From: Sipunculus nudus
Taxonomy: Eukaryota > Annelida > Sipuncula > Golfingiida > Sipunculidae
NCBI GenBank assembly: GCA_026874595.1
Contig: CM049308.1
Location: forward strand, 20,311,867-20,375,866
Reading direction: 5' to 3'
Length of the DNA: 64,000 bases
Shown: positions 1-64,000 of the stretch, piece after piece
Position numbering within the stretch: the stretch's first letter is position 1
Layout of the letters: each line of letters begins with the position of its first letter
Translations under genes and position numbers: made by a program
Notes under the pieces: generated by a model
Seen by the model: the letters and a program-made list of their open reading frames with translations, nothing else
What the model was told of the DNA's origin: nothing
The model's database searches: none

Positions 1-1036
1 ATGCCTAACCAATTTGCGTTGACCTCTGACCTTTCCTCTCTGCCAAGCGTCCGTTTGTGCGTCTGTTTTCACACATAAACCCACATATCTCGGGGCCCGT
101 TTGAACGATCAGGAAAAAAATTTTGTACAAATGTAGCCCTTGGATAGCTTTATAACATACACAAAAAATGGTGGCGCCACCTGCAACCATGTTTGCACAG
201 TGTCCATCTGTTCGTCTGCCTTGGGTTAAAATCACTCATATCTCCGCAGTTGTTTGACTAATTCACCTGAAATTTTGCATGCATATACATTCTGGATAAC
301 TTTCTTCATTCTATGACAGGTGGCACCACCTAGATTCACGTTCATGCTGCAGATATCCATGCTTATATCTCCACACTGGTTTGACGTATCTTCCTTAAAA
401 TTTGCATGTGATAGATCTCACTTAGCTCCTTACCATACGCAAAACTGGAGGCGCCACCTGCAACCACTTTTGCACAGCGTCCGTCTGTTTGTATGCTGTG
501 GGATAAAATCACTCATATCTCGGCAGTGGTTTCACATATCTGCCTAAAATTTTGCAGGTTTATACATTCTGAACAGCTATCTTGATTTTTTGATAGGTGG
601 CACCACCTACATTCTAGTTTATGCTGCAGACATCCAAGCTCACATCTAGGGAACCATTTGACCAATTGGGCGAAAATTGTGCATGTGTATAGATCTCACA
701 TAGCTCTTTATCATACACAAAACTGGAGGGGCCACCTGCAACCATTTTTGCACAGCGTCCGTCTGTTTGTCTGCCTTGGGCTAAAATGACTCGTATCTCA
801 GTATTGGTTTGACTAATCTGCCTAAAATTTTGCGTGTTTATACATCTTGGTTAGCTTTCTCGATTTTTTTGGCAGGTGGCACCACCTACAAACACATTTC
901 AGCTGCAGACATCCATGCTTATATGCAACACATCTCACTCTATTTCCCCTTACCACTCAATCCATGCCTCACTTGACCCGTTCCACTCTGATTTTGGTGG
1001 ATACACGTAGTCGCTAGTCGACTACCTGTATTCTAG
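1..1036 (+). mobile_element. Family A Helentron-like non-autonomous element, 3' part (cut by window start)
   Basis: Corresponds to the body of the copy at 51314-52349. Contains a dimeric tandem repeat of about 278 bp in which a GGTGGCGCCACC-type palindrome recurs at 170, 319, 447, 596, 725 and 875 (spacings 149, 128, 149, 129, 150). The 3' end has GGTGGATAC (inverted relative to the 5' GTATCCGCC of full copies), then a perfect 7-bp stem-loop GTAGTCG..CGACTAC, then CTGTATTCTAG. A hairpin followed closely by CTAG is the pattern of Helitron/Helentron 3' ends. No protein coding. Confidence 0.75.
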
Positions 1037-1086
1037 ATTGGACCTTGTTTTCATCATTTTTATACTACCCTAGTTTAGCCATCCTC

Positions 1087-1270
1087 AATGAAATGTCCAG
1101 TAGATCAGAGGGTTGTTCAGTCTGTTGGCCCAGTGGAAATTAGCCTGTGGACTCACTTAAGTTGTGATCAAGGGTTGAATCCCAATACAAAACAGTCAGA
1201 AGGGAAAGCATTTGTACAGCTATCTGTATCACTGGCTGGGAGAGGTTTGCGTGCTCTGTTTTGTACGTTA
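1087..1270 (+). repeat. Possible degenerate tRNA-derived SINE
   Basis: GGGTTGAATCCC near 1173 resembles a pol III B box, and an A-box-like stretch around 1105-1120 lies upstream at a plausible distance. Strongly decayed; flanks not resolved. Confidence 0.25.
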
Positions 1271-1639
1271 ACTTGGATGTAATTTCACTTTTTAGTAAAA
1301 AAATTAAATCAACATTTATTTGAATTCATTTAAGTTCATGTGATAAAATTTACTTTTTTTACCATCTTCTGCTTTACTCAAAATGTGTACAGGTTGATTG
1401 ACCATTTAACTGTTACAACTTGTGCATTTGTCCTTGCCAAGGGGAAAGAAAACATGAAATTCATATATAAATATATATTATATGGCCTATTAACTTTACA
1501 TATCATTCATATGGGTACCTATAATACATGCCTGTACAATAAACATTCACTAACAGCCATTTTTAATTGATCTTCAAATACTTTGCCGTTACTGCCTATT
1601 TTGTTTTTGGCTTCACCAGCCCTTTAAGCTGGTTCAAAT

Positions 1640-2335
1640 TCCTGTGTATTTCATACCATATATCTGGTCTTATAAGGCTACATGGTTCTAAGCGCCAGTA
1701 TAACTTTACCATGAATTTCAAACCCTGTATTATGAATCTCACTCTGGCCATGTGGCTGCCTGGTTCTTTGGGCTAGTGCTACTTTTTAATGCATTTCAAG
1801 CGGTCCCACTAAACACCCAAAACACCGGTGTTTTGGGTATCTGTGACGAAACACCACGCAACACCCACTTCACTTAGAACCTGAACCAAAAACGTAACAC
1901 CAGTCAATAGATAATCATCTGATGAATGTATCTCTGCAATATTGTTTCATAAATTCATGTCATAAAGATAAAAACGAGTGTTTCGTGCCGTGGTCGGTTC
2001 ACCGGCACCCACGGCAGCCGTTTATGCCAGCTATGACCCTGCCCCCTAGTGGCGCAATCAAGCAGCGCACTTGTCAATTGTACAAAAACACTATTGCTTT
2101 CTTTAATTTTACAGAAAAGTGGCACAAATTCTGTATTAACATATCCAACAGATGATAATTTATTAAATGATACAAGTGTTTTGCTTCAAATTTGAATTTT
2201 AAAAGGGTGTTTCATGGTGTTTCGTCACACGAACCCAAAACACCCGGTGTTTTGGGTGTTTCGGCGGACCCCATTTCAAGCCCTGTGTAATACTTCTGAC
2301 CTTGTGGCTGACTGGTTGTTTTGTAGCTGATTACT
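1640..2335. repeat. Three-unit tandem repeat (~80-90 bp) split by a MITE
   Basis: Units begin near TTTCAAACCCTGT (about 1717), TTCAAATTCCTGT (about 1634) and TTTCAAGCCCTGT (2274), each followed by a CTGGTT..TT motif such as GCTGCCTGGTTCTTTGG. The MITE at 1801-2272 sits inside the last junction. Confidence 0.5.
1801..2272. mobile_element. hAT-like MITE with 8-bp target duplication
   Basis: 472 bp with ~65-bp terminal inverted repeats (CGGTCC..ACACCCAAAACACC at the left, its complement ending GGACCCC at the right). Flanked by ATTTCAAG on both sides (1793-1800 and 2273-2280), an 8-bp target duplication as expected of hAT transposons. Each TIR contains a ~22-bp self-complementary block (1816-1837, perfect; 2234-2256, one extra C) centred on ACACCGGTGT, so each arm alone can fold. 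No transposase. Confidence 0.85.
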
Positions 2336-5300
2336 GCTGGGATACACCCTCATCAGACTGGCATGCTATGAATTTGCTGCCCCCACATACAGGGCTGTGG
2401 CAGGGCTGGCCAGGCAAGTCATTGTGATGTCTCCCCATCACCACAAGCACAGCTATGACCAGGACAGGGGTGTATGACTGCTGTGACAGCAATGGGTTGA
2501 TTGATAGATCATAAAATGAGTAACAACCACAAGTCATTGCTGAGTAATGGAATTGTTGAATATTGAGCCAAATTTTCCTTTCCTGCAAAACAGTTTCAGA
2601 TGATTTAAACATGATGGGTACCTGTGATCTATAGAAACATAAGGCACTGGTAGACTCATTTTATTTGCACAAACATTTAGAGTGCCTGATTGATGACCAG
2701 GTGACTGTCAAAAATAGATAAAGCCTGAAGTCTTTTTATTTGATATCAGGGGTAGATGCAAGAATTAAAAAAAATGACAGACCTTGAAAAACATATCAGT
2801 AGGATGGGGATATATAAGTGTGAAAAATAAGGAGATATTATAAAGATATAATAATATAATAAAAACAATATATAGTTTTTCAATATATTAATCCTGTGTG
2901 GTCAGGCAGAATCCCCCAAAAAGGTACCCAAGGGAAGGTGGAAACCAATCATACTTTCTCCAATTGTGGGGGGAGGGGAAAGGGAAAGCTACTTGAACTT
3001 ATGAAGTATATGGCATGTTCATGTACATTGAATTAAGGCTCAGCTGCCAGGCAAAACTTGTGTAAGGCATTAATTAGTGAAAACTTGCTGAATTAATTGA
3101 TGAGGACTATATTTTCATAGGATTTTATGTCTTTTGAATGTATATTAGACTGTCACATAATCTTATTCTCAGATATGGATCTTGAATTAGATTAAACTTG
3201 TTGTTGAAGACGTTTTTGGGTTAAAAAAATCTAAACTGTACAGTGCCTCTCATGATAACTTACCTGTACGTAATAGGTGTAGGTATCTCTTAATTCATAG
3301 CTGAGAACCCTCACACTTAGCATTACAGGCATGTTTATGATAGAGATGTGGAGCTGCCTCATTTAGAGGGATTTTTATGGTACAGGCCAGGGTTTGCCAC
3401 TTGTTGTTAGATTAGCTAGAATGTGTGTCCCCTTCAAGTATCCTGTTTATCACACTTTTAAACTTGATACAGGCTAAGGTATTTGGTGTATGTTGTGTGT
3501 AGGTGTAAACAGAATTGGGGTATTACACACACACACCCTTGCACAGGTATACACACACATACTGGATTTCTTGAAATAAATTTAGGGGTTTCCGTATTCA
3601 TTTGTGTATATGTACATCTGTCTGCAGAATAGATTGTAGGGACTGCCACTGGTGTCAACCTCTAATGCTTGATTTTGGTAAATAATTATCAATATTTGAA
3701 CTATACTAGTATGAGATGTCAGACATTTTGGGTAGAAGTACATTTTTATTCATGACAGCGTAATGCAAAGTCTGCTGTGTTATTGAGCATTAGTCCAGCT
3801 TTAAACCTTATAATAACTTTGTCCCATTTAAATAAGATGTAGGGAAATTATTATTATACTATGTAGGATATTTGTAGCTTGGGTTGTTATTGCAGCCAGG
3901 AGGTGACACCATATATTTAATTTTAACCACAACAACACTTTGATCTAACTATTGTGTCACTCCGTGACAATACATCACACACCTGGTGTATTCAACATAT
4001 ATATATATATATATATATATTGTGATTTACAGATTGACAATACATGTCCTTAAAACTCCTTATGCACAATAGATAACTGTTAATATTTAAAGCAGCAGTT
4101 ATTCCTGTGTGAACACTTGTACCCTTTTCATTGGAAACATTTGGTGGCATTGTGCCCTTATTCAGGATGTAGCTGTTATCAAAGGCTGCATATAGCTATA
4201 AAAACTACTGTGTATGGATATGGACCAAATATTTGCTGACAGATTCACAAAAAGTACTCCATATTATCCTGATCTGTGATAAAAACATTGGTTAGGTGTT
4301 GTTTGAGATGAATAACCCAAACAATATAAAAAAGTACAACACCAGTGGCCACGGCATGCTTTAAATGATGTAAGACTTGCCTTGCAAATAAGTTTATAGT
4401 TTAAGAACTAGTTTAACAAATACACCATAATGTACATATTTGGAAACTGCTTCAAAGAAGTATTTCCTTATTTCCTCATTGCCTGCATTGCTAAAATGAT
4501 GATGGCAATAGAAGCCTAGGTTTATATACCCATGGCTGAAATGTACACATTGGATCATGTATCCTTCTGAAATCAACATCCTATTCTGGCTAAAATGCTT
4601 GTTTGCAATGTACACTGAAAGAATGTCCTAGGCTGTAAAAAGTGGCTTTGGGATAGAATATACATCCATGGAGTTGATTTCTTTAGGGAGTAGTAGACAA
4701 TGCTTGCTGTTTATTATAAAATAGCTTCTCTTGATATTCATTTTATAAGCAGAAGTCTGATCTGGAGGGACTTGCTGTCTTTGTTTGATTGGTGTGAAAA
4801 CCAGACAGTAGAGACAGAGGTCAAGGCTGTATGGCTCTCCTGGCTGTTTATTTATTGGGATAGTATGGTAATTTGGACTGAGATGTCCTTAGAGGTCAGT
4901 GACTCAGGTCAGCCACCCATAAAGTATTCCAGTGCTGGATTTTGGTCAGAGACTGCCCAGGCCCTTCTGACCAGCCTGGTCAATTTCTCCAAACAGTAGT
5001 AAACAGTGCCTGTTCCATGACACTGCTGCAAACCATTTCTTTTCAGTGAAGGGCCAAGCATGGTCATGCTGTTGTAGGTCTGCAATGTAGCTGCTTGATT
5101 CCTGTACTGTACAGGGCTGGCATTTGACTGTTATGGTGCCATCCAGGCTGGATAAAGCTGCTTCAGGGACTGGTAGCCATCATAAAGCTGGAGCTGTGTT
5201 GTAGTTCAGCAGATGTTCGGCTCATTTGATATATTATTAGCATCTTCTTAATGAAGCTTTCTTCAGCAGAAGCAGATGTTGATCACAGGCAATGATTATA

Positions 5301-5888
5301 TACAATGATTCTATAAAACAGTGGCCAAAGGCTGATTTATCCACAAAAATCCTACATATTGATATTATGTTAATGTTGATGGTTCGTTTATTTTGTCAAA
5401 TATATATTCTGCAAACCATTGGTCGTGCATCCATGTATGTGTATAAACTGTGGTAGGCTTTATGTACTTGAGGGTTTCAGATTTGTGATACCGGTGAAGC
5501 GAAATAATCAAGTAAATGAAACCTTCATGAAAAACACTCACCATCATTGAAGTTCACAGTAATTTGTAAAGTAGGGTAGATTGGCATCTCCTTAATGTTA
5601 TCTAGACTAAGACCTACACTTGTACATGGTTGAAAGGTAAAATAAATTGATATTATAAATAATATAATAATAATTTATTTTACAAAGCATGAAATCCATG
5701 CTATGCATGCTCTAAAATGCTGATACATACAGAAAGATATGATATAATGAAACTAAATTAATCTTTAAAAGTACATCAGACAATTCAATAGATGAGGTTC
5801 CATAAAGTATTAATGACAAGATTAATAAAACTTAGCAAATAGGCAAGTTTTAAAATTTTATTTTGAATTCTTATGATTAAAAACATTC
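2336..5888. other. Gene-free stretch, no element recognised
   Basis: AT-rich unique-looking DNA with only scattered short ORFs and one (AT)n run at about 3997-4020. No coding signal, splice-bounded exon or repeat structure that I can support. Confidence 0.5.
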
Positions 5889-6180
5889 TCAATGTGTAGG
5901 ATGAATGTCCCAGTCTAGAGCCAACAAAGTAGTATCAATGTATGCCCTGTTTTGTATCAATGTTGATATTGTAAATTGCACATGTAATAAACTTTGGTCA
6001 TTTGAACATAATCTTCTGACTGAAACATGGTGACTGAGAAGTTCTTGCAGGTATATCGAAGCCATGTTGTTCATGGCTATGAACACAAGAACAAGTATCT
6101 TATAAATTACTCTTTGCTGTATTGGCAACCAGTGGAGAGAGAAGAGTATTGGTGCACATAATATGATCATGTCTTGCACT
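5889..6180 (-). mobile_element. Decayed LINE reverse-transcriptase C-terminus (CR1/L2-like)
   Basis: Minus-strand translation contains SLHWLPIQQRVIYKILVL followed by NNMASIYLQELL and an RxL..SL block. This is the typical tail of CR1/L2-type (Jockey-superfamily) LINE polymerases, where SLHWLPI.QRI.YK and AP.YL.ELL recur. Upstream on the same strand the frame breaks (stop near 6190), and no endonuclease or YxDD region is present: a dead 5'-truncated copy. Confidence 0.75.
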
Positions 6181-6309
6181 GCTTTAAGAATTCATGCAAT
6201 TATGTTCTGTGTTCTGTACCCACTGGAGGCGCGCCTACAGGCGAGGATCCAGGATTTTTTGGGGGGTTCATAAAAATTGTCTAAAAAAAGGTCACTGGTT
6301 AAGAGCAGT

Positions 6310-6322
6310 CCCCCCCCCCCCC
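6310..6322. repeat. Poly-C run
   Basis: An uninterrupted C run beside an old insertion end (TCCAGGATTTTTTGGGGGG at about 6249). Confidence 0.8.
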
Positions 6323-6390
6323 CACCCGATCTGTGCCTGGGTGAGCAACTGCTTGAAGGCCACATAACAATGCATTACAATAATCTAGTT

Positions 6391-7005
6391 TATAGTCCAT
6401 TCCAGCACCCATGTCCACCTGTTTTTTCGCGTTTATCTCTACATAAGACAAACTTGCAAATCATAATTTGCACCAATGGCATAAAAAGGCAAAAGCGTAA
6501 TTTTTGGTACCTTACCTACTCAAAATATAAATATTATTCACTTTATGGCCTGGTTGACATATCTCATATATATCCTTGGTTCATGGCGTTAATAAGTGGC
6601 CATTGTTTATCCTCCTTGTATAAAGTTATGTGACATAACAGTTAAGCCCGTGCACGTGGAAAATATAAGTCTCGCTGTAAACAGGGGTCGGCAGCTCTTG
6701 ATTATTGGTCCCATGAATATGGGCGCCTCTTTAGTACATCACGTCTATTATGACGTCATCACTAATCCCTGATATGCCCATTTCACAGATTAGTGGCATG
6801 ATGTCGCTATAGAATAGACTTGTTACTCATAAAATGGTTTTAAATTGTTTACAGGAAAATGACATAAGGTACGCTATTATTTCCATAATAGTTAATTACG
6901 CTTTTTCCTCTTTCTGCCCTAAGATTAAAAAGTTTGGACTTTCTTTTATTATAAAAAAAATAATCACGAAAAAACAGGTGGACAGGGGTGCTGGAACGGA
7001 CTATA
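6391..7005. mobile_element. TATAGTCC-ended MITE, copy 1
   Basis: 615 bp with ~38-bp inverted repeats. The left end reads TATAGTCCATTCCAGCACCC and the right end is its near-complement, both running into CTGTTTTTT. Same family as 40454-40756. The interior is AT-rich and has no transposase. A TA target duplication is likely because both ends abut TA. Confidence 0.85.
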
Positions 7006-10000
7006 GTAGTAATGATCAGGTATTTAGAGTTACCTTTAAATCATTAATTGATATTATGAATCAATATTGATATAAGATCTTTAGTGTTATCTTTCTATAA
7101 TAAAAAGAAGGGGATTTCCAGTCGATTGATTACTAGGTCCTCATTAAAGTGTTCAGATTTTGCATGCATATTAAAATGATCAATGAAAATGTAACCCTCA
7201 CAAGATAATGACCGAAGGAAAATTGCAACTTCCCATAAGATAAAATCAGGAAATATTTAAAGGTTGAATATTTCCAAACTGGGAAAACTACCTGCTTTTA
7301 CGATTTGTTTGTTCTTCATAGGTTGCCATTTGTTATATCACTCCTGTATCCTAATAGGTTGGTTGTTCTTATAGATACCTATTAGCAAAATTACTGAATG
7401 TTAATGCTATAATAGCACCCCAGGGACCATGTTATACAAACCCTGGACCAGGCATATTCATCTTATGGCTCAGTCAATGCAGGAACAACAGCCAGGCTGC
7501 CTGTAGCAGTCAGACAGCAGCTGTTGATCTGACCCAGTCGAAAAAAAACTGGTATGAAGAAGTGAAATGAACTACAGAGAGAATGTATCATGTAATATGA
7601 TATCATATTATGAGAATGTGGAATGTGATACATGTTTTGTCCTTGAAGAAGAACAGAACGTTTTCTTTACTTGTGCATTCTTGCATATTACTTGCCTGAC
7701 TGTTATGATATAAGCATTGTTGATATGTTATTTTGTGTTATTATGTATTGATAAACTATATTGATTCATTGTCTGGTTCTATATTTATAATTCAATGTCT
7801 GGTTGTATTTTTTTCTTAGCCTGTTATTTGGTTTTTGTTTATATTGATTCAAATTTGCAATTCCTGTACCATTTGTACACATAATATTCAGTTTTATTCA
7901 TATGCTGAGTTGTTGGATCAAAGTAGTGTTCATTTTATCTAAAACATTTCTCATGTTTATAATTATGCCACATGATGGTGAACATTTTGAAATAAGAGAT
8001 AACTTAGGGTATGCTAACAAAGCAGTAAAATTCCCAGGTACATTTTATGTACAAGGCTTTGGTTTTACCACTGACTTCAGTGAATGCTGTTGATGAATAA
8101 GGCACCCTGAAATGATGGCGTCTACTGAAATAGTTTTAAAAATAGTCTATATACTGTATATGTATTGTGTCTTTTAATTGGTAATGTTATGGTAATTTTT
8201 AGACAGATGGTTTCCAATAAAGCATTTATTTGTCTAGGGGAGTTCAGGAAGCATGAATATTAATAAGCAAACTTTAGGAATTGAATTGAAAGATTCTTGA
8301 TGTATTTTATGTACTTAATAATCAATAATATGGATGTACATGTACACTTGAATGTGTGCTGTTATTTTTTTAGGCAGATGGTTTCCAATTAGGGTTCAGA
8401 GATGTATACATACCGACTCCTACAACTTGTAGGTTTACTTAATTATTCAAACAGAAACATAATTATAGTACATTAACAGAGACTAAATCAGTATCATATA
8501 GACAGAAAGTAAATTATACATTATACATGTTATAAATACATGGCTGCTGTTACCATTAAAATTTCCATAAAAAGTATAAATCATAATTGTGTCAAACTTA
8601 ATTCTCCACATGAATAAATGTAGAAGAACTGCCAATAAGCTGTAGTTCTGTGGTTCCGTGCAAAAATAGCTGAAATTATTACCAAGCATAACCTGCATAT
8701 GTCAGGCCAAGTATGTGTTGAAATTCGCTTAGATGTAATGAGGTTTTCATATTTATCTAGAAAGTAGTCCGAGACCACAACCTCTGCTAGGATCCTTATT
8801 AAACTTTGTGTACATAGCTCAGAAAGGTTACACAGAAATTTTTGTCTTTGGTCACATATTCCATGGTTAGATCACAGGTCAGCTCTAGAGCCAAGGTGGC
8901 TCACAAGTGAATGGCCCTTCCCCTGGAATATAAAAATTGTAAAGAATCACTTAATTCAATTAAAACATATCAAGATGATCCAGATCACTTGAAAATCCTC
9001 CTCATAATTTTATTAAATTCTTGTGGAGTAGAGTAGCTAATGAACAAACTAATTAACAACCAAGGAAACAACATAATACCACACCATCTGACACATATAT
9101 ATATATATATATACATGTATATATATATGTGTATATATATATAATATATATATATGTATATATGTATGTATGTATGTATGTATTAGTGAGAGACTTAGCA
9201 GATCTGTACATATAGTGCATGCCTCATAAGTATGTAGATAACAGGGAGGTCTGCTCCTCACAGGACTAGAGAGCAGATCTGTGACATTTTGATTTGGTGT
9301 TAATAATCAGCCTACTCAGCACCTGCCGACAGCTTGGTCTTCTCAGGTAATTAAATATTGATCTTACCATCTGGGTTATATGTATCAGAATACATTTTAT
9401 TGTCAAAATAATTGATCAATCTGAGGATTCTGTTTAATGTAAAGTATGTTTAATTGACCTCTTGTGTTCATCAGGGGAGCAGACTGCTGTATTTTGATTT
9501 TCCCATACAGTCTTATGTAATGATAAATCTGAAACCCAGATGGGTTTATAATCGGAAACAATGCCCATGACAAATACATCTTACAGTGTGATATCCTGAT
9601 ATTATACAAAATATAAAATCATCTGCCATCTGGCCAGATATCAATGCTAAATTAAGGCCACCCACAACGTAATATACATCCAGCCTTGCTTTATATATGG
9701 TTAGCATTGAAAACAGAAAACCAACTTTTTGTTACAAATGTTTAAATTACAGGATTAATGCTGATTTGCTGAACCTCAACTTTTAATTTGTTCCTCATGG
9801 TAATTAGGCCTCATCTGTTTAAAATGACAATGTAATTTCAGCTTTGGTTAATATTAATTAAGAAAATCAATTACCATTGGAGTTGACAGGCATGAGCACT
9901 CTGTATTTCTTTTGTGTTTCAAGACAGCTTTACATTATCAAATGCAAAGTCAGAAGTATTTGAAGGACTGACTGACTATTATCTCTACTTAAAGGAATTA

Positions 10001-12270
10001 AATAATTTAATTTTAAACTACAGGTGTTATAAAAATCATTTTATGATAATTGGCAAAATTTGATTGTCTCAAATGGGAGAAGGCAGACATACGTGTATAT
10101 TTGTGCAATAGAATTGTGCATTTATTTTTTACAAAATCAATGGGCTGCTTGGATATTACATAATCAACACAGAACACTTAATAACTATTATTATTATTAC
10201 ACCTTACTCTGATTATACTTACTATGGTACATGTATAGCAGGGATACAAATAAAAAGCTGATTGCCACATTTGCAAAAATTACATCATCAGCTTAAGGGT
10301 ATTGGGGTATATTCCATGCAATGTTGGGCTTAGAACTTTCAGTTAAGGTTTTGGTCACTGAGTAAATCCTCCAACTTTGGAATTAAACTTATCCTGGTGG
10401 TGTAACTAGGTATTGCAGCTGAGTTTCGAATGATTTGAATGAAACCATTGTGCCAGTTTAACCAGGGCAATAGGGGCAGTCTGACCACAAAACTGCAGTG
10501 ACTTATAGTGATGAATTATGCATTATCTCCAGAATGTCTCATTTCACAGAACTTTGACTAAATGTATATTTATCAACTCAGAGGCACTTATGTTAATTGT
10601 TGTACAATCAAACAGATTTTTCTTGTCCTCAGGGATATCTAGATGTTACTTTGATGTTAATATAGACAGCTTATAAGTAATGTTACACAGATGTAAGTTG
10701 TGATGTAGCTGATCAGGGGAAAAAAACTAATGTAATGAGTGGGATATAATAACTCTGCTGGTACACATTGACCCTGTGAAATATGTTAATGTATGTTATT
10801 TTATGTCATTATATGGGAAACTTAGTATAAGTTTGACTCAGCCGTGTGAATTATAATAACATCCATATTATTGGTTCCTTCACCACTGAAGAAATGCTGC
10901 GATCTGTTCCAAATTATCATTAATAATTGGATAGGGATGAAAAAAAAGCCAAGCCCAGCCATTCACCAGCGCCAGAAGCCCGGCAGCAGTAACAGGTCAT
11001 TACAGTTCGCAGCACTGCCAGCATGCCAGCCAGGCAGGCTGCTGTTGCTGATATAGTCTGTGCATATATATGCATACACTCCTATAGTACCAGTTCTGTG
11101 GGTATATATTTAGAGCAGATCACTGATGATGTTCTTGAAGTTTCATGACATGGACCTTTGTTAAACATTTTAAAGCTCCATATACCTGCATATTACCTGG
11201 TCAGAATAAATTGTCCTGGTGAGGTTATACATGGGCCAAGTTGAGCAGTTGGCAAAGTTGGTGTGGGACATGTTATTCTTTGGCTGAGATAACCAATTGG
11301 CTTCTTTTCTGATAGATTGCATTGCAATAGACCCTTTGCTAAATTAAAATGTGAAATTCTTCAGCATTAATATTGGAGATGTCAACCCCCCTTCCTGACA
11401 CTTCCTAGACCAAAAGTGGATTGTAGTTCTACATGTTATTATTGTTGCATTAACATGCATACGTAACCTCATGGATTTAAGCTTAAGAATTAAAAAATAT
11501 GTTAAATCTGTCAGTCTTTTTACTTTTACTGTGCATGACATTTGTAAACAATCTTTTTATGTATTTGATACAAATTTCTATAGTCCACAAAAAACAGAGT
11601 GAATTAAACTGAAGGCAAAGAGGTCAGCCTGAGCCAGCCTTCTTGGACTGATTGCAGAGTAGATCCTGTTCTCCAGGGACAAATAGTTGAAATAAGATGT
11701 ACTGCACAGAAAAAGCTGGTCCCTTGAAATACAGGGTCACAGTTAACTTTTTCTTGCCAGAGTTAAACAAGGAAGAAAGCCTAGATATAATATGGACTGG
11801 ATAAAACTTACTGGGATTTATCATCGGTTAATAAAAATTGTAAGCTTAATTAGAGTGTGATATGCTGAACACTTTTGTTATGCTGTTCAAACACTTTTGT
11901 TTCCAGACAGCCATGTTTTTACTACTTGGTTGGAGAAACCTGCACCTGATAATCATATCTGTAAAACACCATAGGTCTTTGAGCACTATGTTAAGCATTA
12001 CACATGTTGAAAGTATTTCTACAAGAATTGCTAATCTCTTGTTGACACAATGTTTTTTTCTCTAAGTCTTAGCAGACTTTCACAGTATGCCATCAAGATT
12101 AAGGTCACAGGGGTGTACTGTGAAATTATTTAATATGAGGCAAATTTCAAGGTTCATAGGCAAGTTGATAAAATAAGTCTCAGTTGGTATTTTGAGGTTA
12201 ATTAAAAATTGAGGTATTTTATGGTAATAAGTTTAACAGATTTCTTATTTCATCACACAAGTCATTGCTT
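7006..12270. other. Long gene-free stretch
   Basis: AT-rich non-coding DNA. Visible items only: a repeated AGATGGTTTCCAAT motif (about 8204 and 8378), a TA/TATG microsatellite at 9094-9182, and a CAG/GCC-rich patch at 10970-11045. No exon supported. Confidence 0.45.
9094..9182. repeat. (TA)n/(TATG)n microsatellite
   Basis: Alternating TA with TATG/TGTA variants ending in four TATG units. Confidence 0.85.
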
Positions 12271-12274
12271 GTGG

Positions 12275-12365
12275 TAGGTTGTCTCCGAGTGGAAATTTAA
12301 AGCCTTAAAACATTGGAGTACCAAGGGGAAGGTCCAAGGTTCAAAACCCACCATGTAGTGCCTCA
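12275..12365 (+). repeat. Possible tRNA-derived SINE fragment
   Basis: GTCTCCGAGTGGA (A-box-like, as in Ser/Leu tRNAs) at about 12280 and GGTTCAAAACCC (B-box-like) at about 12338. Downstream tail not defined. Confidence 0.3.
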
Positions 12366-12888
12366 AACAGAAAATGGTGATATCTTGCTCTAAATTTTCA
12401 GTGACAGGTTCTGACTTCTGAATTTTTCCGAGACCGATGCATATAAAAACTCAAATTCTGGGAGGCTAACAGTATATATTATTGTAATCATATCTATGCT
12501 ACCTTCATTCCCAATTAACAAACAATGACACCAACAGGCCATGGACCTATCTTTATTAAAAAAAATCATTTTTCAATATTGCTTCTCCTGACCTGGGCCC
12601 AGATTCAGTAAAATGACATAAAACTGTTATTCTGCATTTTTGACTGAAGTCACTTTTGTTGAATTTTAAGTCAGTTTCATTAAAAATAATGTTAGTGATT
12701 TAGGTCACTGAGGAGGCTTAACTCTGTGCAAGGGGATTTCCAAGTTTCAGACCAACTTAGCTAAATCGTGTTTAATGAAACTTACTTATCTCACATTCTT
12801 AAGACAGCTGACTTGGGGTATGATTTAGTAAAATTTGTCTCAAGCCATACGCATTCTTACTGAAATTTGGCCCTGGATTTCAGAACTA

Positions 12889-13071
12889 CAGTGAAACCTC
12901 GTTGTGTCAAAGTCGAAGAGACCCTCAGAAAACTTCGACACATCCGAGGTTCGACACAAGCAGGTTTTATTTGGTTATAAATTAACTAGAGTCGTCCGAA
13001 ATATCGAGTCTGTTACTTCGATATAACGGGGTTTTCAACTTAAGCGAGTTCGACACAATGAGGTTTTACTG
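12889..13071. mobile_element. CAGTGAAACC MITE with TA target duplication (pogo/Tigger-like)
   Basis: 183 bp, flanked by TA at 12887-12888 and 13072-13073. TIRs: CAGTGAAACCTCGTTGTGTC at the left, complement of CAGTAAAACCTCATTGTGTC at the right. CAGT-starting TIRs and TA duplication fit the Tc1/mariner-pogo group. Interior has GACACATCCGAGG and GACACAAG sub-repeats. A half copy lies at 61982-62106. Confidence 0.85.
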
Positions 13072-13072
13072 T

Positions 13073-16000
13073 ATTTGTTTTTAGTAAAGTTGCAGATTTG
13101 CAATATATACCGTTTAATTGCAGACTACACAGCCAGATTACAGTTGACATGAAAACAAAATTTGAAATACCAATTGCATATGTACAGCTCAAAAGATGAA
13201 GTTGGATTCATGGCTTTTTTACCATGAGCTTAAGTATCACATTGTGTAGGTCCATTTGCTCCAATTTATGGAAAACAACATGTTTCTTAGGAATGGCTCC
13301 TTCTGTTAGTGTGACAGTTGCTCTAGAATATAGTAAATCCAGAGATCTTGGATAGCTTTAATTGTTGGTCAAACTTGCAGCATTAATGCCCTACACTTCA
13401 AGACTTCATAAGCCCTCAAAGTTTATTATATTATTTCAGGTGGTGCAAATTATGTATACCTGTGGATACATTTATGTACCTACCATTAATGAAGGCTGTC
13501 CCTACAATAGTGACAGAAAAGGATCTATTCCCCTCATCAACCTACATTCAGACCACTCTAAGGACAATTTGGACTTTCAGAGTCCAAGATGGCTGACCTG
13601 TTAGCTGGCCATGGGGATATTTTGAGGGTAGATCATTGGACATCAAATGACCCTAAGATGTATGCCTATGAACCAAATCCAAAGGTCCTTCTGTGGTTTT
13701 ATGCAGCTGTTGGTCTCGATGAGCCGCACATACCTGTACCTAGCAGGTAACCGAGTCACCGTTAACCGTTAAACCAGCTAACCAAACATAACTGACGTGG
13801 TCTCATGATGGGCTGTGATCCTTTCTCGGGTGAGAGCATTCACAGAACCACACCTGGGCTGTGATCCTTGCCTAGGGTGAGCACATTCATAAAGAGCTAG
13901 GTGCCTCTAGGGTAAGGGTATTTCTCCGCAGGTAGGACTGAACTGTAGCTGGACAGATTATGGAAATGATCAGTCCTGCACTTGGATGTCTTTTGTACTG
14001 AAAGGAACAGTCATGGTAGCATGTACTCATTTGTTACTTAAAAACAGGACACTATAGTACAAGTTTGTATACATGCCAACATATTATTGCATACAAATAA
14101 TAATCATGTACTTTTGTAGTTACTCAACCATGTGGTTATTGATGAAAACAGTAAAAATATTTAATACATTTATTACCTGGTAAAATAAGGCATGGCAATA
14201 TAAACAGTGCAGTAGCATTCAAGTGATCATTCACTTGCTTTATGAAGATATATGCAAGGCATACATTTTGTACTTCATATATAAGTGCACAAGAATGCTT
14301 TACATCCCATCTGTGCTTGCTTATATTAAATGCTCTTTAAAATTTTTCCATTGTTGTGTGTTTTCATCTATTTGCGCTTTGTCATAAAGGCAGTAACAGT
14401 TATGGAATTCACAAATCCAACATTTTTCCTTTTTTTCAACTCTTGGTGTCTGGACGGCTGAAGTGACAACAGTCCAGTTGTTCAAACCGTGCTTCAGAAG
14501 TAAACACAGTAAAAAAAGCCAATTCTAAAAGGAAGGCAGTGAAAGCTTAAATCAGAATCTACACTGTATACCCAATAATTCCTTCAACTATATTAATATC
14601 TTAATTAAAATTATTATGATAATCTCACAGATCTCACAAACAGGACTACCTGCAGGACCAGCTAAATTTGTTGTGTTAGTGGGGTTTTCATGTTAGCAGG
14701 AGATTTTTATGATTTTAGACATGCATAAGTATGGGACAAAAAAGTGGTTGTCTTATTCGGGGTGGTCATCATATAGTAGGGTGGTCCTCAGGTGTTATTT
14801 CACCGTAAATTATATTAGTACACACAAGAGGTATTGAGCATCACTGCTACTATAAGTAAAAAAAGTCACTAACAAAAAAAAACCAATCCCATGTTATGTT
14901 CATTAATGTAAAGTCAAGTGTTATAAAACATCAAAGGAAATACAACTGCATAGGTCATATAGGTTATAAACAGCTCTTAAACCCCTACTGTAAACTCAGC
15001 ATCTGTGATATGGGATGTACAGGATCATGATGTTTCCAGGGACCTGGGGATGCATTCAGGTGGTATACATCAGGTTTGAGAGTTCTGCATATATTATGAT
15101 AATAAATAGGTCACATGCATAAATTATGCTAATCATATATGAGCCATGCTTAGCATACCTCTTCCTGTTGTCTCAGGGCAGCATGGGCATAGCTAACTGT
15201 GGTACATTTGTAGTGTGGAAATAAACAGCCTCCCTCACTGTTTACAGCTCAGCCTCTTCCAGCAATAACTCAGGGATTATATTGGGCTGTTTAGTGCAGT
15301 AGATACTGGCATGCCAGCACTGCCTTGACTGTTGTATACCTGGGATATATAATGTCACCTGGCTGGCCTATCATAATATTACCATGAACTGGGGGATTCC
15401 CCTCATAAATGGTTATAAATATACAGGTACACCTTTATACACAGACACCCATCCCAGGTACCAGTAGACACCTTTGTATACACAGCATATATACTGCCGG
15501 TTACTGTTGGGAGTTAGTTGTAATTTCATGATCAATCATTAGAAAAAATCATTTGACCTTTACCATCCAATAATGGGAAATAATCAGTTGTTTATGAGTA
15601 TGAATTATCTCACCATACATAGATTTGTACATCATCTCATCTCATAAACAGTTTAGCCTACATGCAAACTTATATTTAATGTCATAATTCAATAACCTAC
15701 ATGTCTATATAGTAACTTAGGAATTCATTTTTTTTTTGTAAACAGACTTTTTTCTAGTTTGCTTGTATATATAATATATATAAAATCACACATTTCCTTA
15801 TCACAAAGCCCAGGTTGCTTGCTGAAATTTGCAATTGACTATTACACTGCAAGATTGAACCATCAGATCATTTTCTTCAACCTGATTATAATTGATCATT
15901 GGCCCATCACTTCTGAATGTAGTACTGGATATTAACTATCTATTCACTAGAATATGACCTTTTCCTTACTTTACCCTTGATGACCAAGTCTTACGAAGTT

Positions 16001-17027
16001 GCATCAAGTCCTGCCATTTCATACATGGAAGTGTAGATTCTGATAGATGGTGTTGCAAAACCCCTTCATGAAAAATTTAAAGCGCTCAAGTTTTACATGA
16101 AAATATGAAAAAATGAACTTCCTTAGGACGCATTTGACATTGTTGTGACAAATTAAGATTAAAAATGGGCCACACAGGAATTCTTTTACAAATTCCAGTG
16201 GTGCAAGTCTCAATTAAAATACAGATTATATAGATACAGGATTTCTGCAGACTGAATCTGTAATAATAATAAGTGATATTGGTACTGCCTTAACAGACAA
16301 CTGTGTATAACAATTAAGTGCTGTATTTAGGTAAGTTAAGTCAGTTCTTTACCCAATTTAGGAAAGATAAATCTAGTTTGGTAAAGCTGTCACGAAACAT
16401 TTGAGATCTAAGAAATAATCCCTATGCCCAACCTTTTTGGGCCCCAGTTACTCAACTGGCCAAATAATGCACAGGTGTAGTATGTCTGTGTGTGGACGCA
16501 AGTAATCTGTTGTTCACACCTGCAGCAGCACCCAAGAATCAGCCTTGCCATGGCTCATACACACACACTTGAAAACCGCAAAATAGCCATTGAAAATGAC
16601 CATGTATTATACCAAAGCAACTTATCCTGCTGCCACACCAGGTTATGAAAATAGCATCCTTGGGGAAATGTCATGACTTATTTTTCAGATACAAAGTTTA
16701 CTAGAGGATATGAACTAAATTAGATGGAAAAAACATGCACCTAATGGGTACAGCTGATTTTTGCAGCTAGAGAATGCTTCTGTTTACAATAAACTGGATT
16801 CATGACTTGACTTCACATTTTTCACTTGAATTATACACTTTATACAGATGTGTAAACATTTAGAGTCAGCTGTAACAGTGATCTGATGAAACACTAAGAC
16901 ATATTTTTGACAATAACTGGTGATTTTTAATCATACTTTCATTACCAGTTATTTATTGACTCAATCCTGATGATGTTTTTCTGGGTCTGTGAGCTATGAA
17001 AGATAGTACTCATGTTATGATTCATTA
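13073..17027. other. Gene-free stretch
   Basis: Apart from the 53-codon ORF at 13589 and a duplicated GGGCTGTGATCCTT..GGGTGAG motif at 13808-13890, nothing recognisable. AT-rich with short microsatellite-like patches. Confidence 0.45.
13589..13750 (+). other. Short ORF of unknown nature, 53 codons
   Basis: Starts MADLLAGHGDILRVDHW in a fair start context (CCAAGATGG) and ends VGLDEPHIPVPSR before TAA at 13748. Composition is more protein-like than surrounding DNA and a GT lies at the Arg codon (13747), so it could be a first exon or a transposon fragment. The flanking 13800-13920 holds a duplicated GGGCTGTGATCCTT motif, which favours repeat origin. Function not recognised. Confidence 0.15.
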
Positions 17028-17074
17028 TTGTATCCCCAGACAAAGTCGGGGGATTCTATGTTTTCATACCGGTC

Positions 17075-17105
<31 letters not shown>
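17075..17105. repeat. (CCG)n microsatellite
   Basis: About ten CCG units just inside the 5' hairpin of the family B element. The equivalent site in other copies (CCGCCGTCGCCGCCG at 20711) is also CCG-rich, so the run belongs to the element. Confidence 0.9.
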
Positions 17106-17639
17106 ATATAAATCTTGTTGGCGCGATAACCCAAAAAATATTTCACGGAACTTTACCAAACTTGGTATATGTATAGATATGGGTGAGAGGACGACGCCTA
17201 TTTAAAATGAGGTCATGACCTATACTAAGAGAGTGTCCTTGACCTTGAATAGGTCCAATTTTGGGGAAAATCACACATATTCTTTAATATCTCAAGAAAT
17301 CTTGCATGGATTTATCCCAAAATCAAGTTGATGGAAGATCATGGATAGGGTTGTCATGTTCCAGAAACTGGTGGCGCCACCTATTATTCTTTACTTGTTT
17401 TCTTGCCGTTTAATTCCCCCAAAATTGCTTCCTTACAGTACTGTGAGCATTGTAAGTCAAAAACTAATGGACAGATTTCTTTTATATTATGCATATACAT
17501 AGGTATGGGTTATGGGATGATGTTTATTTAAATTGGGGTCATGACCTTTCCTATGATAGTGGCCGTGACCTTGAATATTGCCATATATGGTGAAAATCAC
17601 ACACCTCTTATGATATCTCCAGTGTTGATAGCCATATGG

Positions 17640-19790
17640 ATTTCAAACATGACTTATGTATGGCCCACCACTAAAGTAAGAACCCTATACGTTCTAGGGT
17701 CATGAGGTCAAAGGTCAAGGTCACTGGACTGGCATTTTAAAAGATACTGTGGATGCATTTTAAGCCAAACTTTCATCCTAGGTCTTCCATCTTTAATATA
17801 TAGCTCACTTGCCAATAGTGGATGATCCATATAAATTTTGGGGTCACAAGGTCAAAGGTCAAGGCCACAGGAGCTATCTGTCCAAAAATTAGTTTCTGGA
17901 TGATAATTCCTGCTTTTATTGATGTATTGATTTCAAACTTGACTTATATATGTCCCATTGAAAAAGCAAGACTCCAATTGATTTTGGGGTCATGAGGTCA
18001 AAGGTCAAGGTCACAGGACTGGAATTTTAAAAGATACTGTGGATGCATTTTAAGCCAAACATTTCATCTCAGACCTTTCATCTTGCACATGTAAGTCATC
18101 TGCCAATAGAGGAAGACCCCTATCAGTTTTGAGGTCACAAGGTCAAAGGTGAAGGTCACAGGAGCCATCTGTCCAAAAATTAGTTTCTGGATGATAATTC
18201 CTGCTTTTATTGATGTATGGATTTCAAACTTGACTTGTATATGTCCCATTGGAAAAGCAAGACCCAAATTGATTTTGGGGTCATGAGGTCAAAGGTCAAG
18301 GTCACAGGAAACCTCTTTAAAAAGATTGTGGATGCATTTTCAGCCAAACAATTCATCTCAGATCTTTCATCTTGCACATATAGTTCACCTGCCAAGAGTG
18401 GAAGACCCCTATCAATTTTGAGGTCACAAGGTCAAAGGTGAAGGTCACAGGAGCCATCCGTCCAAAAATTAGTTTCTGGATGATAATTCCTGCTTTTATT
18501 GATGTATGGATTTCAAACTTGACTTATATATGTCCCATTGGGAAAGCAAGACCCAAATTGATTTTGAGGTTATGAGGTCAAAGGTCAAGGTCACAGGACA
18601 CACCTTTAAAAAGATGTGGATGCATTTTCAGCCAAACATTTCATCTCAGATCTCTCATCTTGCACATATAGTTCACCTGCCAAGAGAGGAAGAACCCTAT
18701 CAATTTTGAGGTCACAAGGTCAAAGGTGAAGGTCACAGGAGCCATCTGTCCAAAAATTAGTTTCTGGATGATAATTCCTTCTTTTATTGATTTAGGATTT
18801 CAAACTTGACTTGAATTTGACCCATTGGAAAAGCAAGACCTGAATTGATTTTGGGGTCATGAGGTCAAAGGTCAAGGTCACAGGACACATCTTTAAAAAG
18901 ATGTGGATGCATTTTCAGCCAAACAATTCATCTCAGATCTTTCATCTTGCACATATAGTTCACCTGCCAAGAGTGGAAGACCCCTATCAATTTTGAGGTC
19001 ACAAGGTCAAAGGTGAAGGTCACAGGAGCCATCTGTCCAAAAATTAGTTTCTGGATGATAATTCCTGCTTTTATTGATGTATGGATTTCAAACTTGACTT
19101 GTATATGTCCCATTGGAAAAGCAAGACCCAAATTGATTTTGGGGTCATGAGGTCAAAGGTCAAGGTCACAGGACACATCTTTAAAAAGATGTGGATACAT
19201 TTTCAGCCAAACAATTCATCTCAGATCTTTCATCTTGCACATATAGTTCACCTGCCAAGAGTGGAAGACCCCTATCAATTTTGAGGTCACAAGGTCAAAG
19301 GTGAAGGTCACAGGAGCCATCTGTCCAAAAATTAGTTTCTGGATGATAATTCCTGCTTTTATTGATGTATGGATTTCAAACTTGACTTGTATATGTCCCA
19401 TTGGAAAAGCAAGACCCAAATTGATTTTGGGGTCATGAGGTCAAAGGTCAAGGTCACAGGACACATCTTTAAAAAGATGTGGATGCATTTTCAGCCAAAC
19501 ATTTCATCTCAGATCTTTCATCTTGCACATATAGTTCTCCTGCCAAGAGAGGAAGAACACTATCAAATTTGAGGTCACAAGGTCAAAGGTGAAGGTCACA
19601 GGAGCCATCTGTCCAAAAATTAGTTTCTGGGTGATAATTCCTGCTTTATTGATGTATAGATTTCAAACTTAACTTGCATATGTCCCATTGGAAAAAGCAA
19701 GACCAGAATTGATTTTGGGGTCATGAGGTCAAAGGTCAAGGTCACAGGACACATCTTTAAAAAGATCAAGGTCACAGGACCAACATCTTC
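17640..19790 (+). repeat. ~288-bp tandem array carrying AGGTCA half-sites
   Basis: About seven dimeric units of ~288 bp (GATTTCAAACTTGACTT recurs near 18222, 18511, 19086, 19374). Each has two ~144-bp modules: one with GAGGTCAAAGGTCAAGGTCA, one with AGGTCAAAGGTGAAGGTCA. The half-site cluster appears about 15 times. Apparent ~67-codon ORFs on both strands repeat with the array and are by-products of it. Confidence 0.9.
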
Positions 19791-20149
19791 AACAAGATTG
19801 TGGATTGTTAGATGGAAGAAACAATAAATATGCCAAGTGTCAGTATATGCTGCTAAAAATGGGGGTCTATTTATAAAGGGGGTGGGGGCCTACTATGTCT
19901 GGGGATACTCTGGCACCTGCGGTGCCAAGAAATGTCTAGTTTACACATGGTTTCTGAATGAGTTGTGGATATAGTAGTGTGTACAATAAGTGATAACAAC
20001 TGCATCCATGGGTCATATCTTATCAGAATCAGTTGAGCTGGTATGTTTGTTTATCTGGCCAATAGTTATCCATCTGTCTGTTTAATGTTTAATCATGAAT
20101 GAATGTCACCTGATAACTATAACTTTACATCACATACAGAGGCATGCAG

Positions 20150-20340
20150 AACCAGAAGGAAGGGAGGGGGGTCGAGGGGGTCTGCATCCCCCCCCCCCCT
20201 TTGATCCCACCACAACCTTTTTTGGGGCTCCATACCAATTTTGTAGCCAGGACCCCGCCCCCTTTCCTGGACCAGAGGACTGTTTTAGGTTTTCAGTCTT
20301 CTTGTATTGAGCCCTCCTCTTTAAAAAAAAAGTCCTGGAT
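20150..20340. repeat. Poly-C/A-rich insertion remnant
   Basis: Purine-rich GGAAGGGAGGGGGGTCGAGG followed by a C run (about 20190-20200) and CCCCGCCCCC, then poly-A at 20321-20330. Resembles an old retro-insertion or G-quadruplex-prone tract; no family assigned. Confidence 0.35.
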
Positions 20341-20659
20341 CAACACTTGCTACACATTCGAATTGTATTGCCAAAGGATGTCAGAGTCAGACAGCATGAT
20401 TTCCCAGTAGTATATATTATATATATATATGGCTAATCAGAGACTGTAACCTGGATGGTGTCCTGACCAAACGCCCACAGACACCACACCACAGGATGTA
20501 CTGTAAAAGTGCAAACTAACAAACTATGTCATGGTACATAAAAACCTTTTAGAAGTAATTACAAGTTGTAATGAATGTATGAGATCAGATTAATTATACA
20601 GAGAATCTATTTGGACTTCTAGATTTAACATTTTCAGTTGTTTTAGTGAAGTTGGTATA

Positions 20660-22345
20660 ATTGTATCCACCAAAAAAAAGATTTGCTGATACTATGTTTT
20701 TGACTAGGTTCCGCCGTCGCCGCCGTATTCGTTTCCGGAGAACTCCTCTGAGACTACTGGACTGATTTTTCCAAAACTTATCGGGTCACATGTGTACTGG
20801 TGCCTAACTAATTGCCGTTGACCTCTGACCTTTCCTCTCTGCCCAACGTCTATTTGTGCGTCTGTTTCCACACATAAACCCACATAACTCGGGAACCGTT
20901 TGATCGATCAGGAAAAAAATATTGTACAAATGTAGCCCTTGGATAGCTTTATAACATACACAAAAAATTGTGGCGCCACCTGCAACCATGTTTGCACAGT
21001 GTCCATGTGTCTGCCTTTGGTTAAAATCACACATATCTCTGCAGTGGATTGACTAATTCACCTGAAATGTTGCATGTGTATACATCTTGGATAGCTTTCT
21101 CAATTTTTTTTTTGGCAGGTGGCGCCACCTACATTTATGTTAACGCTGCAGACAATTAGGCTTATATCTCGGGACTGGTTGCAAATATCCCCTTATAATT
21201 TTGCATGACAAGCGGTGCCCTATATTGATCACCGTGTCAGTCTGTCCTTCTGTCCTTCCATCCATTCTTCCGTACTTCTGTCCTTCCGTCAGTGACACTT
21301 TCTTTCACGCTTGACAACTCAATAACAACATACTGCAGCTTTCCCAAATTCACAGGATGATTGGTACCTATGAGGGCTCCAGACCTATGGAATAACAGAC
21401 ATGTAGGAATTCCAGTATGGCTGCCACAGCCCAGGGACGAGTGGTACCTATGAGGGCTCAAGACTTATTGAATTACAGACCTGTCTGAATTCCAATATGG
21501 CCTCCACAGCCCGATCGCTGTTTTCTTTCGCTTATGATAACTCAACTGCAGCATTTTTCAAATTCACAGGGATGATAGGTACCTAAAAGGGGGTCCACGC
21601 TATTGAATTGCAGACCTGTCAGAATACCAATATGGCCGCCACAGCAAAATCACTGATTTTTTTCTTGGACAATAACTCAACAACAACCCACTACAGCTTT
21701 CCCAAATTCACAGGGATGATTGGTACCTATAAGGGCTCAAGACCTATTGAAATACAGACCTGTTGGAATTTCAATATGGCTGCCACAGCCAAATCACTAA
21801 ATTTCTTTCGCGCGGGATAACTCAACAACAATATACTTCAGCTTTTCCAAATTTACAGGGATGGTTGGTACATATGAGGACTCCAGACCTATTGAATTAC
21901 ATTTTGTTGGAATTAGTATATGGCAGCCACAGTTGGAATAAGTATATGGCAGCCACAGTTGGAATTAGTATATGGCAGCCACAGCCTGATCACTGATTTT
22001 CTTTCGCACGCGATTACTCAACAACAACCTACTGTAGCTTTCCAAATTTCACAGGGATCATTGAGCCCTATGAGGGCTTAAGACCTATTGTATTACAGAC
22101 TTGCTCAAAATCAAATATGGCTAACAGACTATTTTCAGTGATTTTCTATGGCACACATTATTTCAGACATATCTTCTTTAATATCATTTGATCCAGTACG
22201 ATTTTTTCATCATGCATATTGATAAAAACCTGTGTCTGTTTGTGATATTTTCAAATTTAACTTAATTTTTTACCCATATGTAAAGTAGTCCAGCACTAGC
22301 AGAGACGCGGGGCCCTCTGAGAACCATGGTCCAACCACATCTAGT
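20660..22345 (+). mobile_element. Family A element, copy 2, with a second tandem core
   Basis: 5' end ATTGTATCCACC with hairpin partner GCTGATACTATG and the CCGCCGTCGCCGCCG tract. GGCGCCACC palindromes at 20969-20980 and 21118-21129 (149 apart). From about 21300 the core changes to a ~148-bp tandem repeat (AAATTCACAGGGATGATTGG near 21347, 21551, 21699, 21848, 22046; a CACAGCC module). The 3' end has a CAGAG..CTCTG stem-loop and finishes CCACATCTAGTT, like other copies. May be a composite of two elements. Confidence 0.65.
21906..21983 (+). repeat. 26-bp direct repeat, three copies
   Basis: GTTGGAATTAGTATATGGCA followed by GCCACA occurs at 21906, 21932 and 21958 with one base difference; a local expansion inside the larger tandem array. 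Confidence 0.85.
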
Positions 22346-23813
22346 TCTATTTCTGTTGCCTTGAAATCATTACAAATATAAAGACATTTATGTTTTTAAG
22401 GCAATTAAACACTTTTTGTTTGGCTGTTCTTTGTTCATATATACAAAAGAAAACTATAAAAATGGGCAAATGTGTTTACAAATATGAAAAAGGAAATGGC
22501 CAAAATCTTATATATAGAATCCTACAAAACAATATCAGGACATATATATCATGTTTGTTCTTGTTTATGTTTGATATTAAAATATTTGATTTCCAAACTT
22601 TGGCTGATATTTGATATGAAAATCCTCCCAATTGGCAGCCCGAGTTGTGTCTTATTTTTTCACTCAGTTCTGTATGAAAAACACCCATTTGTACTATAAA
22701 TTGTGCCAAAAAAAACCCACATAATTTTAAGTGTACAACAAAGAAGAAATCTGACAAACAGTACATGTATCTGACTGTACAACTGCAACCATTAATGTGA
22801 CTGTATGATGAACAAGGTGGGACATACCCCAGATGTCAGCTAAAAAAAAAAGTCATCGCTGGTTACTGGATCAGGGGGATGATATATCTATAGGAGTGCT
22901 CTACCTGGGCTTAAGGTAAGAGGGAAGAACAAAGAAAAAACACAGGTGTGAGCTCAGGTGTTCTGTAAACTAGAGGGATGTACAGAGAAGGGCCGTCTTT
23001 GTACTAGTGTGCAGGCAGGGGGCTTTATTAGCGAGCTCAGACAAGCCATAATTCAGCGCTGTGGCATACCAGTTTCTCTTGAAGCTTTTTATGTTGCTTT
23101 AATGATAGTGGGATGCATGTTTTAAGGTTAATAAGGTAGATTTCATGCATGCTTGTGAATGTAATGTCATATGTACATTTCAGTTTGCAGTCTAAGTGTG
23201 CTTAAATGAAACTCTTATTTTGAATCTGATTGAAATCCAGAAGGTACATTTTGTTTAATGATTTTAGGTTCATAAATTCATGCAGCCTCTTGTTTTAGAC
23301 ATTGACAGAAAATGATTATCTATACATTGAACCTGATCATCTTTTCTGGTATAAGATATTCCCTATTAAATAAAAAAAGACCAATGCATGGTTCATAACC
23401 AAAACATGAAATTAACTAAAACAAATTATTTTAAATATGACACCTCTTTCAGTTTGATAATAATATTGCATGCTTGTGACAGGTTCTGTTCTGTGATTTA
23501 ATTTGTAATTTGGAACTTACAGTTCATTTTATGATTGTTAAGTGTATTAATACATTTAGAATGGTCCATATTTAAGGAATGCAAAGTTCTAAATTAAAAT
23601 GATAATAATAAAGAATTTGAATTACATTTGAGTATATCCATTCCAGTACCAGCAAGTTTTTTTTATTCTGTCCAAGGTTTTCAAATTAAAAAAAAAATTA
23701 CAGACCATAAAATATCAAAATTTTATGTTACACATTGCATAAAATTCTTAGTTGTAGTTGATCAAGACAGTTTATTTGCATCAGGTTCAATCAATCTTTA
23801 CATCCCTATAGCT
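22346..23813. other. Gene-free stretch
   Basis: AT-rich; only short ORFs on both strands with no recognisable content. Confidence 0.45.
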
Positions 23814-24129
23814 TTAAGGCAAAAAAAAATAAAAGGTATGGTTCTCAGGCACCGCCAGCGTCAATTTTAACCCCCCGCATCAAACATTTTTATCTTGATT
23901 TTCATCTTTCAAGAATATAAAATAATACAATTTTGATGTGATTTCCTTTGTAATGTAGTGCTTTTACCTGTTTAGCAAAAAAAAAAACCCTGTTATTTTC
24001 ATGCTTTTCCCTGATCATTTGACATTTTTATGAAAACATAAAAAAAAGTAAAAAATAAAATACCCCCCGCCCGCATTGATTTCTGAAAAAAAGTGCCTGA
24101 GAACCATACCTTTTTACTTTTTGGCCTAA
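23814..24129. mobile_element. MITE with GGTATGGTTCTCAGGCA terminal repeats
   Basis: Left AAAGGTATGGTTCTCAGGCA (from 23832) and its exact complement ending at 24113. The similarity extends outward to AAGGCAAAAA / TTTTTGGCCT, giving ~315 bp. Inner sub-terminal C-runs (ACCCCCCGC at both ends) are direct repeats. No coding. Superfamily not assigned. Confidence 0.75.
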
Positions 24130-24319
24130 CGTATTGACTTTCAGCTCATTCTTAGATTACAATCAGTAAATCATTTAGGGATCCCATGACCTCCACACAA
24201 TGAAAGGTTGTGTGGACACTTGAAATTGGGGTGTCACAAAAACACACAGTGGTCATTGCTACTGTGGTGTTGCCAACACCTGCAGGACACAAATACTGGA
24301 GTAAACCCTGCACAATAAT

Positions 24320-26526
24320 ATATATGTCAGAGACGAGATTGAAATCCAGGAGGATTTTAAATTCGCCTAGACGAGATTGCGATTGTGATCTCGCCTAGGC
24401 GAGATTGTAATTGTGATCCTGGCTAGACGGATTTTAAACTCGCCTAGACCAGATCACAATCGCAATCTCGCCTAGGCGACATTAAAATCCATCATGGAGC
24501 AGGCCAGGATTTTAATCTCGTCTAGGCGAGTTTAAAATCTGTCTGGTGTCATCCAGGCGAGTTTAAAATCTGCCTGATATCACTTGGGCGAGTTTAAAAT
24601 CTGCCTAGGTGAGATTAAAATAGTGATCTGATCTAATTTCCCAATAAATTATGCACTGTAATTGACTTATGAAAGATGTTTTCAGTCAGATTTTCAATAT
24701 TTTAACACTGAATGGTTATGTATAGTTCACAAGTAATATATTTGTTAATATTTACAGAATATTATATTATTAATTAAATAATTAACATTAATTTAGGAAT
24801 GGAATATTTTATATTATATATTTTTTATTAATATGGCTATGTATAGTTCACAAGTAATATATATTTAATATTATTTACAGAATATTATAATATTTATGTA
24901 ATAATTAACATTAATTTTTTTATTTTATATTTTTATTTATAAACTGTGTAATAAGAAACTTACATTGGTATTGTATATGGCATATTCAAATGATATATGA
25001 TGTGGGCTGCTGCTGATTATTTACATACCGGTAATAATTTTGTTGTCAATATTAATTTGAAGGGAAACTGGAATAAGTAATATTAGTAATGTAGTATTTT
25101 AAAAAAACAAAAGGAACATAGCTCATTTATTTTTTATCAATATAATTCAATGCATGTTCACATGCATAAATGATCTATTACTCTATGAATCTAGAAATCA
25201 TATTTTTTCTGATATGATATAATACTGTCCAAAAAAAGGCAGTTATCTTGTAACACAGTCTGCATAAATATTGAAGCTTCACAAAATGCCTCACAAAACA
25301 TTAAAAAAAAAGATAAGAAGAATATTATATACATTATAAGAAAAGACTAAATAAGACAAAGAAATATTCACTTGCATACATCTGTGTATCAACTTTTACT
25401 TTTTCTCATATGATGTTTAATTACCTAAAAAAAGGATGGTGTATCAAAGTCCATCATAAATACTGATACCCTGCATATTTTGTACCATAAGTGTACATGT
25501 TTTGACTGTTGAGTGTTGAATACCTGGGTGAAAAGAAACATTTGAACTAGATCAACCAACTAATTTGTTCTGCTTGTCCTGTAAGATTTATCAAATAGGA
25601 TGATTGTTTATGTTAATGTGTAATATACTCATTAAATAGTGAAGTAATAGCTATCTAAACTAATCTATCTGTCTGTCTATCTATCTATCTATGATTGATT
25701 CATTATGCAACTGGATGACTTTTTCCCCCAGATTTGCTCTTCATAATATCTCATAAGTGTGCTTCAATATACCTCTTGTTACTCTCTAATTGCCATATAG
25801 CCATATATTTAAATACAATTACAAATTATTTTTTTGTAAAAATTATTAGTGATATTTACAATCCCAAGGTTCTTAAGAAAACTGGAGAAAAAAAATAAAG
25901 ATTAATTAATGTTTAGCAAATAATTGGTATGATAAGGATGCTGTAGACCACATGAAACACATCAAAGGTTCAAATAATAATCAAATATCTATTTCATAAT
26001 TCTGTTTCCAAAATAAATGTTAATTATCACATGAATAATTATTACATTACTGTAAAAAAGTTAATTATTACATTAATACTATAATATTCTGTAAATATTA
26101 ATAAATATATTACCTTTTAACTATATATAACCATTCAGTGTTAAAATATTGAAAATCCGACTGAAAACATCTTTCATATGTCAATTACAATGCTTAATAT
26201 ATTAGGAAATTAGATCAGATCACTATGTTAATCTCGCCTAGGCAGATTTTAAACTCGCCTAAGTAATATCAGGCAGATTTTAAACTCGCAGGGATGACAC
26301 CAGGCGGATTTTAAACTCGCCTAGGCGAGATTAAAATCCTGGCCTGCTCCATGATGGATTTTAATCTCGCCTAGGCGAGATTGCGATTGTGATCTCGTCT
26401 AGGCGAGTTTAAAATCTGTCTACCCGAGATCACAATTGCAATCTCGCCTAGGCGAGATCACAATTGCAATCTCGTCTAGGCGAATTTAAAATCTGCCTGT
26501 ATTTCAATCTCGTCTCTGACATATAT
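24320..26526. mobile_element. Large foldback element with CTCGCCTAGGCGAG palindrome arrays
   Basis: Inverted arms of ~0.5 kb (24326-24800 against about 26030-26520) with outer ends GTCAGAGACGAGATTG and its complement, both next to ATATAT. The outer ~300 bp of each arm is built from short palindromes CTCGCCTAGGCGAG (24390, 26316, 26366, 26443) and variants joined by GATTGCGATTGTGATC or TTTAAAATC linkers. The ~1.1-kb centre is AT-rich with no transposase; GTATAGTTCACAAGTAATAT is duplicated at about 24720 and 24840. Confidence 0.85.
25668..25691. repeat. (CTAT)n microsatellite
   Basis: Short CTAT/CTGT tetranucleotide run in the centre of the foldback element. Confidence 0.8.
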
Positions 26527-26876
26527 ACATGTACCTAGACTAAATGCTACTCTTGTAATGGGGTTAGCAGCCGAGGGGTTATGACTTCTAGCCCCACTGT
26601 TACTGATCATTAAATAAAATGTGCTGGAATTTTCAATAAGGACAGGGCTCAAAATTTTTGTGTCAGAGATATTAATGTAAAATGATAAGGTCATCTTAGT
26701 ACTTTTACTGTTCTGGACTGCCTTTAAAGTTTGAAGGATGTTGTGTATACTGTGCTGTCTGTTTGTTTGTCTGTCTGGGTGCAAGATATATACTGTAAAA
26801 GGTATAGATCTATAGATCTGAGTCCTTTTGCACAGATTAAATTTTAGATATCATATACATGAAAAAAGATTTTCTC

Positions 26877-26911
<35 letters not shown>

Positions 26912-28060
26912 CCACTGGTCATACAGAGTAACAGTCCTAGAACTGATAGGAATAATCAAGTAATCCAGTTACAGGGAGCAACATTTAATAAGCTACATTG
27001 ACATGGGGTGCAAAAAAGGGGTTAAAATATGGCTTACCATTTCTGCACAGACAAATATGCAAAGTGCGGGAAATGAAGGTTTATAATACAATTTTCTTCA
27101 TAATCAGTCTGAGAATAAACATGATGCCAACATCAATATCACTTATCAGACAAGTTCCCTACAATAAATTTCTGGTGTACACGAAGAAGAGAAGCATCTC
27201 TGTACACAGCAATAGCTAAGTAAATAGGTTCAGGTGTCTGGAGGTGATGGCTAGGCAGCATCATTATGTTCAGGACCGCTGAGGTATAACTCAGGTGATG
27301 TTTTAACCCTCCAGCAGCATCAGCAGCCCAGGTGATACACTGGGCCAGCGCTGATCAGCATCTGTTAATCAGCTGCTGTATGAATCAGCCTCTCTACCTA
27401 CCTGTAGTGCTGCCAGCCAGGTCATGTTTTAAATAAGATGCTGGAGAAATGCCCAGGTGATAACAAACCTTCTGATTAAGGAAGATGCAAATCTTAAACT
27501 GATGATGATGATGATGATTATGATGATGTTCATACAGGGGATGGATATAGGATCTGATAAGATGATATTAGTAAAGTTGTTCGGAGAATTTTGATATTAT
27601 GCTGATAATAGTGATATGGGGATATTCAGTTAATCATAATAGTATTACATTATTAAAAATGATAATTTGGAGAAACATGGATGATTGGTTTAAACAGATT
27701 TTATTCAACAAAGGGAATACAATTGGGCAACAGACAGTGTCTATTCAAAATGCCCTTCTGTTGCATCAATGATTGTGTTGATGATTAAAATGATGATGAG
27801 GAGGACAAATATAAAAAGATAAAACATGGAAATGTCCAGTTGTTGATAAGGATATACTGATGTTCAGAAAATGATGCTCATGACATAAGAATGTTCAGAT
27901 GATTATATTGAGGATGATGTTATATATATGTTGTATTTCAGAACATTTTGAGGTGATCAATTACAGTGTTGGTGCACCAAAAAGATGTTGACAGCATAAC
28001 TCCCAACATACTATTCAAACAAACCAGGAGAGTTTAATATGCACAGTTCCGATTGAAATT
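26527..28060. other. Gene-free stretch with microsatellites
   Basis: Holds (CT)n at 26878-26907, a CAGC/CAGGTGAT-rich patch at 27290-27420 and (GAT)n at about 27500-27530. No exon supported. Confidence 0.5.
26878..26907. repeat. (CT)n microsatellite
   Basis: Uninterrupted CT dinucleotide run. Confidence 0.95.
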
Positions 28061-30705
28061 TTTAGCTCAGCTGACTATAAGTCATCTGAGCTATAGTCGT
28101 GGTCAATTGTCCGTCGTCCGTGCGTCTTGCCGTCCGTCCATCCGTAGATGTGGCACATTTTGAAACCGTAAGAACTAGGAATCCAAAATTCAGCATAATG
28201 TTAGATGTCCCCAAGATCTCCTACCAAGCCGAAAACTGGGTCTTTGCGACTTTGTTCCTTTTAGAAATTAAGGAAAAACCTCAATTTTTTATTAAAAACC
28301 TATTTTTACACTTCAGGACTGCCTAATATCAAACCACTCATCTGTTTTTCCTCATATTTACCATAATTATTCCTCTATATAGTTCCTATGAACATGCCAG
28401 AAATTATGTCTGTATTATGTAAATTTAAAAAGTTATGGGCCAAAACATAATGCATTTTGTAAAAAATCAGGAAAGATATTTGATCACTTAACACAAAATA
28501 AGTTAAAGCTATAAACTTTTTTTCCAGTAATATAACTTTAATTAATCAAAATTAAATTGTATACCCAAAATTAGATCAAAATCTTTTAAATTTTTTTAAA
28601 TATTAACAAAAATAAAAAACTGGTTCCTTAAATTTTGCCCAACTTTGACCATGGCATGTTTTTTCCTGTAGGTACTGTAGATTTAATTTTTACTGCATGA
28701 TTTTGTTAGCATTTTGTCTGTAAACACCAAAAATTTGAAACCAGTTGATCAAAAACTGTAGATTTTATTCAAGTTTTCAAGCACCATGTAACATTTTGTT
28801 TACATCAAGCTAGTGTCATGCAGTTTGCAAGTGCTCAGCTCCCCAGCTTCAGCTCTCAGTTCCTAAAATTTGGCATGCAATTAGATGTCTCAAAAATCCC
28901 CTACCATGCCAAGAATTTGGTCACTAGGACTTAATACCTTCGAGATATTAATGAAAAACTTCATTTTTCCATTAAAAACCCATTGTTACACTTCAAGACT
29001 GCCTAATATCAAAACCACTGATCTGACTTTAATCATATATAATATACAAATTTTTCTATACATTCTCTATGCACATGCCAGAAATGATGTCAGTATTGCG
29101 TAATTGTTTTAAGTGATGGGCCCAAACATAATGCACTTTGTAAAAAATCAAGAAATATATTTACTCCCTTAAAAGAGGATTGCTGAAGCTAGAGATTTTT
29201 TGTCAGGGATGTAACATTATTTAATCAAGATTCAATTGAATACCCAAAATTAGTTCGAATTTTTTCAAATTTTATAAGTTATTAGTATAAATATAAAATT
29301 AGTACCTTAAATTTTGCCCAACTTTGACCATGGCATGTTTGTTTCCTGTGAGCACTGTTGATATAATTTTCGTATCATGCACACATAAAGATTTCAGCTT
29401 TTTAGTTTAAAAAGCTGAAAGAAATTGGCCAAAAATTGTAGCTTTTATTAATGTTTTAATGAGACCATGTCAGACCTTGGCTCTCTGTAGCACCTCTTTA
29501 GTCACCTGTATACATGTTGACCTTGTTGAACTTTCAGCAAATTATGCATGCTTGAGGGGAGGCATAAACTTGGGCTCCAGGCAGCTTATTATATAATGGC
29601 CAGCCACAGTTGATCCAGGTGTCCAACCCAACTCATCTAGTAGTTTTAACCAACAACATAACAATAAACAATAAATTAATAAATTTTTATTGGTTTTTAA
29701 TAACAAATTAAAGAAAAATAGAAAAGGAATTTGTTAGTTGATAATAACAGGAAATTAACTTGCAGTTACCGATGATATAAGATTCTTGTATTGATGGATA
29801 GAATGTCACGTATTCCAAATAACACCATGCAGTCACCTATGGTATTTATCAGTTCAATTTTAATGATAAAAAAGTAAATCATATTATTCATTACTAATCA
29901 TTAGGGATCATATGAAGGAAATTAATGATAGACAAAGATGCAGTTGATAATATTATTATCTAGATTCCTACTGTGTCTATAGTTAGTACATTGATGTGAA
30001 ATTAGTCCAAAATGAATATATTACATTTGTTTTAAATATAAATAAAAGCCATAAAACCAGGTACTTATGATCATTATTTAAATGAGTGAATTTTGTATAT
30101 TCTGGATTCTCAACATCATTGTTTGGTGAAAACTGAATAAATACCAGACATGGTGCGAATACTTTGCAATTGTATTTAAACACGAATATGAATATGTACT
30201 CCATTATAAAATTTCTTTCATAAGAATGGGAATTCAGGTAAAAATGAAAGTATATGAATACCAGTGCAAATACCTTCAAAATGTATTAATGAATCCATTC
30301 ATGAATATATTCTTTAATATTATTTTAATAATCATTTCAGTTATATTTTATTTGAAAAAATCATACTATTCTCTTATTATTTTTAATAAAAATTATATTT
30401 GGGACAATATTTGTAATTTTTTTAATAAAAAGTTAAACTCTTATATTATATGTTCTGCTTATAAGTTATATGGCCAAGTCAAAATCTGTGTGACAATCGC
30501 ACTCCATTTGTTAATAAAATAAATGAAATTAATCCTCTTTCCTGTCTCCAAAGGTACTATCAAAATCATACATAAGCTAAACAACAACAACTCATAATAC
30601 AGCTTATTTTTATTACCACATAAAACCAGCATGTGCCTCATTTCTAAATCATATTTTTTTATCATATATAACAGCTGAGCGCCGTGACCCATAGGTCCCT
30701 TGTTT
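28061..30705 (+). mobile_element. Family C Helentron-like element, copy 1
   Basis: 5' end TTTAGCTCAGCTGACTATAA folds with GTCATCTGAGCT; a GTCCGTCGTCCGTGCGTC tract follows. The core has two ~680-bp tandem units (TTAGATGTCCCCAAGATCTC at about 28201, TTAGATGTCTCAAAAATCCC at about 28881) with shared blocks such as AATTTTGCCCAACTTTGACC. The 3' end is CAGCTGAGCG, then a GACCCATAGGTC stem-loop, then CCTTGTTT. The AT-rich part 29550-30660 shows no repeat or gene and may be a later insertion. Confidence 0.75.
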
Positions 30706-33436
30706 AATATTTTCATAAATTGACAGATCTTTTCCAAAAATTAAGCTGCAGTGAAGGAATGAGGTATATACATAGGCCTAGTTAACTATTACAAAACCAA
30801 AACCATTCTTATCAGTATATTTGAGTAATTCAATAACATCAGTTTATGAGAAAAATATATGTTAACAACATCTCAACCCTATTAATGAAGGTCAAGATCA
30901 CTGGTCACATGCTCAAACAACCACATTTAAAAATTGGTGATTGGTTGTTTAGTGTCATTAATTATATTCTAAAAAATGTTACTATGAAAATGAGGCTGGC
31001 AACCAAAGAAACACACTATGTCACTTGGCAACATGATTCCGAACAACTGGAAGGTTGCAAAACATGGATGTTGGATTTGGTTTTACAGCTCATATTAAGC
31101 CTTTAGTTACTCATCACTTAAGTGTCAACAGTGTGATAATGTATGTGTAAGAGAATAATTGCCAAATTTCAGTGTGCGCCACATGGTGGAACAGGCTTTA
31201 GATAAATCTTCCTCCATCAAAATATTTATTGTACCAGGTAAATACAGAAACATAAAATTTATGTCTATGGTAAAAAAAAGTAGACTTTTTGTCAAAGTTC
31301 ATAATCGTTAACCTGTCATTCCAAACACTAATCTTTAAAGCCATGCACCATCTGTGTCCATAAATATAATCCCAGAAGACTCATACAGAATTGTATTTCT
31401 TGAACATTAAAATGTGATTAATGGTTGATTCAAATGCATGAACCTCCCTTCAGACTAATAGCACAAACTTTTCTGATATGTTGCAGAAATTTGCCAAACT
31501 GTTAGGAGAGTATGAAATACAAATGCATTATGGGTAGACAGTTTCTCTTTATATTACCAGCCTTAAAATAAACATGAAACATATCATGTTTCATCTACTG
31601 GTTTCAGACAGGTGACAGAAACCTTGCCAGCTTAAAAAAGACAGAAGAGTGAAAGTAATTAGAGTGTGCTTGTATTATATACTGATTCTTCAAGGAGTTT
31701 ACAGATGTATATTTGTGTTTTCTCTCATAAATAAATCTTTGCTATATCTCACCCCAGTATTAATTAAACCTTATTGCATCCTATGTCTTAAGACCTATAT
31801 TTATAATGTGAATGTATGCTCTGATTTTTTCCCCTGTGAATATCCTAGATGTATGCCACAGGATAAGGGCGTCATGTCCCGTTGATCAAAAGATGTTTGA
31901 TGTTTATTTCCTTACTGTTTAGGTACAACTATTTCCCAGGTGTTCAGCCTGACTACAGTGGGCCATCACCCAGTGCTTGGGGCCTCGATGTGTCCTGTTT
32001 TTTGGCAGGTATACTGTTTGCAATGTGCAAAACACAAAGACATAATGCAGGTGATGTCTGTACCAAAGTCTGTGCCCAATTACTGCTGTCTTAGTTTATA
32101 CATTGATCTGCAAGAATTGGTCCATATCCTACTGGTGGCACTGTCTATTTTACTGAAAATGAAATAGCAATATTTGATCAGAACGATAGGTGCTATTATT
32201 ATACCTATTTTTTGCATGCATTAGGTTAGGAAAATACAAAAATTTTACATAGTGCTCGGAATAATCCGGAAATACAAACCTACAACAGTTAAACATCTTG
32301 GAGGTTCCATTGGGATTTCATCATGTTGTTTTTGATGCACTTAGTCTAATAGGTTTCAAACTAGGGACTATCAGCTTAAGTCCCAGCACCTTATGTTAGA
32401 GCTCTGTGATTATCACAGATTAACCATTAATCAAATCGATGTTTTGAAAATCTTTGATTCTCAGTTATCTGTTTTTATCCTTGAGAATCGGTCCACTAAA
32501 TTTCATAGATTTGTGTCTGAATATTGCCCATTTCCACATGAACATCATATTCAAGGTCGGTCTCTCAGTTTCTTAGTTAGTCTTGCTGTAAGATGATCTA
32601 GAATGCAGATTCTAGAATTTACAAGATAAAAAAAAATCAAATTGTACTTCATTCTTCACTTCCAAGGTGGCAGCAGGGTGAGTGTAAGCAGTCCCCATAT
32701 TGTCCAACTGTCATGTAAAATAATCGATTATTAATAGTAATCGGTTGCCACAAGTTCCGATTAATCAGTTACAAATTTTGGATCCGATTCCTAGCTCAAA
32801 CTTATGTTAACCACTGGGCTATGTCCTACCCAAAACAGTTTGAACTATTCTGTTTAAAGCATCTGAAACCTTTTTAATGAAATTATGAAACAGAAGAAAA
32901 CCCAAAAGTAGCTGGAATATGAGACTTTCATGTGTTAATTTACTTTCTTACTTGTATATGCAATGACTTGCATTCTGTATTTCAAGAAACACAATTCACA
33001 TGTGCAGGTAATAATCTTAGTATAAATATATGGAAAATCAGCATCAAAATGATTCTGTGCATAGTTTGACCTACATTGAAAGGAGTATAAATACTATAAT
33101 CATATTATATCACACTTCACAAACATTCCATGTGACTTTTTTAACTGTTGCAAATTAACCCTGACAATGGATGTGGCTTTTTTAGTTGAGTTAATATTCT
33201 AACCAGACACAGAAATATTTCATTTAGTTATAATAACACTGTTAGGAATGGATACTTATTTACACTAACAGCATATAAAATATAACATGAAAGCATAGAC
33301 TAATTCTAAATTAATTTTGACTCATGTGTATCAGGGCCATGGCCACTTCCATATTTGTTTGAGATTATTTTCAGTGTTTATCTTTCTTTCACCCCTTTCC
33401 AGAAATGGCTGTTGTCTCTTCTGTCAGATGAAAATA
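30706..33436. other. Gene-free stretch
   Basis: AT-rich. Contains the weak exon candidate at 31923-32008 and an AATCGATTATTAATAGTAATC palindrome-like patch near 32720. Nothing else supported. Confidence 0.45.
31923..32008 (+). other. Possible orphan exon (unassigned)
   Basis: An 86-bp block flanked by a good acceptor (TTACTGTTTAG) and a possible donor (GTATAC). Two frames are open; one reads YNYFPGVQPDYSGPSPSAWG, a Pro/Gly/Tyr-rich stretch like the disordered N-termini of some invertebrate calpains. No homology can be claimed and the phase cannot be tied to 49577. It could equally be chance. Confidence 0.15.
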
Positions 33437-33542
33437 CAGTGAACTGTCTTTAATTATAGACCACCGGTCTAATAAGACCACCTGTGAATTAAGAACAGTT
33501 TTGGCCAGTCTCATGAGTGGTCTTATTACACAGGTTCCACTG
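33437..33542. mobile_element. Short CAGTG..CACTG MITE
   Basis: 106 bp: left TACAGTGAACTGTCTTTAAT, right AGGTTCCACTG with TATAGACCACC / GTGGTCTTATTA inner arms. Similar to CAGTGGAACC-type elements; the left TA target base pair is visible, the right is lost. Confidence 0.55.
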
Positions 33543-34346
33543 AACATGAGCCTATTTTAGTTAAGTGCCTGAAGTGAAACTGAAAGTACAGATTTCTAAC
33601 CTTTCAGCTCAGGTATTGTAATACTTTGAAATTTTCACCTTTCCAACGAAAAGTAATTTATACAAGTTTGCTTTTCCACAAAAATTTGCCTCTCTGCTGT
33701 TGTTCAATGTTGTTCAGCGTCCTGATGTTGATACCAGACACTCTTTTGATATGTAGGCTGTGATCAGGCTGTGATTAAATATTAGCTTTGCTAACTTTAT
33801 AAATTGGCCAATAATGTATAAATGCAAAAATAAGGATAGGGCTAGAGTTTATAGACTGACACTTATATGCAATGGCTGCTCTTTGTCATTCGCAGAGCTC
33901 TATGATTGCATGAGCCCTGCAGAGCAATTAATTGCATGGGGTTCTAGTGCAGCTGGGTATTTACAAGTTACATTTTCGAGTGTTCCAGGTTAGAATACAG
34001 ATTCCTCGTGAGAGTTCTGTGTCCAGGTTATTGTAATGCGTGAAAAAACTTATTTTTGGTGTCATTATTGTAACTAGTATTCAGCCACTAAACATCTAGG
34101 TGTTCACCTTTCCAAGGGATTGGTACAAAGTGAAAGTGCCTTTCCATGCATGTTTTTGCCTGTCTCAGACAGGCAGAAAGGTGTTATAAAAAATTTACGA
34201 CCCGCGTTACTTTGCAAGGGAGTTGACCCCCTGATCAACATTTTCAAGTTAAATATTGTTACATGTAAATTTATATAATCTCAAGGTGATTTGTAACACA
34301 GGGATGTACCTGATGCCTCTCTCTGACCATGTTATATATCCTTTTT

Positions 34347-34834
34347 CAGGGCGTAAAATTTACTTTTTTTATCTACCTGAAATGGGGTCAGGCACCCAAA
34401 AAAATTTGCCAGACCCCACAGAATTCCGCCTGACCCCACAGGTTTGTTTGTTCCAAGTTGTTCATCTACTTCTCTCAGGTTGAAAACAAATTAAACAATT
34501 GGTCCATAGGAGAGGGAGTGTGCTACCAGCCTATGACACTATTTGCAAATAACTTTTCATCATCATAGGTTCCTAGTGTTATTTCCATATATGGAAATAT
34601 TCTATTTACGGAGCAAGCAATCTAATGGGAGGCGTATTCTCGATTAGGCATCCTACGGGTAACGTTACAACTGTCAACAGACCTGCGGCGGTAAACGGTC
34701 ACTTTTTTTTCATGAGAGTAATATGAATGGTATAAAAATGCCAGAAAAGGGGTCCGGTGCATGGATGACTTTTACCGGACCCCTGAGAAAACTACCTGCC
34801 ATTTCCGGGGGTCAGGCGTTAATTTTCCGCCCTG
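34347..34834. mobile_element. CAGGGCG-ended MITE (hAT-like termini)
   Basis: 488 bp. Left CAGGGCGTAAAATTTAC and right complement CAGGGCGGAAAATTAACG. Sub-terminal ACCTGAAATGGGGTCAGGC is echoed by TGCCATTTCCGGGGGTCAGG. CAGGG termini are usual in hAT elements, but a clean 8-bp target duplication is not visible. Confidence 0.7.
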
Positions 34835-35207
34835 TTTTTGTACATGTAGCCTTTTGAAACCAAGGGGTTCTTTGTTCAGTGAACTGGAGTAATATAATGA
34901 AGTGTACCCACTGGAACAGTGACCTCACCAGTTATTTGAATCCCATCATAGGCAACAAATTGTTTTCCCTAAGTATACAATGTAGCTGTATATTATTCTC
35001 TTTCTTTTATATGGAGCCATTAAATCATTTTTTGTTCCGAGAAAGCGGGGAACAACAAACATTGGTGCATCCAGTCTATATATATGCCCACATTTTGCAG
35101 AAAGTTTGGTTAACAGTTACAAGTGTCATTGCCTGTTTAATTTTGTAGGTCCATTTATCTACTACAGACAGTGGGTAATGTTTTAAAAAAGTTTTAGTTG
35201 TATCCCC

Positions 35208-36640
35208 AGACAAAGTCACAATACTATGGTTTAAGCACGGTCAAGCCACCACCGCAGAGATTTCGTTTGGACGCGATAGCTCAAAAAAATATTATACGGT
35301 TCTTTACCAAACTTGACATGTGCATATATATGGGTGAGAGAAGGAAGCCTTTTTAAAATGGGGTCTTGACCTTTACTAGCAGAGTGACCTTGACGTTGAA
35401 TAGGTCCATTTTGGGGGAAAATCAGACAAATACCTGAAGAAATCTTGCATGGATTGGACCAAAATTCAACTTGGCAGAAGGTCTTGACCAGTTAGTGTTG
35501 TCATGTACCAAAAACTGGTGGCGCCACCTGTTATCCTTTTCTTGTTTTTGTGCTGTTTAATACCCCCATCATTGCCACTTAACAGGACTTGGAGCATTTT
35601 AAGTCAAAAACTAATGGACAGATTTCTTTCATATTATGCATATGCAAAGACATGGGTTATTGGATGATGTATATTTAAATTGGAGTCATGAACTTTCCTG
35701 TGAGAGTGGTCTTGACCTTGAATATATTGTCATGTATGGTGAAATATCACACAAAATCATAAATATCTCAATAAGGGATGCATAAATTGGTCCAAAAACA
35801 AATTGACCAAAGATTTGAGACAGCTTTGTCTTCTGGGGAAGACAGGTGGCGCCACCTTCTGAAAGTTTCTTGTTTTTGTGCCTGTCATCTTTGCCACTTG
35901 ACAGTACTGTGAGCATTATAAGTCTAAAACTAATGGACAGAGGGCTGTAATTGTGCAGGTCCTTTGATCTTGGATACCTCCATCTTGTATTCAAGACAAG
36001 TGGCACTATCTACAGTCATAATTGTGTGCCGTCCATCTGTCCATTTGCTTTTGGTGAAAACTGCTTATATCTCTGGAGTGGTTCAAGGTATAGGTCTGAA
36101 ATTTGGCATGTCAATCCATCTTGGAAAGTATTCTTGTAAACCAGACAGGTGGCGACACCTACCTTCCCTATTTAAAGAATAAATTAATGGAGTGATTTGC
36201 CCTATTAGCCTGAAATTGTGCATAACCACAGATCTTGTACTCAAGACTGGTGGTGCCATCTGCAATCATTTTGGCATGGTGTCCATCTGTACATGTGCTT
36301 TGGGTGAAAATTGTTCATACCTCTGGAGTGGTTCAAGGTAATGGTCTTAAATTTGGTATGTCTATCCATCTTGGAAAATTTTCTCATACACCAGACAGGT
36401 GGCGCCACCTTCCTTCCCATTTCAGTAAAATAAATTAATGCTCTTTTCTCTAGAGAGTTTCAAAATATTAAAACATATCTATCAAGTTGATAGATGGAAG
36501 AATCCATAATGGCTTGCCAAGTGTCAGTTTATGCTGCTAAGGTTGGGGGGCCTGTTGTTGAAGGGGGGGGGGGGGGAGGGGCGGGGGGATTAATTGTCTG
36601 GGGATACTATGGCATCTGTGGTGCCAAGAAATATCATGTT
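35208..36640 (+). mobile_element. Family B Helentron-like element, copy 2, with GGCGCCACC core
   Basis: 5' TTGTATCCCCAGACAAAGTC and 3' TGTCTGGGGATACTATGG (about 36595), then GGCATCTGTGGTGCC stem-loop and AAGAAATATCATGTTT. The core differs from copy 1: palindromes GGTGGCGCCACC at 35517-35528, 35845-35856 and 36398-36409, with decayed ones at 36148 and 36249. A G-run precedes the 3' end. Confidence 0.8.
36562..36595. repeat. G-rich tract (quadruplex-prone)
   Basis: A run of about 16 G, then AGGGGCGGGGGG; sits just inside the 3' inverted repeat of the family B element. Confidence 0.85.
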
Positions 36641-37239
36641 TTTGTTTATTTAAATTGAAAACTGAATATTTTGCTTGGTGGAATGCATATGAACACTACT
36701 GAGTGCACTTGCTCTATGTAATGACCTACCTGCAGCTTTCTATGAAAGATCAGCATATTTCAATAGGTATAAGTGCTGATGTTCTTATGCCAAGTTTATG
36801 CTTGGAAGGCTGCAAGCTTAAGAAAAACATCATTGGCAGGCATACACAGTATAAGCAGTCATTGTCTTGTTTATACTGTATCCTTTTTGTCTCACATCTA
36901 CATTAACAAGCATTGGTGCATCCAGCCTATGCCATTATTTTGCAAGAAGTTTGGTAAACAGTTACAAGAGTCATTGCTTGTTTATCTTTGTAGGCCCATT
37001 TATCCTTTACAGACAGTGAGTAGTGTTTTAAAAAGTTTTAACAATATATGCTACATTTAACATTTTATGTCATTTAGTGTCATTCAACAATTGTAAAACA
37101 TACAATTAGTGGTGGATTATAAAAGTGGTCTTTAATTTTTCATGAACAGGGAAATTACGGGTATGGTTTGACAGATTTGAAAGCACTCTCTGGAATCCTT
37201 GAAATACAATTCTTTGCATTTTGGCATATTTTACTGGTT

Positions 37240-38087
37240 TTTAGCTCAGCTGACTGACAGCTATGGTTTCATTTAGTCTCCAAAATTCTGGTCATTTCAT
37301 TGATCGTTAGTGGATGCTCTATAGTAGTTACTCTGTCTGTCCGTCTGTTTGACTGTCTGTCTGTCTGTCAGTCCATCAACATAAATTTTGTTTCCAGATG
37401 ATGACTCGAGGTTGGATTGACATGGATTTCAAACCTCATGTATGGGCCACCTCTAAAGCAAGAACTCTTATGGTTTTTTTGGGTCATGAGGTCAAAGGTC
37501 AAGGTCACAGGGGCCATCTTTCCACAAATTAGTTTCCAGATGAAACTCCAGTTTGGTTTGACATATTGACTTATGTATGGCCCACCACTAAAGCAAGAAT
37601 CCTTATGGTTTTTTGGGTCATAGGGTTGAAGGTCAGGATCACAGGGCCCATCCATTCACAAATTAGGATGATAACAATGGATGATAACTCTAGTTTGGCT
37701 AGATGTATTGACTTCTTACTTGTTTCACTAATGACCCACCACTTAATTAAGAAACATTTTGATTTTCAGGTCCTGAGGTTGAAGGTGAAGGTCACAGGAG
37801 CTTTTCATACCAAACTGTTCATCTTTCACACATGGCTTACTTGCCCAAAGTGGAAGAAATCTTTAGATTTGAGGTTACTTGGTCAGAGGTCAAGGTTGCT
37901 GGACCCACTTTTTTTAAAAGATTGTTATGAAAATCTAAATGCTGTAAGTTCAAGGATAGTAAATTCTCAGGTTTTTTGTTACAAGGCCATTAGTTAAGGT
38001 CACAGGATCAACATTTTGAAAAAGATCATAAAATATCCTTTCAGACTAATTCAGCTGAGCGTTGAGACCCATGGGTCCCTAGTTATT
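37240..38087 (+). mobile_element. Family C element, copy 3, with AGGTCA core
   Basis: 5' TTAGCTCAGCTGACTGACAG, a CTGTCTGTCCGTCTG tract, and 3' TCAGCTGAGCG, stem-loop GACCCATGGGTC, CCTAGTTA. Its core holds GAGGTCAAAGGTCAAGGTCA (about 37489) and weaker copies to 38010, i.e. the core type of family B copy 1, not of family C copies 1 and 2. Confidence 0.75.
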
Positions 38088-39129
38088 TTTGGATATATGC
38101 AGACATGAACCTATTGTGCGGTCTCCTACCACATCAAATGATAAAACTGGCTTTGTGACAAACCAGTTGAACCATGCTAAAGCTGAAAATTGGCACATCA
38201 CTGGGTGAAATAACCTAACAATGAAACCAAACATATTCTAACTAATATTGAATCTTTCGGGTGGTCTAGCTTAAGAAAAAACTCGGTTCCATTCCATTAA
38301 ATATTATGAACCAGCAACTAGCAAAGCTGAAGAAAGGTTTGACTGATAGTTTATCCTAAAACATTATTCGTGAATGTCCATGAGTTGAACTTGCAGTTGT
38401 GTTTTCATCTCAAATGAGTGTACCTTTTGGGTTGTTACACATCCTGAACCCACAGGTGGGGTACACAGAGCCTGGTTGATGCCAGCATGATAGTGTTTCC
38501 TCCCTGTTACATAGTCCAAACCAGAATGGAATTCAAGAGTCTTTGTTGCACAAGAAAAGTAATCAAGGGGGGCTACTCCCACAAAAAAAAATGTATATAT
38601 ATTTATGTTCATCTAAAGGGGAGATATCTGATTGGTTTTGAGGCTTTTCAAATGCAAACCAACATGGGAAAAGGTTACCAGTTGATTTGAGTATAACTTC
38701 ATACCGCCATGTGCAGGTTTCTTTCTGACTGACCTTGGGACTAACGCAATATTTGTATTATATCTCCAGCATATTCATTATTTAATTACCTACTTGTTAC
38801 TGCATGGGGCTTGTCCTAATGTTAGTTAATACATTCCGGTTGCAAACTAGTTGTCAAATCATATTCATCTTTTTTATAATAGATCATAAGCAACTAAATA
38901 TATATAATGAAGACTCTCCCTAAGAAGGGTGCTTATAGGAGTTAATGAGTTTATTTCTATATCAATATTTGGATTTAAAAAAATTGTGGGTGCACCTACT
39001 TGGGTCCCCCCCCCCCCAAGTGCAAAACCATCAGTTAAAACAGTTTTCCTTTTTTTCTTTGTTTTTTTCTGTCTTGTGCCATGTATTCTTTTTTTGGCTA
39101 GATCTTCAATATGGCTGTATCTCAATAAC

Positions 39130-39420
39130 TGTAATTTGGGCACTATATTAGAAATAGGTCACAGATTTACACCTGATATTTATTTATGACCTTGACCTTA
39201 TTTCCAAGGTCCCGCACTCTGTAGTGGATTCTTCATTACTGCTCACACCTGTTCCTGTTTGAGCTAGAAATTAGCTGAAATTTGGGCTGGCTCATACCAA
39301 TAGCTGATATTTGGGCACAAGTTTGGTCTTATGTAACAGATTTGTACCTGATATTTATTTGTGACCTTGATCAAGCCTGTTCACACCATAGTGGATTCTT
39401 TAGTATTTGCTCTGTAATTG
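39130..39420. repeat. Two-unit tandem repeat, ~190 bp
   Basis: ACCTGATATTTATTTATGAC..TAGTGGATTCTT is repeated as ACCTGATATTTATTTGTGAC..TAGTGGATTCTT, both with CTCACACC/TTCACACC between. Confidence 0.7.
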
Positions 39421-39761
39421 CATAGTCTATTTTGGTTTCCTTTAAGTTTTTATGCTTATAATGTTGGAGGCAGCACACGAGTCCTCAGACACATTTTAAG
39501 TTTGGTATCAAATTTCTGCTTTTGAAACTCTTTCTGCACAAGCTGCATTTAATGAAAAGAATATTGACTTATGTAAATCAGAAAGTGAAATAAACAAAAA
39601 GGCCAGGTGTTTATGAAGGCTAATTATATCTAATGAGATATATTGCTTCAGTCTGTGCACGGAGCTGTAGGTTAATGTAGCACCATGAATATGTAAAAGG
39701 GAAAGTGAAGTAATTAGAAGTAAACTGCTTGTTTATGCTGAATTTTCTCATTCTTCCCGAG

Positions 39762-39788
39762 ACACACACACACACACACACACACACA
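39762..39788. repeat. (CA)n microsatellite
   Basis: Uninterrupted AC dinucleotide run. Confidence 0.95.
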
Positions 39789-40453
39789 TCTGAAACTGAT
39801 ACATACTATTAACATCTCAGTGATTATATAAAAAAAAATGAACAGTGCCAGTACTTTAAAATTTTATATCTCACATCATTACTTGCAGATGTTACATTTT
39901 TTATGCATATTTTGTTAGTCACCTGGATATAGTAAACAGGTATGACTGCAAGTGAGCTGTGCATCTTTAAGCATGACTGATGCAGCATGGATACTGAGGC
40001 AGTACTGATGCATCACATAACCTTGCTGCAAAGTTGTCATGATGCCCAGGTGTCACTTACCTGAACTGTACCCATTATATATGATATATCACACCTGAGA
40101 GGTACCTTTAATATCAGACATGTGTGCAGCACTATGACAGTGCTTTCAAGGTTTTTAATCATAATGATAATGATTGATGTGATGCAGTTTCCATGGTGAT
40201 AAAGATTGATGATGCCTCTGTACCCTCACAGCTAGATATATGATTACACATAATAATTTTAGAATATAGAATATTCTGACATAAAGGATTGAAAAAGAAT
40301 AGGCGCCATTTCATTTTTTTTATGCACTCCTCATTTACTGGTAATGCGAACTAGGATATGACAGTGTGCTATTTTTTATGGGCCAGTGTTTTTTAAGGAG
40401 GCATATCAATATGGTCATTATCAATGACATATATGCTATAACTATCAAACAGG

Positions 40454-40756
40454 TATAGTCCATTTCATCACCTGCTGTCCACCTGTTTTTTGTAGATGAT
40501 TTACTTAAAAGTTTATATTTTTCAATGTTTTGACCGCCATAAGTGGGTCTGATATGTTGTAAATGTAGACTGATTTCTCATATTTTCAGAATATTCTGTT
40601 ACTCAAATATGGCATAAGGTAGGAATTTAGTTACCTAGTTGAAAATTAGGTTCTGTAATCCTCTCCTCTACACTATAATTGTTTCCCTTGAAATGTACCT
40701 AATAAAAATTTTCATAGCAAAAATCAGGTGGACATGAGGGGATGAAACGGACTATA
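40454..40756. mobile_element. TATAGTCC-ended MITE, copy 2
   Basis: 303 bp with ~38-bp TIRs: TATAGTCCATTTCATCACCT at the left, complement TATAGTCCGTTTCATCCCCT at the right, then GTCCACCTG. Half the length of the 6391-7005 copy, with a different interior but the same ends. Confidence 0.85.
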
Positions 40757-42830
40757 GTAACAGCCAAAAAAATGGGTGCTTGTATTTATTTTTCAAATTA
40801 ATGATCCAATATAACATATTCCTCATGCAAAGGGGTAATTATAATTTAATAATTTATTACTTTAAATAATATTCACCGCAGTTTCAAAGGTCCCATTTTG
40901 AGAACAAACTGAATAAAAAATAGACGTAGAACTGACAGTGGAAAGTCAACAAAAAAAATCCTATTACCATGTCTTAAATTTTGTGTCTGTGCTAGGTTCA
41001 GTTATGGTCACAATCATGGGCTGAACCTTTTTGGTACAGGGCTGGTATCTCTGGATATACCTGTGGCCTATCTGCACTGGATACAGCAACCATGACCATT
41101 TACCATGACATTGGCTTCTTGTTTGACCTTGGACAGACAGTTTTACTGGTGGCATTTTTTGCAGTTTTTGTCATTGCTGCAACTCTGATCGAATGACTTG
41201 ATCAGAGGGGTAAAAACCAAAACAAAAGAGTAAATAAACATGGAGATCATTCATATGACCACAACAAAGCATTTGATTTCATTAATCTTCAAAAAACTTG
41301 AATGAAAGCCAATAAAGCTTACAGAGCCAGACTGTACACATTTCTCATCTTTTTTATCTTTTGTGTTATTTCTTTTTGCTCCTTGTCTCTCCTCAGTAAA
41401 CACTTTGTGAGTTTGTGGCTGGGACTTTATATTTAGCAGCCCCGCTTAACAGCCTCCAGCAGGGCCAGCAGCATCTTCAGGTGCTGTGTATGTTATGTGT
41501 ACTTCTCCACATGAGAGAACAGCAGGGATGCATGCCCTGACAGTACTGTAACAGTCTCAGTAACAGCACTGACCCAGCTGTACGAGGTCAACCCTGCAGT
41601 CTGTGTGTCTGTACTGTAACATCACCTGGAAAAGGGGTACAACCCCCTACTCCCCGTACCCCATTGACCCCTCACAACATCTTGAGGTAAATGACTCAGT
41701 AGTTGCAACATGGGAAGTGGGGTTGGGTTTTCTGCTAGCTTACCCATGGGAATCTGGAATGCAGAGGGTGGGATATGAATAGGTAATAGTGACTTCCAGG
41801 TATGCAGCAGTTAATTCTTTGGGGGGGGGGGGGAAGACTGGTCAGAAGGGTCTTCAGAGGTCCTTATAATATATCCTATTATAATTTTAGGATTTGGGTG
41901 TGGTCCAAAAAAAATATCAGTCCTCTGTTTTTGCTGATATCAGTTATAAGGCCCCTTGCCACCAAACTCTCCACAAAGAGATTCTTGCCTGGACGCTGTC
42001 CCTCGAGTATTTTTGTGTTAAATCCCTGCACCTCTTACAGGGGTATTTCTCCCAGTTTCTCAAAACCACTCATAGGGGCTGCCAGTTTGCATACCTACTA
42101 AAATCTGGATGTCACTGGTCACATGTATAATGGGTGTAGGGTTAAAGGTGTTAATATATGTAGATTATCTTAATATCATACACCAATGGGAGGACCAAGA
42201 TTTTTACTGAACAGTTTACCCTTTACACCAAGGGACATGTTCAGTAAGACCTACAACTCATTTGGGGGGGGGGGGGGGGGGTTAGTCAAACAAATTCATG
42301 TCTCTCTGTAAGGGAGGGGTATAACTTTAAACATCCCTCCCCCACATCTGCCCCTTAAATGATCACTTTGATAAATAGCAAGGTTATATAAAATGGCATC
42401 ATTGACTTAATTGAATTAATTTAGTCATTTGGTTATTGAATTCAGGTTGACCCCATTGGATGATAAATACTTTTGCTAATTAAGGAATTTTATGTTTCCA
42501 TTTGGGTATGATTTTTATTTGGCTTAAGGATTGGTCAAAATCTATAGAACCAATAAATGTCAAAGTTTGTGTTGGCCAGAGTAGGCTGTGGTCCAGGGAG
42601 GACTACATAATGTATTGATGTCTAGATCTGAATAAAGGGGCAGACCCTGTAGGACTCTATTATCTTGGTAGAGGTACACACTCTACAGAGTATCAGTCTT
42701 GTTTAAAATGTAAATGAAAGTTAAGCGTCCAGTATTGGGAAGCAAACCGTGCATTGAAGATAGTGGTTAAAGAAAATCTGTTAAGATGGTACCCTGATAT
42801 GTGGACATTGACAAATATTGTTCCTGGGAA
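40757..42830. other. Gene-free stretch with G-runs
   Basis: G-runs at 41820-41833 and 42263-42281; a CAG/CTG-rich patch at 41440-41600. No gene seen. Confidence 0.45.
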
Positions 42831-42960
42831 TTTTAGCTCAGCTGACTGAAAGTCAACTGAGGTATATATAGGAATTGGGCTTTGTCTGTCGTCCGTCCAG
42901 GCGTCTGGCCGTCCGTTAGATGTCTATCGGTTCATGGAATCACGTTTCATTTGAAGCATT
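42831..42960 (+). mobile_element. Family C element, 5' fragment
   Basis: TTTTAGCTCAGCTGACTGAA with hairpin partner GTCAACTGAGGTATA and GTCGTCCGTCCAGGCGTC; the similarity stops soon after and no 3' end is found nearby. Confidence 0.65.
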
Positions 42961-44138
42961 TTAGCAGTAAACATCAGTACACAAAAGCCCAGGCAGGGCT
43001 ATCCACAGATGGCCATATGGTCACATCATAATTAAGTCCCAATGGTAGGCAGTGCTGCCTAATTCTATATAACGCTCATTCTGGGGTTACATATCCAGGG
43101 ATTTACACCAAAATTTACTGAGGTAAAGATGATAGTTTATAATCTGATATCACCGACAAGGTCAGTCTCATCCTGACTTTACACTTTGCCTTCCTGGTCT
43201 TTCAGGCCTGTTGTTTCTTGTAGCCTTTCTGAGCTCCCAGGGGAGCATACAACCCAAGCAGCCATATCAGTTGCTAGAAAGTTATTCACCCGCTTAGTAC
43301 AGCGTTATAATCCTGGTAATAGCTAATCACTTTATTTGCACTGGAAAATGTATCGATGAGCAATGGTATTTAACTGTGTATTGAAATGCTGACCCAGGGC
43401 AAGTATATGAAGGCTATTATTCTCAGGTTACAGCTTTTATGGGTCTGACTTGAATTGAATCACAGTGCAAACATTATGTTGATATAGATAGGAGTGTATG
43501 AGGGGGAGGGCAGGTCAACCAGTACAAATAGAAATACAGTCACTCACAATGTTCTTTTAGCATTCCATAACACTAACAGGGTGGCCGAGAATTTTCAGTT
43601 TTGGTTTAGGCTTGTATTGGGATACGTTACATAAGAAACAACCAAAATTTGTCCAATCATTTACAAGCTCATATTAAAAATACTGATATTGTGGTCTAGA
43701 ATTTTTGTCATCCATGCATTTCTTTATATAAAAAAACTCAGTTCTTCCTGCAGATCTGTTCATCATTCATTGCTTACAAGTAGGACTCAGGTACATACAT
43801 TACATCACCTTAAGTCTGTGTGTAGATTTAAAATATTTTGAGTTTTCTCTGAAAGGTTTGCACATGTTCAGTAGATATAGCCAGTATTTGATCATTATTC
43901 AGGATTTATGGATCATTTATATACTCAAAATCTGGTCAGTGAAGCCTTAATTCTACCAATTCTTTGCTGTTGTATAATTTTCAATAAAGATGAATGCATT
44001 TAACCAGTGACCAATTAATAGTTAAATATATTTATTAATCTGATGTACATGATTAAAGATATTTGTAAGAGAATTTTTTTTTAATTTCCAGTGTGTGATA
44101 ATAGTAGAAAAAAATATAATTAGTTTAACTTTTGGAGA
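42961..44138. other. Gene-free stretch
   Basis: No repeat, exon or RNA gene recognised. Confidence 0.4.
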
Positions 44139-44140
44139 TA

Positions 44141-45014
44141 CAGTAGAACCTTCTTATTATGGACACGCATTACGCTCTTTACACAGCGCTTTAACTATAG
44201 GCCTACTTCCTATATTGTAAGCGCTGTTTGCTTTGAGCTCGTATCCTGAATTGCTACACCAGAGGGGAGCACTGTATTTTTGTCCAATCATATGAGACCT
44301 TGTGCTGGAAGACACGGGCAAGCGAGGAATACACGGAGCCAATCATGTTCATTTCGTTTTGAGTGGCAGCTCATCGCCCCGGTAACCGTATGAACAGGCC
44401 ACAGGCTCAGAGAGAATTGTCGCAGATGTGGTTTACTTAGAGCCTTGGGCACATAGGATGCCCGGTCAGTGAGCTGTAATTCAAATGAAACGTAACATCA
44501 AAGGCTGCGTGCACACCTCGCTGGCTAGTTTCCGTTCTGCAGACACCAGACACATGGCTACGCTAACACAGTCATACTGTCAGAATCGAATCGGTCGATG
44601 ATGCGAGAATGCAGAGGGAGCAATTAAAATTCAGACGTAAACTTGTCTTCAAACGGCACTTGAAGCGTAGCTATGGGCGGAGCCAGGATGTCTGTCGCGT
44701 GTGTGTTTATTGGCATCTGGTTGGCTGCTTGTCACATCATACGCACGTTTTGTTCAGCGGATAACGAACCGCCATCTGGTGTCTAAATATATCATAAACG
44801 GTCAAAGCTGGCAGCATGAAAATCAGTTGCTTCTTTAGAAGCCTAAGATTTCCGCTGCCTCAGGAGCGTAGACACGCATGAGACCAGACATTTTGTCCGC
44901 AGAAGAGGGGTGTCTTTAGTAGGAAGGTTTTTGGGAGATTTTAGACCGCCAATAAGTGGCCATAAAAAGTAGGTGCCCTAAGTACAAAGGTGCTAGTATG
45001 GCCTGGTTCCACTG
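44141..45014. mobile_element. CAGTRGAACC-ended TA-target element, 874 bp, GC-richer interior
   Basis: CAGTAGAACCTTCTTATTAT at the left and the complement of CAGTGGAACCAGGCC at the right, flanked by TA at 44139-44140 and 45015-45016. TIRs of about 10 bp. The interior is clearly more GC-rich than its surroundings and contains CpG-containing stretches, but shows no convincing ORF. Confidence 0.65.
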
Positions 45015-45016
45015 TA

Positions 45017-46245
45017 CCAGTAAAATTTTCAACCTGGGAAATCTACTTAATAAAATAAAAATAAGTTTATCATATTTGATTGATCAGTATGATATTGATG
45101 CAAGTTTCATAAATGATAAACATCTGCTCAGGCATACAGAGTTGGGGATCAGTTTGTCTGACATGCAGACAATGAAACTTTCAATCACCCAAGTGACCTC
45201 TGGTGGTATTATCTGATGTTATTCCAGTAAACATTAACCTTTAACTTTATCACTCAAAGTGGTAACATTATGGGGAAATTATTGTATCTAAAAAGTCACA
45301 GACTCCATATTAGTTTTTATGTCTCTCACTGTCTGCAGGATAATGTAGGGACAAAACAGTAATTGTAATCGATCATTTTATTATATAAAACCTCTCTCAC
45401 AGATCCTTCTTGCCAGACAGCAAACAACATTAACAAGGCCTACGCAGTATTTCATAATGCATATTTGTATCATTCATTTATATTTGCAAGGAGGACAACG
45501 CCGAGATTTTTAACTCAAATGTTTAATAAGTAGAGCATCATTTATCTGAACACTTTATCAGAATTTTTTTTTTATAAAAATTTGAAAACTTTGTCATTGA
45601 ACAAAATTTAGTCATTTATCCAAATTCATACAATGAAAAGAATGCAAAAACTTGGTGTAAAAGATCACCCAAATCAAAGCAAACGTACATAGATTAGTAG
45701 GGAGAATTAAAACTGATTTTCCAAATTTTAACAGTTTATAATGAGATCATTATTAAAAAGATGGAAAATGTAAGGAAAATATTGCTTTATTAATTTGCAT
45801 AAATCAGAATTTAATAACATTCTTTACTCCCTGTAGGTTGGCAATCATGGTACATTCTGGTGCAGTGTCGTGGTAAATAAACAGTTTAGCTGAATTTGGA
45901 TAAAAGGCGCCCTACTGTAATTGAGAGCATAATTGCACAGAGAAATGCAGTTATAAATTCTCAGTCGCTCTGAGGTTCTGCATTGTGTTGTTCTGTCTCT
46001 AGAACTCACTGACTGACACTGAACTCTAAACATTTTGCCCTCACAGGTATTCATGTTTATTTAGTCATGCCCAGGAATGCTCCAGGTCACCTTGTTTATT
46101 CCCATTGGTCAGGCCATTCACTGTGCTCATGTCTGGCAGAATCGTTAGCTTTGCTTGTGCATGCCAACAACAATACTAAGAAAACTTTCTTAAATTAAAT
46201 TGAGATACTTCTGCTTAATCATTAAAAACATGTCTTTACATTTTT
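45017..46245. other. Gene-free stretch
   Basis: AT-rich, nothing recognised on either strand. Confidence 0.4.
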
Positions 46246-49200
46246 TAGCTCAGCTGACTATAAGTCATCTGAGCTATAGTCGTGGTCCATTGTCCGTTGT
46301 CCGTCCATCTGTCTGTCCGTCCGTCTGTTCGTCTGGATGTCCGTCCGTAAGACTGGCACGTTTCGACACCGTTGGACCTACGAATCTGAAATTGGGCATA
46401 CAGTTAGATGTCCCTAAAATCTCCTACCATGCCGAAAATTTGGTCAATAGGACTTAGTTCCTTTGAGATATTAAGGAAAAACCTCAATTTTTTATTAGAA
46501 ATCTATTTTCACACTTCAGGACTGTCTTATATCAAAACCACTCATCTGGTTTTCTTCATATTTACCATAAATATTCCTCTATATAGTTTCTATGTACATG
46601 CCAGATATTAAGTCTGTATTATATAATTTAAAGAAGTTATGGGCCCAAACATAATGGACTTTGTAAAAAAATCAGGAAGATATTTGGTCACTTAAGACCA
46701 AAAGTGTTAAAGGTAGGGACTTTTTTCCAGTAATACAACTTTAATTAATCGAAATTAAATTGTATACCAAAAATTAGATCAAAATCTGGTAAATTTTTTT
46801 GGCAAAAATATAAAATTGGTACCTTAAATTTTGCCCAACTTTGGCTACGGCACGTTTTTTTTCCTGCAAGTACTGTGGATTTAATTTTCACAGCATGTAT
46901 ACATAAGGATTTAATCTGTTAAAATCTGAAATTTGAAAATAAAAGCTGCAAAATTAGGCTAGTTATTGAATTTTTTTTGAGGCTCTTGTTGTATTCCCTT
47001 TAATTGTCAAGCAGTCCACTTTGATGACTGTAGGTCATTCAGTGCACATCTCTATGCTCCCCAGGCTGTTGGCATAATTTTAGATGTCCTCAAAAAATCC
47101 TACCATACCAAAAATTTGGTCATTAGGACTTTGTTCTTTCGAGATATTAAGGAAAAAAAACTCCGTTTTCCATAAAAAAGCCATTGTTACACTTCAAGGC
47201 TGCCTAATATCAAAACCACTGATCTGTTTTTGATTGTATTTAGTATTCACTTTCTTTCATACATTTTCTACGAACATACCAAAAATTAGGTCAGTATTGG
47301 GTATTATTTTGAAGTTATGGGGCAAAACATGATGAATTTTTAAAAAAATCAGGAAATATATTTACTCACCTAACATGAGAATTGCTGAACCTAGAGACTT
47401 TTTTTCAGGAATATAACTTTATTTAATCAAGATTCAAGTGTTTACCCAAAATTAGATCTGAATTTTGCAAATTTTTCAAGTTATTAGCATAAATAATAAA
47501 TCAATACCTTAAATTTTTGTCCAACTTTGGCACTGTTGATTTAATTTTCACAGCATATATACATAAGGATTTAATCTTTTAAAATCTGAAATTTCAAAGA
47601 AATTGATTGGAAAGAATAGCTTTTATTCATGTTTTCATACACCATGTCAAGTGTTGTTTACATCTAGCCCACCTAGTAGTACAGCCTTCACTTGCATTAT
47701 GTAACCCACCCCAGGCAGCTTGCCTTGGGTCAGCTTGGCCACTACCAGCAGGCTTCCCCTCTGCCCTGCACTCCCCCCCCCCAGCAGGTGCATAAACTAG
47801 ATGAATGTTATTATTTTCTGTATTTGATTCATTCTTATTCTAGGCTATGCTACATTTTAGATTTTGTATTTTACCACCAGGGTTACAGTGATTAAAATGT
47901 ACATTTAATTGTTTCCACAAAGTGGTGTATTGCTATGAAAGTGTGGATGTTCATGAGATAAGTAATTCCTTTCTTCAGAGGAGTAAAAACTTCACCAGGT
48001 GTGAAATTGAGTATTAATTCCAGTAATAAATTAAAACTGGGATAGTAATTAGCACAATGATATTGTTTGTCCCTCATTCAACCAACAGTGTGTTTACTTT
48101 ATTTGAAAAGATGTTTTTATTTGATCAAATTTACTGAATCTTTTATTTTATTTTGGTGAATAAAATTAAGCATGTACTGAAAACTCCAATGTGCAAAACT
48201 TTTTAATAGTGATTCAAGGAATATTCTTGTAGATGCCATGTTGTGGCATTATTTTCTTTTAAATTCAGTTTAAACATTTATGATTTAAAAATAATTAAAT
48301 ATATGTGTATGCATAATATGACCCAATATGAGCTACACTCTGGATATATGATGATTGCAACTTTTGCAACAATTCTAATATTTTAACTTATAGTTTCAGT
48401 TTTTTACTCTGTATATATAATGATTGCAACTTTTGCAACAATTCTAATATTTAAATTATATTTTCAGGTTTTTTTTATTAAAAATTTATAAAACCTGTAA
48501 ATAAAAGAATGATTCAGATATAAACTTCTTAATGGAAAATGTGGATATGCTTAAAAAAAAATAGGATTATATATAAACTTAAATGCATTATTCCCTTGAA
48601 AGTGAAATAAAGGTATTAGTCCATTCTGTCAACTTGCCTGTCCATCTGTAAATTTTCATATGCATCACAGTATCTCAAAACTTTTACTGTTTTTCTTCAT
48701 GACAGAGTATTAATTGCAATCATATATTTAGAACTTTACTGTAACCAAGTAGGAGGGCCCCTTTCCTCTTAGCTTTTCATATTCTTATATAAATGAAAAA
48801 CATTACAATAGAATATTTCTACATCCACCTTCGTGCTGCCCTCACTTTTCCCTTCTCCGAACCCCATCCCAAAGTCAGCCTCAGTAAGCAAGAACAAGAT
48901 GAATCAGATATATTCATACTTTAATATTTTGTATAACTATTCATCCATAGGTACCTATGTACATGCCAGAAATTATGTCAGTATTGTGTAATATGTAGAC
49001 ATAGTGGGCATCACAATGATGTACCTTGTCAAGACTAAAGAGATATTGTGTCATACAGTCACAAATTCATGAATCACTTCATCAGCATAGTTAATCATAA
49101 CATCATATCTGTCAAATTGAAAGCTTGCAGACTACCATACACTTTAGATCCTTCAACAAATAGCCTTATTATCATTCTACTGCTGCTTATTACTGCTGTC

Positions 49201-49466
49201 ATTGCATTCATATTTGCTCAAATATATCACAATTTCAACCCCTCCTAAATAAATAAAAAATAAACCACTATATTTGACTCTATTAATCCATCAGTCAGGT
49301 AATTTCATTTATCATTTACTCACATATTATATTAAATTCCTTTATAATAGCCCAACATGTCCATGATATTCATAAGCTTTATCGACTTGATATAGTATCA
49401 CAGTGGAGAAACATTTATAGTCCAATCATGATCAGCTGAGGGCCGTGACCCATGGGTCCCTTGTTT
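46246..49466 (+). mobile_element. Family C Helentron-like element, copy 2
   Basis: 5' TAGCTCAGCTGACTATAA with GTCATCTGAGCT hairpin and a repeated GTCCGTCC tract. Tandem core units at about 46390-47040 and 47070-47640 align with those of 28061-30705 (e.g. AATTTTGCCCAACTTTGGC), and a third partial unit lies near 48950-49040. The 3' end is ATCAGCTGAGGG, GACCCATGGGTC stem-loop, CCTTGTTT. It ends only 110 bp before the first visible calpain exon. A ~69-bp direct duplication (ATGATTGCAACTTTTGCAAC) lies at 48339-48475. Confidence 0.75.
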
Positions 49467-49576
49467 CTTCTTTGAGAATAGTAAAGACATTACATGCATT
49501 AACCACTTGAATTTTACAATTACTACTACAACGTAATCATTACAAAAATATTCATACAATGCTGTTTTATTGACAG

Positions 49577-49646
49577 GAGCTGGTTAGCAACCCACGCCTG
49601 TTCGTTGGTGGTGCCAGCCGATTTGATGTCAAGCAGGGAGAACTGG
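49577..49646 (+). CDS. Calpain exon (a): pre-catalytic segment
   Basis: Encodes [18 protein letters not shown] then KQGEL, plus the first base of the Gly codon of GDCW. Preceded by TTGACAG and followed by GTAAGG. Starts in phase 0 and ends after one base of a codon, matching the next exon. Lys sits where many vertebrate calpains have Cys/Asn in DxxQG; other invertebrate calpains also have Lys. The exon that should precede it (the LFEDPEFP..W.RP segment of the family) was not found upstream. Confidence 0.93.
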
Positions 49647-52600
49647 GTAAGGACCTGGCATTTATACCTCTCATACAATTTTATGGTCTGTAACTGGTTG
49701 TTTAGCTTCATGTATTAAATATGAAGAAGTAAAATGTCAGTTCCAGTCAGTGAAAGGCTGCTGTACTCTATAGAGAAGACCTTACAGCTTGATAATACAT
49801 ACTAATAAAATGGACTGGAAAGCCCACTTGACTTTTGACACAAGTCATATTGGAAAGTGCACTGCAGTGGTCAGCCATTCTGTTGCATTTATATTGTAGT
49901 AAACAGCTGGTAATTTTAACTTTAGGCTATGAGTTATGAATTAACAATAACAGTATTAGAATTCATGTGAACTGTCATTTTCTGTATTACATAAAAGTCA
50001 GCTATTGTCAAGTAACCCATGCAAGACCCAGTTGTATTCAATTGATTAGAAATTCAATTAGTATGCAGGGGGATTTATCAGTATCTTGAGATATGAGAGA
50101 ATTATTCTCATGTATGGTAGGTGTTCTTAGACAACATGTTGAAAATGATCTTATCTTAATGAATTAAGATGTGCACTATTTATATTCCTGACTTTGGTAA
50201 TCATATGCGTCAATATATATATACAATGGTGCAATGCAAAGCACATCTTTTTTTCAGTCTATGAAAAAAATTGGGAATTGACGCTAATTTTACTCTTTTT
50301 TTTGCATAGCCCCCAGTGTCCACAGAGCAATTAAGCTCTGACAGCTTCACAGCCATACCAGATGTTTGTCTGCCTGGTATAGCCAGTGACCTGGGGAAGA
50401 AGCAAGCAAGCTTATGTGCATCAATGCTAACAGATATATATCTAACTTTTAAATATTTTCAAAATCCAGAGACGGAATTATATCAGCTTTACATGAATAA
50501 ACTTATGGGCAAATTATATCTGGACTCCCTCCAATCTGATGTACCAAAACCTGGTGTGGGACCTGAGGTGCCAGTGGTTTACCTGAGGTGCCAGTGGTTT
50601 ACCTCGGGTAGACTGGTATAAGGGATGTACAGGACATGAGAGCACTAACTCTGTTTTTGGTGATTAACCTTTGCCAGGCCTGGTATCTGAACCTTTCTCT
50701 CTCTATCAGGTGACTGCTGGCTTCTCGCTGCTATCGCTTCCCTGGCCCAGCACAAGACCATCCTGTTCCAGGTTGTTCCGCCGGATCAGCTCTTTGACAA
50801 GGAATATGCCGGAATCTTCCATTTCCGTTTCTGGCAGTATGGCGAGTGGCAAGATGTCATCATTGATGATCGTCTGCCTACATATGGAGGACGCTTGGTT
50901 TTCATGCATTCTGCAGACAACAATGAATTCTGGACCCCGCTTTTGGAAAAGGCATATGCAAAGTGAGTGGATACCCTATTAAGCCAATGTGGGCTTTGAA
51001 TTACCTATGTTAAGAGCATTTGGCTGTATACTAATAATTATGTTGGAAACTCAAAGGAAATCTGCTTAACATCATGACAACATGGATGATATTTTTGTGA
51101 TTGGCTCCAGTTGTTATGAAGCTTTTAACATTTTTATAAGCAAAACCATATCTACCCATCAAATGAATTTATTCAAAGATTACAGATTAAAGTCTACTAA
51201 CTATTGCATGTTTCAGATGGTCAATGAAGCTACTAGGGCACTGTATGCTTTAACATACAGTAATTGATTATTTGTCTAATAATAATGTCAGACAACGACT
51301 AATGGTAGTTTTCATTGTATCCGCCAAAACAAAGTTTTGCGGATACAATGTTTTTGACCAGGTTCCGCTGCCACTGCTGCCGCATTCGTTTTGCGAATAG
51401 AACTCTTAGACCACTGGACAGATTTTTCCAAAACTTTTCATGATTATCGGGTCACATGTGAACTGGTGCCAAAATATTTTGCGTTGACCTCTGCCCTTTC
51501 TTCCCTCCAGTGCGTCCATCTGTTCGTCTGTTTTGACACATTAATCCACATATCTTTGGACTCCTTTGACAAATCAGGAAAACATTTATGCACAAATGTA
51601 GCCCTTGGATAGCTTTATAACATACATAGAAAATGGTGGCGCCACCTGCAGACATTTTTGCACAGGGCCCATCAGTTCATCTGCCTTGGGATAAAATCAC
51701 TCATATCTCTGCAGTGAATGGACTTATCCATCTGAGGTTTTGCATGTGTATTCATCCTGGATAGCTTTCTTGATTTTATGACAGATGGCGCCACCTTCAT
51801 TCATGTTCAGGCTGCAGACATCCAGGCTTATATCTCAGGACTGGTTTGACGTAGCCTCCCAAAATTTAGCATGTGTATAGATTTCACATAGCTCTTTATC
51901 ATATGCAAAACTGGTAGGCCACCTGCAACCTTTTTTGCACAGGATCCATCTGTTTGTCTGCTGTGGGATAAAATAACTCATATATCGGCAGTGGTTTGAC
52001 TTATTTGCCTTAAATTTTGCATTTATATACATCTTGGATAGCTTTCTCCATTTTGTGGCATGTGGCGCCACCTACTTTCACGTTCAGGCTGCAGACATCC
52101 TGGCTTATATCTCAGGACTGGTTTGACTTATCTGCCTAAAATTTTACAATTGTATACAACCTGCATAACTTTCTGGATTTTGTGGCAGGTGGTGCCACCT
52201 ACATACACATTTTGGCTGCATACATCCATGTTAATATGCAACACACCTCTCTCTATTTCCCCTTGCCACTCAGTCCATGCCTCACTTCACCCGTCCCACT
52301 CTGGTTTCGGCGGATACACGAAATCGCTTGTTGACTACCCGTATTCTAGTTCATATTGTTGATGTTGAGCAGCAATAGCTCACTTTAGGACATTTGATTG
52401 ACATTTAATTTAAAAATTATATTTTTAAGTTTATCCAAGTATCTTTTGGATAGTAATATTGCTCAAACTTTGATTAAATAATTTGCAGCATTGTCCCATG
52501 TGGTGGTGATTTCTAATTGTTAAACCTCAGTGCTGCCATCTTGGGGCGATAATACACATCATTGTACAGATGGTTCATTCAAAAATAAGAAATATTTGTC

Positions 52601-54236
52601 CTATCTCTTAAAATACTTGCCTGAATATAAATTTAAATCAAGTAAACCAATGCTTAATTCATCAGCTGTAGCCACATCATCATAAAATCAGGGTGAAATG
52701 GTAATTCATACACAAACATAAAAATAAATACAGTCAGTTAGTCCTGTTACAAATTTTATCTGAATTAACTGTCTTCAAGAAAAGCTTGTGTTACACACCA
52801 ACCAAATTATGGAGCAAATTGAAATAGAAATCCCCTTTTCTGTATTACTTTTCTCACATATATTGTTGAAAGTAATTAAAAGAGATCAGATTACACAACA
52901 ATATACTATACATTAATTTCCTTATTTTCCTTTTTACAGGATGAATGGTTCCTATGAGGCATTAAAGGGAGGCTCTACCAGTGAGGCTATGGAAGATTTC
53001 ACTGGTGGTGTCACAGAAATCTTTGAGTTCCGTCAAGAAGTACCAAGGAATATGTTCCAGATCATGTACAAGGCATTTGAACGTGGATCCTTTATGGGGT
53101 GCTCCATTGAGGTAAGACCTTACTCATGTAATTGCAGATGGTTTAAAGGGTCCCAATCACCTATAATGCATGTTGAATAACATGAAAAACAGCTTCTTCA
53201 CTTTAAAGTTAATCTGTACCTACCAAAATATTGCCTTAAAATCATTTGGCTGTCCTGTAAACGAGTGTTAAAAAAAGTGGTCTCAACAGGTGGGTGGGGC
53301 TGTGTGCATTGCAGAGCCACATTATGTCTCAACAAGGAGCTGCCCTGACTGACTTGGGCCAAATGTAATAGGCCTACATGTTCCTGCTGGCTGAAACACT
53401 GCATGTTGCGGCTCACAAACAGACCTCCGTTCACACGGCCTTCTTATTGTAAAAAAAAAAGCAAGTGAACTGTGTTTACAACATGCAGAGCCATAGCAAC
53501 TTGTTAAACAGCCATATGCTTGGCACTGAGACTATGCTGGGATGGTTTTGCTGGAAAACTGTTGTATAAAGGAAAACTGAACTGATAGTGTGAAAGAATA
53601 GGCATAACATTGCTCCTGATTATGTCTTTTTAATGATAACTAATTTGATCGTAAATCTGTAAACATTAATTGGTCTTCATTATTATAATGACTAAGAGTG
53701 CTTTGTTAATTAGTTCATAGGGTAACATAGGGTATTTATATCATCGGTTTGTAAATCAGGTTTTTTTGAGTAATTTAGAACCTATGGAAAATGGGAGGTT
53801 TTTGAAAAAAAGAATGGTCTGTAAGTGTAAACATGATGTGACTAAGGCCAGGAAAATATGGTTGGTCTGTAACTATACATAGAAACCATGATCAGAATAT
53901 CTACCAGTAGAAACTGATCCTACTGGTAGAGACTCCAATCACAGTTCCTGCCAGGAGAAACTGCGATCAATCCAGGATCACCGATTAAGCATGCTTTTAT
54001 CTAAACCTTTCAGATGTGGCATCTTTCAATGAAAAAAAAGTTAACACCTAATTAATGATATCTTTCCCACCTAGTGAGTAGTTTTGTTAGAAGGACAAAC
54101 ATCAAGGGTTATAATTTTTAGAGATTCCGATCATGGTTTATACCAGCAGAGACTCCAATCGTAGTTTCTACCAGTAGAACTCCGATTCTACCAGATCACA
54201 GCCTGTGGCTTGACATACATACTGGACATACATACT

Positions 54237-54330
<94 letters not shown>

Positions 54331-57300
54331 GTATATAATCAAGATATTCACAACAATATTTACAAGTTAACATCAATATTTACTTAAAACAATAACTTTT
54401 GCTCTGCTAAACAAGGGAATCTTATTAATAATTATCAAAGAAAGCTGGTCCTTTTATAACTTTATTAAAAAAGCTTTCATCAAAAGCTTTGAATAGCCTG
54501 TTTGTTATATTGCACAAACACAAACCGCTAATTAATGATGTACCATGAGTACACACTGAGTCACTTTGTTGATCACTGAGTCCTATTGTCTTATTGATGA
54601 ATATTCTATTGATGTTATCGAAGCAGGTCGTCAGTTTGTCGTCGTCACGAACTGACTTGTTGGCAAGTCAAAATGTGTGTGATAAGCAATGACAGTTGAT
54701 CGCTAACGTTATGACAAACTTACTTACATGACTCACTTTTTTTCAAAATTAAATCCGTGCTAATGTTATTTAAACAGCGCTAAGACTAGTTAGGAACTCC
54801 GGTCAACGACCGCAACGTAGTAAATGCGGCCAAAGTGTCAGAAATACAACGGTAGTTCTATTCGATGAATATTAATGAGGGATTTCCCCTAGAGCACGTG
54901 ATCCTTTACCGTAAAGATGTTTTAGACAATCGTTAAACAAATACGATGTGTTCAAAGGTAGGCTGTGCTAAAAAAATAATGGTACACAGGCATCAGAATT
55001 AAAGGATTGCGTCGTTTTACATGTTCCCTCGCAATATCCGCGGAACTTTAACTTTTGGAGAAAGAAAAAAACCACGCTAGCCCTGGGCCATTGACACCTG
55101 GAGGGGAAAGTAGGTCACCATTGCCACCTGCACATTCAAGAGACGGTAAATGGCACGGTCGTTTTAGTCTAAACTTAAAACGCCAGGTGCCACTACCGCT
55201 ACACCAGGTGGTCGCTTAACGGATCGAGGTAAAGACCAGCGACTGGCCACATCTGAGCGGTCGGTGGTCGCGTACCACAAACGGTCGCTCAACACAGGGG
55301 CATTAAAGAGTGATTAAGCTCGGTGCATTAATTTTTCGGTCGCAAGTCACAGACGGTCGCTTGCGGCAGTGGTCGCTTGGTTCAGGTTTCACTGTATATA
55401 TAATCATACATAAATATAACACTGATCTTTTTTATTTGTTTAACCACAGAGCTTTTAATCATAAAGTGACAGCAAATCACCAATACATATGGGGTATCCC
55501 TTTAAATATATTGCAGTATGTATTGTACCTTAATAGCTCAGCCCTACACAGAAGCCTTAAAGTAAGCATAAAAGAATGTATAAATTGTTTTCATATATCA
55601 TATGAAATGGAAATATCTTCTTTGTAACTTTAGTGTTTCTACACTAATGCCTTTGAACATTTTGTTATTCTTTAGGCACAAGGTGGTCAGATTGAGGCTG
55701 AATTGAGCAATGGTTTGATCGCTGGCCATGCTTACACCATCACATCAGTGAAAATGGTAAGAGGCAATTGTTTTGTTTTATACAAACAATTTGAAATATT
55801 CTTGTTTTTATTTCAGTAAAAAAAATTTGTATATTGTTAGATGTCTAGATCAAGTTAAAGAAAAAAAATATGCACTTGGACTCGATAGGACACTTGAATT
55901 TTCTCTAAATTCTATAATAAATTTTGTTAAGTTTCATCATATCTCAGTGTTGATAAATTAATTAAGGTTCACATGGTCAAACATTCAATATTTCATAGAA
56001 AACCTAAACTCTGAACTCAAATCTAAACATGTAACATTATTTATAAATCTATGATCGTTTCTTCATCATTTATGAGAGATTACTAAGACTCTATTCTTCA
56101 AAAAAATAAATTTTAATTTTACATTGATAAGATTTATGCATTGGTCCACAGGTTGAGATCAAGACATCACGGAAACAGGGCAAGATACCAATGGTGCGTG
56201 TCCGTAATCCATGGGGTAACGAAGCTGAGTGGAACGGCGCATGGAGCGACAAGTAAGGATTTTTATAATAACAGGAAAAAGAAAAGAACTTTAATCTTGG
56301 CCCTCGTAAGTTTGATATATGTTTGCATAAGTGGCACATATATTGAAATTTAAGAAACAAAATATGATATAAAGACAATAAAAAGTAAGATACTTAATTA
56401 ACTATTAAGTTGCATAGTTTCATGAGGTAACAGTTTTGGTATTTTAAATAAAATGGCAAATTTTCATTAAAATTCAAATGAAAAAAAAACAAAAGAAAGT
56501 TTTATAACTGCTTTTTTTCCTTGGGCTTCTCAAGTAGATCATCATTAAATTATGTGTATACTAATTTACAGTATACTAACAAACAGCTTTTTGTTAAATA
56601 AGAATTAATAAGAAATAAGAATATTACCATTGTTCCTTTTAAACAGTGTTTTTGCATTCCCTGATCAAATTCACAGTTCATGGTAATTAGAATAATTCGC
56701 TTGAAAAGATTAATAAGAAATTACATGCTGCTTTATGATATAATGTGATTTGAAATATAATTTCAGGTCCCCAGAATGGAAATTTATTCCTGACGAGGAG
56801 CGTGAGAGAATCGGGTTGACCTTCAACGATGACGGAGAATTCTGGTAAGTTACCAGTAAATTCATCAGAGATATATCTGAACAGTGAACTATGGTTGGCT
56901 CATATTCACTGACTTTGATTTCTGCGATTTCAACTTAATATTTATTTGTGATAATACCATTTTTGGTGATTCCACCATACATTAACCTAAACAGAGTACA
57001 ATTTTACAGAATGATTTGTTTAATATATGCAGGAAAAAACCTTTATAATCATACCTAACAAGGATAAACTAAACAAGTAGAAATTCTTGTTGGTTATTAA
57101 CTGATAATGTATAAAATAAGGTATTATTCATAGAATAAATCTTTGATTTATTGGTAACAAGAGATGTATTATTAATAATTATATCAATCATTTGGCTTTA
57201 GCAGTATTGGTTTGGATTATGTACATAACAAATAGATACAAGATACCCAAGACACCAATAAGATACCATTGAGACGTCAGTAAAAATTACCTTTACATGT

Positions 57301-60300
57301 AATGTTTGGGCTTCTCATTCACAAATGTTTATTTTCATGATAATATACCTTTAGCATTATGATTTTGAAAGCCTAAGAAACATGGAGACTACCACAGAAT
57401 CAGTTAAATTAATCATCAAGTTCATCTTGGTAGTCTTACAAGCTGTAAGAGTCTCTCTTGAAGAGCTGAAGGATAAAATCTGATATGATACAAAATTTCC
57501 ATCAAAAGTACCTTATTTTTGCAAGAAAAATTTATTATGAAGGTTTGTATATTCATTTTTCATAAGTCTGGTTTGAATGTAGTGACTCCAAACTTACCCC
57601 TCCAAACAAGCATTAGCACATCTTGCCTCTGATAAGCCACAGATGAAAAAAAAAGAATATAAAGAAAACACTACATTTTATCTGATATAATGCTACATAT
57701 GTACAAAAATCATATATTTTTGAGTCTTCCTAGATTATTTGCTAAAAGCCAATTAGAGATGGATAAACCATTAACTGCTCAACCCTTGCCTCATTTTCTC
57801 CATAAAACTCATATGTGAGCTTTTCATGAGTATTAATATTACACTTTGACCTTTGCATGATGAATCATTGATATGATATTTTATTTCTTTGCAGGATGTC
57901 CTTTGCAGATTTCTCCAGTAACTTCCAGAAGGTAGAGATCTGTAACTTGGGTCCGGATTCTGCTGGGGATGAGGTTGAGAAGAAATGGTCCACACACAAA
58001 GAGGATGGAGCCTGGAGACGACGAGTCAATGCAGGAGGATGCAGAAACTACCTGGGTAAAATAAACTCATGAGCATTTTATTGTCTGTTACGGGGTGCAC
58101 ATTAAAGCGGACCGAACTGTCTCGCTAGTGAAGCTTGCTTTGCTAGCGAAGCGGTTGGTTCGCCAGACTTGTGCGCCACCGACCTGGGTTCGAAACCGGG
58201 ATCGGCCCAGGATTTTTCAGCTCAACAATTTGCCTTCGTCACAAAATGGGGGCTTGTCCAACGTGATGATAAAACTTTGTGGCCCAGGGAATAAGCTCAC
58301 CAAAGAGTGACTCCTGGGGAAAATTAGTCTTGTTCTGACAGCAGAACGCTCTTAGGAGGGGGTGTGTAATGGGGTGTGCATAAAAGCGGACTGAACTGTC
58401 TCGCTAGTGAAGCTGGCTTTTCTAGCGAAGCGGTTGGTACACTGGACTTGTACGCAATCGACCTGGGTTCGACTCCCGGATCGGCCAAGGATTTTCCCCT
58501 CATTTATTTGTCTTCGTAACATGTCATATTTAGAGTGACATGAACATTGTGTATTGTCATATCTGGAGTGACAAGAACATTGTGTATTGTCATATTTGGA
58601 GTGACAAGAACATTGTGTATTGTCATATTTGGAGTGACAAGAACATTGTGTATTGTCATATTTTGAGTGACATGAACATTGTGTATTGTCATATCTGGAG
58701 TGACAAGAACATTGTGTATTGTCATATTTGGAGTGACAAGAACATTGTGTATTGTCATATTTGGAGTTACAAGAACATTGTGTATTGTCATATCTGGAGT
58801 GACAAGAACATTGTGCATGATTGTAATGTTGTATTTACTAACAGCAGTAAACAACAGCACATAATATTAGAACACAAGGAGCAAGAAATTTGAAATAGGG
58901 TCCTTATTTTGAGTGTGGGATTATGTCACAAAACATTTGCAGAGAAAGATGCAGACTGTTAATTGACCCAAATTTTTCATTCTTTTTTGGTCAATCCTAT
59001 TTTTCCTACTTTTCTTTAAAATTCCGACTTTTACTACATTTTTCTACATTTTTGTTGTAATATGCAGTGTCAGCAAGCAGTGAATTACTGTAAACTTGTC
59101 CTTGTGTTTATTAAAAGTAAAGTGCTATTGGCATTTTGTATCATTATTTGATCTCAAAACTCCAGGAACAAACTGATTTCCAAAACGTGTTTAAATGTGC
59201 ACTTCATATCACTTTTTCAATTGCACATTCATTCATCAAGAAACCCATTAATAATGTTATTACATGAGGTTTTAGTCCTATTTTTGTCCTACTTTTTTTA
59301 GGTATTTCCAGTCCTACTTTTATCCTACATCTTTTGCAAGCCTGAAACTCTAAACAGTTCCAAAAAAAATCAATCCTACAGATCACAAATGGGTGTCCTG
59401 ATATACAGAGATATTTGCAGAGATAAATGCCATGCATCATACATGTGGCTCATGCTGTTTAAGCTGTTTATGTTCTGCAGAGCTGACTGGTTTTATGGAG
59501 TAAATCATGTTTGAGACTGTTTCCATCTTTTATTACTAAACTGTCATACTTCATTAACAACAGTATCACCAAAGTAGTCCTTAGTCCAAAACTGACAGAG
59601 TAAACCAGTATGATGTGTGTCATGTAAAGTCTCAAATATCTGAGTCCACTAAATATCTTAGAGGAACCCATAATTGAGTCAACCAGTCAGCCAGCCATGC
59701 TGATTACATAAATCTGTTTGTATTTGGCATTTAAATTTACCTTTTTGAGTAAATAATGGTAATTAAGAACAGTTAACAAATAAACATGATGACCTATACT
59801 AGGCAAGATAATATAATCTGATATAAATAATCCAATATATTTGCTCAGATATATTAAAAATGATGTCATTATGTCCAAAAAAATGAGGATTTGGTGATAT
59901 TATTTACAAATTATACAGATTGTCATTCCTTTCACAGAAACCTTCTGGACCAACCCCCAGTACCGCGTGGAGGTGGTGGATGCTGATGAGGACGATGATG
60001 AAGACATGGGGACACTCATCGTCGCTCTGATGCAGAAAGAGAGAAGAAAGAAGAAGAAGGAAGGACTTGACCTGCTGACCATAGGCTATGTTATCTACAA
60101 GGTTAGATATTTAATTTGTTAATTTGTATTTTTTTTTTAAATCAAGATATTAGAAAGTGGAAAGATGAGAAATATACAATGAAAAAAAGCTTAGAGATTT
60201 TTTTTATGTATTTTAATAAGATGATGTTATTGTTGATTGCATACTTGTTGCCAGTTGTGAGTCTGCATACATATAAATTTACCAACCTTCACATACATAC

Positions 60301-61923
60301 CCCACATTCTCAATAAATTTGGTAGATTATGATCTCTGAATTCCAAAATAAAACCGTAATAAGGAGTAAATATAGTTTTGCTGACACATGGAGTGTAAAT
60401 GTCATTCATAGATGGGCGATGATAAAAGAAGTTAAAAATGTCTACCTTATATACCGTCTTTAAAAGTAAATAATTTACCCAAAATTCGAGATAATGGAGC
60501 ATATTTGAAAATTATCTCCCTGCTGAATTTGGGGTGGTAGAGCTTCTAGAAGCAGCCATTTGGATAACCTTCCCTAGAGATGCAGAGCCACTATGACACT
60601 TGAATGGTCATATGGATTTAGTGGTAATATGGGTATTTAAGTTTGTTTTGTTAGCTTAACAGTATTTCCTACAAACAGGCTTCTACTGTCACATGGATTA
60701 TACATATCCGTAAATAATTAATCAAACTGAGCTCAGTAATTTTACAAAATGATAACTACTTTAGATGTAGCCTAGATAAGATCACTTGACATAAGACAAT
60801 CACTGATGTTACTACCAGTTGTTTCATGTTTACCCACCAGATGGCGTTATCGGCGGACCGAGGGACAAGCAGCTGTACTTAAGATAGATGACTTGATAAA
60901 AAATAAATGGCTATTTTCAGATGACTATGACTTGCATAATACATAAGAAATAGGGGAAAGTAAAGGCATGTTAAAATGTATCAAATTGGAGGTGGTCCTA
61001 GCTCCCGTGCTCACAATCAGCCACTTTTGCACACATGGTCACCCATCCAAAACTTTGCTGCGCTCGATCAAGCTTAACAAAGATGATCTTTCCAAATGTG
61101 TTACCGTTGTTCCATCACACAGACGTATAAATATGATGCAAAAAGTATGTAATGCTTAAGGTGTTCATTGCATCCAAAAAAGGTATATATGATGTAACAA
61201 TTTATACTGGTCATGGTAAATATCAATTTACATGCTTTATTATTTTTTATCTTAATTGCTGAATATCCCGCATGAATTGCCCACAGGTCATGTGCGTACC
61301 AGGACTAGTACAGAAGTTCGCTAAGTCACGGATACCCATTTGGAACAATTCAGCATTTTATATATTATGATAAATGCATTTCTGTATCTTAAAAAAAAAT
61401 GCATGGCAAACAAGCTCAAATTTGTTATGGATGCTGCGTGATATCATGTCATGAAATAAGAATGCTAGTCAGATACAAACTAGGGTGCCCTCATGAGACT
61501 GAGTTGTTTCACCTGAACAATGAAGCAGTTGCGAACAGGATATTCTTGGGATTCTAAATATGTATACATCAATGGGGTTAATATATATATATTATAATAT
61601 TTTTAATATATATTTAAAAGCTTTTTAATATGAACCAATGTGGTTTGATGATAATAAGACCTTAAAAGGTTATGAATTGTGAAATTAAAATATTCCTTTG
61701 TTATCTTTCAGCTACCCAGTAAAGACTGTGGTCCTCTTGATAAGCATTTCTTCAAGTACAACGCATCAGTGGCCAAGTCACCAAACTTCATCAACCTGCG
61801 TGAAGTCTGTGGTCGCCACAAGCTGCCCCCAGGTCCCTACTGTATCATCCCTTCAACGTTTGAGCCGCAGCAGGAAGGAAATTTTATGCTGAGAATCTAC
61901 TCTGAGCATCCCAACAATGGAGG
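49577..61923 (+). CDS. Calpain (classical, CysPc + C2-like domain), partial gene, nine internal exons
   Basis: Calcium-activated intracellular cysteine protease that makes limited cuts in substrate proteins. Exons: 49577-49646, 50710-50962, 52940-53111, 55676-55756, 56152-56252, 56767-56844, 57895-58055, 59938-60101, 61712-61923; all introns are GT..AG and every phase joins, giving 1292 nt or about 430 residues. Numbering from the first visible residue, the triad is Cys26 (GDCWLL), His183 (GHAYTIT) and Asn211 (NPWGNEAEW). The Cys-His spacing of 157 equals that of human CAPN1; the His-Asn spacing of 28 is four longer. Other hallmarks are [36 protein letters not shown] and ETFWTNPQY. The sequence is closest in style to arthropod/mollusc calpain A/B. 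The first exon starts in phase 0, so upstream exons exist; the last ends inside a codon, so C2-like tail and EF-hand exons follow outside the window. No frameshift or stop was seen. Confidence 0.95.
50561..50600 (+). repeat. 20-bp direct duplication in calpain intron 1
   Basis: ACCTGAGGTGCCAGTGGTTT occurs twice without a gap, followed by a third partial ACCTCGGGT. Confidence 0.95.
50710..50962 (+). CDS. Calpain exon (b): catalytic cysteine exon
   Basis: Completes [12 protein letters not shown]; the catalytic Cys codon is at 50715-50717. Continues through [57 protein letters not shown] and the first two bases of a Lys codon. Acceptor CTATCAG, donor GTGAGT. The 83 full codons show no stop. This exon forms most of protease core 1 (PC1), including one of its calcium-binding acidic loops (inferred from the family). 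Confidence 0.95.
51314..52349 (+). mobile_element. Family A Helentron-like element, full copy in calpain intron 2
   Basis: 5' ATTGTATCCGCCAAAAC pairs with GTTTTGCGGATACAAT as a near-perfect hairpin; then a GCCACTGCTGCCGC tract. Palindromes at 51635-51646, 51784-51795, 51913-51923 (shortened), 52061-52072 and 52188-52199, spacings 149, 129, 148, 127. The 3' part has GGCGGATAC (inverse of the 5' GTATCCGCC), TTGACTACCC and CTAGTT. Same strand as the host gene. The only copy in the window that appears complete. Confidence 0.85.
52940..53111 (+). CDS. Calpain exon (c): protease-core linker
   Basis: One base completes Lys, then 57 codons run [30 protein letters not shown], up to SFMGCSIE. Acceptor TTTTTACAG, donor [16 protein letters not shown] and the DFTGGV motif are strong calpain signatures linking PC1 to PC2. 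Ends in phase 0. Confidence 0.94.
53887..54200. repeat. Short-palindrome array (CTACCAGTAG motifs) in calpain intron 3
   Basis: TCTACCAGTAGAAACTG, CTACTGGTAGAGACTCC, CTGCCAGGAGAAACTGCGA, ATACCAGCAGAGACTCC, TCTACCAGTAGAACTCCGA and TCTACCAG recur, linked by GATC-containing spacers. ACCATGATCAG at the left (53887) mirrors CCGATCATGGT at about 54127, suggesting a small foldback element. Confidence 0.6.
54237..54325. repeat. (AT)n microsatellite
   Basis: About 40 AT units in calpain intron 3. Confidence 0.95.
54780..55394. mobile_element. GTCGC-rich element end (CAGTGAAACC type) in calpain intron 3
   Basis: The right end reads GGTTCAGGTTTCACTG followed by TA, i.e. the complement of CAGTGAAACCTGAACC. 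Upstream, GGTCGCTT/GGTCGCTCA/ACGGTCGC motifs recur about eight times between 55150 and 55380, in unusually GC-rich sequence. A matching left end was not found, so the left boundary is a guess. Confidence 0.45.
55676..55756 (+). CDS. Calpain exon (d): catalytic histidine exon
   Basis: 27 codons in phase 0, [20 protein letters not shown] then TITSVKM. The catalytic His codon is at 55727-55729. Acceptor ATTCTTTAG, donor GTAAGA. Short exon; the preceding 2.6-kb intron is repeat-filled. Confidence 0.94.
56152..56252 (+). CDS. Calpain exon (e): catalytic asparagine exon
   Basis: Encodes [20 protein letters not shown] and [13 protein letters not shown] plus two bases of Lys. The catalytic Asn codon is at 56206-56208. 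Acceptor TCCACAG, donor GTAAGG. The segment before NPWG is four residues longer than in vertebrate CAPN1/2, as in other invertebrate calpains. Confidence 0.94.
56767..56844 (+). CDS. Calpain exon (f): end of protease core 2
   Basis: One base completes Lys, then [19 protein letters not shown] and NDDGEF, ending with two bases of Trp. Acceptor ATTTCAG, donor GTAAGT. The DDGEFWMSF junction with the next exon is typical of calpains and holds part of the second protease-core calcium site (family knowledge). Confidence 0.93.
57895..58055 (+). CDS. Calpain exon (g): CysPc end / start of C2-like domain
   Basis: Completes Trp, then [20 protein letters not shown], the linker [11 protein letters not shown], and [16 protein letters not shown], ending with the first base of Glu. 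Acceptor TTTGCAG, donor GTAAAA (weaker than the others). [12 protein letters not shown] marks the start of the domain III (C2-like) fold in classical calpains. Confidence 0.93.
58089..58215 (+). repeat. tRNA-derived SINE-like unit, copy 1
   Basis: A box TAGCGAAGCGGTTGG (about 58143) and B box GGTTCGAAACC (58187-58197) in calpain intron 7, preceded by AAGCGGACCGAACTGTCTCG. Arms TCGCTAG and CTAGCGA are inverted. The T-arm is nearly intact but the acceptor stem is poor, so it is a SINE head rather than a working tRNA. Confidence 0.65.
58366..58497 (+). repeat. tRNA-Thr-like SINE-like unit, copy 2
   Basis: Direct repeat of copy 1, about 280 bp downstream. A box TAGCGAAGCGGTTGG, CTTGTAC in the anticodon-loop position (TGT anticodon, Thr-like), B box GGTTCGACTCC (58466-58476), T-stem CTGGG/CCCGG. 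Upstream GGGGTGTGCATAAAAGCGGA matches copy 1. Confidence 0.65.
58524..58815 (+). repeat. 33-bp minisatellite in calpain intron 7
   Basis: About 8.5 copies of a 33-bp unit (GTGACAAGAACATTGTGTAT + TGTCATATTTGGA). Variants alternate CATATCTGG/CATATTTGG. Because 33 is a multiple of 3, several frames on both strands stay open (e.g. [11 protein letters not shown] repeated), but the block lies between calpain exons and is not spliced in. Confidence 0.95.
59938..60101 (+). CDS. Calpain exon (h): C2-like domain with acidic and basic runs
   Basis: Completes Glu, then [13 protein letters not shown], the acidic run DADEDDDED (about residues 320-328 of the visible protein), [20 protein letters not shown] and [12 protein letters not shown]. 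Acceptor TTTCACAG, donor GTTAGA. The acidic loop of domain III is thought to interact with calcium or phospholipid and with the protease core in classical calpains; an adjacent basic patch of KERRKKKK follows. Ends in phase 0. Confidence 0.93.
61712..61923 (+). CDS. Calpain exon (i): C2-like domain, last exon in window
   Basis: Phase 0: [70 protein letters not shown] and two bases of a further codon. Acceptor ATCTTTCAG, donor GTAAGT. FINLREV..R..LPPG.Y.I.PSTFEP..EG.F is diagnostic of calpain domain III. The following exons (linker and penta-EF-hand) are not recognisable before 64000. Confidence 0.94.
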
Positions 61924-61981
61924 GTAAGTGGTAGAACAGGTTAATGACTCCTCAAAGATTGAATGTGATTTTATATATATA

Positions 61982-62223
<242 letters not shown>

Positions 62224-62449
62224 TTTTGTGTATTCATGTTCCATTCCTCTGTACAATGAACCAGCATTACTGTTCTTTCATCTTGCTATATAATATATGC
62301 TGCACAGTATATAAGGCCACCAGTCTCCCTGCTGCATGCAAAGTCACTGTATGGACACATATTTTGTGGCACTCTGACATCACTACAGTGATGTCACTTT
62401 GCTGGTTCATAAGAAAGTATGCAAATATACATTGGGGGATTGGGTAACT

Positions 62450-62520
62450 GTTGTGTCTTAGTGGTAGAGCAAACAACAATCAGGTCATGGGTTGAATACC
62501 AATCGACAGTGAACTGGCTT
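62450..62520 (+). repeat. Possible tRNA-derived SINE fragment
   Basis: CTTAGTGGTAGAGCA (A-box-like) and GGTTGAATACC (B-box-like) about 30 bp later. Confidence 0.35.
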
Positions 62521-62540
62521 TTCCGTTTATTCATGTACCA

Positions 62541-62559
62541 TTTCTCTCTCTCTCTCGTT

Positions 62560-62622
<63 letters not shown>
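62541..62622. repeat. (CT)n-(AT)n compound microsatellite
   Basis: CT-rich run followed by about 15 AT units. Confidence 0.95.
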
Positions 62623-62624
<2 letters not shown>

Positions 62625-63256
62625 TATATTATTATCTGTACCTCAGAGAAAATTGATAATGATTTTCAGTGACTCTGACGTATTTAAAGCAATTATCAAT
62701 ACCTCTTACAAGAATCCAGTATCACAACTGAGTCTGATTGCTTGTTTCAAGTGTAAGTCCTCCTTCTTTGAGTCTTAAACTTTTTCTAACAGACTTTAAA
62801 CAGACAGACCAACACATAATCAAAGATGAAAGCACAACCATCTTAGTTATAGGTACTAACTTAGGACAGGGACAGCATTAACTATTTTATACGAGAATGA
62901 TTGAAAATTGACATAAATTCACAATATCTTAAAGACACATTCTGTATTAAGGCATTGCAAGAAATGTAATTATATTTCTACCTTGACAGCTTGACAGATT
63001 TCTGTGTGGGATTGCTTAATTTATTTTTGGCACAGTTCGTGGATTTGTTCTCAAAATTTCTCCCTGCACCTGAATCCTGTCCAAAATATGATATCTGTGT
63101 TTGGTCTTGTTTCCTTGGCATTGCACCTTTTGCTTTGACCTTGACCTCAGCTAATGACCTTGACCTGGTCTGTCACATGGTATCATGCAGAGCAGATGGG
63201 ATCAGACAACTGTATTACTGAACCACTGTGGATATGATATGTCTAAAGGCACATGC

Positions 63257-63331
<75 letters not shown>

Positions 63332-64000
63332 CTGTAAATGTGACATTCCAGTATTATAATGTTAAATAACTATATTTGTTGATGTCCTCATGAACTTTTT
63401 GAATTAAAAAAAAGCTTGCAGAGCATTCATGTACATTTTTTAGTCAAAGCAATATATGGTGCAAGTATGAGAACTTGTATTTAAATAACCTGCATAATAA
63501 GATTACACTGAAGCTTTTGAAAACAAAATTTAAATAGTTAACTACTATTACACTTTTGACAGCTTCACCATATACTGTGGAAGTGGTTCATTTTGTGTGT
63601 CTGAATTTCGCCATTTTTTAATTTTACAGATTAACCGTTCAAATTTGCGCAACCAGTATGTTAGGTAATTCCCACTTATTAACCTTTAGGTGACCGCATA
63701 CATGCCATGGGGGACTAATCAAGTACAGTGATTGCAATTGTGTAAACAATAGGTAATTAACCGGGACTCATCACGTTTGATGATGTGATGGTACTGCACC
63801 CAGCAACATTGTTTGACATCTGGGTAGGTTGTAGAATTGCTGAACAACAACAATTGTGGTTACTAACAAGAAGCAGCCAACAAACAGAGCTGACTACAAT
63901 CGTGGCTTGCTCTCAGGTCCATCTTACTTCAAGGCAATTGGGGGGGGGGGGGGGGGGGGGGAGGTGTTTAAAAGGTCTGAAAAGGGTATTTGTTTCACAT
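62623..64000. other. Intron after the last visible calpain exon
   Basis: No further calpain exon recognised. Contains (AT)n at 63259-63327 and a G-run of about 22 at 63940-63961. An open frame at 62991-63221 contains TTGACCTTGACCT motifs and looks repeat-derived. Confidence 0.5.

Follow-up and report, generated by a model that had tools for sequence, protein, structure and literature searches.

A palindrome recurring in the central repeats of HINE-like elements: mild constraint on a CpG-containing dyad that is not a convincing CTCF site

The window studied here, the whole stretch of 64 kb of DNA that was analyzed (64% A+T, G+C 0.36, no N), raises the question of why a short palindrome should recur in it at regular distances, and whether this pattern reflects selection on a protein-binding site such as that of CTCF. 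The perfect palindrome, GGTGGCGCCACC, first occurs at positions 170–181 (no strand assigned) and was verified by a site check and a shuffle test. The first-pass annotation had placed perfect or one-mismatch copies at 17 coordinates, 15 of which indeed lie within one mismatch of GGTGGCGCCACC and seven of which are perfect (170, 17370, 21118, 35517, 35845, 36398, and 51635). The exceptions are the site at 725, with two mismatches, and the one at 51913, a decayed copy with an indel and more than two mismatches, for which the alignment puts the start at 51912. The copies at 21117, 35844, and 36397 extend to the 14-bp AGGTGGCGCCACCT. A scan of the window revealed 16 sites with at most one mismatch, including an additional one-mismatch site at 36148 that was absent from the annotation. 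The same threshold gave no site at all in 100 dinucleotide shuffles of the window, which excludes a chance origin. The recurrence is thus real. The sites are not independent because all 16 fall in five repeated elements (three A, two B/C), in which the palindrome sites form parts of 20 homologous repeat units.

The families were delimited by self-BLAST and repeat scans, and all five elements lie on the plus strand. Element A copy 1 (1–1036) is truncated by the window start; its palindromes are located at 170, 319, 447, 596, 725, and 875, and its 3′ side consists of a subTIR (992–1004), a hairpin (1007–1025), and a TCTAG end at 1036. Copy 2 of this family (20660–21207), recognized by its self-BLAST match to copy 3 (78.5% over 564 bp), contains palindromes at 20969 and 21118 and a degraded 5′ subTIR with two mismatches at 20663. 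The similarity stops at 21207 and the 3′ side is missing. Copy 3 (51314–52349) has both ends, with central repeats between them: a 5′ subTIR at 51317 with an inverted partner, palindromes at 51635, 51784, 51912 (decayed), 52061, and 52188, a 3′ subTIR at 52305–52317, a decayed 3′ hairpin, and a TCTAG terminus. Since its start lies about 350 bp downstream of an exon-like frame (50691–50966) encoding part of a calpain protease (PF00648, E = 2.7e-40), this copy may lie in an intron.

Element B copy 1 (17030–19939) has a 5′ subTIR and a 288-bp tandem array. It encloses a (CCG)n microsatellite (17075–17105) and a palindrome at 17370, and its 3′ side comprises a subTIR (19893–19908), a hairpin (19911–19927), and a TCTAG end. 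The 288-bp array contains nine AGGTCA-N-AGGTCA words (17697–19766), a DR1-like motif of nuclear receptors; elsewhere we found one such word at 37489 (37476–37660) and two in reverse orientation in A elements (at 20 and 20819). Element B/C copy 2 (35200–36638), with a 5′ subTIR at 35200, has palindromes at 35517 and 35845 in B units and at 36148 and 36398 in C units, which resemble those of family A. Decayed palindromes at 35999 and 36249 belong to two further C units, making four A-like C units altogether, and the element closes with a subTIR (36594–36607), a hairpin (36610–36626), and the end ATCATG. The site at 36398 had been assigned to family B; it does lie inside the second B element, but its monomers resemble A (72.6% over 164 bp). 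Other repeats of the window are an element at 24319–26527, whose inverted arms of 491 bp are 91% complementary and which also has subrepeats of 28/31 bp and CGCCTAGGCG palindromes, a further family with a unit length of about 680 bp at both 28115–29315 and 46318–47517, and a 33-bp tandem repeat (58522–58815; 8.9 copies, 95%).

The five elements resemble HINEs, i.e., non-autonomous Helentrons, judging from the organization of their ends and centers. SubTIRs of about 11–15 bp form complete 5′ and 3′ pairs in three of the five copies (A copy 3 and both B copies), while a single one is present in A copy 1, whose 5′ end is outside the window, and in A copy 2, which has no 3′ side. The B subTIR is GTATCCCCAGACA (at 17030 and 35200, with its complement at 19893 and 36594), and that of A copy 3 is GTATCCGCCAAAA (51317 versus 52305, one mismatch). 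An inverted partner (IR) beside the 5′ subTIR gives a long hairpin in A copy 3 (-13.6 kcal/mol); by eye it is partial in B copy 1 and A copy 2, and it is not obvious in B copy 2. The 3′ hairpin folds in three of the four copies with a 3′ end (-7.1, -7.4, and -4.9, versus 0.0 in A copy 3). Three of these four also end in TCTAG, and the base that follows the 3′ end is a T in three of four. The central part is occupied by tandem repeats (277- and 288-bp arrays), with the (CCG)n microsatellite in B copy 1. The plan of the ends matches that published for HINEs (PMC4067079; PMC7492417), and the central repeats of Pacific oyster HINEs are described as satellite-like (PMC7492417; PMC8268682).

This organization accounts for the regular distances, as the palindrome lies within tandem repeats. 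In family A, a 149-bp monomer (A1) and a diverged 128-bp one (A2) that follows it make up a 277-bp unit, and the palindromes are spaced by 149, 128, 149, 129, and 150 bp in copy 1, by 149 bp in copy 2, and by 149, 128, 149, and 127 bp in copy 3. The alternation of 149 and 128 bp noted in the first-pass annotation is therefore right except for the last step of copy 3, where two A2 units adjoin. The same annotation took the steady spacing, with diverging flanks, as a hint that the palindrome is selected, but in family A the spacing gives no such hint: every aligned column lies 277, 278, or 279 bp from its counterpart in the next unit of the same type, so that constant spacing is a property of the array and no sign of selection. 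Selection on spacing was thus rejected for family A, and array regularity in such repeats is not in itself evidence of selection. In family B, the single pair of neighboring units is separated by 317 to 333 bp depending on the column (328 bp at the palindrome).

To compare sequence divergence, we counted as changed each cell that differs from the consensus of its subtype, using a 13-bp palindrome segment and 18 of the 20 units (six A1, seven A2, three B, and two C2; the two C1 units at 35999 and 36249 were excluded). Changed cells make up 13/233 in the palindrome and 358/2631 elsewhere, a 2.4 times lower divergence (P = 1e-4), although this and all following P values are optimistic because the 20 units of one window are related rather than independent. 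The difference is retained in family A alone (12/168 versus 208/1538, P = 0.01) and when B is left out (13/194 versus 234/1792, P = 0.005). By unit type, it is found in A2 (6/91 versus 109/744, P = 0.02) and B (0/39 versus 124/839, P = 0.002) and is not significant in A1 (6/77 versus 99/794, P = 0.15) or C2 (1/26 versus 26/254, P = 0.26). When all 13-bp windows are ranked, the palindrome comes first of 116 in A2 and shares the top place with four other windows of 388 in B. In A1 it ranks no higher than 39th among 137, and the best window there lies 6 bp further to the right. Between types (A1 versus A2, A versus B, and A versus C with C1 included), it is the best of 126 windows each time, in alignments for which the palindrome itself served as a partial anchor. 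Column shuffles of consensus monomers gave P = 0.036 (all A1 and A2), 0.52 (internal A1 and A2), 0.08 (A2 and B), 0.30 (internal A1 and B), 0.065 (A2 and C2), and 0.0006 (B and C2). In addition, the palindrome is common to A and B units although self-BLAST aligned neither to the other.

Of the 18 units, 12 retain the central CpG, compared to 23 of 102 cells in the other columns with a CpG in at least one unit (counts summed by hand; P = 4e-4), and no other CpG column is retained as often in any of the four unit types examined. The CpG o/e is 0.32 in the window, 0.20–0.22 in the B elements, and 0.47–0.76 in the A elements. Retention is therefore most telling in B and less so in A, whose elements are not CpG-poor. 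The two halves of the palindrome do not covary: there are 22 one-sided changes and no two-sided, compensatory ones, leaving symmetry as such unsupported. Of the 20 sites, 13 have a CAGGTGGC half. Overall, these comparisons support moderate constraint on a short segment and do not support dyad symmetry as its object. The claim that the palindrome is selected consequently stands in part: pooled divergence is lower and the CpG is kept unusually often, but by window rank the palindrome does not stand out in the A1 units.

Other origins of the palindrome were considered as well. Folding of three examples gave -3.0, -4.5, and -6.8 kcal/mol with a script whose energy parameters are unverified, the last example showing partial pairing of the palindrome with downstream bases, and a strong single-strand structure was rejected on these three folds. 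A known RNA or tRNA was likewise rejected (no Rfam match at gathering score, none by ARAGORN). The palindrome may also resemble E-box and E2F sites. Scans elsewhere yielded 4 + 1 matches in viral contigs and one in genome contigs, at loci with a G+C of 0.52–0.65 versus 0.36 in the window. BLAST of five of these loci to the window gave no similarity, the sixth was assessed from its composition and flank alone, and all six were taken as chance matches. A full-text search for GGTGGCGCCACC and related words, with figures and supplements outside its coverage, returned no mollusc or transposon paper by title, and the palindrome is not used in the accessible part of PMC11136912.

The first-pass annotation had also likened the palindrome core to CTCF-type sites and proposed that the elements disperse such an architectural site. 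With an approximate vertebrate CTCF matrix, the mean best score of the 20 sites is 7.4 bits, and two sites reach 14 bits and four reach 10 bits. The AGGTGGCGCC core agrees with that of CTCF sites (AGGTGGCGC type), and this likeness goes beyond composition, since only 5 of 1000 column-permuted matrices equal the real one in average score over the 20 sites. Two single sites score as high as 16.7 and 16.9 bits (same vertebrate matrix), and CpG retention would suit an occupied site. Against this, the core matches but the full matrix does not: 18 of the 20 sites stay below 14 bits and 16 below 10, and a CC at matrix positions 4–5 is found in none of the 20 best alignments (a C at position 5 in four, at position 4 in one). 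Moreover, when CTCF-like sites are ranked across the window, the top five (2037, 3893, 60831, 44767, and 52531) lie outside the five elements, and palindrome sites appear as the sixth and seventh (35847 and 51637). The strongest of all is located at 2037–2055 (23.1 bits with the same matrix). A CTCF reading is thus possible for single sites and unlikely for the family, the palindrome is not a convincing CTCF site, and dispersal of a CTCF-type site by these elements appears quite improbable to us. As to published context, CTCF orthologs are reported in molluscs (review, PMC10658182), a CCCTC-like motif is enriched at squid TAD boundaries (PMC9023564), and GTGGCGCCACCT is part of an sgRNA for the deletion HS+44 in work for which a CTCF antibody is listed (PMC13083895); the literature on CTCF and Helitron and on CTCF in molluscs (including PMC10658181) offered background only.

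We somewhat favor an explanation that combines a HINE central-repeat origin, rolling-circle spread, and a mildly constrained, protein-occupied dyad. The palindrome is a core segment of satellite-like central repeats, as the anatomy of the elements shows, and joint duplication of two diverged monomers as a 277-bp unit accounts for the 149/128 spacing. Rolling-circle transposition, as expected from the family, may then have spread the palindrome through the window. On moderate statistics, the 13-bp segment diverges more slowly than the remainder of the repeats and loses its central CpG less often, and a DNA-binding protein on the dyad, either a host factor or part of the Helentron machinery, would be the likeliest cause of this constraint. 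Such a protein need not be CTCF. Passive hitch-hiking, in which the palindrome has no role and its conservation stems from chance, recent common ancestry, or array homogenization, is unlikely but deserves some weight: it agrees with the rank of the palindrome in A1 units (39th of 137), with P values above 0.05 in four of the six consensus shuffle tests, and with a family A spacing common to all columns, yet it fits poorly with the lower pooled divergence, with a CpG column that is top-retained in all four unit types tested, and with a palindrome common to A and B units that self-BLAST did not align.

The palindrome might also act as a recombination or replication box at which monomers exchange or arrays join flanking DNA, as suggested by mollusc repeats: phBglII400 satellite junctions map to palindromes in four mollusc species, 13 of 16 of them at a 12-bp palindrome, and in the DTC84 element a conserved palindrome lies close to the junction of the repeats (PMC5139131). 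We consider this very improbable here. The same paper found no such junction clustering in two other satellites, and the single fitted exchange (units 52061/52188) falls at 52119–52128, 46 bp past one palindrome and 59 bp short of the next. By eye, the change from B to C near 35940 and that from the B unit to the 288-bp array at about 17622–17635 also occur away from the palindrome. A broader, rather doubtful possibility is that HINEs spread a short dyad with a CpG in it, in one to six copies per element and at near-nucleosomal spacing. A zinc-finger protein sensitive to methylation, be it CTCF or a different one, would bind this dyad and shield its CpG from decay, so that rolling-circle transposons would seed multivalent architectural or regulatory sites in this genome. 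Our preferred reading, from the sequence features described above, is more modest: the repeats are of the ordinary HINE type, and their dyad is mildly constrained and probably protein-bound. A striking regular palindrome can thereby be placed in the central repeats of Helentron-type elements, a context already known. Its slower decay, and that of its CpG, raises the question of whether HINE central repeats are carriers of protein-binding sites.

The organization described here has counterparts in several known systems. phBglII400 and DTC84 of molluscs (PMC5139131) share the presence of a palindrome (12 bp in phBglII400) in satellite-like or pearl-type-element repeats, but phBglII400 junctions cluster at the palindrome while the junction fitted here does not. 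The DINE-1/HINE elements of Drosophila and mites (PMC4067079) have the same plan of the ends, a T-rich/TT insertion preference, and central repeats. The Cg_HINEs of the Pacific oyster (PMC7492417) share subTIRs, an IR at the 5′ subTIR, a left-side microsatellite, central repeats that are satellite-like, and a 3′ palindrome. Cg_HINE_10_13 contains two consecutive kinds of repeats, like B/C here, and two segments are common to otherwise dissimilar monomers (PMC7492417). Cg_HINE monomers mostly measure 160–180 bp (51%; PMC7492417), compared to 149, 128, 250, 288, and about 326 bp here, and the repeats of the present elements carry GGTGGCGCCACC, for which the full-text search returned no mollusc or transposon paper by title.
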